DNA from: Streptomyces tsukubensis
GTDB taxonomy: Bacteria; Actinomycetota; Actinomycetes; Streptomycetales; Streptomycetaceae
DNA: 64,000 bases
Reading direction: 5' to 3'
Assembly (NCBI RefSeq): GCF_003932715.1
Contig: NZ_CP020700.1
Span: 1-64,000 of the forward strand
Made by a program: the position numbers and the translations under genes. Of the stretch, positions 1 through 64,000 are shown in pieces (positions within the stretch are counted from its first letter, which is position 1; each line of letters opens with the position of its first letter). Under the pieces are notes generated by a model, which saw nothing but the letters and a program-made list of their open reading frames with translations, had not been told where the DNA came from and ran no database searches.

Positions 1-307
1 TCGGGGTCTCGTAGCTCGGGCACGCCGCCCTGTGCGGTGATACGGCGGAGGCTGTTGTCCGCAGCCACGCTTTGGGGTGGGCGACCGTGAGCCCGGGGCG
101 GCACAGGTGCATGAACGCGGTCTGGGCTGCGTCCTGGGCTTCGGACCATGTCGCGCCTTGGAGTAGCAGGAAGCGGACCAGCGCCGGGTATTGGCTGTCG
201 TGCAGGACTTCGGCGGCGTCCCTGCCCGGCTGCCCGGCGGTGTCCGGTTCCAGAGGCGGGGCGAGGATGCCCGCGCAGGTCAGGGCTGGGCGCCGGCACG
301 GGCTCGG
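1..307 (-). pseudogene. Sigma-factor-like remnant, runs off left edge
   Basis: Immediately downstream of the methyltransferase stop codon, the same minus-strand frame stays open and reads YPALVRFLLLQGATWSEAQD followed by AAQTAFMHLC and HPKAWLR. This pattern resembles region 2 of small extracytoplasmic sigma factors, where an acidic helix is followed by a conserved P-x-A-W-L-R element. No ATG or GTG start is visible in that frame before the conserved part. Near position 60 the coding signal jumps to another frame, which reads DNSLRRITAQGG and PELRDP up to the edge. The missing start and the frame jump suggest a decayed gene rather than a working sigma factor. Only the 5' part lies in the window, and the family assignment rests on about 60 residues. 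Confidence 0.4.
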
Positions 308-1372
308 TCAGGGGGTGGGGGTGTCCGAGGCGGTGGCGACCACGATGGACAGCACCGCCGGGGTGGGGACCACTCGGTCGAGGCGTAGTCCGGCTGCGGC
401 GAAGAGGCGGGAGAAGTCGGCCTCGGTGCGTTCCCGGCCGGTCAGTGACGCCATCATCATGAGGTCCAGTGTCTTGGCCTGATGAGGCGTGTCGTCGTCC
501 GGGATCACCGCGTCGATGACGAGGATGCGGCCGCCTGGGGCCAGGGCGGTACGGCAGTTGCGCAGGATGGTCAGGCACTGGTGGTCGTCCCAGTCGTGCA
601 GGATCCGTTTGAGCATGAGGACGTCCCCGGTCGGTACCGAGTGGAAGAAGTCTCCTTCGGTGGTCTGCCAGCGGCCGGCCGGGTCGGCTCCGCCGGGCAC
701 GGGGGTGGCCAGTCCGTGGCCTGCCAGGACATGGCCTTGGTCGTGGAGGATGCCGCGCAGTGCGGGCCCGTTGGCCAGGACCTGGCGCAGCAGGCCTCCG
801 TAGCCGCCGCCGATGTCGACGACGGTGGCGTCTTTGGGGAAGTCCCAGCTCTGCGCGATGGGTCCGTTCTCTGCGTCCGACATGGATGCCATGCCGGTGT
901 GGAAGACGGCGGCGGTCCGGGTGTCTCGGGCGAAGTGTGTGAAGAAGTCGGTGCCGAAGATGGTGTCGAAGGCGGAGCCGCCGTCGGTCAGGCATCGTGT
1001 CATCTCGCCGGCGGGGCGCCACATGGTCGGATCTGTGAGCATGAGTACCGCGGCGCGGGCGGACAGTTGTGCCTCGGTGCGCAGGGCGTCGCCGTCGGCG
1101 GTGAGGCTGAAGCGTCCTGCGTCGTCCTGTTCGAAGAGGCCTCGGGTGGCCAGTAGTCGCAGGACCCGGTGGAGGCTCTGTTCGTCGGTGCCGGTGGCCG
1201 CCGCGAGTTCGGCCGGGGTGCGGGGGCCGTCGGTGAGATGGTCCGCGACGCCGACGGCCGCGGCGGCGCGTAGTGCGGCCGGGTAGAGGAATTCGAGGGC
1301 CTGCGCCACGATCAGGGCGTTGCTGCGGCGTTCTTCCGGTGTCCCGTCCACCGGGCGTGTGCTGTCTGTCAT
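308..1372 (-). CDS. SAM-dependent O-methyltransferase (dimerisation + methyltransferase domains)
   Basis: This 354-residue protein has the two-part layout of small-molecule O-methyltransferases of actinomycete secondary metabolism. An N-terminal winged-helix dimerisation domain (about residues 15-100, with TPAELAAATGTDEQSLHRVL) is followed by a SAM-binding Rossmann fold (VVDIGGGYGGLL) and the catalytic-base motif LHDWDD near the C terminus. The open frame extends about 95 residues further upstream, but that part is proline-rich low-complexity sequence. I chose ATG at 1372 because GGAGG sits at the correct distance before it and the conserved domain starts soon after. It is related to the methyltransferase at 31910-33019 inside the cluster. 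It lies 11 kb away among unrelated genes, so a role in the cluster is only possible. The substrate cannot be read from the sequence. Confidence 0.85.
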   Translation of the reverse strand: MTDSTRPVDGTPEERRSNALIVAQALEFLYPAALRAAAAVGVADHLTDGPRTPAELAAATGTDEQSLHRVLRLLATRGLFEQDDAGRFSLTADGDALRTEAQLSARAAVLMLTDPTMWRPAGEMTRCLTDGGSAFDTIFGTDFFTHFARDTRTAAVFHTGMASMSDAENGPIAQSWDFPKDATVVDIGGGYGGLLRQVLANGPALRGILHDQGHVLAGHGLATPVPGGADPAGRWQTTEGDFFHSVPTGDVLMLKRILHDWDDHQCLTILRNCRTALAPGGRILVIDAVIPDDDTPHQAKTLDLMMMASLTGRERTEADFSRLFAAAGLRLDRVVPTPAVLSIVVATASDTPTP

Positions 1373-1793
1373 CCGGTTGCCTCCAGAGCAGTGTTCAGGG
1401 GTCGGTGGGTATCGCCGGGCCAGGATGGCAGTGCTCTGTGCCGTGGGGGTTCGGTTCCCGCCACCGGGCGGTGGCTTCGGTGGGCTGGGCCGGTGGGCTC
1501 TGGGGTGAACCCTCGGTGAGTCGGGAGAGAGCGTTCCGTGTTGTTCGGGCGGGCGTCCGGGGGACGGGTCGGTGTGGGGCGCGGTGGGGTGGCGGGTCAT
1601 CCGGGGGTCTGCTGTCGGCGGTGCGGTTCCGGATGGGACACATGTCCTCGGGTTCACGCGGAAGGAGAGGGCTCCTGCTCCGCCCTTGCGGAGAGTTCAT
1701 TCGTCACACTTCACCCCATGCGGTGGTGGGCAGGGTTTCCCGCTCCCGGCCGGCAGGCCGCCGTGTCCCCCTTCTGGTATCGGAGAGTGACCC
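1373..1793. other. Intergenic stretch, no gene supported
   Basis: This 421-base region separates the divergent methyltransferase (minus) and the small secretory ORF (plus). Open frames crossing it are arginine/proline-rich and show no domain, so I treat them as GC artefacts. It must hold the promoter of the methyltransferase, but I see no clear -35/-10 pair. Confidence 0.5.
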
Positions 1794-1928
1794 ATGCTTT
1801 CTACCCGCTGGCGCAGAGTCCGGGGCGGTCTTGCCCTGGCCGCTCTCGCCCTTCTCGGACTCGGTACCACGCCCTCCGCGAGCGCCGCTGTTCCCTGCCG
1901 CCGCGGGAACGGGCCGCTCCGGGTGTGA
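1794..1928 (+). pseudogene. Truncated secreted-protein gene (signal peptide only)
   Basis: ATG at 1794 follows a GGAGAG ribosome site and encodes 44 residues. The N terminus is a textbook Sec signal peptide: a basic start (MLSTRWRRVRGG), a hydrophobic core (LALAALALLGLG) and an A-S-A cleavage site near residue 31. After cleavage only about 13 residues remain, beginning AVPCRRGN, before TGA at 1926. A mature secreted protein would normally be far longer, and I find no continuation in another frame downstream. It is therefore most likely the 5' remnant of a secreted protein gene, although a very small secreted peptide cannot be excluded. Confidence 0.45.
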
Positions 1929-2426
1929 GCGGCGATCATATTGCCGGGGTCCGGCTCATCGGCTGCCTGCGGGAAACACGGCGGAGTGACGACGGTGCCG
2001 GGGCCGACGAACGGGATGCGAAGCACCGGCCCACGGGCCTGGGGATGCGGCCAGACATAGATGTCATGCGGTCGGTAAGCGGCCCAATCCGATCAATTGT
2101 GGAATTCCCTGTTCGAGAGCTGCCGGTCTGCTGTCAGTCTGGCGCGGTCGCCGCAGGCCGGGCTTCTGCCGCGGTGATGAGCGATGCGCGGTCCGTGTTC
2201 CGGGTGGTCGGTGATCCCGGCGGGCATGCCGCGCGGGCGTGACCGCACCGCCGCTGGTTGTCGGGGTCCGCCGGGTCCCGCCCGCGGTTGGCGCGCAACC
2301 GAGTGAAGGGGACCTTCATGTCCTCGAACACCACCCCGGTACCCCGTACCTGCGGGATGGCGCCGCAGAGCCGGGACCCGCAACCCGGGCGCGGGGCGGG
2401 GGCCGCTGCGCCGTCTGCGCCGACGG
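1929..2426. other. Intergenic stretch upstream of the DUF11 gene
   Basis: No convincing gene is visible in these 498 bases. A ribosome-site-like GTGAAGGGGA followed by ATG at 2318 opens a frame that does not match the secreted protein downstream (see the DUF11 entry). It may mark the original translation start of that gene before a frameshift. Confidence 0.4.
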
Positions 2427-3269
2427 GTGCCGGCCGCGCTGGCGGCCCTGGCACTGGCGGCCGGAGCGGGACTGGCCGTTCCCCAGGCCGCCCACGCCGT
2501 TTCCAGCATCAGCGTCTCCTCCACCACCGTCGCCGCCGGCGACACCTTCACGATCAGCTTCAACGGCACCGCGGACGTCGATACGCCCGGCGCCGGTGAG
2601 AACTTCTACGCCGGCTCCTCCACCCTCGGCCGGCTCTCTGATTTCACGACCATCGTTGCGTGCACGGGCAACACCGCCCCCTGCACCAGTACCTTCGGCA
2701 TCGGCCAGCGCGTACCGCTGGGCGACCTGACGGCGGGCGGCGCGTTCAGCGGAACGATCACCCTCCGGGTCAACCCCGAAACCCCGGCCGGCTCCTTCGT
2801 CCTGGGCTACCAGCTCTACGGCAACCGCGGCGGCGAGGCCACCGTGTACGAGCCGGCCATCACCGTCACCGACCCGCCGCCCGCCGACCTCGCCGTCGGC
2901 GTGACCGCGCAGCCCCACCTGGGCATCCTGGTCCCCTACCTCACCTACACCCTGACCGCGCACAACACCGGTCCCGACGCGGTCACCTCCGCCACCGTCA
3001 CCGCCACCCTGCCGCCCGGCGCCTCCGCCACCGGCCTCCCGGCCGGATGCACCACCGGCACCGGAACCGTGACCTGCACCTACGGGACCATCGCCAACGG
3101 GGCCGGCGCGGCCAAGTCCTTCCGCGTACCCCTGCACCTGTTCTCCCTGGGCCAGGTCACCGTCACCGGGACACGCACCGCCTCCACCCCGGCGGACCCG
3201 AACCCGGCCAACGACACCGACAGCGCCACCTGCACCGTCGTCTCCGTCCTTCTGGCGACCTGCCCGTAG
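2427..3269 (+). CDS. Secreted protein with DUF11 domain
   Basis: The 280-residue product begins with a hydrophobic export signal (AALAALALAAGAGLAVP, cleaved after A-H-A near residue 24). The mature part is threonine-, glycine- and alanine-rich. Its second half (from about residue 150, DLAVGVTAQP) fits DUF11, an immunoglobulin-like beta-sandwich repeat found in surface and secreted proteins; features include TYTLTAHNTGPDAV, LPPGA and the closing NPANDTDSA. Two cysteine pairs may form disulphides. GTG at 2427 is the only start in this frame. The preceding codons read RGPLRRLRRR, which looks like the basic n-region of a longer signal peptide, so the true start may lie at ATG 2318 and be out of frame. 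A role in the cell envelope is likely; nothing more specific can be said. Confidence 0.7.
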   Translation: MPAALAALALAAGAGLAVPQAAHAVSSISVSSTTVAAGDTFTISFNGTADVDTPGAGENFYAGSSTLGRLSDFTTIVACTGNTAPCTSTFGIGQRVPLGDLTAGGAFSGTITLRVNPETPAGSFVLGYQLYGNRGGEATVYEPAITVTDPPPADLAVGVTAQPHLGILVPYLTYTLTAHNTGPDAVTSATVTATLPPGASATGLPAGCTTGTGTVTCTYGTIANGAGAAKSFRVPLHLFSLGQVTVTGTRTASTPADPNPANDTDSATCTVVSVLLATCP

Positions 3270-3289
3270 CCCACCCGGGAGGTTCGTTG

Positions 3290-3329
3290 CACATGCCGTA
3301 GCGGCATGTGGTGTTGTCGTGGCACCACA
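3290..3329 (+). promoter_or_regulatory. Nested inverted repeats in front of the MerR gene
   Basis: A perfect 9-bp inverted repeat (CACATGCCG and CGGCATGTG around TAG, 3290-3310) overlaps a second 7-bp repeat (TGTGGTG at 3307-3313 and CACCACA at 3323-3329). They lie between the stop of the DUF11 gene and the MerR start at 3351. MerR proteins usually bind dyads in their own promoters, so an autoregulatory operator is the favoured reading. The first hairpin could alternatively end transcription of the upstream gene. Confidence 0.5.
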
Positions 3330-3350
3330 GCACGAAAGGCTCCATCTGCG

Positions 3351-4190
3351 ATGCATCTCCCCGTTACGCCGCCCCGCCAGGTCAAGATCGGTGCTGCTGC
3401 CGCTTTCGCCGGGACCACCCCGCGCGCTGTCCGCCACTACCACCAGATCGGTCTGCTGCCGGAACCCGAGCGGGGTGGGGACGGCCGCCGCCTCTACGGC
3501 TATGACGACATGGTCCGCCTGTTGTGGATCCGCAGAATGGCGGAGGCCGGTATCGGTCTGGACGATATGCGGGCTGCCTTCGGCGACTCCGCGGATGTCG
3601 GGGAGATCCTGGGCCGGCTGGAGGAATCCCTGGCCGTCCGGGAGAGCGAGATCAAGCGTCAGCGTGCGGCTGTCGCGCGTCTGCGGGCCGTGGGCAGCCC
3701 GCTGGGTCTGTTGTCCGAGGCGGTGACGGACCGGCTCGGTCATCTGCCTCCCGGTGCTTTGCGTGCCTCTGATCTGGAGGCTCTGCTGGTTACGGAGCGG
3801 ATCTTCGGGCCGCTCGGCTCCGCCGTACAGGCCGGTGTGTACATCGTGCTGGCCACCCACCCCGGCCTGCGGGCCGAGCAGGACCGTCTCGACGAGGCCG
3901 AGGCCGCCCTCGACGACGGCGTCGACCCCCATGACCCGCGCGTCGAGGAACTCGCCGTACAGCAGTACGCCCATCACCGGGCCGTTGTGCAGGCCATGAC
4001 GGCGGCCGGGCTGGATGCGGCCGATGACGAGCTTTTCGAGACCTATGATGCCGACCCGGCGGAGGAGGAGAGGGAGATGAGTGCTTTGGAGGCCATCACC
4101 AAGATGCCGTACGACTTCTCTCCTGCCCGGATGCGTTGTATGGAGCGCTTGGCGGAACTCGTCGGGCAGGACGACTGTGCGGACGGTTGA
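3351..4190 (+). CDS. MerR-family transcriptional regulator
   Basis: The 279-residue protein starts with a MerR winged helix-turn-helix (about residues 8-80): KIGAAAAFAGTTPRAVRHYH, then IGLLPEPER, RRLYGYDD and the hydrophobic wing VRLLWIRRMAEAGIGLDDMR. A helical dimerisation stretch (ESLAVRESEIKRQRAAVARL) follows. The C-terminal 150 residues are acidic and helical and have no cysteine pattern suggesting metal sensing, so the effector is probably an organic ligand or absent. I prefer ATG at 3351 over the upstream GTG at 3306 because the conserved domain begins soon after it. The nested dyads at 3290-3329 are a likely binding site. It is convergent with the telomere-like pair that ends at 4223. 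Confidence 0.85.
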   Translation: MHLPVTPPRQVKIGAAAAFAGTTPRAVRHYHQIGLLPEPERGGDGRRLYGYDDMVRLLWIRRMAEAGIGLDDMRAAFGDSADVGEILGRLEESLAVRESEIKRQRAAVARLRAVGSPLGLLSEAVTDRLGHLPPGALRASDLEALLVTERIFGPLGSAVQAGVYIVLATHPGLRAEQDRLDEAEAALDDGVDPHDPRVEELAVQQYAHHRAVVQAMTAAGLDAADDELFETYDADPAEEEREMSALEAITKMPYDFSPARMRCMERLAELVGQDDCADG

Positions 4191-4222
4191 TCGCCTGTGG
4201 CCGGCCCGCCGGGACAGCGGTG

Positions 4223-4807
4223 TCAGGCTCCGATTCCGATGGCGCTGACGTAGGCGTAGGCGGCGAAGTCGGAGTCGAGTTCGGAGATGACGTCGTCCCA
4301 GATGTCGTCGAGGGTGTCGAGGTCGTCGGCGGCCCAGGCTCTGATGGCGTCGTCCCAGATGTAGCGGGCCTGGATGGAGCGGTCGGAGAGGGGGCGGCGG
4401 TGCTTCTCGGGGACGGTGCTCTGGTCGACGGGGAAGATTTCCATCCGGCGGCCGTGGCCGTTGTTGTCGAGGATGCGTTTCAGTGCGCCGGAGCGGACGA
4501 TGTTCCGGCGGCGTCTGTTCCTGTAGGCGGTGTCGACGGCTTCGCGTTTGGCTGCGGAGGGGGTGGTGCCGCGTTCCCAGGAGCGCAGCAGGCGGCGGGT
4601 GATGCCTTGGGCGGCGAGTTCGGTGCGGCCGGCGGGGCTGTCGAGGTAGCGGAGGCGGGCTTTGAGGCCGCGGGTGGTGGTGACGGGTGAGGTGATGCCT
4701 CCGGCGCGGGCGATGCGGTCGATCTCGGCGTGGAGGGCCTGGGCTCCGCGTACCCCTTGGGCGTTGTGTTTCTGCCATTCTCCCCACAGGTCGGATGCGC
4801 CGCTCAC
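4223..4807 (-). CDS. Small HTH protein, terminal-protein-like (Tpc/Tpg-type, tentative)
   Basis: This 194-residue basic protein has a central helix-turn-helix-like segment (about residues 48-95: GLKARLRYLDSP, QGITRRLLRSWERGTTPSAA) followed by an arginine run (YRNRRRRNI) and a strongly acidic C terminus (DDLDTLDDIWDD). Size, layout and position match Streptomyces terminal proteins, which bind telomeric DNA and become covalently attached to the 5' ends. Those genes sit directly downstream of the telomere-associated protein gene, and this one overlaps its upstream neighbour by 4 bases (ATGA), so the two are translationally coupled. The assignment rests mainly on the polymerase-like partner at 4804-6174. 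A plain DNA-binding protein remains possible. Confidence 0.5.
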   Translation of the reverse strand: MSGASDLWGEWQKHNAQGVRGAQALHAEIDRIARAGGITSPVTTTRGLKARLRYLDSPAGRTELAAQGITRRLLRSWERGTTPSAAKREAVDTAYRNRRRRNIVRSGALKRILDNNGHGRRMEIFPVDQSTVPEKHRRPLSDRSIQARYIWDDAIRAWAADDLDTLDDIWDDVISELDSDFAAYAYVSAIGIGA

Positions 4808-6174
4808 GCTTCATCCTTTCCGAGGGTGTAGGTGTATTTGGGTTTGACTTGGGAGAGTTCGCGGCCTTGTGCGAAAACTGACTGCCATTCACCGGCGATG
4901 TGCAGTTCGTCGGTTCCTGACATTTCCACGACGGTGAGTCCTGCCGTGTGTGCCCTGTGGGCCTTCATCCATAGGTTAGCAAAGGCCTGGGAGCGGATGA
5001 TGTGCATCCAGTCGGGCCGGCGGATTTCCCGGTTCGCCGTCGATTCTCCGATGGTGGAGACGAACTTGGAGTACATGGCCTTGATGTATTCGAGCGTCAG
5101 GTCGTCGCCGGTTTCGATGGCGGTCTTCCGGGCGTCGGCGAGGGCCCGGCGCATTTTTTCCAGCAGTCCTTCGCTGGCTCCGGAGGTCCATGATTCGTGG
5201 ATCACCGGCATCTCGCACAGGCCCTGCCGGGCGCAGCGCAGGAGGAGTCGGAGGGTGGGTTCGGTGATCCAGAGGGGTCCGGGTTCCTGGCGGGCGCCGA
5301 GGGGTGAGGGGAGGTCGGTGAGGGTCCAGTGGGGCGGGGTGATGCGGTGGACTCCGGCGCGTTTGGGGTCGTGTGCGGCGTCCTGCGAATGGGTGAGGCG
5401 GCCGATGGGGAGCCAGGTTTTGAGGGCTGCGAGGTAGGCGCCGTTGATGTCGAGGGTGGTGACGTCGAGGTGGATGTGTCCGGCGCGGGCGGCTTGGTGG
5501 AGTTCGGTGGAGCGCCATTTGGGGCGGCCTTCCCAGATCTGGTCGGCGCCTTTCTGGGAGCGCTTTTGCAGGATGTCCTGGGTCGGGGGGAATTCGGTGT
5601 GTTCGTAGCGGCCGCCGACGCGGGAGGCGGCGAACAGGGTCATGACGTCGGGGATGGCCCGTTTGACGAGTGCGGTGCGGGCGGTGTCGGGGTTTCCGTT
5701 CGCGGCGGTCAGGTGCTGGTCGACGGTGGTGCGGATGCGGTCGGTGAGGGGTCCGGCCGGTGGCGGGTGGTGGGGTACGGCGCGGGCGGGGGGCGGTACG
5801 GGGGCGGGGATCGGGGGCGGGGCAGTCGGATCCGCTGCCGTGGAAGACGGTGCGGGCGGGGTGGTGTCGGCCGGGGCGGGAGCGGCCTGGGCCACCGGGA
5901 TGGCGGTCTGGGTTGTGGTGGCTGTGATCCGGTCGGCGGGGAGTGCGGCGGTGGCGTGGGTGGGGCCGGCGAGGAGGTCGAGGACCGGGATGTCCCAGTG
6001 GGCGGAGAGGGCGTCGACGTCGCTGAGGGTCCACGCGGTCTTCCCGCTCTGTTTGCGGCTGATCTGGAGCTGGCTGAGGCCGGTCCCGGCGCCGACGTCC
6101 GTCTGGCGCTCCCGTGTGAGCTGCATGATCGCGGCCACCGTGAGCCTGAGGGTGGCCTCCGTACTCATCACCAT
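4804..6174 (-). CDS. HTH plus family-B polymerase-like protein (telomere-associated Tac/Tap-type)
   Basis: The 456-residue protein has three parts. Residues 8-70 form an XRE-like helix-turn-helix (GLSQLQISRKQSGKTAWTLS). Residues 75-140 are a proline/alanine/threonine linker. Residues 180-430 look like a family-B DNA polymerase palm: motif A is LDINGAYLAALK (Asp242), motif B is YIKAMYSKFVSTIG (363-376, compare K-x3-N-S-x-Y-G), and motif C is MSGTDELHI, where the usual first Asp of D-T-D is Gly420. Streptomyces telomere-associated proteins combine DNA binding with such a domain and add the first nucleotides onto the terminal protein. The small basic gene downstream fits the terminal-protein partner. 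Motif C is degenerate, so catalysis is uncertain. The protein starts MVMSTE, and ATG at 6168 is an alternative start. Confidence 0.6.
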   Translation of the reverse strand: MVMSTEATLRLTVAAIMQLTRERQTDVGAGTGLSQLQISRKQSGKTAWTLSDVDALSAHWDIPVLDLLAGPTHATAALPADRITATTTQTAIPVAQAAPAPADTTPPAPSSTAADPTAPPPIPAPVPPPARAVPHHPPPAGPLTDRIRTTVDQHLTAANGNPDTARTALVKRAIPDVMTLFAASRVGGRYEHTEFPPTQDILQKRSQKGADQIWEGRPKWRSTELHQAARAGHIHLDVTTLDINGAYLAALKTWLPIGRLTHSQDAAHDPKRAGVHRITPPHWTLTDLPSPLGARQEPGPLWITEPTLRLLLRCARQGLCEMPVIHESWTSGASEGLLEKMRRALADARKTAIETGDDLTLEYIKAMYSKFVSTIGESTANREIRRPDWMHIIRSQAFANLWMKAHRAHTAGLTVVEMSGTDELHIAGEWQSVFAQGRELSQVKPKYTYTLGKDEA

Positions 6175-6265
6175 GGGGCAACCCTACCGGTGGGGTAGTC
6201 CGTATCTGCATGCGGAACTCTGTTTTTGAATGGCGCATGCTTCCGGTTCGGGTTTCCCGGGGGCT

Positions 6266-6970
6266 TCAGGCCAGGACGTTCACGGCCCTGGCGATGACGA
6301 GTCCCAGGATCATCAGGGAGAGAACGGACTGGACGGTCATGACGATTTTTGCCCAGGGGGCGAGCGGCATGACGTCGGTGGGGCTCAGCGCGGTGGAGTT
6401 GGTGAAGGCGAGGTAGAGGTAGTCGACGTAGCGGGGGCGCCAGTGCGGGGCGTTCAGTTCGGGGCTGAGCTGCTGGGGGAAGGCGAGTGCCGGGGTGGGG
6501 GGCATGTGGTGGGCGCGGGCGGCCGGTCCGCCGCTGTCGAGTTCGAAGTAGAGGAGTGAGAACGCGAGGACTGTGGAGATCCAGACGCTGCCGCCGACCA
6601 GGAGGAGAGCGTCGGCGGAGTTGGTTTCGGCTCCGCCGTGGATGATGTCGTCGATCAGCCGGGCGGTCGACCAGATGGCGCTGCCCGCGAGTACGACGAC
6701 CAGGACGACGGCGACCGAGCGCAGGATGGCGGAGCGGCGGCTGATCCGGCCGGGGTCGCCCGAGACCAGGGCCACCAGCAGCAGGCCCTCGGCGAGAGGG
6801 AGTGCCCAGCGGGGGCCGAGGCGCAGGTCGTCGGGGAGCAGCAGGGTGAGTGCTGCGGAAGCAGCGACCGCCGCGGCCATCGGCCAGCGGCTCTCGGTGC
6901 GGGCGGCAGGCTCCGGGCGCGGCTCCGGTGTGTTTCTGCGGTGCGTGTCCGGCGAGTCCCGTCCGGTCAC
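6266..6970 (-). CDS. Integral membrane protein (DUF1345-like)
   Basis: The 234-residue protein has a polar 28-residue N terminus followed by about five hydrophobic segments, including MAAAVAASAALTLLLP, WALPLAEGLLLVALVSG, SVAVVLVVVLAGSAIW, LLLVGGSVWISTVLAFSLLY and a C-terminal IVMTVQSVLSLMILGLVIAR. The segment DYLYLAFTNSTALSPTDVMP before the last helix is characteristic of a widespread actinobacterial membrane family of the DUF1345 type and resembles a pore-loop ion-channel element. No function has been read from the sequence beyond membrane location. It stands alone, transcribed in the same direction as the telomere-like pair but separated from it by about 90 bases. Confidence 0.75.
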   Translation of the reverse strand: MTGRDSPDTHRRNTPEPRPEPAARTESRWPMAAAVAASAALTLLLPDDLRLGPRWALPLAEGLLLVALVSGDPGRISRRSAILRSVAVVLVVVLAGSAIWSTARLIDDIIHGGAETNSADALLLVGGSVWISTVLAFSLLYFELDSGGPAARAHHMPPTPALAFPQQLSPELNAPHWRPRYVDYLYLAFTNSTALSPTDVMPLAPWAKIVMTVQSVLSLMILGLVIARAVNVLA

Positions 6971-7443
6971 GGATGTTCCTTTCCCGGGTCCGGTGGCGGT
7001 TCAGGCCGCATGGCCGTGCCGGGCGTTGGGGATACTGCCGGCTGCGGTAGGTGCCGGGCTCATGTCCCACTCCTCCGGGGTGAAGACGGGCAGGGTGTCC
7101 TCTCCGGCAGTTTTCACGGCCCTGCCGGGCCGGGGGCCGGTGCGGGACGGCACGGCGCCGGAGCCCGGATCCACCGTAGACCGGAGTCGTCGGAGGCTGT
7201 GGCCGACACGCTTTTTGCGGCGGCTGCGGGTTCGGGGCCGTTCGGGGCCGTTTGCTGTCCGTGCGGCGGGCGGCGGTGGGCGGTCGGGCGGTGAGGGCGG
7301 CGGGCATCGGCCCGGTCCGCCACCGGAGCCTGAGGCCCGCGGCGCGGGGCGGGGCGGCGCGGGGCGGCCGCCGTCACACGACTGCAAGGAGACCGTCACA
7401 CGAGGACCGGAATGCGCGGCCCGGCGGCGCTGGTTTCCCCGGT
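6971..7443. other. Intergenic stretch, divergent promoters
   Basis: These 473 bases lie between the minus-strand membrane protein and the plus-strand oxidoreductase, so both promoters should be here. A minus-strand open frame (7001-7399) is proline/arginine-rich and shows no domain; I do not support it as a gene. The stretch 7310-7375 is almost pure G and C. Confidence 0.5.
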
Positions 7444-8367
7444 ATGACGACAGGAATAGCGCTCAACGCGGCCGACGCCGGGAATCAGGTCGACGCCTGC
7501 GTGCAGCTGGGACACGAGGCCGCGGCCGCCGGGCTGCGGTCGGCCTGGTTCGGCCAGACCTTCGGTGCGGACTCGCCCCTGCTCGCGGCGATCGTCGGGC
7601 GGGAAGTGCCCGGCCTGCAGGTGGGAACGTCGGCGATCCCGGTTTTCGGCCGGCACCCGCTGCTCGTCTCCAGTCAGGCGCAGACCGCGCAGGCGGCGAC
7701 GCACGGCCGCTACCATCTCGGGCTGGCGCTCGGTACCAAGTTCCTGACCGAGACGGGCTTCGGTATCCCGCATGAACGGCCCGTTGCGCGCCTGCGTGAG
7801 TTCCTCACCGCGCTGAGGCAGCTGACCGAGACGGGGACCGCCGACTTCCACGGCGAACTGCTCACCGCGACGACCCCGATCCCCGCGCGGGTGCCGGGTG
7901 CCGAGGGCGGTGTGCCGCTGCTCGTTGCCGCGATGGGTCCCCAGGCGCTGCGCGCCAGTGGTGAGCTGGCGGACGGGATCCTGCCCTTCCTGGCCGGTCC
8001 TCGGGCGCTGGGCGAGCACATCGTTCCTGCGGTCACCGCGGCGGCGGAGGCGGCAGGCCGGCCGGCGCCCCGGATCGTCGCCCTGGTCTACGGTGTGGTC
8101 ACCGACGATGTCGACTCCGTGCGGGAGAAGGCCGCCGAGCAGCTTGCGTTCTACGAGCAGTTCCCGTCCTACGCACGGGCCATCGGGCTCTCCGGCGGCC
8201 GACGGGGCGTCGATGTGGCGGTGATCGGTGACGAGCGGACGGTCGCCGCGGAGGTGCGGCGTTACCGGGATGCCGGGGCGACGGAGGTGGTGTTCTCGGG
8301 GACGGACATCGCCGGGGAGTCCGACCGGCGCCGGACCTGGGCGCTGCTGGGGCAGCTGGCGGGCTGA
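7444..8367 (+). CDS. LLM-class F420-dependent oxidoreductase
   Basis: The 307-residue product matches the luciferase-like monooxygenase superfamily, in the subgroup that uses coenzyme F420. It shows an N-terminal TIM-barrel start (TGIALNAADAG), the segment RSAWFGQTFGADSPLLAAIV, the barrel core GRYHLGLALGTKF, and later PLLVAAMGPQALRASGELAD, typical of this fold. Such enzymes transfer hydride between F420H2 and small organic substrates in the cytoplasm. The ORF extends 64 codons upstream, but that part is arginine-rich and lacks a domain, so ATG at 7444 was chosen. It stands alone between inverted neighbours. The substrate cannot be predicted. Confidence 0.85.
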   Translation: MTTGIALNAADAGNQVDACVQLGHEAAAAGLRSAWFGQTFGADSPLLAAIVGREVPGLQVGTSAIPVFGRHPLLVSSQAQTAQAATHGRYHLGLALGTKFLTETGFGIPHERPVARLREFLTALRQLTETGTADFHGELLTATTPIPARVPGAEGGVPLLVAAMGPQALRASGELADGILPFLAGPRALGEHIVPAVTAAAEAAGRPAPRIVALVYGVVTDDVDSVREKAAEQLAFYEQFPSYARAIGLSGGRRGVDVAVIGDERTVAAEVRRYRDAGATEVVFSGTDIAGESDRRRTWALLGQLAG

Positions 8368-8391
8368 CGCGTCGGCGGGCGTGCTCCGGTT

Positions 8392-8770
8392 TCACGGGCC
8401 GCCGTGGTCCGCGGTCGCTGTCCGGCCGGCGGTACGGGTCCGGGCGGTGCCCGGTCGCGGTGGATCCGGCGCCGTCTGCCGGGCTCGTTCCTCCTCGTCG
8501 TACGTGTCGTAGGCGGCGGACTGCTGCTCCACCGAGAAGTCTTCGAACGCGCCTTCCGATTCGAGCTCGCGGAGCCGGTCCAGTGCCTCCGGCGCGGACG
8601 GCGAGGGGTGGGCCGCGAGGTGGGCCTTCGTCGTCTCCGGTCCGTGGCCGAGGAGGAGTTCGATGTCGATCGAGCACGCCGCGTCGAAGCCGGCTTCCCT
8701 TGGCGTTCCAGACGAGGAGGGCGTCGTCGAGGTCGCCGCTGTTGAACAGCTGGACGCAGCAGAGCTTCAT
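8392..8770 (-). pseudogene. Frameshifted gene of unknown function (MKLCCVQLFN... type)
   Basis: ATG at 8770 opens a clearly coding stretch, MKLCCVQLFNSGDLDDALLV, then WNAK. The frame then changes at AAGGGAAGCC: with one G fewer, the sequence continues EAGFDAACSIDIELLLGHGP, ETTKAHLAAHPSPSAPEALD and SVEQQSAAYDTYDEEERARQ to TGA at 8394-8392. The two parts together would make one acidic protein of about 125 residues. The single extra G within a run of three suggests either a real inactivating mutation or a sequencing error. I recognise no domain. It overlaps the preceding coding fragment by one base. Confidence 0.6.
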
Positions 8771-8900
8771 CAGTTCGGTGTCGCCCCGCCCTGAGCGCGC
8801 CGTTCGCGTTCCGTGTGCTCGCCGAGGAGTCCGCGGATCTCGTCGAGGTGCGCGCGGGCGGGGCGGAGCCGAAGCGGCGCAGGCTCTCCTCGTCGTCCAT
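8770..8900 (-). pseudogene. Short coding fragment coupled to the frameshifted gene
   Basis: Before the start at 8770, a minus-strand frame reads ARAHLDEIRGLLGEHTERER and RAQGGATPN, then TGA, whose A is the first base of the next ATG. This is normal one-base stop/start coupling. The likely N terminus, MDDEESLRRFGS from ATG 8900, is in a different frame, so this small helical protein also seems to be broken, or its true start is not recognised. No family assigned. Confidence 0.35.
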
Positions 8901-9026
8901 CGGTGGTCTCACCTGGTCGTCCGGCACCGGCGGTGGCCCACGTCCCTCAAGGGCATCCGGTGCCGGAGGCCCGGCTCTGCGGCCGGGCCGGGCGTCGCGG
9001 GCCGGCCGTGATGTGAGACTTGCGGG

Positions 9027-9281
9027 ATGGACATGGGGCGTGAGTCGCGGTGGGAGAAGGATGCAATGACGGTGGAGATTGTTTTCGCCCTGGTGACCGG
9101 CGTCGTGCTGGCCGCGGGTGTCTTCGCCGTTGCTGTGGCTCTCGTGTCGGCTTTCGGCGTCCCGGATCCGGTCAGGAAGGACGTGCTGGTGGGGGGTGCG
9201 CTGCTCGGGGCGGCGGCCGGGGTGTGGCGTCTGGTGCGGGTGCTGCGGCGGTTCGACCGGCAGCGGCGGTTGGGCCGCTGA
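9027..9281 (+). CDS. Small two-helix membrane protein (DUF6332-like)
   Basis: The 84-residue protein has a charged N terminus (MGRESRWEKDAMTVEI) followed by two hydrophobic segments (VFALVTGVVLAAGVFAVAVAL and a shorter VGGALLGAAAGVWRLV) and a basic tail (RRFDRQRRLGR). The element W/A-E-(R/K)-D-A-x-T-V-E-I followed by two helices recalls the small Streptomyces family DUF6332, whose function is unknown. Starts at 9027, 9033 and 9066 are all possible. The last has the best ribosome site (GGGAGAAGG), but the first two keep the family-like N-terminal element. Neighbours give no functional hint. Confidence 0.6.
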   Translation: MDMGRESRWEKDAMTVEIVFALVTGVVLAAGVFAVAVALVSAFGVPDPVRKDVLVGGALLGAAAGVWRLVRVLRRFDRQRRLGR

Positions 9282-9960
9282 CCGCGGTCCTCGGGGGTGC
9301 GGTGTCAACCGCTCCGGACAGGGGGCGATGTACGGGTCCGGACGGCCTTCGTCACCGGCTCAACGGCGGGACCTTCTGCGGCGGTTCGCAGGAATCGGCA
9401 CCCCCCATGGTTCACGGTGGCAGCACTACCGAGGGCCCGACGGACCCTGGCCGCGATGCACGGGTCCCGCCGCCGGGTGCCGGCACACACCGTACCGATC
9501 GTGCGGGCCCGGTCCGGCTGTCCGGCTGTCCGGGGGGCTGGTCTGCGGCCGGTGGTACCGGCGGCGCTCCGGAGTGCTCGGACGCGAGGCGCTCGATGTC
9601 GGCTGCCGGGCCTGTGGGGCCGGGCGTACTGTCCCGGCCGGGTGCCGGTGTCCGTGTCCGTGGGAGGGGTTGTGTGTTCCGGCTCCGGGGGCGGTATGGC
9701 GGGGTTCGACCGTGGCGCGAGGGCGGGGCGGGATGCTCGGGGTGTGTTGCGCCGGGCAGGGCCACGAGCCCTCGCGGGGCAGCACATCCGCCCGCCGGCA
9801 CCCCATGTCCCCCGAGGGTACCGGCGGGCTCTTCGCTGCCCCGCCGGTTTTTCCGCCGGTCCTTCCGGGGCTCTGCTGTGTTTCGGGGCCGGGGACGGCG
9901 GCCGGGCGGGGTACGCCGGCAGGGGCCGGTGTACCCCGCCCGGGCGGAGGGTTCGCGGGG
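9282..9960. other. Intergenic stretch, nothing recognised
   Basis: This 679-base stretch lies between two genes that converge on it. Frames crossing it in both strands are proline-, arginine- or glycine-rich without domains, hydrophobic pattern or ribosome sites. GC-rich short dyads occur near 9900-9955 and may terminate the exporter operon, but none stands out. Confidence 0.5.
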
Positions 9961-10743
9961 TTACTTCGGGTCGCGGTTGAACTGTGCGGTGGACCAGCGG
10001 TAGCCGAGGAGGATCAGGCCGGCGCACCAGGCGGTCGCGATCCATCCGTTGCTGCCGATCTCGGTGCCGAGGAGGAGGCCGCGGAGGGTTTCGATGGCGG
10101 GGGTGAAGGGCTGGTACTCGGCGATGGGGCGGAACCAGCCGGGCATGGTGTCGGAGGGGATGAAGGCGCTGGAGATCAGCGGGAGGAGGATGAGGGGCTG
10201 GGCGCTGTTGGCGGCTGCTTCGGCGTTGGGGCTGGCCATGCCGATGCCGACGGCGATCCAGGTGAAGGCGAGGGCGAAGAGGGCGAGGAGTCCGAAGGCG
10301 GCGAGCCATTCGACGGGGGTGGCTTCGGTGCGGAAGCCGATGGCGAAGGCGACGGCGCCGACGAGGACGACGCTGGCGATGCACTGCAGGACGCTGCCGA
10401 TGACATGTCCGATGATGACGGAGCTGCGGTGGATGGCCATGGTGCGGAAGCGGGCGATGAGGCCTTCGCTCATGTCCATGGAGATGTAGACCGCAGCGCC
10501 GATGACGGTGCTGCCGATCGTCATGAGCAGGATGCCGGGGACGATGTAGGCGATGTAGTCGGAGCGGTCGGCGCCGCCGATGCCCTTGCTCATCACGTCG
10601 CCGAAGATGTAGACGAACAGCAGCAGCATCATGATCGGTGCGAGCAGCAGGTTCAGTGTCCCCGACGGGTAGCGGCGCGCGTGGAGCAGGTTGCGGCGGA
10701 GCATCGTGGTGGAGTCGCGGACGGCGAGGGAGAGGGCGCTCAT
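9961..10743 (-). CDS. ABC-2 type exporter permease (DrrB-like)
   Basis: This 260-residue membrane protein shows the ABC-2 transporter fold: an N-terminal coupling region (RDSTTMLRRNLLHARRYPSG) and six hydrophobic segments, with the conserved stretch YIAYIVPGILLMTIGSTV and, before the last helices, LILLPLISSAFIPSDTMPGW FRPIAEYQPFTPAIETLR. The latter is the signature of daunorubicin-resistance type permeases. With the ATPase encoded just upstream (4-base ATGA overlap) it should form a drug-efflux pump in the cell membrane. Its position beside the biosynthetic cluster makes self-resistance or product export plausible but unproven. Confidence 0.9.
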   Translation of the reverse strand: MSALSLAVRDSTTMLRRNLLHARRYPSGTLNLLLAPIMMLLLFVYIFGDVMSKGIGGADRSDYIAYIVPGILLMTIGSTVIGAAVYISMDMSEGLIARFRTMAIHRSSVIIGHVIGSVLQCIASVVLVGAVAFAIGFRTEATPVEWLAAFGLLALFALAFTWIAVGIGMASPNAEAAANSAQPLILLPLISSAFIPSDTMPGWFRPIAEYQPFTPAIETLRGLLLGTEIGSNGWIATAWCAGLILLGYRWSTAQFNRDPK

Positions 10744-11741
10744 CGGGCGTTCTCCTTGGGCTGGGTGGGGACGGTTGCGGGGGCGGTGAGGGCGAAGAAG
10801 ACGTCGTCCAGGTCGGGGGTGTGGACGGTGAGTTCGTCGGCTTCGATGCCGGTGGAGTCGAGCCAGTCGAGGATGGAGCGGAGTTCGCGCTGGCTGCCGT
10901 CGCTGGGGATCTGGAGGGCGAGGGCTTCGTCGTCGCGGGCTGCTTCGCGCAGGGCGGCGGCGGCGTTCTTGTAGGTGGTGGGGTCGGTGAAGCGGAGGCG
11001 GACGTGTCCGCCGGGCACGAGGCGCTTGAGTTCGTCGGCGGTGCCCTCGGCGGCGATCCGGCCGTCGTTGAGGACGGCGATGCGGTCGGCGAGCTGGTCG
11101 GCCTCTTCGAGGTACTGGGTGGTGAGGAAGACGGTGACGCCGTCGGCGACGAGTCCGCGGATGATCTGCCACATGTTGTGGCGGCTGCGGGGGTCGAGGC
11201 CGGTGGTGGGTTCGTCGAGGAAGATGATCCGGGGGCTGCCGATGAGGGTCATGGCGATGTCGAGGCGGCGCTTCATGCCGCCGGAGTAGGTGGAGGCGGG
11301 CTTCTTGGCGGCTTCCACCAGGTCGAAGCGTTCCAGCAGGGCGGCGGTGATGCGCCGGCCCTCCTTTTTGGTGAGGTGGTGCAGGTCCGCCATGAGGAGC
11401 ATGTTCTCCTCGCCGGTGATGAGGCCGTCGACGGCGGAGAACTGTCCGGTGACGCCGATGGCGGCGCGGACGGACTGGGCTTCGGCGGTGATGTCGTGGC
11501 CGGCGACGTGGGCCCGGCCGCCGTCCGCGGTGATGAGGGTGGAGAGGATCTTCACGGCGGTCGTCTTGCCCGCGCCATTGGGGCCGAGCAGTGCGAAGAC
11601 GGAGCCTGCCGGGATGTGCAGATCGACGCCGTCGAGAACGGTTTTGTCGCCGTACGATTTGCGCAGGCCGACGGCCGACACACCGGCCGGCGGGGCGCCA
11701 CCGCCACTCTTTCCGGACGTGGGCATGACAGACGAAGGCAT
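10740..11741 (-). CDS. ABC exporter ATPase (DrrA-like)
   Basis: The 333-residue nucleotide-binding protein carries Walker A GPNGAGKTT, the signature YSGGMKRRLDIAMTL, Walker B RIIFLDEPTTGLD and the switch histidine replaced by Gln in FLTTQYLEEAD, which is usual in DrrA-type ATPases. The C-terminal extension of about 90 residues ends with DLDDVFFALT, a hallmark of the daunorubicin-resistance family. The long upstream open frame is an artefact: the start is ATG at 11741, preceded by GGGAGGG. It is followed by the permease with a 4-base overlap and preceded, about 100 bases away, by the DUF1048 gene, so the three probably form one operon. Confidence 0.92.
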   Translation of the reverse strand: MPSSVMPTSGKSGGGAPPAGVSAVGLRKSYGDKTVLDGVDLHIPAGSVFALLGPNGAGKTTAVKILSTLITADGGRAHVAGHDITAEAQSVRAAIGVTGQFSAVDGLITGEENMLLMADLHHLTKKEGRRITAALLERFDLVEAAKKPASTYSGGMKRRLDIAMTLIGSPRIIFLDEPTTGLDPRSRHNMWQIIRGLVADGVTVFLTTQYLEEADQLADRIAVLNDGRIAAEGTADELKRLVPGGHVRLRFTDPTTYKNAAAALREAARDDEALALQIPSDGSQRELRSILDWLDSTGIEADELTVHTPDLDDVFFALTAPATVPTQPKENAR

Positions 11742-11845
11742 GGAGCCCTCCCACTCGAGGCCTGGGGTAACTGGGGTTAAGTGAACCGGGGACGGCTCCC
11801 CGGGAGCCGGTGCCGGCGGGGGCGCGGGCCGCTGGTGGGCGGCCA

Positions 11846-12214
11846 TCAGCGGCCCTTGCCGCCGGCGTCCGCGATGTCGCCGGCCAGCCGCTTGCGCGCC
11901 CGGCCGGGGACGTAGCCGCCTTCGGTGTAGTTCCGGGCGAAGGCCTCGGCGAACTCCACCGGGTCCTCCCCCACGACCGCGCCGACCGGGATTCCGTCGG
12001 CCGCGGCCTGCTCGAAGAGGTCGGCGAGGTCTTCGAACATCGACGCGTTGCTGTCGGCGTCCACCGGCACGAAGTGCATCAGATAGCGCTCGACCGCTTC
12101 GGCCGCCGCGCGGTGGCCGGCGGGGAGTTCCCCGATGCGCGCCCGGTAGGCGCGCCAGCGCTTCTTGGGCCCGATCACCTTGGCCATGAAGCCGCCCGTT
12201 TCCGTATCGGACAT
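11846..12214 (-). CDS. DUF1048 family protein
   Basis: The 122-residue helical protein matches DUF1048: KRWRAYRARIGELPAGHRAA, then VERYLMHFVPVDADSNASMF, DLADLFEQAAADG and the C-terminal AFARNYTEGG. Members are small cytoplasmic proteins of unknown activity that are commonly encoded next to PadR-type repressors and ABC exporters. No PadR gene is present here, which is notable. ATG at 12214 has an AGGGCAGG ribosome site; ATG at 12187 is an alternative and closer to the usual family start. Two direct repeats and a promoter-like element lie about 200 bases upstream (12417-12460). Confidence 0.8.
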   Translation of the reverse strand: MSDTETGGFMAKVIGPKKRWRAYRARIGELPAGHRAAAEAVERYLMHFVPVDADSNASMFEDLADLFEQAAADGIPVGAVVGEDPVEFAEAFARNYTEGGYVPGRARKRLAGDIADAGGKGR

Positions 12215-12416
12215 GACTGCCTGCCCTTCGCGGAGCTGTTCCTGTCGTTCCGTGAGGAAGCTCCACGTCCTCCAGAACCCTTCGGGGCACTCCTGTCACC
12301 GGATGTCCGGGGAGTGCGGTGTGCGCGGCGGCCCCTTCTGCCGAGGGGGTTTCCGCACCGGCGGGGCCGTGTGCTCCCCGGCCGTGCGGAGCGCCGCATC
12401 TCGCTAGTCGGCGTCG

Positions 12417-12460
12417 CTGACTACTGGTACACCGTAACACTGACTACCGGTACCTAGCAA
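12417..12460 (-). promoter_or_regulatory. Promoter with two 14-bp direct repeats upstream of the exporter operon
   Basis: The plus strand holds CTGACTACTGGTAC at 12417-12430 and CTGACTACCGGTAC at 12440-12453: 13 of 14 bases are identical, spaced 23 bp start to start. On the minus strand, TTGCTA (near 12460) and TACGGT about 18 bases further on resemble -35 and -10 boxes, and the repeats overlap them. This looks like the operator/promoter of the DUF1048-exporter operon, probably for a repressor encoded elsewhere. Confidence 0.5.
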
Positions 12461-12492
12461 GACGGAATAGCAGGTGGCGGGAGCACGTTCCC

Positions 12493-12859
12493 TCACCGGA
12501 GGAAGGCCTCGCCGCCGGCCCCCTTCTCGATGCGGTACGTGCGCAAGGCGCGGGCCTTCGCGAGCGCGCCGGTGTCTCCCGTGTGCTGCGCGGCCTCCCC
12601 GTACCAGTCGTGGACCGCGGCGGCGTGCGGGCGCCGGGCGGAGCGGAAATCGGCGAACCGGCGAACCGGCGGAATCCAGGTCGTACGCGTCGATGGGGAG
12701 CGCCGCGAGCCTCTGTGACCTGAGCAAGACGGCCCCCTCCTCTTCAGCGGTTCGGTCGTCCGGTGTCCCGGTGGCTTCCGGGCCCTTTTCCCGCAGGTCA
12801 CCGTAGCTCTTCCGGTATTCGGCGGCGGAAATGCCGAGTCCGTCTGGATTCCGCCTCAA
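12493..12859 (-). pseudogene. Gene disrupted by an 8-bp tandem duplication
   Basis: The minus strand reads RRNPDGLGISAAEYRKSYGD, LREKGPEATGTPDDRTAEEE and LRSQRLAALPIDAYDLDSA in one frame. A perfect 8-bp tandem repeat follows (plus strand, GGCGAACC twice, about 12651-12667). Removing one copy restores the frame into DFRSARRPHAAAVHDWYGEA, AQHTGDTGALAKARALRTYR and IEKGAGGEAFLR, ending at 12493. The reconstructed protein is about 115 residues long, charged and helical. The coding signal continues upstream of 12859 (ARLEKHL), so the original start is unclear. I recognise no family. The duplication is a simple slip event and implies a recent loss or an assembly error. Confidence 0.6.
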
Positions 12860-13157
12860 GTGTTTTTCGAGCCGGGCCCGGGCAGATGTTCCGGTCCGGG
12901 CTTATCCGCCCCCGCACCGCACGGGGTGAAACCCGTCCGCCGCCGGGCGGGCGGCTGTCCTGCCGGGCGGGACACACGGTGCCCGCCGGTGTGTTCGGTC
13001 CGGAATCCCTTGTGCGGGCCTTCTCCGGCCGATTACCTTGGCGTCGCAATGGCCTCCGGGTTGCCGGTAATTCACCGGACGAATTCCCCGGACTCTCTTT
13101 TCAGCCATTCGGACGATCCGTCCCGCCGCGGGGCAGCAGAGAAAGGAAGGGCCGGCT
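12860..13157. other. Upstream region of the plus-strand cluster operon
   Basis: These 298 bases separate the decayed minus-strand gene from the first biosynthetic gene. The promoter of the plus-strand operon (carrier protein to C-A-PCP) should be here. The part from about 13050 is relatively AT-rich for this genome, and AGAAAGGAAGG just before 13158 is a strong ribosome site. I do not see a defined operator. Confidence 0.45.
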
Positions 13158-13469
13158 ATGGAATTGTCACCGCAGGTTTCCCGGCGGTGCCCGGCGGACG
13201 GGGCTCCGGAATCCCGGGCCGTGTCCGCGGACGCACCGGATTCACTCGTGCAGGAGGTCGCGGCACTGTGGGCGGAGTATCTCGGTTCCCGTGAAGTCGG
13301 TGCGGACGACGACTTCTTCGCGCTCGGCGGCAATTCCCTGACCGGAATAAAGATCATCGAACGGGTGGCCCGGGACTACGGCGTCGAACTGTCCGTGCGG
13401 GGCTTCTATCTGGCGCAGACCCCGGCGCGGGTCGCCGGGCTGATACGGCAGCTGAGGGCGGCGGCGTGA
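13158..13469 (+). CDS. Stand-alone peptidyl/acyl carrier protein
   Basis: This 103-residue protein has a disordered N terminus and one carrier domain (residues 28-100). The phosphopantetheine site is [16 protein letters not shown], with Ser60 as the attachment point; LGGNSL is the NRPS-type (PCP) variant. It is the first gene of the plus-strand operon, and its stop overlaps the P450 start by 4 bases. A free carrier encoded together with a P450 and a thioesterase-fold protein is the usual arrangement for hydroxylating an amino acid while it is tethered (as in the NikP1/NikQ and NovH/NovI systems), except that here the adenylation domain is encoded elsewhere. The stand-alone A domain at 61125-62729 is the only obvious loader in the window. 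Confidence 0.9.
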   Translation: MELSPQVSRRCPADGAPESRAVSADAPDSLVQEVAALWAEYLGSREVGADDDFFALGGNSLTGIKIIERVARDYGVELSVRGFYLAQTPARVAGLIRQLRAAA

Positions 13470-14716
13470 GGCTGACGCCGGGCGGCGGGCGGGGTATCGA
13501 CCCCGGGAGCGTCGACCTGTTCGACCTGGACCTCTACGCCTCCGGCGATCCGCACCCGGTCTGGGACGAGATGCGCGCGAAGGCCCCGCTGCACCACCAG
13601 GTCCTCCCCGACGGGCGGGAGTTCTGGTCGGTCACCCGCTACGACGACGTGTGCCGCGTGCTCGGCGACCACCGCGAGTTCACCTCGGAGCGCGGCACCG
13701 TGGTCACCCATCTCGGGGTGGACGACGTCGCGGCGGGCACGCTGATGACGTCCACCGATCCGCCCCGGCACACCGAGGTCCGCAGGCCGCTCGGCACCCG
13801 GCTCACCGCACGGGCGGTGAAGTCCTGGGAGGACAGGATCCGCGGGACGGTGGTGCGCTTCCTCGAACCGGCGCTCGACGGGGAGGTCTTCGACCTGGCC
13901 GAACAGGCGCTGCTCCTCCCGGCGATGGTCACGGGCCCGCTCCTCGGGATCCCGGAGAAGGACTGGGAGGAGCTCGTCCGGCTGACCGCGATGGTGACGG
14001 CCCCCTCGGACCCGCACTTCCGGCAGGGCAGCGAGGCCGCGACCCTGGCGATCTCCCACCACGAGCTGCTCGCCTACGTCAAGGAGTGGGCCGGCGCCCG
14101 GCGGGCGGACGGGCGGGAGGACGACAGCCTGCTCCACCACCTCATGAGCGTCCGCCCCGGGGGCATGCCGCTGACCGACGAGGAGATCGCCCTCGACGGG
14201 TACAGCATCCTGCTGGGCGCCAATGTGACGACGCCGCACACCGTCTCCGGCACGGTGCAGGCCCTCGCCGAGCGGCCCGAGCAGTTCGAGAAGGCCCGGG
14301 CGGACCCGTCGCTGATCCCGAACCTGGTGGAGGAGGGGCTGCGCTGGACGTCGGCGGCCTGCAACTTCATGCGGTACGCGGTGGACGACGTGGAGATCGC
14401 CGGGGGCACCGTGCCCGCCCGGGGGGCGGTCGTCGCCTGGATCGGGTCGGCCAACCGGGACGCGGCCCGGTTCCCCGACCCCCACCGGTTCGACATCACG
14501 CGCAGCGGCGCCAAGCGCCAGATCGCGTTCGGGTTCGGGCCGCACTTCTGCATCGGGGCGCCGCTGGCCCGGATGACCCTGCGGATCTTCTTCGAGGAGC
14601 TGACCCGGCGGTTCGGGTCGATCGGTCTCGCCGGTGAACCGCAGCACCTCCGGTCGTACTTCATCGCCGGGATGACGCACCTGCCCATCGTCGCCCAGAA
14701 ACGAAGGACGCCATGA
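13466..14716 (+). CDS. Cytochrome P450, probably acting on a carrier-bound amino acid
   Basis: The 416-residue P450 has the haem-binding loop FGFGPHFCIGAPLAR with ligand Cys362, the K-helix E-x-x-R (EEGLRW) and an I-helix LLGANVTTPHT, in which the usual acidic residue before Thr is replaced. That change is seen in some P450s with special oxygen activation. It is cytoplasmic and needs an external ferredoxin; none is encoded here. GTG start at 13466 overlaps the carrier-protein stop, and its own stop overlaps the next gene by 4 bases, so the three genes are translationally coupled. By analogy with amino-acyl-PCP hydroxylases it may oxidise the beta carbon or ring of a residue held on the 13158 carrier. 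Acting on the finished peptide is the alternative. Confidence 0.9.
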   Translation: MRLTPGGGRGIDPGSVDLFDLDLYASGDPHPVWDEMRAKAPLHHQVLPDGREFWSVTRYDDVCRVLGDHREFTSERGTVVTHLGVDDVAAGTLMTSTDPPRHTEVRRPLGTRLTARAVKSWEDRIRGTVVRFLEPALDGEVFDLAEQALLLPAMVTGPLLGIPEKDWEELVRLTAMVTAPSDPHFRQGSEAATLAISHHELLAYVKEWAGARRADGREDDSLLHHLMSVRPGGMPLTDEEIALDGYSILLGANVTTPHTVSGTVQALAERPEQFEKARADPSLIPNLVEEGLRWTSAACNFMRYAVDDVEIAGGTVPARGAVVAWIGSANRDAARFPDPHRFDITRSGAKRQIAFGFGPHFCIGAPLARMTLRIFFEELTRRFGSIGLAGEPQHLRSYFIAGMTHLPIVAQKRRTP

Positions 14717-15450
14717 CTTCCGCCGTCACCACCGCCACATCGCCGTGGTTCGTCCGGCCGCGGTCCGCGGACCACCGCGCGCAGCTGTTCTGCTTCCCCT
14801 ACTCCGGGTCCGGGGCCTCGGCCTTCAGCGCCTGGCCGGCCGCGGTCGGCGGCGCCGAGGTCAGCCCGGTGCAGTTTCCCGGCCGGGAGAACCGGCTGGC
14901 GGCACCCCACTACGGCACCTACGAGAACCTCGCCGCGAGCCTGGCCGAAGAGCTGGTGCCGCGCCTGGACCGGCCGTTCGCGTTCTTCGGGCACTGCGCG
15001 GGCGCACTCGCCGCGTACGAGACCGCGGTCCGGCTCGCCGAGCGGGGGCTGCCCGGTCCCGCCCGGCTCTTCGTGTCCGGGCAGCCCGCGCCGCACGACG
15101 CCTCGCGGGACCGGATGCTGGCGATGACGGAGCCCGAACTCCGTGCCGAGCTGGAGTCGGTCGTGCGCGGCCGGGGCATCGAGCCGCGGCCCGACATGAT
15201 CGACGTGGGCCTGGCCGTACTGCTGCGCGATCTCGCCGCCGCCGGCGAGTACCGGCGCCGGGAACCGGCCGCGGTGGGGTGTCCCGTGATCGTCCTGCAC
15301 TGGCGGGACGACCCCGAGGTGAGCCCCGCGCAGCTGAGGGGGTGGAGCGCCTACTCGGATTCGGTCGAGTTCCGGGCGATCGACGGCGGACACCACGACT
15401 TCATGAGCGCGCCGGACGCTCTGCAGGAGCTGCTGGGTTCCTGGCACTGA
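14713..15450 (+). CDS. Thioesterase-fold protein with Cys nucleophile (possible aminoacyl shuttle)
   Basis: The 245-residue alpha/beta hydrolase looks like a type II thioesterase (LFCFPYSGSGASAF, VQFPGREN, and the C-terminal DGGHHDFM with the catalytic His). However, the nucleophile elbow is FFGHCAGA: Cys95 stands where type II thioesterases have Ser (GHSxG). The codon is TGC, so this is not a marginal reading. Known enzymes with this change, CmaE and SyrC, do not hydrolyse; they move aminoacyl groups from one carrier protein to another. Coupled to a free carrier and a P450, and with a module downstream that cannot activate its own amino acid, a transfer role is attractive. A normal proofreading thioesterase is encoded separately at 38235. 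Confidence 0.8.
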   Translation: MTSAVTTATSPWFVRPRSADHRAQLFCFPYSGSGASAFSAWPAAVGGAEVSPVQFPGRENRLAAPHYGTYENLAASLAEELVPRLDRPFAFFGHCAGALAAYETAVRLAERGLPGPARLFVSGQPAPHDASRDRMLAMTEPELRAELESVVRGRGIEPRPDMIDVGLAVLLRDLAAAGEYRRREPAAVGCPVIVLHWRDDPEVSPAQLRGWSAYSDSVEFRAIDGGHHDFMSAPDALQELLGSWH

Positions 15451-15591
15451 CCCGGACCCGCGGGCAGTGCACCGCGGCGGGGCAGGGTCCGGGCCCCGGG
15501 GGCCGCGGCGGCAGCGGTGTTCGCGGGCCGGCCGCGGGCGGCCCGCCCGCAGCCATGTCCGTTCTTCGAGGAACTGTTTGGGGAGGCCCTG

Positions 15592-18500
15592 GTGCAGGAC
15601 ACCGACGACTACCGGTCCGGCTCGCCACGCGTCGCCGGTGACGCACGGACACCGCACGACGGGGTGCAGGAGCCGCAGGACACCGCCCCTGAGCCCGTCG
15701 CCGTCGTCGGCCTGTCGTGCCGCCTGCCCGGAGCCCCGGACCCCCTCGCCTTCTGGCGGCTGCTGCGCGAGGGCCGGAGCGGAATCACCGCTCTGCCGGC
15801 ATCCCGCCGGGAAGCGGCACCGGATCCCGGGGCGGCCGGCCCGGCCGCCCGGGGCGGTTTCCTCGGCGACATCGCCGGTTTCGACGCCGACTTCTTCGGC
15901 ATCTCCCCGAACGAGGCCGCGATGACTGACCCCCAGCAGCGTCTGATGCTGGAGCTGGGCTGGGAGGCGCTGGAAGACGCCGGCATCGTCCCCGCGGACC
16001 TGGCCGGGACCCGTACCGGAGTCTTCGCGGCCGCGATCTGGGACGACTACGCGACCCGGCTCCACCGGCACGGAACCCGGCACCTCAGCCGCCACTCCGT
16101 CACCGGGCTGCACCGCGGCATCATCGCCAACCGGCTCTCCTACACCCTCGGCCTCAACGGCCCCAGTCTCACCGTCGATTCGGCCCAGTCCTCGTCGCTG
16201 GTGGCGGTGCACCTGGCAGCGGAGAGCCTGCGCTCCGGGGAGTGCACCCTCGCACTCGCGGGCGGGGTCAACCTCGTGGCCGCCCCCGCGAGCACCGTCG
16301 CCTCCACCCTGTTCGGCGGCCTGTCACCGGACGGACTGTGCCGGACGTTCGACGCCCGGGCCGGCGGCTACGTGCGCGGTGAGGGCGGCGCCTGCCTGGC
16401 CCTGAAGACCCTGTCCCGGGCGGTGGCGGACGGCGACCGGATCCACTGCCTGATCGACGGCAGCGCCGTCAACAACGACGGTGCCACGCCCGGTCTGACG
16501 GTGCCCGGCGCACGTACCCAGGAAGAGGTCGTCCGCCGGGCCCACGCACGCGCCGGGACCCGCCCCGGGGACGTCCAGTACGTCGAGCTCCACGGCACCG
16601 GGACTCGGGTGGGCGACCCCGTCGAGGCGGCGGCCCTGGGCGCGGCGCTCGGTGCCGGCCGCCCGGCCGGTGATCCGCTGCTCGTGGGGTCGGTGAAGAC
16701 CAACGTCGGCCATCTGGAGGGCGCGGCGGGCGTCGTCGGCCTGCTGAAGACCATTCTCAGCATCCGCCACCGCGAGCTGCCGCCCAGCCTCAACTTCGAG
16801 ACGCCCAGCCCCGCCATCGCCTTCGGGGAACTGCGGCTGCGGGTCCAGCAGGACCTCACGCCCTGGCCGCGGCCCGGCCGGCCGCTGGTCGCGGGCGTCA
16901 GTTCGTTCGGCATGGGCGGTACCAACTGCCATGTCGTCGTGCGCGAGTGGACGGGTGCCCGCGGGGAGAAGGACGCCGAAGGGGCCGTGGGGGGCGGGCC
17001 GGTGGTGGTGACGGACGGGACGCTGCCGTGGCCGCTGTCCGCGAAGACCCCGGCCGCACTGCGGGACCAGGCACGCCGCCTCCTGGACCACCTCGACCGC
17101 AACCCCGGGGCGGGTGCGGCCGAGACCGGCCACGCACTGGCAGCCGGACGCTCCGTCTTCGACCACCGGGCCGTCCTCACCGCAACCGGCCCCGACGGCT
17201 TCCGCACCGCGCTCCGCGCCCTGGCCGACGGCGAACCCTCACCCCACGCCGTCACCGGCACCGCCCCCGCCCGGACGGGCGGGACGGTGTTCGTCTTCCC
17301 GGGGCAGGGGTCGCAGTGGGCGGGCATGGGGGTACGGCTCATGGCCTCCAGCCCGGTGTTCGCCCGCAGCCTGGCCGACTGCACGGCGGCCCTGGAGCCG
17401 TACACCGGCTGGGACCTGATCGACGTCCTCCACGAGAGGCACGGCGCACCCGCGCTGGAGGGTGACGATGTGGTGCAGCCCGCGCTGTGGGCAGTGATGG
17501 TGTCCCTGGCCCGGCTCTGGGAGCACCTCGGGGTCGTCCCCGACGCGGTGGTGGGCCATTCGCAGGGCGAGATCGCCGCCGCCCATATCGCCGGGGTACT
17601 CACCCTGCAGGACGCCGCCCGCATCGTCGCCCTGCGCTCCCGCGCCCTCGCCGAAATCGCGGGAGAAGGCGGCATGGTCTCCCTGCCCCTCTCCCCCGCC
17701 GACACCGCACAACTGACACAGCGGTGGGAAGGCCGGCTGGCCGTCGCCACCGTCAACGGACCCTCCGCCACCGTCGTCGCCGGCGACCTCACCGCCGTCG
17801 GCGAACTCCTCACCCACTGCGAGAACGAGAACATCCGGGCGCGCCGGGTGCCGATCGACTACGCCTCGCACACCTCTCAGGTGCATCCGCTGCGCGGGCG
17901 TCTGCTGGAGGTTCTGGCGCCGGTGCGCCCGCGGGAGGCGGAGACGGCGTTCTACTCGACGGTGGGTGACCGCGCCAAGGGTGCGCTGAGCGACACCACG
18001 GTGATGGACGCGGCCTACTGGTACGACAACCTTGCTACGGCGGTGCATTTCGAGGGGGCGGTACGGGCCCTGCTGGACGACGGGCACACCCTGTTCGTCG
18101 AGGTCAGCCCCCACCCCGTCCTCACCCACCCGCTCCGGGAGTCCGCCGAACACCACACCAGCAGCACCAGCAGCACGGGCAGTACGGGCGGCGGGGCCCC
18201 GGCCACCATCACCGTCACCCCGACCCTGCGCCGCAACGACGACACCTGGCACCGCGTCCTCACCTCCCTCGCCACCACCCACACCCACACCCCCACCAAC
18301 TGGAAACGCTTCTACCCCACCACCCCACCCACCCACCCCGACCTCCCCACCTACCCCTTCCAACGACAGCGCCACTGGGTCGATCTGCCCGGGGACGGCC
18401 CCGCCCCGGCAGACACAGACGCAGCCGCAGCCGCCGGTACGGGCGCCGGGCGGGCCGCGGAGACCGGGCCGGCTGCCGGGCCCGGGGCGCGGACGCCGCT

Positions 18501-21500
18501 CCTGGAGCGGCTGCGCAGCGCACCGCGTGCACGGCAGGAGCAGCTTCTGACCGACCGGATCCGCGCCGAGGCCGCGGCGGTCACCGGGCGGGCCGCCTGG
18601 CAGACGGTCGGCGGCGACCGTACGTTCCGGGACCTCGGCTTCGACTCCTTCGCCGCCGTGGAACTGCAGAACCGTCTCACCGGCCTCACCGGGCTGCCGC
18701 TGCCGTCGACGCTGCTCTTCGACCACCCCACCCCCGTGGCCGTGGCCCGCTTCCTGCTCGCCGGGCTCCTGGACTCGGGGCGGCCCGGTGCCGCGGCGGG
18801 CTCGTCCGCGCCGGCCGCGGCGGGTGCGGACGAGCCCGTCGCGATCGTGGGGATGGCCTGCCGCTACCCGGGGGACGTCTCAGGCCCGGAGGACCTGTGG
18901 CGCCTGGTCAGCGAAGGCACCGACGCCATCACGGGTTTCCCCGCCGACCGGGGCTGGGACACCGGCGGGCTCTTCGACCCGGATCCGGAGCGGCCCGGGA
19001 CCTCGTACACCGACCGGGGCGGTTTCCTTTCCGGCGCGGGAGCGTTCGACCCCGCGTTCTTCGGGATCAGCCCGCGCGAAGCGACGGCGATGGACCCGCA
19101 GCAGCGGCTGCTGCTGGAAACCTCCTGGGAGGCCCTGGAGCGGGCGGGCATCGACCCGGCCGCCCTGCGCGGCAGCGCCACCGGTGTCTTCGTGGGCGCC
19201 ATGACGCAGGAGTACGGTCCCCGTCTGCACGACGGCGCGGCCGGGCTCGACGGCTATCTGCTGACCGGGAACACCGCGAGCGTCGCCTCGGGCCGTATCG
19301 CGTACACCCTCGGTCTGCAGGGTCCGGCCGTGACGGTGGACACGGCCTGTTCCTCCTCCCTGGTCGCGGTGCACCAGGCGGCCGGGGCGCTGCGCGGCGG
19401 CGAGTGCGATCTCGCCCTCGCGGGCGGTGTCGCCGTCATGGCGGCGCCGGGCATGTTCGTGGAGTTCAGCCGGCAGCGCGGGCTTGCGGCGGACGGGCGG
19501 TGCAAGGCGTTCGCGGAGGCCGCGGACGGTACGGCCTGGGCGGAGGGGGTGGGCCTGCTGCTTCTGGAGCGGCTCTCCGACGCCCGGCGCAACGGGCACC
19601 GGGTGCTGGCCCTGGTGCGCGGGTCGGCCGTCAATCAGGACGGTGCCAGCAATGGTCTGACGGCTCCGAGCGGGCCGTCCCAGGAGCGGGTGATCCGGCA
19701 GGCCCTGGCCGGTGCGGGTCTGTCGGCGGGGGAGGTCGACGCCGTCGAGGCGCATGGGACCGGGACCGCTCTGGGGGATCCCATCGAGGCGCGGGCGCTG
19801 CTCGCCGTGTACGGCCGGGACCGGCCCGGGGACCGGCCGTTGTGGCTGGGGTCGCTGAAGTCCAACATCGGGCATGCGCAGGCCGCGGCGGGGGTGGGCG
19901 GGGTCATCAAGATGGTCATGGCGCTGCGGCACGGGGTGTTGCCGAAGACGCTGCATGTGGACCGGCCGTCGTCGCATGTGGACTGGTCGGCGGGTGCGGT
20001 GGAGCTGCTGACCGAGGCGCGGGGGTGGCCGGAGTGCGGCCGTCCGCGGCGGGCCGGTGTCTCGTCCTTCGGTATCAGCGGTACCAATGCCCATCTGATC
20101 GTCGAGGAGGCGCCCGCGGACGGGGGTGCGGGGGCAGTGGGGGGCGGGCCGGTGGTGGTGACGGACGGGACGCTGCCGTGGCCGCTGTCCGCGAAGACCC
20201 CGGGCGCGCTGCGGGACCAGGCACGCCGCCTTCTGGACCATCTCGACCGCAACCCCGGGGCGGGTGCGGCCGAGACCGGCCACGCACTGGCGGCCGGACG
20301 CTCCGTCTTCGACCACCGGGCCGTCCTCACCGCAACCGGCCCCGACGGCTTCCGCAGCGCGCTCCGTGCCCTGGCCGACGGCGAGCCGTCACCGCATGCC
20401 GTCACCGGCACCGCGCCTGCGCGGACGGGCGGGACGGTGTTCGTCTTCCCGGGGCAGGGGTCGCAGTGGGCGGGGATGGGGGTGGAGCTGATGCGTACGT
20501 CGCCGGTGTTCGCGCGTTGTCTGGCGGACTGCGGGGCGGCGCTGGAGCCGTACACCGGCTGGGATCTTCTGGATGTCCTCCGGGGGGTGCCGGGGGCGCC
20601 CGGCCTCGACCGGGTGGATGTGGTGCAGCCCGCGCTGTGGGCGGTGATGGTGTCCCTGGCCCGGCTCTGGGAGCACCTCGGGGTCGTTCCCGACGCGGTG
20701 GTGGGCCATTCGCAGGGCGAGATCGCCGCCGCCCATATCGCCGGAGTGCTGACCCTGGAGGACGCCGCCCGCATCGTCGCCCTGCGCTCCCGGGCCCTCG
20801 CCGGAATAGCCGGACACGGCGGCATGGTCTCCCTGCCCCTCTCCCCCGCCGACACCGCACAACTGACGAAACGGTGGGAAGGACGGCTGGCCGTCGCCAC
20901 CGTCAACGGACCCTCCGCCACCGTCGTCGCGGGCGACCTCACCGCCGTCGGCGAACTCCTCGCCCACTGCGAGAGGGAGGATGTCCGGGCGCGGAGGATC
21001 CCGGTGGACTATGCCTCGCACTCCCCTCATATGGAGGCGCTGCGGGGCGAACTCCTGAGCCTGCTGGCGCCGGTGCGCCCGCGGGAGGCGGAGGTGGCGT
21101 TCTACTCGACGGTGGGTGACCGTGCCAAGGGTGCGATGAGCGACACGACGGTGATGGACGCGGCCTACTGGTACGAGAATCTGCGGACCACCGTGGCGTT
21201 CGAGGGGGCGGTACGGGCCCTGCTGGACGACGGGCACACCCTGTTCGTCGAGGTCAGCCCCCACCCGGTGCTCACCCACCCGCTGCAGGAGACCGCCGAA
21301 CACCACACCAGCAGCACCAGCAGCACGGGCAGTACGGGCGGCGGGGCCCCGGCCACCGTCACCGTCACCCCGACCCTGCGCCGCAACGACGACACCTGGC
21401 ACCGCGTCCTCACCTCCCTCGCCACCACCCACACCCACACCCCCACCGACTGGAAACGCTTCTACCCCACCACCCCACCCACCCACCCCGACCTCCCCAC

Positions 21501-24441
21501 CTACCCCTTCCAACGACAGCACTACTGGATCCGGCAGAGCACCGCGGGCGATCCCCGCTCCCTGGGGCTGCACACCGCCGGGCACGGTCTGCTCGGTGCC
21601 GCGGTCGCCCTGGCCGACGGCGGGCAGCTGTTCACCGGCCGGCTGTCGGCGCACAGCCGTCCGTGGCTGGCCGACCATGCGGTCCACGGCACACCTTTGC
21701 TGCCCGGTACGGCGTTCGTGGAACTCGCCCTCCACGCGGGCCGGGTCACCGGCACGCCCCGGCTGGAGGACTTCACCCTCGAAGCGCCCCTGGTCGTCCC
21801 GGGCACCGGCGGCCGCCTGCTGCAGGTACACGTGGCGGCGGCCGACGGGGACGGCCGGCGGGCCCTCACCGTCCACTCCCGGCCCGACGGCGACACCGCC
21901 GGCCCGCCCTGGACCCGTCATGCCGCCGGCACCCTCGCCCCCGGGCCCGCCGCCGTACCGGACCTGGCGCCGTGGGCGGAACCCGCGGCCTGGCCGCCGG
22001 CCGGGGCCACCGTCCTGCCCGCCGGTGACCTCTACGACCGGCTCGCCGGCCGCGGCTACCACTACGGGCCCGCCTTCCAGGGCCTGACCGCCGCCTGGCG
22101 CCACGGCGACCACCTGTACGCCGAGATCGCCCTCCCCTCCGATGCCGCCGATGCCACCGGCGGCGACGGCAGCGGCGCCGAGTACGGGGTGCACCCCGCG
22201 CTCTTCGACGCCGCGCTCCACCCGCTCGTCGGCACCGGCCCCGAACAGGACCCGGACGGGGTGCTGCTGCCGTTCGCCTGGTCGGATGTGCAGCTTCACG
22301 CCGTGGGGGCCCGGGCGCTGCGCGTCCGGATCGGCCCGGCCGGTGCGGGGGCCCTGCGGCTGGAGCTGGCCGACCCCGCCGGGCAGCCGGTCGCCGAAGT
22401 CGCCTCCCTGGCGCTGCGGCCCATCAGCGCCGGGCAGTTGGCGAACGCCGCGGGCGGGAGCGGGGACGGCCGTCTCTTCCGCCTGGACTGGACGGCCGCA
22501 CCCGACGCCGGGACGGCAATGCCGGGGCGGGTGGCGTTCCTCGGCGCCGCCGTTCCCCCGGCCCTGGCCGCCTCACTGCCCGAGGGCACCGCGGCCGAAT
22601 GCCACCCGGGGCCGGCCGCGCTGCTCGCGGACCGTACGGCTCCCCTTCCCGGACTGGTGGTCGCCACCGGCCTGCTGGAGCGTGCCGGGGCGGCGGCCGG
22701 GGACGTTCCGCTCGCCGCGCGGGAGGCCGTCGGGTATGCCCTGGACCTGATCCGGTCCTGGGCGGCCGATGAGCGGACGGCGGGCAGCCGGCTGGTGTTC
22801 GTCACCGCGGGGGCCGTCGCGGTCCGGGCCGGCGCCGAGTCGCCGGACCCCGCCGCCGCAGCCGTCTGGGGCCTGATCCGTACCGCACAGACCGAACACC
22901 CGGGCCGCTTCGCCGTGATCGACCTGCCCCTGCCGGACTCGGACGTTTTCCCCGCCGCGCCGTTCCGCGCGGCACTGGCGCTGGCCGGCGGCGAACCGCA
23001 GAGCGCCGTCCGCGGGCACGGCCCGGGGGTGTACGTTCCCCGGCTGGTGCGGGAGACCCCGGCCGCAGGGGCCGCCGGGCGGGGGCCCGCCGCGGGCGGC
23101 ACGGTTCTGATCACCGGCGGCACGGGTACCCTCGGCGCGCGGTTCGCCCGCCGGTACGCGGCGGCCGGGGCCGCTCATCTGCTGCTGGCCGGCCGGCGCG
23201 GCCCGGATGCTCCGGGCGCGCGGGAACTCGCCGCCGAACTGGCCGGGCTGGGGGCGAAGGTCACCGTCGCCGCCTGTGACACCGGTGACCGGGCCGCCCT
23301 GGCCGCGCTCCTGGCGTCCGTCCCCGCCGAACACCCCCTGACCTCCGTGGTGCACACCGCCGGTGTCCTGGACGACGGAACCGTCACCTCGCTGACGGCA
23401 GAGCAGGTCGAGCGCGTGTTCCGGCCCAAGGCCGACGCCGCCTGGCATCTGCACGAGCTCACCCTCGGGGCGGACCTCGCCGAATTCGTCCTCTTCTCCT
23501 CGGTGGCGGGCGTCGTGGGAACTCCGGGGCAGGGCAACTACGCCGCGGCGAACGTCTTCCTGGACGCGCTGGCCGGGCACCGCCGCGCCCTGGGGCTGCC
23601 GGCCACCTCCCTGGCCTGGGGACTGTGGGCCGCGGACAGCGGGATGACCGGCCATATGAGCGACGCGGACCGGGCCCGGATGGCCCGCCTCGGGATCACC
23701 CCCCTCCTCGCCGAGGAAGGGGCCGCGCTCTTCGAGACCGCCCGTGCCGCGGACACCGCCTGCCCGGTCCCGGCCGGGATCGACCCCGCGCTGCTCCGCC
23801 CGCACCAGGAGGCCGGAACGCTTCCCGCGGTGCTGCGGGGCCTGGTGCGCGCCCCGGTCCGCCGGGCCGCTGCGGCTGCGGCCGGCGGGGGTGCCACGTT
23901 CCTCGACCGCCTGGCGCGGCTCTCCGCCGAGGAGGCGGAGGACGCCGTCGCCGATCTCGTCCGTACCAGCGCAGCGCACGTCCTGGGCCATGCCACGGCC
24001 GACAGCATCGACTTCGACCAGGCGTTCAAGGACATCGGCTTCGACTCGCTGACCTCGGTCGAGCTGCGCAACCAGCTGGCGTCCTCGACCGGACTGCGGC
24101 TGACGTCCACCCTCGTCTTCGGCTATCCGACGCCGCGGGAGCTGTGCCGGTATCTGTCCGGACTGGTCCGCCCCGCCCCCGGCCCCGCCGCCGATGACGG
24201 TGTCGGTGACGGTGCCGAGGACGCGGCGATCCGGGAAGTGCTGCGGACCGTCCCGATCGGCGCGCTGCGCAGCGCGGGTGTCCTGGAGCTGGTGCTGGCG
24301 TGCGCCGGACCGGTACCGGACACCGGTACGGCAGCCGCGGAACCGGGCCCGGACACGGAAACCGGGGCGGGGGCGGGTGCGCTGGCCGCCCTGGACCTGG
24401 ACGCACTCGTCGATCTGGCGCTGGACGAGAGGGGCAACTGA
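15592..24441 (+). CDS. Type I PKS: KSQ-AT-ACP loading module + KS-AT-DH-KR-ACP
   Basis: This is a 2949-residue synthase. Loading module: KS about 34-453 with Gln199 in place of the active Cys (DSAQSSS), so it decarboxylates rather than condenses; AT about 566-850 (Ser657, GHSQG; YASH near 757, the methylmalonyl motif); ACP with Ser1019. Extension module: KS about 1081-1510 (Cys1253, TACSSS), AT about 1615-1903 (Ser1707, YASH), DH about 1990-2280 ([10 protein letters not shown], His2029), KR about 2502-2730 (GTGTLG, LDD motif of B-type ketoreductases, Tyr in QGNYAAAN) and ACP (Ser2819), then a C-terminal docking tail. Expected product: propionyl starter extended to an E-2-methylpent-2-enoyl thioester. 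The long ORF allows GTG 15517, but GTG 15592 has GGGAGG at proper spacing. Confidence 0.93.
16985..18372 (+). repeat. Copy 1 of a mosaic 1.4-kb AT-region duplication
   Basis: The end of the KS-AT linker, the AT domain and the post-AT linker are repeated 3150 bases downstream (20135-21522). Stretches such as 17001-17325, 17463-17815 and 18045-18372 are almost base-for-base identical to the second copy. Blocks between them (about 17330-17460 and 17820-17920, the latter around the YASH region) differ clearly. This mosaic pattern indicates gene conversion between the two AT domains of one gene. Confidence 0.85.
20135..21522 (+). repeat. Copy 2 of the mosaic AT-region duplication
   Basis: This is the partner of 16985-18372 at a constant offset of 3150 bases, covering the AT of the extension module. 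The shared linker with the repeated Thr-Ser-Ser tract ([17 protein letters not shown]) and the proline-rich block before the next domain are nearly identical in both copies. Confidence 0.85.
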
Positions 24442-24442
24442 C

Positions 24443-27400
24443 ATGAACGGTTCCGCGGACCGTACGGCGGAGGGCGGGGAGCGGGTCCAGCAGGCGCTGC
24501 GTGCGCTGCTGGAGGAACGCGACCGTCTCCGCCGCAGGGTCGGTGCCCTGGAGGCCGGGCGCGGCGAGCCGGTCGCCGTGGTGGCCATGGCGTGCCGCTA
24601 CCCGGGCGGGGTGTCCTCGCCCGAGGAGCTGTGGGACGTGGTCCGCGGCGGCCGGGACGTGGTGGACGTGTTCCCCGGGGACCGGGGGTGGCCGGACGTC
24701 TTCGACCCGGATCCCGACGCGCCGGGCCGCTCGTACGCGCGGCACGGCGGTTTCCTCCGGGACGCGGGCGCTTTCGACGCGGAGTTCTTCGGCATCAGTC
24801 CGCGTGAGGCTCTGGCGACCGATCCGCAGCAGCGGCTGCTGCTGGAGACGGCGTGGGAGGTGTTCGAGCGGGCGGGCATCGTTCCGGCCGAGGTCCGCGG
24901 GGCCGATGTCGGGGTGTTCTGCGGGGTGATGTTCCCCGAGTACGGGATGCGTTTCCTGGAGGCGCGGGGGAACGAGCTGGAGGGTTTCCTGCTGCAGGGC
25001 AGCGCGCCGAGCGTGGCCTCCGGGCGGGTGGCGTACGAGTTCGGGCTGACCGGTCCCGCGGTGACGGTGGACACGGCGTGCTCGTCGTCGCTGGTGTCCG
25101 TGCATCTGGCGATGCAGTCGCTGCGTTCGGGGGAATCGTCGCTGGCGCTGGCGGGCGGGGCGGCGCTGATGCCGACGCCCTGGGTGTTCCTGGAGTTCTC
25201 GCGGCAGCGGGGGCTGGCGGCGGACGGCCGGTGCAAGTCCTTCTCGGACGCGGCCGACGGGACGGGCTGGGCCGAGGGGGCGGGCGTGCTGCTCCTGGAG
25301 AAGCTGTCGGACGCCCGCCGCAACGGGCATCCGGTGCTGGCCGTCCTGCGGGGTTCGGCGGTGAACCAGGACGGGGCCAGCAATGGGCTGACCGCGCCCA
25401 ACGGCCGGGCCCAGGAGCGGGTGATCCGCAGGGCGCTGGCGAACGCGGGGGTGTCCGCGTCCGAGGTGGACCTCCTGGAGGCGCACGGGACCGGGACGAC
25501 GCTGGGCGATCCCATCGAGGCGGGGGCCCTGCTGGCGACCTACGGGCAGGGCCGGGCCGAGGGCAGGCCGCTGTGGCTGGGGTCGCTGAAGTCGAACATC
25601 GGGCACTCGATGGCCGCGGCGGGGGTGGGCGGGGTGATCAAGGCGGTGATGGCGATGCGGCACCGCTATCTGCCCAAGACCCTGCATGCCGGGGTGCCTT
25701 CGCGGCATGTGGACTGGTCGTCCGGTGCGGTCGAGCTGCTGGTGGAGGGGCGTGAGTGGGACCGGGCGGACGGCCCGCGGCGGGCCGCGGTGTCGTCGTT
25801 CGGTATCAGTGGCACCAATGCGCACGTCGTCCTGGAGGAGGCGCCGCACGAGGAGCCGGGGGACGGGAACGGGGAGCCGGGGGACGGGAACGGCACGGGG
25901 GTGCAGGTGTACGGGGGCGGTCCGGGTACGGGTGGTGTCGCCGGGGGTGTTGTGCCGTGGGTGCTGTCCGGCCGGAGTCCGGGCGCCCTGCGGCAGCAGG
26001 CGGCCGCGCTGCACGGCGCGGCCGCCGCCGACCCGGGGTTCGACCTCGCCGCCGCGGGCTGGTCGCTGGTGTCGGGCCGGACCCGGTTCGAGCACCGTGC
26101 GGTGGTCCTGGGGCACGGCCGGGACGAGCTGCTGAACGGCCTGGCGGCGCTCGCCGCCGGGGAGGAGTCCGCCGCGGTGGTCCACGGCAGGGCAGGGCCG
26201 CTCGGTGCGACGGTCTTCGTGTTCCCCGGGCAGGGGTCGCAGTGGGCCGGTATGGGCCGCGAGCTGTACGGGGCGTTCCCCGTCTTCGCGCGGAGTCTGG
26301 ACGCGTGCGGGGCGGCGCTGGCCGAGTGGGTCGACTGGTCGCTGCTCGACGTGGTGCACGGGGTGGCGGGGGCACCGGGGCTGGACCGGGTGGACGTGGT
26401 GCAGCCCGTGCTGTTCTCGGTGATGGTGTCGCTGGCCGCCCTGTGGCGGTCCTGGGGTGTGGAACCGGATGCGGTGGTGGGGCACAGTCAGGGGGAGATA
26501 GCCGCCGCCTGTGTCTGCGGGGCGCTGTCCCTGCGCGATGCGGCCAAGGTCGTGGCGCTGCGCAGCCGGGCTCTGGTGGATCTGACCGGTCACGGCGCGA
26601 TGGCGTCGGTCGCCCTGTCCGAGGACGCCGTTGCGGAGCGGATCGCCCCGTGGGGCGGGCGGGTGGGTGTCGCCGTCGTCAACGGGCCCCGTTCGGTGGT
26701 GGTGTCCGGGGATCCCGGCGCCGTCGACGAGTTCGTGGGGAAGCTGGAGGCCGAGGAGGTGGCGGCCCGGCGGATCAACGTCGGCTACGCGTCCCATTCG
26801 CCTCATGTGGCCCGGGTCCAATCCCGGGTGACCGAAGCGCTGTCCGATCTGAGCCCGGGTACGTCGGCGCTGCCCTTCTACTCGACGCTGTACGGCGAAG
26901 TCGTCGACACCGCGCGGCTGGACGGCGGCTACTGGTACCGCAATCTGCGGGAGAAGGTCGTCTTCGAGACGGCCGTGCGGCGGCTTGCCGGGGACGGTTT
27001 CCGGGTGTTCATCGAGATGAGTCCGCATCCGGTGCTGACCGTCCCGGTGCAGGAGATCACCGAGGACACCGAGGGCGTGGAGGGTGCGGTGGTCCTGTCG
27101 TCGGTGCGGCGGGACCGCGGGGAGGCGGAGGCCGTCCTCGGGTCGCTGGCGGCGCTGCACGTCCGGGGCGGGCAGGCCGCCTGGGAAGCCCTGTTCACCA
27201 CGCGCCGGCGGGTGGATCTGCCGACGTACGCGTTCCAGCGGCGGCGCTACTGGCTGGACTCCGCCCGCCCGGGGGCGGTGCTGGACCTGCCGGCCGCGGA
27301 GCCGGAGGCGGGGGTGGGTGGCGGGGAGCTGCTCGCCCTGCCGGAGCTGATCAAAGGTCTCCCGGACGGCGAGGCGGCGGCGCTGGTCCTCGACCACGTC

Positions 27401-27628
27401 CTGAAGAAGGTCGCCGTCGTCCTGGGGCACTCGGCGGGCGAGATCCTCGACCCCGACCGGGAGTTCAGGGACGCCGGATTCGACTCGCTGCTCGCGGTGC
27501 AGCTCAGCAAGAGCCTGGCCGCGGTGACCGGACTGAAGCTGAAGCCGAATCTGGTGCTGCAGCACCCCACGCCGAGGCGGGTCGCCGGGCATCTGCTGGC
27601 CTCGATGACCGGTCACGGCCGGCGGTGA
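24443..27628 (+). CDS. Type I PKS module: KS-AT-ACP
   Basis: This 1061-residue single-module synthase starts with a coiled-coil docking helix ([20 protein letters not shown]), which should pair with the C-terminal tail of the preceding PKS; the two genes are separated by one base. KS: about 44-475, Cys213 in TACSSS, HGTGTT and NIGHS present. AT: about 592-870, Ser682 in GHSQG and YASH at 782-785, so methylmalonyl-CoA is expected. ACP: Ser1015 in GFDSLLAVQ. There is no KR, DH or TE, so the beta-ketone is kept and the chain is handed on. Together with the first PKS the predicted chain is 2,4-dimethyl-3-oxohept-4-enoyl. The next gene begins with a condensation domain, which would accept this chain. 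Confidence 0.93.
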
Positions 27629-27734
27629 ACCCCCCGGGTGTGCGGGAGGGCCGGATCCCGTGCACCGACCGGCCGGCGGGCGGCGAGCCCGCCGGCACCC
27701 CTGCCGTTCCGGCTCTGCCGAGAGGATGATCTCT

Positions 27735-30700
27735 GTGCGTTCCTTCGCCGCGTCGTCTGCGCAGGAAGGGTTGTGGCGGGCGCAGGAAATGTTTCCCGAC
27801 ACGCCGAACCATGCGCTGACCCTGTGGGACGTGGACGGTGTGCTCGATCCCGCGGTCATGGAATCCGCGTTCCTGCAGGTGATGGAGGAGGCGGAGGTCC
27901 TGCGTGTCACCTTCACCACCACCGGTGATGGTGGCGGGCTGCGCATGGTGCCCCGGGAGGTGGGGGACCTGCGGCCGTTCTTCCTGGACGTCGGCGCGGA
28001 GGACGATCCCGAGGGGGCGGCGCGCGAGGCTCTGGCCGGTGTGCTGCGGCAGCCCTTCGATACGGAGCGGGAGCTGCTGCTGCGGCTGGGGGTGATCCGG
28101 CTCGCGGCCGGCCGTTCGCTGCTGGTGATCGTCTATCACCATCTCGTATCGGACGGGTACGGCGTGTCCGGGCTGCTGTCGCGGCGTCTCGCCGAGGTGT
28201 ACACGGCGCTGTCGCAGGGGGCGGAGGTGCCGGAGCCGGCGCATCCGTGGGACGCCGGGTCGTTTGCGGCCGGTGCGGAGGAGTACCGGGCGTCGGGGCG
28301 GTTGGACCGGGACAGGGCGTTCTGGCGCGGCTATCTGGCGGACGCGCCCGCGCCCGCGCGGGTACCGCGGGTCGCCCTGTCCGGGGCGGCGCGGGCCGCG
28401 CTCGGTGAACCGGCGGGCGGCGCCGACCGGTGGGGGGAGCTGGCCGGGGCCATCGGCATGGTGAGCCGGACCCTGACCGTGCCGCGGGCCGAGGCGGATG
28501 CGTGGACCGCGGCCGCACAATCGCTGGGGGTGTGGCTGTCGTCCCTGCTGACCGCGGCCACCGCGGTGTATCTGCGGCACCGCTGCGACCGTGAGGAGTT
28601 CCTGCTGTCGCTGGCCGTGGGCAACCGGTCGGGGGCGGCGAGCAGGACGCCCGGTCTTGCGGTGAACGTGGTGCCGGTGCGGGTACGGGTGCCGCTCGGG
28701 GCGGCGTTCGCGGAGATCGCGGAGGCGATCGGCGACGAGACGTACGAGATCTTCGACCACGCCGGCTGCCACTACTCGGAGATCCAGCGCGCGAGCGGGA
28801 CGGCCCTGGGCGACCGCGGCAGCTTCGGCGCCGTCGTGAACGTCGTCGACTTCCCCCGCCGGCTCCGCTTCGCGGGCCGCCCGGCCCGGTTCCTGGCCGG
28901 GACGACCGGGACCTTCGAGGAACTGGCGATCGGCGTCTACACCGACGGAAGCGAGGACAGCGACCTGTACCTCCGGCTCGATGCCCCCGCGAGCCTGTAC
29001 TCGCGCGCGGAACTGCGGTTCATCGGGGAGGATCTGCTCGCCCACATCCGGGCGGTCGTGGCCGCCGGTGACCGGCCGGTCGGTGCGCTGGACACGGCGG
29101 GCGGTGCGATACCGGAGCGGGAGCCGGCCGGCGGGGCGGAGCCGGCGGGGCTCACGGTTCCCGAGTTGTTCGCCCGGCAGGCGGCGCGGGCTCCCGACGC
29201 CGTTGCGGTGGTGTCCGGGGAGCGTGCGGTCTCCTACCGGGAGCTGGACGAGCTCTCCAGCCGGCTGGCCGGGGCGCTCGCGCGGCGGGGGGTGGGGCGC
29301 GAGACGGTCGTCGCGGTGGCGCTGCCCCGGTCGGCCGAACTGGTCGTGGCCCTGCTGGGTGTGGTGAAGGCGGGCGGGGCCTGGCTTCCGGTCGACCCGG
29401 GGACGGGGGCGGAGCGGATCGCTGCGGTGGCCGCCGACGCCGCGGTGAGCGCCGTACTGACCGATGCGGCGACCGCCGGGCGGCTCGGGGACGCGCTGGG
29501 CGTGCCGGCGCTGGTCCTCGCCGATCTGCTGTCCGGCCCCGGCGGCCCGGATACTGCCGGTGGTGACGCGGCGGCCGGGGGCCGGGGGTACCGGGACGGT
29601 CTGTTCGCCGTGGTGTACGGGGAGGGGCGGGACGGGGCGGTCACCGGGGTCGCCGTGACGCACCGGAACATGGAGCGGCTCGCCTCGGACCGGGCCTTCC
29701 GGGAGGGCGGTCACGGTACGGCGGGGTGGTGCGCGCCGCCCGGCGGGGACGCGGTGGCGCTGGATGTGTGGGTTCCGCTGCTGAACGGCGGCCGGGTGGT
29801 CGTTGCGCCCGAGGGGGAGCCGGATTTCGGGGCGCTCGTGGCGCAGGGTGTGGCGCGGCTGCGGCTGCCTGCGGATGTGTTCTCGGCGGTCGCGGCCGAA
29901 CGGCCGGGGGTGCTCGCGGGGTTGCGGGAGGTGTGGACCGGTGGCGACCGGGTGTCCGGGGCGGCGGTACGGCGGGTACGGGAGGCGTGCCCCGGGCTGG
30001 TGGTGGTGTGCGGCCGGGGTCCGGCGGAGACGGCCGGGTTCGCCGTCGTGGACCGGTGGGCGGCCGGCGGGGATGTGGTGGGCCGGCCGGCGGACCGTAC
30101 GGTCTTCCATGTGCTGGGGCCGGGGCTGGCGCCGGTCCCCGTGGGGGTGAGCGGGGAGCTGTATGTGGCGGGGCCGGGGGTGGGGCGCGGCTTTCCGGGG
30201 CGTCCGGGGGCGACCGCGGAGCGGTTCGTGGCCTGCCCGTCCGGTCCGGCGGGCGGGCTGATGTACCGGACCGGGGAGCGGGTGCGGTGGGCGGACGGCG
30301 GTGTCCTGGAGTATGTGGGCCGGGCCGGGGAGACGGTGGAGGTACGGGGCGCGGAGGTCGAGCCGGCCGGGGTGGAGGAGGTGCTGTCCGGGCATCCCGG
30401 GGTGGCGCGGGCGGTGGTGTCCGTGCGGAGGGACGGTTCGGGGCAGGGGCGGCTGGTGGCCTATGTGGTTCCGGCGGGCGGTCCTTCGGCGGGTGGTCCT
30501 TCGGCCGGGGAGCTGGGCCGGTTCGTTTCGGAGCGGCTGCCGGAGATCCTGGTGCCGCCGGTGTTCGTGGTGCTGGAGCGGCTGCCGCTGACGCCGGGCG
30601 GGCGGGTGGACCGGGGGGCGCTGCCGGAACCGGAGTTCGGGGAGGGGGGGTACCGGGCTCCGCGTGACCGTACCGAGCGGGTGCTGGCCGGGGCGTTCGC

Positions 30701-30941
30701 CGAGGTGCTGGAGCTGGGCCGGGGGGTGGGGATCGACGAGGACTTCTTCGATCTCGGCGGGAACTCGCTGCGGGCGATCAGGCTGGTCGGGCTGATCCGG
30801 AGCGGGCTGGAGCAGGAGGTGTCCATCCGGACGCTGTTCGCGGTGCGTACCGTCGCGGGTCTGTCCGGGATGTGGCAGGACCTGGGCCGGTCCGCCAGGC
30901 CGGCGCTGCGCAGGAGGACGAGGGAGGGCGAAGTCCTCTGA
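27735..30941 (+). CDS. NRPS module C-A*-PCP with a non-functional adenylation domain
   Basis: The product is about 1068 residues. The condensation domain (about 1-440) keeps HHLVSDG near 128-134. The A domain (about 475-980) is recognisable (PELFARQAARAPDAVAVVSG, KAGGAWLPVDPG, YRTGERVRWADG) but has lost key motifs. The P-loop, normally TSGSTGxPKG, reads VVYGEGRDGAVTGVAV. The A5 motif reads CGRGPAET without Tyr. The A8 region is RGAEVEPAGVEE, and the A10 lysine is Arg in GGRVDRGAL. It should not form an aminoacyl adenylate. The PCP is intact (LGGNSLRA, Ser1011). The domain must be loaded in trans or skipped. GTG 27735 has a GAGAGGA ribosome site; ATG 27726 is in frame but has none at proper spacing. 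Confidence 0.88.
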   Translation: MRSFAASSAQEGLWRAQEMFPDTPNHALTLWDVDGVLDPAVMESAFLQVMEEAEVLRVTFTTTGDGGGLRMVPREVGDLRPFFLDVGAEDDPEGAAREALAGVLRQPFDTERELLLRLGVIRLAAGRSLLVIVYHHLVSDGYGVSGLLSRRLAEVYTALSQGAEVPEPAHPWDAGSFAAGAEEYRASGRLDRDRAFWRGYLADAPAPARVPRVALSGAARAALGEPAGGADRWGELAGAIGMVSRTLTVPRAEADAWTAAAQSLGVWLSSLLTAATAVYLRHRCDREEFLLSLAVGNRSGAASRTPGLAVNVVPVRVRVPLGAAFAEIAEAIGDETYEIFDHAGCHYSEIQRASGTALGDRGSFGAVVNVVDFPRRLRFAGRPARFLAGTTGTFEELAIGVYTDGSEDSDLYLRLDAPASLYSRAELRFIGEDLLAHIRAVVAAGDRPVGALDTAGGAIPEREPAGGAEPAGLTVPELFARQAARAPDAVAVVSGERAVSYRELDELSSRLAGALARRGVGRETVVAVALPRSAELVVALLGVVKAGGAWLPVDPGTGAERIAAVAADAAVSAVLTDAATAGRLGDALGVPALVLADLLSGPGGPDTAGGDAAAGGRGYRDGLFAVVYGEGRDGAVTGVAVTHRNMERLASDRAFREGGHGTAGWCAPPGGDAVALDVWVPLLNGGRVVVAPEGEPDFGALVAQGVARLRLPADVFSAVAAERPGVLAGLREVWTGGDRVSGAAVRRVREACPGLVVVCGRGPAETAGFAVVDRWAAGGDVVGRPADRTVFHVLGPGLAPVPVGVSGELYVAGPGVGRGFPGRPGATAERFVACPSGPAGGLMYRTGERVRWADGGVLEYVGRAGETVEVRGAEVEPAGVEEVLSGHPGVARAVVSVRRDGSGQGRLVAYVVPAGGPSAGGPSAGELGRFVSERLPEILVPPVFVVLERLPLTPGGRVDRGALPEPEFGEGGYRAPRDRTERVLAGAFAEVLELGRGVGIDEDFFDLGGNSLRAIRLVGLIRSGLEQEVSIRTLFAVRTVAGLSGMWQDLGRSARPALRRRTREGEVL

Positions 30942-30993
30942 GATGCGGCCCGCCCGCCCGTGCCGTGGCTGCCGGAGCCTTCCGGGCCGTGGT

Positions 30994-31060
30994 GCGGGCT
31001 GCGGGCTGCGGGCTGCGGGCTGCGGGCTGCGGGCTGCGGGCTGCGGGCTGCGGGCTGCGG
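30994..31060 (+). repeat. 7-bp tandem repeat, 9 full copies
   Basis: The unit GCGGGCT is repeated nine times without error, followed by four more bases (GCGG). It starts about 50 bases after the stop of the C-A*-PCP gene. The repeat is non-coding and should be prone to length variation. Confidence 0.95.
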
Positions 31061-31149
31061 CGGCGAACCCTCCCGGGGCGGGGCCGGTTGCGGTGCCCGC
31101 GGGGGGTGTTCCGCCCGCTTCCCCTCTCCCTTTCCGGTGGGATCGCCGG

Positions 31150-31340
31150 TGGCCCACCGCACGCGGGTGCGGTGGGCCGTCCCGGGTGTCGGCGCGGTCA
31201 TCCGCAGGCAGCCGTTCTCCGTGGTGCTCTCGTCGACGGCCGGCTGCGCCGTCAGTGCGTCCATGGGGCCCGGTGTCCGGTACGCGCCGTCCTGGTGCCA
31301 CCGCACGGGCTGTCCGTCGTACGGGGCTTGCAGATGCGGT
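31150..31340 (-). pseudogene. Remnant of a phytanoyl-CoA dioxygenase-type gene
   Basis: The minus strand reads LQAPYDGQPVRWHQDGAYRT, PGPMDALTAQPAVDESTTEN and GCLRMTAPTPGT. W-H-Q-D-x-x-Y, followed after about 25 residues by (D)-x-S/T-T-x-E-N-G-C-L-R, is the hallmark of the PhyH family of iron/2-oxoglutarate dioxygenases; H-Q-D carries two of the iron ligands. Upstream and downstream of this island I find neither a start nor the remaining parts, and the distal metal-binding His is absent. It is a fragment of a gene that once sat here, possibly a tailoring oxygenase of the cluster. Confidence 0.6.
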
Positions 31341-31866
31341 GGGCGGGAGCAGGCCGTTCACGGCCGGGGAGGACGCCGCGGTATCCAGGGCCGGTGACGG
31401 GAGACCGGCGGGGCACGGAGGGCGTCATCCGGATCAGCGGGAGTGGAAATACCCGGGATATGGATCCGGATGGCTTCGCATCGGGCAATCGACTTTGGTC
31501 CGCACGTCGTCAGAAAGTTCCTGTGGCACCGTGTTGCGTATGCCGGACGATCCCGCTGGGCGTGTTCCGGCGCGGTGCGGCCCATTTTTTCGGGGATGTT
31601 TCGTCGTCCCGTCGACGGGACGGCGGTGCGGGCGGCGGCGTTTGCCGGTTATTCTCCGGATTCCTCGCCGCGGTCGGGCCTGGGGGTGTTTCCCGGCGTT
31701 ACGTCCATTCCGCCGCGGACGGCCGGTCCAAACATCCGGGGCCGGAAGGCTGTTGTTTACCGGGCTCCGGTGGGCCGTATCTGCGGGCCGTCCCGGATAC
31801 GGCTGCGATCCGGTTTTCCGCCGCCGGCTTCCGGATAGACTCGATTCCGTGACGCAGGGGGCGGGG

Positions 31867-31884
31867 ACGAGTTCATGAACTCGT
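31867..31884 (+). promoter_or_regulatory. Perfect 18-bp palindrome before the methyltransferase
   Basis: ACGAGTTCATGAACTCGT is fully self-complementary and lies 26 bases before the methyltransferase start. It covers the start codon of the leader ORF at 31875. It could be an operator, or an mRNA hairpin that hides that start. Confidence 0.5.
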
Positions 31885-31913
31885 ACGTCTTCTCCCTGCC
31901 TGGCGGGCGGTGA
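31875..31913 (+). CDS. Possible 12-residue leader peptide
   Basis: ATG at 31875 reads MNSYVFSLPGGR and then TGA; the stop overlaps the GTG start of the methyltransferase (GTGA). The layout would couple translation of the methyltransferase to the leader. The start codon lies in the centre of the 18-bp palindrome. There is no strong ribosome site in front (GCGGGGACG), so this may be chance. Confidence 0.3.
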   Translation: MNSYVFSLPGGR

Positions 31914-33019
31914 AATCGCTTTTGCCGTCCGGACGACTTCGACGAAGTGGGGCGAGTACGCTGACTGAGTTGGAACAGCTGGTGCACGGCGTGCCCGATC
32001 CGGTCGTGCGCGAATTCCTGTTGATGGCCGACGACAGCATTGTCGCGGTGCTCCCCTTCACGCTGGCCATCGCCGCACGTCTGGGGGTGGCCGACGCCTG
32101 TGCGCCGGAGGGATCGGCGCCCGGGGAACTCGCGGCCGCCGTCGGCTTCGCCGCGGAGCCGCTCACGAGTCTGCTGAACGCCCTGACCGGGGCGGGCTTC
32201 TTCACCCGGGACGAACACGGGCGTTTCGCCCCGACGGAGCTGGGTGAGGTGCTCAAGGCCGGTTCGGCCCTGTCGATGCGGGCCACGCTCTCCAACCTGG
32301 ATTCCTGCCGGGCCTGGCTGCGGGCGGCCGACGCCGCCGCGCAGCTGCGGCCGCTCCCGGCGGCCGCGGGCGAGTCCTTCTTCACGGACCAGGACACCAG
32401 GACCACGACCGATGCGGCGTTCAACACCCGGATGAAGGAACGGGCCCGGCGGCTGTACGGCTCGCTGGCCGAACTGCCGGTGTGGGACGGGGCGCACACG
32501 GTCATGGACATCGGCGGCGGTACGGGCACGGTGCTGGCGGCGATCCTCACGGCCCGGCCGCAGTTGCGCGGGGTGCTGTTCGACCGCCGTTCGGTGATCG
32601 ACCTCGCGGCCGTCGACTCCCCGCTCGACCCGGTCCGGGACCGGTGCACGCTGGTGGCCGGCGACTTCTTCGACGGGCTTCCCGGTGGTGCGGACGTCCA
32701 GGTGCTGGGCAGTGTGCTGCACGACTGGGACGACGAGAAGGCGGCGGGCATCCTGCGCGCCGGAGTCCGGGCCCTCGCCCCCGGCGGCCGGATCCTGGTC
32801 TGCGAACTCGTCGTTCCCGAAACCGCCGAACCGCATCCGGCGCGCTGGAGCGACCTCGGCATGCTGGTCCTCCTCGGCGGCCGGGAGCGCACACTGCCGG
32901 AGTTCGACACGGTGTTCGCCGCCGCGGGCCTGGTCCGGACCCGGGTGCTGCCCGTCGGGGAGTCGGGTTTCAGCCTCATCGAGACGAGGCCGGCCGGGCC
33001 GGTCCCGGCGGGCGCCTGA
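31910..33019 (+). CDS. SAM-dependent O-methyltransferase of the cluster
   Basis: The 369-residue enzyme has the same two-domain layout as the one at 308-1372: an N-terminal dimerisation domain (about 20-115, VLPFTLAIAARLGVADAC), the SAM site VMDIGGGTGTVL and the catalytic-base motif VLHDWDDEKAAGIL. It is followed by prephenate dehydrogenase about 110 bases downstream, and both read toward the 4-hydroxyphenylglycine genes. A phenolic or hydroxyl oxygen of the peptide (for example on a hydroxyphenylglycine or a P450-installed hydroxyl) is a likely acceptor, but the sequence does not decide. Residues 1-16 (KSLLPSGRLRRSGAST) are unusual, so the true start may be the in-frame position near LTELEQLV. 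Confidence 0.85.
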   Translation: MKSLLPSGRLRRSGASTLTELEQLVHGVPDPVVREFLLMADDSIVAVLPFTLAIAARLGVADACAPEGSAPGELAAAVGFAAEPLTSLLNALTGAGFFTRDEHGRFAPTELGEVLKAGSALSMRATLSNLDSCRAWLRAADAAAQLRPLPAAAGESFFTDQDTRTTTDAAFNTRMKERARRLYGSLAELPVWDGAHTVMDIGGGTGTVLAAILTARPQLRGVLFDRRSVIDLAAVDSPLDPVRDRCTLVAGDFFDGLPGGADVQVLGSVLHDWDDEKAAGILRAGVRALAPGGRILVCELVVPETAEPHPARWSDLGMLVLLGGRERTLPEFDTVFAAAGLVRTRVLPVGESGFSLIETRPAGPVPAGA

Positions 33020-33130
33020 CGGCCGGTCCGGACGGTTCCGCCGTCGAGCGTCATCCGTTGGCAGGCGCCATCGGTACATCGAGCAGCGCCCGGGTGCGTC
33101 CGCAGCATCCGCTCCGTTGCCGGCCCAGGA

Positions 33131-34228
33131 GTGGACATGCTCTCGCTGAAAGACGCCCTGGTGGTCGGCACCGGTGTGGTGGGAACCTCGGTCGGGCTGG
33201 CCCTGCGGGCCCACGGGGTGAGGGTGTATCTGAGGGATGCGGACCCGGCCGCGGCCAAGATCGCGTCCTGTCTCGGCGCCGGCACCGCGGCGGACCCGCC
33301 GGGCGCCGTCGACCTGGCCGTGGTGGCCGTCCCGCCGGCGCTGGTGCCCGGTGTCCTGGTACGCCTGCAGGGCGAGGGCGCGGCGCGGCACTACACCGAT
33401 GTCGCCAGTGTCCGGGCCAGGCCGCAGCAGGAGGCCGCCGCGCTGGCCTGCGACAGCGCCCGCTACGTCGGCGGGCATCCGATGGCGGGCAGTGAGCGCA
33501 GCGGGCCGCTCGCCGCGCGGGCGGATCTCTTCGACCGCTGCAACTGGGTGCTGACCCCGACGGCCGACACCCGTACCGACACGTTGAACGCCGCCCTCGA
33601 ACTCGTGGCGATATGCGGGGCGGTGCCCGTCCTGATGGAGGCCGACGCCCACGACCGGGCGGTCGGCCTCGTCTCGCACGCCCCGCATCTGATGGCGAGT
33701 CTGGTCGCCGCCCTGCTGGAACGGGGCGAGGAGCGCATGGTGAGCCTGGCGGGTCCGGGCGTGCGCGATCTGACCCGTACCGCGGCCGGGGATCCGGATC
33801 TGTGGGTCGATGTGCTCGGTGCGAATGCGCTGGTGGTGGCCGATCTGCTCGAAGAGCTGTCGGAGGGGTTGGAGGACGCCGTGGCGGGGCTGCGGGCCAT
33901 GGGGGCCGCCGACGAGGACAAGCGCAGCAGTGGTGCGCGGGTGGTGGGGGATCTGCTGCGGCGCGGCCGGGCGGGGCGGGCCAGGATCCCGGCCGGGCCC
34001 GGTGCCGTGCCGAAGCGGTACGAGGAGGTGACGGTCGTGATCGGCGGCCGGCCGGGGGAACTGGCCCGGCTCTTCACCGATGCCTCCCGTGCCGGTGCCG
34101 ATGTGGAGGACGTCCGCCTGGAGCATGCGGCGGGGCGGCCGGGCGGTCTGGTCCGGCTCAGTGTGCCCGGGGACCGGCGCGAGGTGCTGATGACGGCCCT
34201 GCACAACGGCGGGTGGCGGCACCGCTAG
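33131..34228 (+). CDS. Prephenate dehydrogenase (precursor supply for 4-hydroxyphenylglycine)
   Basis: The 365-residue protein begins with a Rossmann motif (ALVVGTGVVGTSVGLAL) and carries the prephenate dehydrogenase signature GGHPMAGSERSGP around the substrate-binding His, followed by the helical dimerisation domain (SHAPHLMASLVAALL) and a C-terminal ACT-like domain (EEVTVVIGGRPGELARLF). The reaction is NAD-dependent oxidative decarboxylation of prephenate to 4-hydroxyphenylpyruvate, the substrate of HmaS. A dedicated copy is typical of clusters for 4-hydroxyphenylglycine peptides, since it lifts the limit set by primary metabolism. It faces the HmO gene across a terminator. GTG 33131 is used here; ATG 33137 is equally possible. 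Confidence 0.92.
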   Translation: MDMLSLKDALVVGTGVVGTSVGLALRAHGVRVYLRDADPAAAKIASCLGAGTAADPPGAVDLAVVAVPPALVPGVLVRLQGEGAARHYTDVASVRARPQQEAAALACDSARYVGGHPMAGSERSGPLAARADLFDRCNWVLTPTADTRTDTLNAALELVAICGAVPVLMEADAHDRAVGLVSHAPHLMASLVAALLERGEERMVSLAGPGVRDLTRTAAGDPDLWVDVLGANALVVADLLEELSEGLEDAVAGLRAMGAADEDKRSSGARVVGDLLRRGRAGRARIPAGPGAVPKRYEEVTVVIGGRPGELARLFTDASRAGADVEDVRLEHAAGRPGGLVRLSVPGDRREVLMTALHNGGWRHR

Positions 34229-34283
34229 GGAATTTCTTCCGGATCGGGCCGGATCGGTGGGCGGGGGTACGCCCCCCGGGGCT

Positions 34284-34317
34284 GCGGGCGCCCGGGCCCC
34301 GTGGACCGGGGCGCCCG
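34284..34317. terminator. Bidirectional hairpin between convergent operons
   Basis: GCGGGCGCCC (34284-34293) and GGGCGCCCGC (34308-34317) form a perfect 10-bp GC stem with a 14-base loop, in the 100-base gap between prephenate dehydrogenase (plus) and HmO (minus). There is no U tract, as is common in Streptomyces. A smaller dyad (GGGGGTACGCCCCC) lies just before it. Confidence 0.7.
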
Positions 34318-34328
34318 CGGCCGCGGGG

Positions 34329-35489
34329 TTACCGGTGCGGGGCCGAGAGGGCCGGTGTGCCGGGTGCGGTGGCGGGGCGGACGAGTCCGGGGCCGGTGTC
34401 GGCGAGGGTGCCCAGGCCCGCGAGGGCCATGGTGTCGGTGAGTTCGGCGAGCAGGATGTTCAGTACGTCCGTCACTCCCCGGCTGCCGTCGGCGGCGAGG
34501 CCGTGCAGGACCGGGCGGCCGACGAGGACCGCGTCGGCGCCGAGGGCGAGCGCGGCCAGGACGTCCCGGCCGCGGCGTACTCCCCCGTCGAGGAGGACGG
34601 GGATGCGCCCGGCCACCGCCGTCACGATCTCCGGCAGGACGTCGACGGTGGCGGGCACGCCGTCGAGCTGCCGCCCGCCGTGGTTGGACACGATGATGCC
34701 GTCCGCCCCCGCGCGGACGGCGCGTACCGCGTCGCTGTCGGTGAGGATGCCCTTGAGCAGGAGCGGCAGCGCGCTGACCGAGCGAAGCCAGTCCACGACC
34801 GTCCAGTCGAGTGCGGGGGCGAATTCGGCCCTGGCGTGTGCGGCCGGTACCGCGAAGTCGTGTCCGCCGAGGTTGGCGGGGGCGATTCCGTCGGGGAGGC
34901 GGAAGCCGTTGCGCAGGTCCCGCAGCCGGCGTCCCATATGGGGGGTGTCGACGGTCAGGACGAGTGCTTCGAAGCCGGTTTCCTCCGCGCGCTCGATGAG
35001 GCGCCGGGTGGTCGAGCGGTCGCGCAGGCAGTAGACCTGGAGCCAGAGGGGGCCGCCGCCGGCGGTGGCGAGTTCTCCGAGGTCGCGCCCGGCGAAGGTG
35101 CTGATCACGACCGGTATGCGGGCGGCTGCCGCGGTGCCCTGGACGGTGGCGAGTTCGCCCAGGGGGTGGGCGAGGGTCTGGTAGCCCAGCGGGGCGATCG
35201 CCACCGGGGCGTCCCAGGAGCGGCCCAGGACGGTGGCGGTGGTGTCGGGGGTGGCGGCCGTGCCGCGCAGGACCCGTGGCCGCAGCAGCAGCCGTTCGAA
35301 GGCCTCGGTGTTGGCCGCGAGGGTCCGTTCCTCGCCCGCGCCGCCTTCAAAGAAGTCCCATACGGCGGGTTCGAGGCGGGATCTCGCGGCTTCCGCGAAG
35401 TCGGCGAGGGTCAGTCTCAGCGGGTCGGGCCCGGTGGCCGGAGGCGGGGGGTGGTGTGCGGGGCGGGCTGCGGGGGGTGTGTCAGGCAT
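34329..35489 (-). CDS. hmo: 4-Hydroxymandelate oxidase (HmO)
   Basis: The 386-residue FMN enzyme belongs to the alpha-hydroxy-acid oxidase family. It shows the N-terminal barrel entry WDFFEGGAGEERTLAAN, the FMN region PVAIAPLGYQ, the substrate-binding VLTVDTPHMGRRLRDLR, Lys in LPLLLKGIL, the catalytic base His270 in SNHGGRQLDG and the phosphate loop LDGGVRRGRDVL. It oxidises 4-hydroxymandelate to 4-hydroxyphenylglyoxylate. It is the last gene of the minus-strand block, and its start overlaps the end of HmaS by 8 bases. Adjacent HmaS and HpgT make the assignment firm. Confidence 0.93.
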   Translation of the reverse strand: MPDTPPAARPAHHPPPPATGPDPLRLTLADFAEAARSRLEPAVWDFFEGGAGEERTLAANTEAFERLLLRPRVLRGTAATPDTTATVLGRSWDAPVAIAPLGYQTLAHPLGELATVQGTAAAARIPVVISTFAGRDLGELATAGGGPLWLQVYCLRDRSTTRRLIERAEETGFEALVLTVDTPHMGRRLRDLRNGFRLPDGIAPANLGGHDFAVPAAHARAEFAPALDWTVVDWLRSVSALPLLLKGILTDSDAVRAVRAGADGIIVSNHGGRQLDGVPATVDVLPEIVTAVAGRIPVLLDGGVRRGRDVLAALALGADAVLVGRPVLHGLAADGSRGVTDVLNILLAELTDTMALAGLGTLADTGPGLVRPATAPGTPALSAPHR

Positions 35490-36555
35490 GGCCGGCCGGT
35501 TTGCTGGTCTGCCGGCGGTCCACGGCCTCGTAGAGGGCCTTGATGTTGTTGCTGCCGAAGGTGTGGGCGCCCCGGCGGTCGATCAGTTCGTAGAAGAGGG
35601 TGCCCCGGCGGTGCTGTGATTCGGTGAAGATCTGGAGCATGACGCCGGTGTGGTCGCGGTCGGCGAGGACGCCGAGTCCGCGCAGTTCCTCCACCGGGAC
35701 GCCGATCGGGCCGAGGCGTGGTCCCAGCCGGTCGTAGTAGCCGGACGGTGTGGTCAAAAACCGTACGCCCCGCTCGGCGCTGCGGGGTACGGCGGTCAGG
35801 ATGTCGCCGGTCAGGAAGGCGATGTGCTGGACTCCGGCGCCGTCGTGGGTGGCGATGAACCGGTCGATCTGGCCGGGGGCGCGGGTGATGTCGGGTTCGA
35901 TGAGGGTGAGGGTGAGCCGGCCGGAGTCGCTCTGGACGACGGTGGAGTCCATGGCCTGGGAGCCGACGACGATCTGCTCCTCGTAGATCTGGTGGAGGCC
36001 GAAGACGTTCTCGTAGGTGTGGACGGTCTCCTTGAGGGTGCCGGCGGGCACGCAGACGGCGAGGTGGTCGATCGCGGTGAACAGCCCGGGGGCGGGGCGG
36101 GTCCGGGCGGTCTCCTCGATGAGCGGGGCGAAGGGGCCGCCGGGCCGTTCCCGGGAGACGAAGCGGTGTTCCACGTCGCCGAAGCCGCTCACCGAGGCGA
36201 ACACGGTCCGGGCTCCCGGGGGGCCGAGGATCTCGGGCGGGGCGACGGGGGCGGCTCCCCGCTCGACGGCCTGGGCGAACGCGGCCTGGGCGTCGTCGAC
36301 GCGCAGGCCGATCACGCCGACGCCGTCCCCGTGCCGCTCCACGTACTCGGCGGCGCGGTGGCCGGCGCTGGTGGCCGAGGTGACCAGCAGGGTGATGTCG
36401 TGCTGGCGCAGCAGCACCGACTCGCAGCCCTGGAGTCCCGTACGGGCTCCGCCGCGGCCGGCGAGGGTGAAGCCGAACAGGTCGCGCAGCCCGAGGGCTG
36501 CTTCTTCCGCGTTCTCGGCGAAGAACTCGATGTGATCTATGGACTGTATTTCCAC
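35482..36555 (-). CDS. hmaS: 4-Hydroxymandelate synthase (HmaS)
   Basis: The 357-residue protein is built like 4-hydroxyphenylpyruvate dioxygenase and carries its iron ligands: His164 (AIDHLAVCV), His244 (GVQHIAFLT) and Glu323 (LFYELIDRRG), with the C-terminal helix FGSNNIKALYEA. In clusters with HmO and HpgT, this homologue makes S-4-hydroxymandelate from 4-hydroxyphenylpyruvate instead of homogentisate. I start it at GTG 36555, with GGAGG six to seven bases upstream; this gives MEIQSIDHIEFF, the usual family beginning. The ORF extends 51 codons further upstream, but that part overlaps spacer sequence and is low complexity. It is cytoplasmic and needs Fe(II) and oxygen. Confidence 0.93.
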   Translation of the reverse strand: MEIQSIDHIEFFAENAEEAALGLRDLFGFTLAGRGGARTGLQGCESVLLRQHDITLLVTSATSAGHRAAEYVERHGDGVGVIGLRVDDAQAAFAQAVERGAAPVAPPEILGPPGARTVFASVSGFGDVEHRFVSRERPGGPFAPLIEETARTRPAPGLFTAIDHLAVCVPAGTLKETVHTYENVFGLHQIYEEQIVVGSQAMDSTVVQSDSGRLTLTLIEPDITRAPGQIDRFIATHDGAGVQHIAFLTGDILTAVPRSAERGVRFLTTPSGYYDRLGPRLGPIGVPVEELRGLGVLADRDHTGVMLQIFTESQHRRGTLFYELIDRRGAHTFGSNNIKALYEAVDRRQTSKPAGHA

Positions 36556-36601
36556 ACGCCACCTCCAGGGGGTGCGCACTCGGCCGGGCTCAGCGGCGGG
36601 G

Positions 36602-37948
36602 TTATGCCGCGGCAACTTCGGACTCCACGAAGTCGGACAGCCGTCGGAGTCCCTCTTCCACGTCGTCGTGGGTGAGGTAGCTGGCCGACAGCCGGATGGT
36701 GTGATCACCTCCGCCCTCCGGATGGAAGTAGGACATCGGGGTCCAGATGACTCCGAAGTCGCGGGCGGACCGGCCCAGTGCGTCGTCGTCGGCGCGGAAG
36801 GGCACGTTCAGGGTCAGGAAGAAGCCCCCGGCGGGTGCGTTCCAGCTCACCCGGAGCCGGGTGCGGCGTTCGGCGGGGAAGGCGTGTTCCAGGGTCCGCA
36901 GGGTGTGCCGCAGGGTGTTTCCGTAGTGGGCGGCGGCCTGTTTGCTGTGTTCGGTGAGCCGGCCGCCGGCGGCCAGCAGGGCGCCCGCGACGACCGCCTG
37001 GCTGAGGGGGGAGGTGTTCACGGTGACCATGCTTTTGATCTTGGCGAGTTCGGTGGCGAGCAGTCCGGTGGTGCCGTCGGCCCGCAGGACCGTCTGGTCG
37101 GCGACGGCGTAGCCCACGCGGGCGCCGGGGAAGAGGGATTTGGCGTAGGAGCCCAGGTGGATGACGCGCCGGTCGCGGTCGATGGCTTTGAGCGTTGGCA
37201 GTCGGGGGCCGGGGCTGACCAGCCGGTAGGGGCTGTCCTCCAGGACGAGGAGGTCGAGCCGGGCGGCCAGGGCCAGCAGTTCGTGCCGGGTCTCCAGCGG
37301 CATGGTGGTGCCGGAGGGGTTGGAGTGGTCGGGGATGGTGTACAGGGCGCGGGGTCTGCGGCCGCGGCGGCGCTGTTCGAGGACGGCGGCCTCCAGGTCG
37401 GCGCAGTCCAGTCCGTCCTGCCGTTCCCTGACGGCGACGGGTTCGGTGTCCAGGAGCCGTGCGGCTCCGGCGATTCCCACGTAGCAGGGGCTGGAGACCA
37501 TCAGGACGTCGTCGGGGCCGGTGATGAGGGCGCGCAGGGCCAGGAACATCGCTTCCTGGCAGCCGACGGTGATGACGACGGATTCGGCCGGGACGTCGAT
37601 GCCTTCGTCGGCGCGGAGCGAGTCGGCGACGAGTTCGCGGATCAGTCCGGCGGAGGGGCCGTACTGGAACAGGGTGCTGCGGATGCGGGCGGGGGTGTGT
37701 CCCTGGTCGGTGAGGTGGTCGAGGTAGCGGCGGAGGTGGGTGAAGACCTCCTCGGTGTCGAAGAGTTCCTCGTACGGCCGTCCCGGGGCGAAGGAGATCG
37801 CTTCGGGATGGTCCAGGGTGATTTCGTTGAGGAAGTTCATCGTGTCCATCACCGGGTCCGCGACGCCGGGGTGGAGGTCCCCGGGGCGCAGGACCACTCC
37901 CCCGCCCGGGTGGGCGGGGGGTCTCGTTGCGCGGCGGGCAGGGCTCAT
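36602..37948 (-). CDS. hpgT: Hydroxyphenylglycine aminotransferase (HpgT)
   Basis: The 448-residue PLP-dependent class I/II aminotransferase carries the lysine for the aldimine in LGSYAKSLFPGARVGY (Lys270), the YTIPDHSNPSG motif and ISFAPGRPYEELF at the N terminus. It converts 4-hydroxyphenylglyoxylate to L-4-hydroxyphenylglycine, usually with tyrosine as donor, which regenerates 4-hydroxyphenylpyruvate for HmaS and closes a cycle. It is the first of the three Hpg genes on the minus strand, 46 bases before HmaS. The N-terminal 30 residues are poorly conserved-looking; a start at the internal Met34 (VMDTMNFLNE) is possible. Confidence 0.93.
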   Translation of the reverse strand: MSPARRATRPPAHPGGGVVLRPGDLHPGVADPVMDTMNFLNEITLDHPEAISFAPGRPYEELFDTEEVFTHLRRYLDHLTDQGHTPARIRSTLFQYGPSAGLIRELVADSLRADEGIDVPAESVVITVGCQEAMFLALRALITGPDDVLMVSSPCYVGIAGAARLLDTEPVAVRERQDGLDCADLEAAVLEQRRRGRRPRALYTIPDHSNPSGTTMPLETRHELLALAARLDLLVLEDSPYRLVSPGPRLPTLKAIDRDRRVIHLGSYAKSLFPGARVGYAVADQTVLRADGTTGLLATELAKIKSMVTVNTSPLSQAVVAGALLAAGGRLTEHSKQAAAHYGNTLRHTLRTLEHAFPAERRTRLRVSWNAPAGGFFLTLNVPFRADDDALGRSARDFGVIWTPMSYFHPEGGGDHTIRLSASYLTHDDVEEGLRRLSDFVESEVAAA

Positions 37949-38234
37949 CGCGGTCGCCTTCCGGAGTGTCGCTGGTTCGGTGCCCCCGGAACACGCTGCG
38001 GTCGGGGGTGGGGGGCGGGGCCGTCGCCGCCGCCCCGGGGGAATGCGCCGGGCGGTGTGCGCGACCCGGTGTCGGGGCCGCGGTCGGTCCGGGGAGCCGT
38101 CCCGGGCCCCGGGATGCCCGGCGCCCGGGATGCGTGAGCGCTCCCTGCCCGGCGTCCGGGCCGGGGGTCCGGCAGGCCGGCGGTTCGTCTGCGCAGCCTG
38201 GCGGCCGGCTGTGTGCGACGGTTCGGGCGCGGCA

Positions 38235-38987
38235 TCAGTCCGGCGCAGGGCCCGGGCGTTTGCCGGTGGATTCCCTCTCGATCAGGTGGAGAATTTCCTG
38301 GGCGCAATCCACCAGATACATGTGATCACCGGGGAATTCTGTATAGCTGAACTCTTCCGTCGTTGCCTTCTTCCATTCCCTTGCCTGATCCGGTCCGACC
38401 AGGCCGTCGGAGTCGCCGCGGATCGAGCAGATCGGGACTTGCAACGGTTCTCCGGTGCTCGGAAGGTAGTTCTCGTGCATTTCGCAATCGGCCTGCAGGG
38501 TGGGGAGGATGAGCTCGCGCATCTCAGGATGGTCCAGGGCCTCGTGCCTGAAGCCTGCGAACTCCTCGACCCGGGCGAGAAACTCGTCGCCCGAAAGTCC
38601 GGTGGCCCGTCTCTCCCGCTGTGTCCACGGGCCGGGTGAACCGCTGACGAACAGCCGCTCCACATGTATGCCGCGGGCGCTCAGCAGGGGTGCCAGTTCG
38701 TAGGCGAGGACCGCGCCCAGGCTGTGTCCGAATATCATGGTCCGCGCCCGGTCGCCGAGGTCCGCGACGATGTCGTCGACCGAATTCTCAACCGCTTCTG
38801 CGACGTTCCGGTACGGTGTCTCCAGAATCCGCCGTTCCCTCCCCGGCAGCTCGACCGGGACGATCCGCCACCGGCCGGCGGACAGTCTCCGCCACGGGTG
38901 GAAGAACGACGGTCCCGCGCCTGCGAACGGCAGGCACAGCAGCGTGTCCGGGACCCCGTCCTTCGCGGAGTTGCCCGATTCCTTCAC
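38235..38987 (-). CDS. Type II thioesterase (editing)
   Basis: The 250-residue alpha/beta hydrolase has the standard type II thioesterase motifs: LLCLPFAGAGPSFFHPW, VPVELPGRERR, the nucleophile elbow IFGHSLGAVLAYEL with Ser89, and the terminal PGDHMYLV with the catalytic His. It removes blocked or wrong acyl groups from carrier domains. GTG start at 38987 lies 40 bases after the stop of the terminal NRPS, so it is co-transcribed with the NRPS genes. A 286-base gap follows before HpgT. In contrast to the protein at 14713, its active site is intact. Confidence 0.93.
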   Translation of the reverse strand: MKESGNSAKDGVPDTLLCLPFAGAGPSFFHPWRRLSAGRWRIVPVELPGRERRILETPYRNVAEAVENSVDDIVADLGDRARTMIFGHSLGAVLAYELAPLLSARGIHVERLFVSGSPGPWTQRERRATGLSGDEFLARVEEFAGFRHEALDHPEMRELILPTLQADCEMHENYLPSTGEPLQVPICSIRGDSDGLVGPDQAREWKKATTEEFSYTEFPGDHMYLVDCAQEILHLIERESTGKRPGPAPD

Positions 38988-39027
38988 GTCGTCCGCCTCC
39001 TGTCGTCCGTACGCCGCCGCCGGGCGG

Positions 39028-42000
39028 TCACGCCGCCAGCTTCCGGGTGATGATCTTCATGATGTGTCGCACCGATTCCGGCATGTGCAGGTCGTGGTGT
39101 GTGGCGTCCACGTCGTGCTCTTCGAGCGAACCGAGGACGAACGCCCGCCAGTCGGGGCCCCACGATTTCTCCTTGTCCTTCGTTGCATTGAAGAACAGCA
39201 GGTCACCGCGGAAGACCGGTGATTCGAACAGGGCCATTTTGTTGAGGTTGCTGGAGCCCACCCTCGAAATCCTGTCCAGGAAGGCGTCCATTTTCTCGGT
39301 GTTCATGAACTGGCCGAAGACTCCTTCGATGTCTCCGCGGTAGAGCTCCTTCGTCCGGCCGGCTACCTCCGGCAGCCTGAATCCGCTGCCGGCACACGCC
39401 GGCTGGGAGTCCAGTACGGCCAGGAGGGCGACTTCGTGCCCGCGGCGGTCGAGCGCCTCCGCGACGGCGTGCGCCAGCGGGCCGCCGTAGGACCAGCCGA
39501 TCAGGCTGAAGGGCCCTTCGGGCTGGATCTCGATTATCCGGTTGAGGTAGTCCTCGACCATGTCCTCCACCGATTCCGCCAGTGGGTCCGTGCCGTTGAA
39601 GCCACGGGACTGGAGGCAGTAGGCAGGCCGGTCCAGGTGGGGCGCGAAGGTGAAGTAGGCCCAGCCGAAGCCTCCGCCGCCGTGGAAGAACCACACCGGT
39701 GGCTTCCCCGTACCGGGATCGCGGTTCAGTGGCAGAAGGACCTCGAACGCGTCACCGTGGTCGCCGGGTGCACTGCCGGTGAGCACCAGCGCGGCGAGCT
39801 CGGCAACGGTGGGGAACTGGACGATCGTCCTCAGGGGCATGTCGAGGTTGAAGTGCTTGCGGATTCTCGCGCTGAGCCGGGTGGCCAGAAGCGAATGGCC
39901 ACCGAGCGCGAAGAAGTCGTCGTCGATACCGACCTTCTCCACGCCGAGCAGCTCACCGAAGAAGGAGCAGAGCATCTCTTCGTGGGAGTTGCGCGGTCCT
40001 CCGCCACGCGCGGCGGCCGTCTGCTCGACCGGCAGTGCACGCCGGTCGAGCTTGCCCGCCGGGGTCAACGGAAGCTCTGACAGCGGCACGATGACCGCGG
40101 GGACCATGTAGTCCGGAAGACGTCCGCGCAGATACCCGGGCAGTTCGGCCAGGAGCGGGCCGATCGACGTGGCCAGAGCCGGGGTGTTCGCCCGGGTGCG
40201 CCCGGCACCGGGTCCGGGAACGAAGCCTCCGCAGACGGTGCGCCGGGGGCTCCGCAAGGCGGGCAGGAGGATCGCGTCAAAAGCGTGGACGGCCCGGCCC
40301 GACCAGGTGAGGACGGCGTCCAGGCCCTGTTGCCGTGCCAGGGCGGCAAGGTCTTCCGGGTCGAGGGTCTTGCCGGAGCGGGTGTCCCTGCCGGTGACCC
40401 CTGCGGCCTCCGCCGCCAGTCGCGCGTTCGGTATTCCGGTCACCCGTACCGGGCCGCCCGCCCGCTCCACCAGGCCCCTCAGGCCGTCCGGACCGGTCGT
40501 GTCCCGGTCCCACGGCACTGCGGGCACACCGGTCAGGTCCAGTACGCGTTCAGGATCCTTGTGGAGGACGACCTCGTAGCGGTGTCGGGTGAGCTCATTG
40601 TGCGTCTGCCCCGCCTTCAGCCGGATGTCGACCCCGACGGAGCGCTCCTGTGCCCACTCGGCGAACCATTCCGGTGCGACCACCAGCTCCCGCTCGGCGA
40701 GGAGCGCCTGCTCCACCAGCGCCCGTATCTCCTCGTGGGTGGCGTAGGGCCGCGCCGTGCGCTTCCCCGCGGTCAGCAGCAGTCGGAGCGTCGCGGCGTT
40801 GCGGACGTCACCGACGATCAGGCGGCCGCCCGGCGCGAGGAGTTCCATCGCCCGGTCCAGCACGTGGTCGAGGTACTCGGCGCTCGGGAAGTACTGCACC
40901 ACGGAGTTGAGCACCACGGTGTCGAACCCGCCCCGGGGCAGCCCCGACACATCGTCGGCCGCCTGGGCGGTCAGCCGTACCCGGTCGGCCCAGCCGGCCT
41001 GATCGGCCTGGGTGCGGACCCGGTCCACGACCGTGGGCGAGATGTCGGTGCCCCAGTACTCCTCCACCTCGCCGACGATCTTCGCGAGGAGCAGGCCGGA
41101 TCCCACACCGATCTCCAGCACCCTGCGCGGTGCGAACTGCATGACCTGCGCAACCGCCGCGTCCCGCCACTCCGCCATCTGTTCCTGCGGGATGGGCTCC
41201 CCGTCGTACGACGACGTCCACGGTTCGAAGTCCTCGCCCCATTCCGTGTCGCCGGAGTCGGCGTAGGTCTCGTCGTACACCTGGCGCCACTCGTCCACCT
41301 GATCGCCGGTTTCCGCCGCCGCGGCACCCGGATCGGGCACCACGTACCCCACGAGCCGGTTGTCGCCCGGCTGTTTCTCCCGCGCCACGACGACGGCCTG
41401 GGCCACCCCGGGATGCCCGGTCAGTACGTTCTCGATCTCTTCCAGCTCGATGCGGAAGCCCCGGACCTTCACCTGGAAGTCCGCCCGCCCGAGGTACTCG
41501 ACCTGGTCGTCCTTGTTCCACCGCACGATGTCCCCGGTGCGGTACATCCGGGTCCCGGGTGCGCCGAAGGGGCATGCCACGAACCGGTGCGCGGTCAGCG
41601 CGGTCTGTCCCAGATATCCCCTGGCGAGCCCGGCACCGGCCAGGTACAGCTCACCGGCCGTTCCGGGCGCCACCGGGCGCAGGAACGCATCCAGCACGTA
41701 CACCTGCGTGTTCCACACCGGCGCGCCGATCGGCACCCGGTCCGCACCGGGCACGTGCTGCCAGGCTGTGACCTCAACCGACGCCTCGGTCGGCCCGTAG
41801 AGGTTGTGCACACCGCAGCCGGGCAGCAGGCCGGCGGTCCTGTTGGCCAGCTCCGGCGGGAATGCCTCGCCCGCGACCTCCATCCAGCGCAGGCTGGTGC
41901 AGTCCTTCGCGGCCGGCTCGGCGACGAACGCCTCCAGCAAGGAGGGGACGAAGTCCGCTCCGGTCACCTGTTCCCGCCGGATCAGCTCGGCCAGCCGGGC

Positions 42001-43991
42001 AGGTTCCCGGCGCGCGTCCGGAGCGGCGATGACCACGGCGGCACCCACCTGCAACGGCGCGAACAGCTCCGGGACCGACACATCGAAACTCGCCGATGTG
42101 CTCAGCAGCACCCGGTCGTCGGCGCCCACCTCGAAGTGCGCCAGCCCCCACGCCAGCCGGTTCATGATCGACCGGTGGGAGACCTGCACTCCCTTGGGTC
42201 CGCCGGTGGAACCGGAGGTGTAGATGACGTACGCGGCATGGTCCGGCAACAGCGTCCGCCGCGGATTGTCCTGCGGATAGCCGGACAGGTCCGGAAGTGT
42301 CCCGTCGAGGACCAGCAGGGGGTCCGCGCTCTCCAGCAACTGCCGCACCCGGTCATCGGGCAGCTCGGTGTCGACCGGCAGATAGGCTCCGCCCGCCTTG
42401 ACCACCGCGTACAGCGCCACCATCAGATCCACGGAGCGCGGGATACGCACCGCCACCAGCCGCTCGGGGCCCACTCCCTGCTCCACCAGCCAGTGCGCCA
42501 GTCGGTTGGCGCGCCGGTTGAACTCGCCGTACGTCAGCGTCGCTCCGTCGGCGATCAGTGCGGGGCGGTCGGGGTCGCGGTCGACCTGGGCTTCGAAAGC
42601 GCCCGGCAGCGTTGTGGCGGGGAGCGGCTGCCCGGTGTCGTTGACACCCCTCACCAGCCGGTCGCGCTCCTCCGCCGACAGCACCTCGACGGAGCTGATC
42701 AGGATCTCGGGGTCGGCGGCCACCTGCTCCAGCACCCGCACGAACCGGGCGGCGACGGCCTCGGCCGTGTCCCGGTCGAACAGCTCGGTCGCGTACTGGA
42801 GGTCGCACTGCAGCGCCCCCGACTCGTCCACTGCCATGCTGAAGAAGAGATCGAACATGGCTGTGGAGGTGGTGTGCTGTTCGAACTTCACCTCCAGCCC
42901 GGGGAGCTCGAAGTTCCCTCGTTCCCAGTTGTGCCAGGCGAGCATCACCTGGAACAGCGGCTGGTACGCCGCGGAGCGGTCGGGGTTGATCAGCTCGACC
43001 AGTGTCTCGAAGGGCACGTCCTGGTGCTCGTAGGCCGCCAGTGTCTTCTCCCGCACCTGTGCGAGCAGGCGGGTGAACGGCGGGTCCCCGGCGAGATCGA
43101 CCCGCAGCACCTGTGTGTTGACGAAGAACCCGACCAGCTCGGCCAGTGCGTCGTCCGTCCGCCCGGCGATCGGTCCGCCGATCGGCACGTCGTCCCCGCC
43201 GCCGAGTTTGCTCAGCAGCACGGCCAGCGCCGCCTGCACGACCATGGCCAGGGTCATGCCGTACTCATCGGCCAGCTTCTGCAGCCCGGCCCCCACGTCC
43301 GGTTCCGCCCCGAAGGCGACCATGCCGCCCTGCGAGCTGCGTTGCGCGGGCCGCGGACGGTCCAGCGGCAGACTCAGCGGCTGCGGCACTCCGGCCAGTT
43401 CCTTGCGCCAGTAGTCGGCCTGTGCCGCGGCCAGACTGCCGGGGTCGTTCACATCGCCGAGGAGTTCGCGCTGCCACAGTGCGTAGTCCTTGTACTGCAC
43501 GGACAGCGGGTGCCACTGCGGGGTCCGGCCGGCGGTGCGGGCGGTGTAGGCGGTGGCGATGTCCCGGGCGATCAGCCCGCCCGAGACGCCGTCCGAGGCG
43601 ATGTGGTGGATGAGCAGGACCAGGAGGTGGTCTTCGGGTGAGCAGCGGAAGAGGGCTGCCCGGAGGGGGATCTCCGCCGCCAGGTCGAAGCGGTGGGTGA
43701 TGAATGCGTCGACCGCGCCCGGCAGACCGTCGGGCGCCACCTCGACCACCGGCACCTGCACCCGGGCCGCTTCGGGGGAGAGGATCTGCTGGTAGGGCTC
43801 GTCCTGGTCGTCCGTCACATATGTGGTGCGCAGGATCTCGTGCCGGTCGACGAGATCACCGATGGCTGCGGTGAGAGCGGTCCGGTCCAGTACGCCGGTC
43901 AGCCGGAACGCCGGGGACATGTTGTAGGTCTGGGCCCCGTCTTCCAGTTGGTGCGTCAGCCACATGCGGCGCTGTGCGAACGAAAGCGGAA

Positions 43992-43995
<4 letters not shown>
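39028..43995 (-). CDS. Terminal NRPS: C-A-(N-methyltransferase)-PCP-TE
   Basis: This 1655-residue module contains C (1-440, HHIASDG near 128), A (about 465-880 plus the closing part near 1300, [10 protein letters not shown] near 594, GKLDRRAL near 1314), a methyltransferase inserted between the A8 and A10 motifs (about 890-1290, [17 protein letters not shown] near 965), PCP (LGGHSLLA near 1367) and TE (about 1420-1655, GWSYGG near 1502). It adds the last residue with an N-methyl group and releases the chain by hydrolysis or ring closure. My read of the A-domain pocket is D-V-P-D-E-A-L-V-E-K, which I cannot match to a known substrate. The GTG start overlaps the stop of the upstream NRPS by 4 bases. 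Confidence 0.93.
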
Positions 43996-51808
<7,813 letters not shown>

Positions 51809-51812
<4 letters not shown>

Positions 51813-54800
51813 CGGAGGTTCTCCTCAACGGTCATCCGGCGCAGCCGGGGCCGGGCGGGGGCGGCCTGTTCGCCGATCCGGTCGGCCAGTTGGGCGACCG
51901 TGGGGTGGGTGAAGACCGTGGTGACTTTCACGTCGAGGCCGAGTTCGCTGCGGATGCGGCCGGTGAGGCGGGTGGCCAGCAGGGAGTGTCCTCCGAGGTC
52001 GAAGAAGCCGGTGTCGATGCCGACGGAGTCGACGCCGAGGAGTTCGGCGAAGAGCCGGCACAGGGCTTTCTCCCTGTCGTTGCGCGGGCCGCGTCCGGCG
52101 GTGGCCTCGGCGTAGTCGGGTGCGGGGAGGGCGGCCCGGTCGAGTTTTCCGGTCAGGGTGGTGGGGAGCCGGTCCAGCGGCACGATCGCGGAGGGGACCA
52201 TGTAGGGGGGCAGTTGTTCCTGGAGCAGGGCGGTGAGGCCGGCGGGGTCGGCCGGGCCGGTGCCGGGTTGGGGTACCACGTAGGCGAGGAGCCGCTGGTC
52301 GCCGGCGCGGTCTTCGCGTACGACGGCGACGGCGGTGCCGATGCCGGGTTGGGCGGTCAGGGCGGTCTCGATTTCGCCGAGCTCGATACGGCGGCCGCGG
52401 ATCTTGACCTGGAAGTCGGTGCGGTCGAGGTATTCGAGGCGGCCGTGGCCGTCCCAGCGCGCCAGGTCGCCGGTGCGGTACATCCGGGTGCCGGGTTCGC
52501 CGTAGGGGCAGGCGGTGAACCGGTGGGCGGTCAGTGCGGGCTGTCGGAGGTAGCCCCTGGCCAGGGGGGTGCCGGCGATGTAGAGCTCGCCGGGGATGCC
52601 GGGTGGGACGGGGCGCAGTGCCGTGTCCAGGACGTAGACCCGGGTGTTGCGCAGGGGTGTGCCGATGGGGAGTTCGGCTGCTCCGGGCGTGTGCTGCCAG
52701 GTGGTGACTTCGACGGTGGCCTCGGTGGGGCCGTAGAGGTTGTGGACGGTGCAGTTCGGCAGCAGTTCGGCGAACCGGTTGGCGAGGGCGGCGGGGAAGG
52801 GTTCGGCGCCGACTTCGGCCCAGCGCAGGCTGGTGCAGTGGCGGGCGGCGGGTTCGTCGGTGAAGGCGGCCAGCTGGGAGGAGACGAAGACGGCGCCGGT
52901 GACCTGTTCGCGCTGGATGAGGCCGGCGAGGTAGGCGGGGTCGCGGCGGCCGTCGGGGTGGGCGAGGACCACGGCGGCCCCGGTCTGCAGGGGTGCGAAC
53001 ATCTCCGGTATCGAGGCGTCGAAGCCGGGTGCGGTGCTGAAGAGGATGCGGTCGTCGGCGGTGACGGCGAAGTGGTCGAGGCCCCATTCGATGCGGTTCA
53101 TGATGGAGCGGTGGGAGACCAGGACGCCTTTGGGGCCGCCGGTGGAGCCCGAGGTGTGGATGATGTACGCGGTGTGGTCGGGCAGCAGGGTGCGCCGCGG
53201 GTTGGTGTCGGGCCGGCCGGAGACGTCGGGCAGGGTCTGGTCGAGGGTGAGCAGGGGGCGGGCGGTGTCGAGCATGTGCCGTACCCGGTCGGGGGGCAGT
53301 TCGGGGTCGACGGGCAGATAGGCGGCGCCTGCTTTGGTGACGGCGAAGGCGGCGACCATCAGGTCGACCGAGCGGGGGATGCGGACGGCGACGGGCCGGT
53401 CGGGTCCGGCGCCCTGTTCGGTGAGCCAGTGGGCGAGCCGGTTGGCGCGCCGGTTGAACTCGCGGTAGGTGAGGGTTTCGTCCTCGCCGATGACGGCGGT
53501 GCGGTGGGGGGTGCGTTCGGCCTGGGCCTCGAAGGCGTCGGGCAGGGTGCTGTCGGGCAGCGGGTGGGCGGTGTCGTTGACGGTGTGCAGGAGGTGGTCG
53601 CGCTCGGCCGGGGAGAGGACGTCGATGGTGGCGGCGGGTGCGTGGGGGTCGGCGAGGATCCGGTCCAGGATCCGTACGAGGCGGGCGCCGACGGCTTCGG
53701 CCTCGTGGAGGGTGTAGAGGTCTTTCCGGTAGTCGAGGGAGAGCCGCAGATAGGGGTCGGCTGCGGCGAGGGCGAGGGCGTAGTGTGCGCCGGCGATGGG
53801 CCGGATGGCGTCGATGGTGAGCCCGGCGGAGGTGTGGGCGTCGGCGATGCCCTCGCGGTCCATGGGGTAGTTCTCGAAGCCGATGAAGGTGTCGAAGAGG
53901 GCGGGCAGTCCGCTGGCGCGCTGGATGTCGGCGAGGCCGTAGTGGTGGTGGTCCAGGAGGGCGGTCTGCCGGTCCTGGAGGCGGGTGACGATATCGGCGA
54001 GGGTGTCGCCGGGCTGCCAGAACACCCTGATGGGGAGGGTGTTGATGAAGAGGCCGACCATGTCGTCGGATCCGGGCAGGTCGGCGGGGCGGCCGTTGAC
54101 GGCGGCGCCGAACACCACGTCGCGCCGTCCGGTGAGCTTGGACAGCAGGATGGCCCAGGCGCCCTGGAGGAGGGTGTTGAGGGTGATGCCGAGTTCGGCG
54201 GCGCGGCGGGCGAGTTCGCGTCCCTTGTCGATGGACAGGGGTACTTCGACCTTTCCGATGGCGGACGCGCCCTGTCGGGCCGTGGTGTCGGGGGCCACGA
54301 GGGTGGGCTGGTCGAAGCCGGTGAGCTCGGCGGTCCAGCGGGCGGCGGAGGCCTGCTGGTCGTGGGTGGACAGCCAGGTCAGGTAGTCGCCGTAGCTGCG
54401 GACCGGGGGGAGGTCGCCGGTGCCTGCGTAGAGGCGGATCAGGTCCCTGATGACCAGGGGTGAGGACCAGCCGTCGAAGACGGTGTGGTGGGCGGTGATG
54501 ATCAGTTTGGCCCGGTCGGGGCCGCAGGTGAGCAGGCCCAGGCGGAACAGCGGGGGGCGGGTGGGGTCGAGCCGGGCGGCCCGGTCCTCGCCGAGGAAGG
54601 TGTCGAGTGCGGTGTCCTGTGCGGTCTCGTCCCGGCCGGTCACGTCGGTGTGCCGCCAGGGCAGGGTGACGTGCTCGGGGACGATCTGGACGGGGTCGCC
54701 GCCGGCCGCGTGGTGGAAGGCGGCGCGCAGGTTGGGGTAGCGCTCCAGGAGGGCCTGTCCGGCGGCCCGCATCCGGTCGGGGTCGATGGTCCCGGAGAGG

Positions 54801-57800
54801 TGGAGCACGAGTTGCATGTGGTAGACGTCGTAGGAGTCCTCGGCGATCGCCGCCTGGAACTGGATGCCGGACTGTCCCGGGGCTTGGGGCCAGATCTCGG
54901 TCAGGGGGCCGTAGCGGGTCTCCCAGGCTTCGATCTCGTCCTGGCGGACGGTGGTGAGCGGCGCGTCGGAGGGGGTGAGTCCGCCGGCCCGGGGGTGGGC
55001 GGCGTGTGCGGCCATGGTGTGCAGGGTCTCGGTCCAGATCCGGGCGAGCTCGGTGACCTGCGGGCGGGTGAGGATTCCGGTGGGGAACATGAAGGCGGTG
55101 GTGAGCCGGGTGCCGTCGGGGGTGTCGGTGGCGACGGAGTTGACTTCCAGTGCGGACAGTGCGGGCAGGTCCGGGTCGAGGGCGGGGATCAGCTCGGCGG
55201 ACCAGGGGGCGGGGCCCCAGCCCTGTGCGCGCAGGTGTTCGGGGACGTCGGTGCCGGAGATCCGGCCGAGGTAGTTGAATCCGATCTGCGGTTCGGGGTG
55301 GGGGGCGAGTTCCGTGGCCGTGCGGGGGTTGAGGTGGCGCAGCAGTCCGTAGCCGATGCCCTTGCCGGGGATGCCGCGGAGCTGTTCCTTGACCTGTTTG
55401 ATCGCGGTTGCGGCGGTGGGGGCGCCGGTGGCCGGGCAGGCGGGGCCGGTGGTGCGCACGTCGATGCGGGCGGGGTGCATGCTGGTGAACCAGCCGACGG
55501 TGCGGGAGAGGTCGGCGCCGGGGGCGAGGTCCTCTTCGCGGCCGTGCCCTTCGAGGCGGACCAGGAGCGGACGGTCGGTGCCCTGCCACTGGTTGACGGC
55601 GAGGGCGAGTGCGGCGAGCAGGACGTCGGTGGGGGTGCTGCGGTAGGCCGCGGGCAGGGTGGTCAGCAGGGCGTCGGTGGTGTCGGCGGGGAGCTGGATC
55701 CGTACGGTGTCGACGGTGGACATGGTGTCGACGGCGGGGTCGGGGAGGCGGCTGCCCAGTGGGGGGTTCGGGGTGGTGAGCAGGGAGCGCCAGTAGGGCA
55801 GTTCGGCTTCCCTCTGCGGGGTGAGGGCGTCGGCCTGCAGGGCCTGGGCCCAGCGGCGGGCGGAGGTGCCGGTGGGGGGCAGTGCGGGGGTGGTGCCGGT
55901 GCGGATCTGCTGCCAGGCCTCGGCGAGGTCGGACATGAGGATCCGCCAGGAGACGCCGTCGACGACCAGGTGGTGGAGGACGACGAGCAGTCTGCCGGTG
56001 CCGGAGTCGGCGGCGTACCAGACGAACTGGGCCATGGTCCCGGCGTGCGGGTCGAGGCGTCCGGCGGCCTCGTCGAGTTCCGTGCGGGCGTTGTCGAGGG
56101 CGGTGTCCTGTGCGGTCTCGTCCCAGCGGCCGTCGCAGGGGATGCGGTGGAGGTGGTCGGCGGCCCGGACGGTGCCGGGCGGGCGGATGTCCAGGTGGGG
56201 GTCGTCGCCGGGGGCGCCGGGGACCAGCCGGGCGCGCAGCAGGTCGTGCCGGTCGAGTACGGCGTCCAGGGTGGCGGTCAGCCCGGCCCGGTCGATGTCC
56301 CGGGGCAGTTCCAGGGCCATGGCCATGGCGAACCGGTCGATGCGGCCGCCGTGCCGGAAGATGTGGCGGGCGACCGGCTGGAGCGGCATGGGGCCGATGC
56401 CGCCGTCGGCGTCTTCGGCGAGGGCGGGGGTGAGGTCGGGGCGGGCGTCGGCCGCCTCGGCCAGCCGGGCCGCGGTGCGGCATTCGAAGATCTCCCGGGT
56501 GGTCAGTTTCAGTCCCCGGGCCCGGGCCCGGGCGACGACCTGGATGGAGCGCAGGCTGTCGCCGCCGACGGCGAAGAAGTCGTCGTCGATGCCGACGCGT
56601 TCCACCCCGAGGACGTCGATGTAGGCGGCGACGATGACCGCTTCGGTGTCGGTACGGGGCTTGCGGTAGGCCTCGCCGGTGAATTCGGGTTCCGGCAGGG
56701 CGGAGCGGTCGAGTTTGCCGGTCGGTCCCAGCGGCATGCGGCCGACGGTGACGAAGGCTGCGGGGACCATGTAGTCGGGCAGCCGTCCGGCGACGAATCT
56801 GCGCAGTTCGGCGGCCGATGCTCCGGCCATGGTGTTGACGTCGCCGACGCCGCCGGCTCCGTCGTCGGGGACGGCTCCGTCGCCTTCGTGGACGACGTAG
56901 GCGACGAGCCGGTGTCCGCCGCCCAGGGGGGCCTTGCGGCTGATGACGACGGCTTCGCGGATGCCGGGGTAGAGCTCGCACACGGCCTGGACCTCGGCGG
57001 GGTCGATGCGGAAGCCGCGTACCTTGACCTGGCCGTCGCTCCGGCCGAGGCATTCCAGTTCGCCGTGGGTGTTCCAGCGGGCCAGATCGCCCGTACGGTA
57101 CATCCGCTCCCCCGCCGGTTCGAAGGGGTTGGCGATGTAGCGTTCCGCGGTCATGCCGGGGCGGGCGTGGTAGCCGCGGCCCAGGCAGGTGCCGGCGACG
57201 TACAGTTCGCCGATCACGCCCTGCGGTACGGGGGTGAGTGAGGGGCCCAGGACGTAGGCGCGCATATTGCCCAGGGGGGTGCCGATGGGGGCGATGTCGC
57301 CCTCGGCGGGTTCCGGGGCGGGCGGGAGGCAGGAGGCGGTGGCGTAGAAGCTTTCGCTCTGTCCGTAGGAGTTGACGATCCGTACGCCGGGCAGGGCTTC
57401 GCGGACCTGGCGGACCAGGCGGGTGGGGAGGATGTCGCCGGCGAAGACGACGGTGGTGACGCCATGGGTTTTCGGCAGGTGTTCGACCAGTTCGCCCAGG
57501 ACGGAGGGGACCGCGCTGATGACCTGGCCGTCCCAGCGGTCGCGTTCGCCCAGGACCAGTGCGTCGGGGACCAGGTCGACGGTGCCGCCGGTGGAGAGGG
57601 CGGAGAGCAGTTCGAAGACGGAGACGTCGAAGTTGACGGAGGTGCCGGCCAGGATCCGCCAGCCGGGCGGGGGGTCCAGGGTGCGGACGAGTTGCCGGAT
57701 GCCGTTGACGACGCTGCGGTGGGTGATGGCCGCGCCCTTGGGGGTGCCCGTGGAGCCGGAGGTGTACATGACGTAGGCGAGGTTGTCGGGGTCCGGCGGG

Positions 57801-59593
57801 GCGGTCCGGCCGGTGCCGTCGGGGGTGTCGGGCCCGTACGGGAGGTCGAGGTTGACGGTCGAGATGCCGTGCTGCGGCAGGTCGCGTCCGGTGCGGGTGT
57901 CGGTGACCGCGAACCGGGGGGCTGCTTCGGCGAGTACCTGGTGGGACCGTCCGCTGTGGTGCTGCGGGTCCATCGGCAGATAGGCGGCGCCGGATTTGAG
58001 GATGCCGAGGAGGCCGACGGCGAGGTTCTCGGTGCGGGGCAGTGCGAGGGCCACCAGGTCTTCCGGTCCGGCGCCGCGGCGGACGAGTTCCCGGGCGAGC
58101 CGGTCGGCGCGTTCGTCGAGTTCCCGGTAGGTCAGGGTGCGGTCGTCGCAGACGACGGCCGGTGCGTCGGGGGTCCGGGCCGCCTGGTCCTCGAAGAGCC
58201 GGGGGACCGTCAGGGCGGGGACGGTCGTGGCGGTGTCGTTGAAGCGGGTGAGGAGCCGGTCCCGTTCGGGGGTGTCGAGGACGTCGATGCGGCCGACCGG
58301 GCGGCCGGGGTCGGCGGTGAGCCGGTCCAGTACCCGGACGAAGCGGCGGGCGAGGTCTTCGGCGGTGGAGCGGTCGAACAGGTCGGTGGCGTACTCCAGG
58401 CGGCAGTCCGCGCCGCCGGAGCCGGTGGGGATCAGATTGAAGAACAGGTCGAACTTGGCGGTCCCGGTGTCGAGTTTGTCGACCCGGACATCGAGGCCGG
58501 GGAACTCCGTCTCCGGTACGGCCTCCTGCCAGGCGAGCATCACCTGGAAGAACGGGTGGTAGGCGGTGGACCGTTCGGGGTTGAGGAGTTCCACCAGCCG
58601 TTCGAAGGGCATGTCCTGGTGGTCGTAGGCGGCGAGGGCCCGCTCCCGTACCCGCTGCAGTAGCTGGTGGAAGGTCGGGGTGCCGGACAGGTCGACGCGG
58701 AGTACCCAGGTGTTGACGAAGAATCCGACGAGGTCGCGCAGTTCGTCGTCGGTGCGGCCGGCGATCGGTGCGCCGATGGGGATGTCGTCGCCGCTGCCGA
58801 GGTGGTGCAGGAGGACTCCGAGGGCGGAGTGCATGACCATGGAGACGGTGGTGTCGGCGCGGGCGGCCAGCTCCCCGACCTGGTGCAGCAGGCCGGCGCC
58901 GAGGGTGAAGGGGACGGTGTCGCCGTGGTGGCCCGTCGTCTTGGGGCGGGGGCGGTCGGTGGGCAGGGCCAGCGGCTGCGGCAGGCCGGCCAGGGTCCGG
59001 CGCCAGTACTCCAGCTGCCGGGCCGCGAGGCTTTCGGGGTCGGACTCCTCGCCCAGGACGTCGCGCTGCCACAGGGTGTAGTCCGCGTACTGCACGGGCA
59101 GCGGCTCCCATGCCGGGGCTCCCCCGCCGGTCCGGGCGGTGTAGGCGGTGTGGAGGTCGCGGAAGAGCGGGCCGAAGGACTCCCCGTCCACGGCGATGTG
59201 GTGCAGCACCAGCACCAGGGTGTGGTCCCGGGGGCCGGATCGCACCAGCGTGGCGCGGAGGGGGATGTCGGCGGCGAGGTCGAAGGTGCGGGTGGCGAGG
59301 TCGCCGACCGCCGCCGTCCGCTCCTGCTCCGTCGTGGCCGCGACGACCGGCAGGGCGAACCCTGCCCGGCCGGCGGGCAGGACCTGCTGGTGGGGAACGC
59401 CGTCGTCGTCCTCGACGATCACCGTGCGCAGGATCTCGTGCCTGTCCAGGAGATCGCGGAGCGCGGACTCCAGCGCACTCACGCTCAGCTCACCGGTCAG
59501 CCGCAGGGCGAAGGCGCCGTTGTAGGTGGCGGAGGGGCCTTCGAACCGGTCCACGAACCACAGCCGGCGCTGCGCGAACGACAACGGGATCAT
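51809..59593 (-). CDS. NRPS: C-A-PCP-E-C-A-PCP
   Basis: This two-module synthetase has 2594 residues and is the first NRPS of the minus-strand operon. Module 1: C (HHIAVDG at 131-137), A ([10 protein letters not shown] near 613), PCP ([10 protein letters not shown] near 1011), E ([10 protein letters not shown] near 1212). Module 2: C (HHTVFDGWS near 1704), A ([10 protein letters not shown] near 2149), PCP (LGGHSLLA near 2536). Pocket codes read by eye: module 1 D-V-F-S-V-A-S-Y-A-K (piperazic-acid-like from memory), module 2 D-A-P-V-E-G-L-V-E-K (unknown, but the same family as the terminal module). By colinearity it adds residues 2 (D) and 3. The E domain and the following C domain imply a D residue at position 2. 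ATG 59593 is preceded by GGAG. Confidence 0.93.
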
Positions 59594-59635
59594 TGAGTCT
59601 CCAAATCGGCAGTTCCGTCGGGGAGGATCCGCCGG

Positions 59636-60823
59636 TCAGCCCTGGTCGAGTACGGTCAGCAGTTCGTTGTTGTAGAAGTCGTCGAAGGAGTAGGCGCCGG
59701 ACACGGTCGAGAAGTAGCGGTCGATCAGGTCCTGGTGGCCGACGAGCTTCTGCACCATTTCCGTGTGGCGTTCGGGCTTGAGCTCGGCCACGTTGAGGGC
59801 GCCCTGGTAGAAGCTGTAGAACGTGCTGTCCAGGTCCTTCTCGTAGCGGCGGAGCGCGGTGGCGAGCGCGGTGTCGTCGTGGAGGTCCTGGCCGATGTGG
59901 CCGGTGAGGGCCTGGGCCTGGAGGAAGGCGTCGGTGATACCGCGGGCGGTGATGGAGTCCTTGTGGTGCACGGCGTCGCCGAGCAGGACCCATCCGGGGC
60001 CGTGGGCCTTGCGGAAGTAGTTCTCCTGGGCCCCGGTGCCGTACATCTGCTCGACGCGTTTGCCCGCGGACATCCGCTCGTACAGTTCGGGGGCGGTGGT
60101 GCGGACGGCTTCGAGGTAGGAGTCCTCGACATGGGTGCGGACGTCGGCGAACTCGCTCTGCGGGAAGTAGGTCATGATCAGCGTGAGGCCGTCGTTGGTG
60201 GGGGCGAGGGCGATCCACCGTCCCGGCCGTTCGTAGAGCTCGAAGTGGGCGGGGACCTGCTCCCAGTAGCTGTAGTAGGTGCAGGTCATCCGGGGGCGCT
60301 CGACGACCTTGGGGGCGCCGGTCCGGCGGGCCACCAGGGACCGCATGCCGTCGGCGCCGACGACCAGCCGGGCGTGTTCGGTGGCCGGGGTGCCGCCGGG
60401 GGTGGTGTACCGCACTCCGGTGACCCGGTCGCCGGTGTGGAGCAGATCGGTGACGGTGCAGGACTGGCGGAAGTCCACTCCGGCGGCCACGGCGCCGCGG
60501 GCGAGGATCGGGTCGAGGACGAACCGCCGGGGTGCGTACGTGGTGCGGTGGCCGCCGACCGGCAGGGAGAAGCCCTCCAGGCGGACGCCGAGCGCCTCGT
60601 AGCTCTGGCGGTCGATCGGCCGGCAGCCCGCGCTGCGGAGTTCGCCGAGCAGTCCCCAGCGGTCGAGCAGTGCCACGCCCGGCTGGTGAATATAGTGCGA
60701 GGACAGGGTGTCCTGCGGAAAGGTTGCCTTTTCCAGCAGCAGGACGCGGTATCCCTGCCGGGCGAACAGCATGGCCGCCGGCGAACCCGCACATCGGGCA
60801 CCGATGACAATCACATCATACAT
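59636..60823 (-). CDS. FAD-dependent oxidoreductase/monooxygenase (PHBH fold)
   Basis: The 395-residue flavoprotein has the N-terminal dinucleotide fold MYDVIVIGARCAGSPAAMLF with LLLEK, the central V-G-A-D-G-M-R-S motif (LVVGADGMRSLVARRTGAP) and the second FAD motif WVLLGDAVHHKDSITARGIT. These define the p-hydroxybenzoate-hydroxylase superfamily. The tryptophan motif of flavin halogenases (W-x-W-x-I-P) is absent, so halogenation is unlikely. It lies between NRPS and a free PCP/A pair in one operon, so it probably oxidises the aminoacyl group on that PCP (hydroxylation or dehydrogenation). I prefer ATG 60823 (AGAGAGG upstream) to the TTG at 60841. Confidence 0.85.
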   Translation of the reverse strand: MYDVIVIGARCAGSPAAMLFARQGYRVLLLEKATFPQDTLSSHYIHQPGVALLDRWGLLGELRSAGCRPIDRQSYEALGVRLEGFSLPVGGHRTTYAPRRFVLDPILARGAVAAGVDFRQSCTVTDLLHTGDRVTGVRYTTPGGTPATEHARLVVGADGMRSLVARRTGAPKVVERPRMTCTYYSYWEQVPAHFELYERPGRWIALAPTNDGLTLIMTYFPQSEFADVRTHVEDSYLEAVRTTAPELYERMSAGKRVEQMYGTGAQENYFRKAHGPGWVLLGDAVHHKDSITARGITDAFLQAQALTGHIGQDLHDDTALATALRRYEKDLDSTFYSFYQGALNVAELKPERHTEMVQKLVGHQDLIDRYFSTVSGAYSFDDFYNNELLTVLDQG

Positions 60824-60894
60824 GGGCGCCTCTCTTGCCAAAGGGGGAATTCATGGGTTTCAACGGCCGGATCCGGAGGGGTCGTTCACGGACG

Positions 60895-61128
60895 CTATCG
60901 GGCAACCCGGTTCATGGATTCAACGATATGGGCGGAAATCGAAGCGACCGTCGAGTGGAGATACATCTGGTCCATGGGGACCTCGACGCCCAGCTCGTCG
61001 AGGAATGCGATCTGAATCTTCGTCATGGTCACGGACTGTCCGCCGAGGGCGAAGAAGTCGTCGTCGACCGATATATCGTCGCGCTGGAGTTCCCGGCACC
61101 ATATGGCGCGCACCCTGTCGGAAATCAT
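60895..61128 (-). CDS. Stand-alone PCP
   Basis: The 77-residue carrier protein consists of one domain with [17 protein letters not shown] and Ser32 as the phosphopantetheine site. Its ATG overlaps the stop of the A-domain gene (ATGA), so the two are made together and surely act as a pair: the A domain loads this carrier. The FAD enzyme follows 71 bases downstream. It is the second free carrier in the cluster, after that at 13158. Confidence 0.92.
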   Translation of the reverse strand: MISDRVRAIWCRELQRDDISVDDDFFALGGQSVTMTKIQIAFLDELGVEVPMDQMYLHSTVASISAHIVESMNRVAR

Positions 61129-62729
61129 CGCGGTCCTTCCGTTGTTCCGTCTGTCGTCGGGGCGGCGGACCGGCCGCGGAATGCGCCGGCCAGTGCCGTG
61201 CGGTCCACTTTTCCGTGCGGGCTCAGCGGAAGCCGCGGGATGGTGACGAAATGGGCGGGGACCATATTCCGCGGCAGTGTTTCGAGGAGGCCGGTGCGCA
61301 GGCCGTTCTCGTCGAGCCCGCCGGGGGATCGGACGAGATAGGCGACCAGTTCGGTCTCCCCCGTGCCGCGGTCGCCGGGCACGACGGCGGCTTCCCGGAC
61401 CCCGGGCAGTCTCTCCAGCGTGCGTTCGATGTCGGCCGGGTCGATGCGCATGCCCCGCACCTTCACCTGGGAGTCGATCCGGCCGAGGACGACGAGGTCA
61501 CCGGCGGGGGTCACCCGGCCGCGGTCGCCGGTGCGGTAGAGCCCGCGCGGTGCGCCGTCGACCAGGACGGTCGTGAACTTCCCGGATTCGGGGCCGGTGG
61601 CGCCCAGATAGCCCGCGCCGACGCCGGTCCCGGAGATGCAGATCTCGCCCGCCTCCCCCGCGGCAACGGGGTTCAGGTCCTCGTCGACGAGGTGGATCGC
61701 GGTGTTGTACGCCGGTCTGCCGACCGGTGCGATCCCCCGGTCGCCGCCGCGGTGGCCGGAGAGGTCGTACGAGGTTGCGACATCGGTGCACTCGGCGACG
61801 CCGTACTGGTGCAACAGGGTGCAGGTGGTGCCCTCGCGGCGGGCCCAGGCGGTGATCCGTTCGGTCTTCAGCGGCTCCCCGCCGAAGAGCACGTAGTCCA
61901 GCCGGGCCAGCGCGTCGCCGCCGCGCGCCGTCTCCCAGTCCACCAGCAGATAGAGCGTGCTGGAGGCGCAGTGGACGATGCGTATGTCGTGGTCGGCCAG
62001 CATCCGGTACGCCAGCATGGCGTCGAAGTTCCGGCTCGCCATCAGGTACTGGGTGGCGCCGCAGAACAGCGGTGTCATCAGGCTGCGCTGGGAGAGGTCG
62101 AACCCGAAGGCGCTGACGACCAGGTTGCCCGATCCGCTGTGCAGGCCGTATTCGGCCGTCAGCCAGTGCATCAGGTTGAACCAGCCCTCGTGCCGTACGG
62201 CGGCCAGTTTCGGGGTCCCGGTCGAGCCGGAGGTGAAGACGGCGTAGCAGATGTCGTCCCCGGTGACGGTCGTGTCCGGGCGGGCCGCCGGGAGGCCGTC
62301 CAGACGGTCGGAGAGCCGCTCGGGGGCGAGGATCTCGGCGCCCGCCGCCGCGACCGGGCCGGCGGTCGCCGGGGAGGCCACGATCAGGGCGAGACCGGGC
62401 ACCCGGCCCGCCAGCAGGGCGAGCCGGGCCGCCGGATAGGCCGGGTCGAGCGGCACATAGGCCGCGCCCGCCTTCAGCGTGCCGAGGACGGCGACGAGCA
62501 GGTCGGCCGAGTAGTCGAGACAGATGCCGACCTTCGCGCCCCGGCCGTGTCCGCGCGCGAGGAGGAAGTGGGCGAACCGGTTCGCCTCGGCGTCCAGCTC
62601 GGCGTACGTCAGCTGCGCGCCGTCGTGCACGACGGCCACCGCGTCGGGGGTGGCTGCCGCGTGCTCCTCGAACCGCCGGTGGACGACGGGCTCCGGGGGC
62701 AGGGCGACCCGCCTTCCCTGAAGGATCAT
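61125..62729 (-). CDS. Stand-alone adenylation domain
   Basis: The 534-residue amino-acid-activating enzyme carries all core motifs: TYAELD, KAGAAYVPLDPAYP, the P-loop [20 protein letters not shown] (variant A5), YRTGDRG, GRIDSQVKVRGMRIDPADIE and the A10 lysine in LSPHGKVDR. The pocket read by eye is D-L-R-H-L-G-Q-D-V-K. The H-L-G at positions 278/299/301 is shared with 4-hydroxyphenylglycine codes (D-I/A-F/Y-H-L-G-L-L-C-K), but the remaining positions differ. The C-A-E-C-T-D-V region also recalls stand-alone proline-type enzymes. ATG 62729 has GGAG upstream; the much longer ORF is an artefact. It loads the adjacent PCP and, in trans, may also serve the carrier at 13158 and the C-A*-PCP module. 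Confidence 0.9.
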   Translation of the reverse strand: MILQGRRVALPPEPVVHRRFEEHAAATPDAVAVVHDGAQLTYAELDAEANRFAHFLLARGHGRGAKVGICLDYSADLLVAVLGTLKAGAAYVPLDPAYPAARLALLAGRVPGLALIVASPATAGPVAAAGAEILAPERLSDRLDGLPAARPDTTVTGDDICYAVFTSGSTGTPKLAAVRHEGWFNLMHWLTAEYGLHSGSGNLVVSAFGFDLSQRSLMTPLFCGATQYLMASRNFDAMLAYRMLADHDIRIVHCASSTLYLLVDWETARGGDALARLDYVLFGGEPLKTERITAWARREGTTCTLLHQYGVAECTDVATSYDLSGHRGGDRGIAPVGRPAYNTAIHLVDEDLNPVAAGEAGEICISGTGVGAGYLGATGPESGKFTTVLVDGAPRGLYRTGDRGRVTPAGDLVVLGRIDSQVKVRGMRIDPADIERTLERLPGVREAAVVPGDRGTGETELVAYLVRSPGGLDENGLRTGLLETLPRNMVPAHFVTIPRLPLSPHGKVDRTALAGAFRGRSAAPTTDGTTEGPR

Positions 62730-62847
62730 CAACTGACTCCGATGTGAGGGGGTGTGCGGTCGGGCGGGCCGCGGGGGTGCCGCGGGCGGAACGGGCCGGC
62801 ACCCTGCCCGGGCACCGCCCGGCGGCCGGTGGCGGGCGGGGCGGCGG

Positions 62848-63063
62848 TCAGTCCGCCGCCATGGCCTCCCGCAGGCTGCGGGGGCGCAGGTCGGTCCAGT
62901 TCTTCTCGACGTACTCCAGGCACTCGGCCCTGGACGCCTCGCCGAAGGCGACGCGCCAGCCCTCGGGCACCTCGGCGAACACCGGCCACAGGGAGTGCTG
63001 CTCCTCGTCGTTGACCACGATGTAGAAGCGGCCGTCCTCGTCATCGAAGGGGTTCGCGCTCAA
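62848..63063 (-). CDS. MbtH-like protein
   Basis: The 71-residue protein has the family signature: [40 protein letters not shown] and the C-terminal [13 protein letters not shown]. MbtH-like proteins bind A domains and are often required for their folding and activity, especially those activating aromatic residues. It is the first gene of the minus-strand operon, 118 bases before the stand-alone A domain. Confidence 0.95.
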
Positions 63064-63611
63064 CTGGCACCGTCCTTAACCGTCATGGGGTGAGCGGGGG
63101 TGGGGATGCGCCGGGCCGGGTGCGGGAGATGGAGCGGGCACCGGGCGCGGGCCGCCGGCCGGGCGCTGTCCGGTCGACGGGACGGCGTCCGGCACCGCAT
63201 GGCGGCTCCGGCACTGCCACGTCACCGTAGGAACCCGGCTTCCGGCGCTACAAGGGCGGCGGGGACCCGGGCCGCGGGCCGGGCGGGCAGGCCCGCACCT
63301 CGACCGGGTTCTCTGTACCCCGGGGGCACCGGTGTGCCAGGATGCCGCGCCGCGCGGCCGCGCACGGGCCGCCGGACGCGGGCGGGTGACGGTGCGGGCG
63401 GCGGGGTCCGGGGGCCGCCCGCTCCCCTCGGGGCGGAGCGCCGGACGGGCGGGGGCGGCCGGGGGCGCGGGCCCGCCGGATACGGCCGCCGCGCCCCGGC
63501 GCCGTACCGCAGAGATGTTCTCCGTACACGTTTTCGAGTGCCGCTCCGGTGGCGCTTCAGTTCCTGCCGCGAGACTTCGGTGCGGTTGCAGGCACCCCAA
63601 CTCGTGGAGGC
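63064..63611. other. Divergent promoter region between MbtH and the LmbU-like gene
   Basis: These 548 bases hold the promoters of the NRPS operon (minus) and of the regulator (plus). Both strands carry only arginine/proline-rich frames without domains. The part near 63505-63600 is less GC-rich and likely contains the regulator promoter; I could not assign boxes. LmbU-type proteins may act here. Confidence 0.5.
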
Positions 63612-64000
63612 ATGATGGCGCGTCAGGCCGGGCGTACCCCGGGTCCGCAGGGCGGCCCGGCACCCGCCCTCCCCCAGCCCCCGTCGCGCCGGCCGCCCGC
63701 CGCGGGGGCCGCGCCGGGCCGGGGCCAGGTGCTGACGACCAAGGTGGGGCTGCAGATGCCGGCGCAGCTGGCGTACGACGAGTGGGAGCGGTCCGGGCGT
63801 CAGCTCGCCGGGGTCCTCGACTCGTCCTCCTGGTGGCTGGGCGACTGGCTGGTCTACGGCAAGGACCACTACACCGACCGGTACCAGCGCGGGATACGCG
63901 CCGTCGGCCTCTCCTACCAGACCCTGCGCAACTACGCCTGGGTCGCCCGGCGTTTCGACCTCACCCGGCGCCGGTCCGCCCTGAGCTTCCAGCACCATGC
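63612..64000 (+). CDS. LmbU-family cluster regulator (5' part)
   Basis: ATG 63612 (or 63615), preceded by GGAGG, opens a frame that continues past the window end. After a proline/alanine-rich start it reads KVGLQMPAQLAYDEWERSGR, SWWLGDWLVYGKDHYTDRYQ, LSYQTLRNYAWVARRFDLTR and LSFQHH, an unmistakable match to the LmbU/NovE/HmtD group. These DNA-binding activators control lincomycin, novobiocin, hormaomycin and himastatin-type clusters. It diverges from the NRPS operon, so it likely controls it. About 130 residues are visible; members are about 200-230 long. Confidence 0.9.
   Translation, partial: MMARQAGRTPGPQGGPAPALPQPPSRRPPAAGAAPGRGQVLTTKVGLQMPAQLAYDEWERSGRQLAGVLDSSSWWLGDWLVYGKDHYTDRYQRGIRAVGLSYQTLRNYAWVARRFDLTRRRSALSFQHH

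Follow-up and report, generated by a model that had tools for sequence, protein, structure and literature searches.

The DNA analyzed here, a stretch of 64,000 nucleotides from Streptomyces tsukubensis (the window), carries a gene cluster that by its sequence is an azinothricin-type (polyoxypeptin/aurantimycin) hybrid PKS-NRPS, and the adenylation (A) domain of its first NRPS module is dead. Comparison with related clusters suggests that this module is loaded in trans, by a route that would lead from a free A domain to a stand-alone carrier (PCP1), a P450, a thioesterase-fold protein with a Cys nucleophile (Cys-TE) and then the PCP of the dead module. We give this reading a probability of about 0.7. 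The dead A domain is a trait of the family, and it is co-conserved with the trio of PCP1, P450 and Cys-TE.

Layout of the cluster

The features of the cluster are as follows.

13158..13469, + strand: PCP1, stand-alone carrier, PlyQ-like, with GGNSL (PF00550); proposed donor carrier of residue 1
13466..14716, + strand: cytochrome P450, PlyR-like (PF00067; orthologue in 33/33 loci); proposed beta-hydroxylase of the tethered residue
14713..15450, + strand: thioesterase-fold protein, Cys nucleophile, PlyS-like (PF00975; RifR-like fold by sequence); proposed aminoacyl shuttle
15517..24441, + strand: PKS, KS(Q)-AT-ACP-KS-AT-DH-KR-ACP, PlyT+PlyU-like; active-site Cys of the first KS replaced by Gln, as read by eye
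24443..27628, + strand: PKS, KS-AT-ACP, PlyW-like
27735..30941, + strand: C-A*-PCP, PlyX/ArtT-like, with a dead A domain (Pfam Condensation, AMP-binding, AMP-binding_C, PP-binding); putative acceptor module
38235..38987, - strand: stand-alone thioesterase, Ser nucleophile, GHSLG, PlyI-like
39028..43995, - strand: NRPS, C-A-MT-PCP-TE, PlyH-like; A motifs intact
43992..51812, - strand: NRPS, C-A-PCP-E-C-A-PCP, PlyG-like; two intact A domains
51809..59593, - strand: NRPS, C-A-PCP-E-C-A-PCP, PlyF-like; two intact A domains
59636..60823, - strand: FAD-dependent oxygenase, PlyE-like (PF01494); more likely N-hydroxylation, a role taken from an extract of PMC3943440
60895..61128, - strand: PCP2, stand-alone carrier, PlyD-like, with GGQSV (PF00550)
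61125..62738, - strand: free A domain, PlyC/ArtC-like; P-loop and A10 Lys present
62848..63075 (ORF ends; start codon not fixed), - strand: MbtH-like protein, PlyA-like (PF03621)

The stop of PCP1 overlaps the start of the P450 by 4 bases, as does the stop of the P450 the start of the Cys-TE. Pfam and local HMMs identified the azinothricin NRPS set (C-A-PCP, two C-A-PCP-E-C-A-PCP and C-A-MT-PCP-TE), and the accessory set of a free A, two free PCPs, P450, FAD oxygenase and stand-alone TEs is present as well. The same parts are found in the polyoxypeptin A (ply), aurantimycin (art) and diperamycin (dpn) clusters of the azinothricin family. The expected product of a cluster of this type would be a polyketide-acylated cyclic hexadepsipeptide. 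In the ply gene table, as extracted from PMC3943440, the order matches the window in two blocks: MbtH, A, PCP, FAD, F, G, H, TE and PCP, P450, TE, PKS, PKS, C-A-PCP. Compared with ply, the window has no PlyV-like PKS module and its PlyT and PlyU counterparts are fused; unlike ply, art and dpn it carries genes for a prephenate dehydrogenase, an FMN dehydrogenase, an HPPD-type protein and an aminotransferase.

The dead A domain of the first module

A preliminary description of the window had reported that the C-A*-PCP protein has lost the P-loop and the A10 lysine of its A domain while C and PCP are intact, and this is confirmed. At the P-loop the sequence is VYGEGRDGAVTG, against xYTSGSTGxPKG in active relatives, and the A10 Lys is replaced by Arg; the C motif HHxxxDG and the PCP motif GGNSL are intact. 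Domain annotation nevertheless calls an ordinary adenylation module, though the catalytic motifs are gone.

Among 51 full-length sequences (the window and 50 loci), none has the PKG of the P-loop, and the lysine of A10 is replaced in every one (47 R, 2 G, 1 T, 1 L), whereas both motifs are retained in 23/23 outgroup C-A-PCP modules. The C and PCP active sites are retained in 51/51, with a mean pairwise PCP identity of 84%. A sequencing error or local decay can thus be ruled out, as all 51 share the loss. The relatives comprised 80 of 407 (78 loci); the 51 exclude L035 (frameshift), L041 (contig end) and L052 (deletion), and the fragments L065 and L071 were kept outside the alignment. Among the 120 best-listed database proteins, partly from the same organisms as the 51, PKG is kept in none and the A10 Lys in 1. 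One member of the dead-A group, L010, is ArtT of aurantimycin, a module described in print as active. Likeness to ply and dpn is drawn from their other parts and not from the PlyX or DpnS1 sequence; PlyX by name was absent among the matches listed (120 in each of two homologue listings).

Locus L052 has kept C and PCP, but an in-frame loss has removed most of its A (214 vs 492 residues; 772 codons without a stop). Constraint on the A* domain persists (36 non-independent pairs, median dN/dS 0.41), and a remaining function of the domain is therefore possible.

Conservation of the PCP1-P450-Cys-TE trio

The nucleophile elbow of the Cys-TE is FFGHCAGAL, and Cys is found in 120/120 homologues among the matches listed. 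The protein has an alpha/beta-hydrolase fold with nucleophile, Asp and His, RifR-like by sequence, although 3 of the 120 listed have another residue at the aligned His. Orthologues occur in 48/50 dead-A genomes (66-78%) and in all three genomes carrying a partial dead-A gene (71-79%), compared with 1/24 other genomes. The TE/A* pairing covers 36 of 48 pairs, with the same contig assumed where coordinates agree. The P450 adjoins the TE in 33/33 loci checked and PCP1 does so in 32/33, the closest trio of this set outside the window being that of the L052 genome (TE 79%, P450 89%). Two exceptions were found: L029 has a dead A but no trio, and L051 has a dead A with a TE at only 45%, located elsewhere.

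Three trio clusters lie outside the dead group (G052/L053, G095 and G147), with a TE at 66-67%, a P450 and a PCP, and each has a C-T module without A. The T domain of the L053 module has the PCP of the dead module as its best match (60%). The candidate acceptor therefore has no working A of its own in either setting: A is dead in the family and absent from the C-T modules of L053, G095 and G147. PCP1 shows no marked likeness to the PCP of module 1 (36% identity). Both proposed donor and proposed acceptor carriers have a GGNS signature (38/38 locus records, some overlapping, and 51/51, respectively), which occurs in 18 of 186 carrier domains of other clusters.

The free A domain and two proposed lines

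The stand-alone A domain of the cluster has intact motifs, including P-loop and A10 Lys, and an orthologue was found in 33/33 genomes tested, among them 32/32 dead-A genomes tested. In six of the 33 best matches, stop codons lie inside the match. Its code, DLRHLGQDV, is identical in L017, L022, L051, L143 and L144 and is DLRHFGQDV in L053; on this ground the idea that it serves a hydroxyphenylglycine residue was rejected. Val is the preferred substrate of the aurantimycin counterpart ArtC, which accepts Ser and Leu too; four A domains were assayed in that study, and ArtT was not one of them (PMC5031334).

In the proposed mechanism, the amino acid activated by the free A would be aliphatic (probably Leu or Val); the free A would load it onto PCP1, where the P450 would beta-hydroxylate it. 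The Cys-TE would then take the hydroxylated residue as an enzyme thioester and pass it to the PCP of C-A*-PCP, whose C domain would couple it to the polyketide. We infer the substrate, the order of steps and that the Cys-TE transfers rather than hydrolyzes. In a separate line, the free A, PCP2, the FAD enzyme and the Ser-type thioesterase probably make N-hydroxy amino acids; these would be released, and modules with an intact A domain would activate them again.

Polyoxypeptin A is lost when plyC, D, Q, S, R, I or E is knocked out (PMC3943440, extract), so that none of the A, the two PCPs, the P450 and the TE is dispensable in that system. The preliminary description had named the free A, two free carriers, the P450, the FAD enzyme and the Cys-elbow TE, all of which are present, and had joined them in a scheme in which residue 1 is activated and tailored off-line and then delivered to the silent module. 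This is still the best-supported reading, given the co-conserved trio and the ply knockouts (PMC3943440), but two lines had been merged, as the FAD enzyme and PCP2 probably serve the second, N-hydroxylation line.

A fuller version, for which we see even odds, is that residue 1 never leaves its carriers and that one promiscuous free A feeds two carriers with opposite fates. The P450-hydroxylated residue would go by the Cys-TE to a module whose A died once in the family ancestor and is kept only as a scaffold, the N-hydroxylated residue would be hydrolyzed by the Ser-TE and re-activated by intact modules, and GGNS would be part of a recognition code.

Comparison with known loading systems

SyrC and CmaE have a Cys nucleophile. 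By description, both, together with LgnA and WS5/WS20 of WS9326A, resemble the arrangement proposed here, in that a TE-fold protein connects a stand-alone A-T pair to a module that has no working A (PMC8748450, PMC8949500, extracts). Their acceptors are without A, whereas the window acceptor keeps a dead one, and in the window a P450 would act after loading and before the putative transfer. The nucleophile of LgnA is Ser and that of the window TE is Cys, so Cys does not define the known shuttles (PMC8748450). In albicidin, and also in ramoplanin and enduracidin, an otherwise intact module whose A core motifs are degraded is paired with a stand-alone A-T partner, as in the window (PMC8949500, extract). 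Compared with the albicidin type, A and T are separate proteins in the window, and the P450 and Cys-TE stand between them and the acceptor.

A Cys nucleophile alone is weak evidence for a shuttle, because an A-less or dead module accompanies 13/20 Cys-TE and 8/10 Ser-TE NRPS loci of ~60 kb (counted by hand from domain strings), i.e., Cys predicts such a module no better than Ser. Within 20-kb loci with a C domain the figures are 10/23 near a Cys-TE and 8/22 near a Ser-TE; a P450 is nearby in 22/23 and 5/22 of these loci, respectively. In both comparisons, and in the clusters with an A-less C-T module, A, C and T were annotated by HMMs built from the sequences of this analysis.

Alternative explanations

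The published models for polyoxypeptin and aurantimycin treat the first-module A as active, unlike our reading: the Cys-TE frees the beta-hydroxy amino acid from PCP1 by hydrolysis, after which the module-1 A re-activates and loads it (PMC3943440, PMC5031334, extracts). Although hydrolysis followed by re-activation has a precedent in barbamide (PMC8748450), we consider this quite unlikely here, since P-loop and A10 Lys are missing from that A in 51/51, ArtT among them, and most of the domain is gone in L052. If the Cys-TE only releases, another A, free or modular, could instead re-activate the amino acid and deliver it in trans to the PCP of module 1. All 33 genomes tested have the free A, and trans-iterative A domains are known from capreomycin (PMC12400406); however, a second activation would be needed and the invariant Cys (120/120 listed) would be left unexplained, which makes this option unlikely.

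Stand-alone A-T units directly rescue inactive A domains in albicidin and others (PMC8949500), and in the same way the free A might load the module-1 PCP directly, with the P450 acting there and PCP1 and the TE in some other or editing role. We find this very unlikely: the genes for PCP1, P450 and TE overlap by 4 bases at each junction and stay together in 32/33 loci, and plyQ and plyS are each essential (PMC3943440). A dead A could also signal a non-elongating module that is skipped and adds no residue. This is hardly credible, as the C active site and the PCP are conserved in 51/51 (84% PCP identity), and six published modules correspond to six residues in both polyoxypeptin and aurantimycin (PMC3943440, PMC5031334).

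Implications

If loading in trans by the Cys-TE is true, the published first peptide step of the whole azinothricin antibiotic family would need correction. A mismatch between the first-module code and the residue found there has been noted (PMC10888640, extract) and would be explained. The cluster would also supply a donor, a shuttle and an acceptor that naturally work together and could be used to introduce hydroxylated residues into assembly lines. The literature searched, mostly outside subscription journals, yielded no earlier description of a dead first-module A for the azinothricin family, although one may be in print in those journals.

Other features of the cluster

A tRNA-Gly called at 25987 sits within the PKS frame 24443-27628 and is spurious. 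The azinothricin family had gone unrecognized in the preliminary description, which also does not mention the C-A-MT-PCP-TE protein (39028-43995) or the Ser-type thioesterase (38235-38987). Piperazate-type A codes are present (DVFSVAS-Y and DVFSIAA-Y), and 0.7 kb beyond the window lies a PF04299 protein that was taken as the piperazate synthase, PF04299 being the family of the piperazate synthase KtzT. The published piperazate codes DVFSVASYAK and DVFTVAAYAK resemble those of the window (PMC5031334, extract).

Cluster composition

Every part named in the preliminary description, i.e., a first NRPS module with a dead adenylation (A) domain, a free A domain, two free carrier proteins (PCPs), a P450, an FAD enzyme and a thioesterase with a Cys nucleophile (Cys-TE), is found in the window, which covers the first 64 kb of the genome's main contig (genome size 8.0 Mb). 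The parts lie in two blocks.

Plus strand: PCP (PCP1, 13158-13469), P450 (13466-14716), thioesterase (Cys-TE, 14713-15450), PKS, PKS, C-A-PCP (module 1, with dead domain A*, 27735-30941)
Minus strand: MbtH, free A (61125-62738), PCP (PCP2, 60895-61128), FAD enzyme (59636-60823), C-A-PCP-E-C-A-PCP (twice), C-A-MT-PCP-TE, thioesterase (Ser-TE, 38235-38987)

The cluster is of the azinothricin type. A protein of PF04299, the piperazate synthase family, is encoded 0.7 kb past the window's end. The gene order of both blocks is that of the polyoxypeptin table (PMC3943440).

The dead A domain

Although A* aligns end to end with solved A domains, its P-loop and A10 lysine are missing. Relatives were scanned using one genome per species, 78 loci were kept from 407 relatives, and 76 of these were aligned with the window. 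In the resulting dead group (window plus 50 full-length loci), which includes ArtT of aurantimycin, neither the P-loop PKG nor the A10 lysine occurs (0/51 each), and HHxxxDG and the carrier serine are intact in 51/51; both PKG and the lysine are present in all 23 outgroup modules. Among 120 listed database proteins, PKG is missing in 120 and the lysine in 119, and a Streptomyces tsukubensis protein is the closest listed match to that of module 1 (97%). In a tree built with FastTree the dead group stays unbroken by any other sequence (node support 0.52), and the node joining loci L047 and L053 to it has a support of 1.0.

A* evolves faster than C and PCP, though not freely (median dN/dS 0.41 versus 0.27 and 0.17, over 36 non-independent pairs), and its length varies with a standard deviation of 15.6 residues versus 0.6 for C. 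In Streptomyces sp. NRRL F-6131 (L052, 6907-9222; one draft assembly), A* is shortened in frame to 214 residues with C and PCP kept. This loss of most of A* is a natural deletion experiment.

Linkage of PCP1, P450 and Cys-TE to the dead module

Of 50 dead-A genomes, 48 carry a thioesterase orthologue (at least 66%), as do all three genomes whose dead-A gene is partial; among 24 other genomes, one does. Cys is present in 120/120 listed homologues, one of which (P0099, 74%) is the named polyoxypeptin-producer protein. Within fetched loci the thioesterase is adjoined by the P450 in 33/33 and by PCP1 in 32/33, and in the window PCP1/P450 and P450/thioesterase each overlap by four bases. In 35 of 36 pairs checked, the thioesterase and A* share a strand, the thioesterase being 13-32 kb upstream, with matching coordinates taken as the same contig. 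Outside the dead group, the trio with a thioesterase of 66-67% occurs in three clusters (G052, holding L053, G095 and G147), each with one C-T module without A; the carrier of this module in L053 has the dead module's carrier as best match (60%). PCP1 and the module 1 carrier both have GGNS and are otherwise just 36% identical.

Two dead-A clusters are exceptions. The azinothricin-like cluster of Amycolatopsis oliviviridis (L029) has a dead A* without the trio. Because it has, just downstream, a thioesterase of the Ser type plus an A domain with a carrier after it, this dead module could possibly have a different loader. A frame resembling an ornithine N-hydroxylase, as judged by eye, also follows the module. 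The other cluster (L051) looks decayed, as its free A is broken across two reading frames and its FAD gene is short; the only thioesterase match in this genome (45%) is located elsewhere.

Proposed loading of module 1

According to PMC3943440, polyoxypeptin is lost on deletion of plyC, plyD, plyQ, plyS, plyI, plyR or plyE, and PlyS is proposed to hydrolyse and PlyX to re-activate the residue. Since the P-loop and A10 lysine are missing, re-activation by the first module is very unlikely, judging by motifs read in family members other than PlyX. Hydrolysis could instead be followed by activation by some other A domain, which we regard as improbable. The simplest reading is that the Cys-TE would move the residue from PCP1 onto the module 1 carrier, which would give each essential gene in this line a role. 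The support for it comes from the pairing with the dead A, L052, the three A-less clusters and the published knockouts. Cys alone is not its basis: across other clusters, 13/20 Cys-TEs and 8/10 Ser-TEs have an A-less or dead module within about 60 kb, i.e., without an excess for Cys, and LgnA is a Ser enzyme able to shuttle (PMC8748450).

The free A domain probably activates Leu or Val, because its aurantimycin counterpart ArtC favours Val and also takes Ser and Leu (PMC5031334). Loading of A-less modules by the shuttles SyrC, CmaE, LgnA and WS5/WS20 is known (PMC8748450; PMC8949500), as is rescue of inactive A domains in albicidin and others (PMC8949500). For azinothricin-type lines, no report was found, in the mainly open-access literature searched, that a dead A is as a rule kept together with a free A, a free PCP, a P450 and a Cys-TE.

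The Ser-TE (38235), PCP2 and the FAD enzyme would suit the proposed N-hydroxylation line of polyoxypeptin, and the A domains of the modules it would feed are intact. The codes of F-A2 (DAP-EGLVE) and H-A (DVP-EALVE), in the PlyF- and PlyH-like proteins, resemble DAPFEALVE of polyoxypeptin (PMC3943440).

Other observations

Among loci holding a C domain, a P450 is nearby in 22/23 with Cys-TE versus 5/22 with Ser-TE. Four unrelated NRPS clusters (G043, G001, G145 and G161; loci L123, L125, L148 and L149) also have a dead C-A*-T with a P450 and a Cys-type thioesterase nearby, and in G043, G145 and G161 an A-T unit adjoins the P450. This may be a recurring arrangement.

Between both blocks (31910-37948) lie genes for an O-methyltransferase, a prephenate dehydrogenase, an FMN-dependent dehydrogenase, an HPPD-family protein and an aminotransferase, a set resembling a hydroxyphenylglycine pathway. 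None of the A-domain codes read is of hydroxyphenylglycine type, and related FMN-dehydrogenase and aminotransferase genes (46-47%) occur among fetched dead-A loci in L052 only. Close to the contig end, two minus-strand frames (4223-6183) have coding-like composition; against Pfam one has no match and the other only BetR below cut-off. A DrrA/DrrB-like ABC transporter pair (9961-12440, minus strand), like PlyJ/PlyK, is adjoined by a DUF1048 protein.

Streptomyces plasmids also carry the PCP-P450-thioesterase block, 11 records (H1-H11) each having 80% or more of it at a single site. On a linear plasmid of Streptomyces sp. NBC_00464 (L263), PKS genes and an AMP-binding protein come after the block, with gene order preserved.
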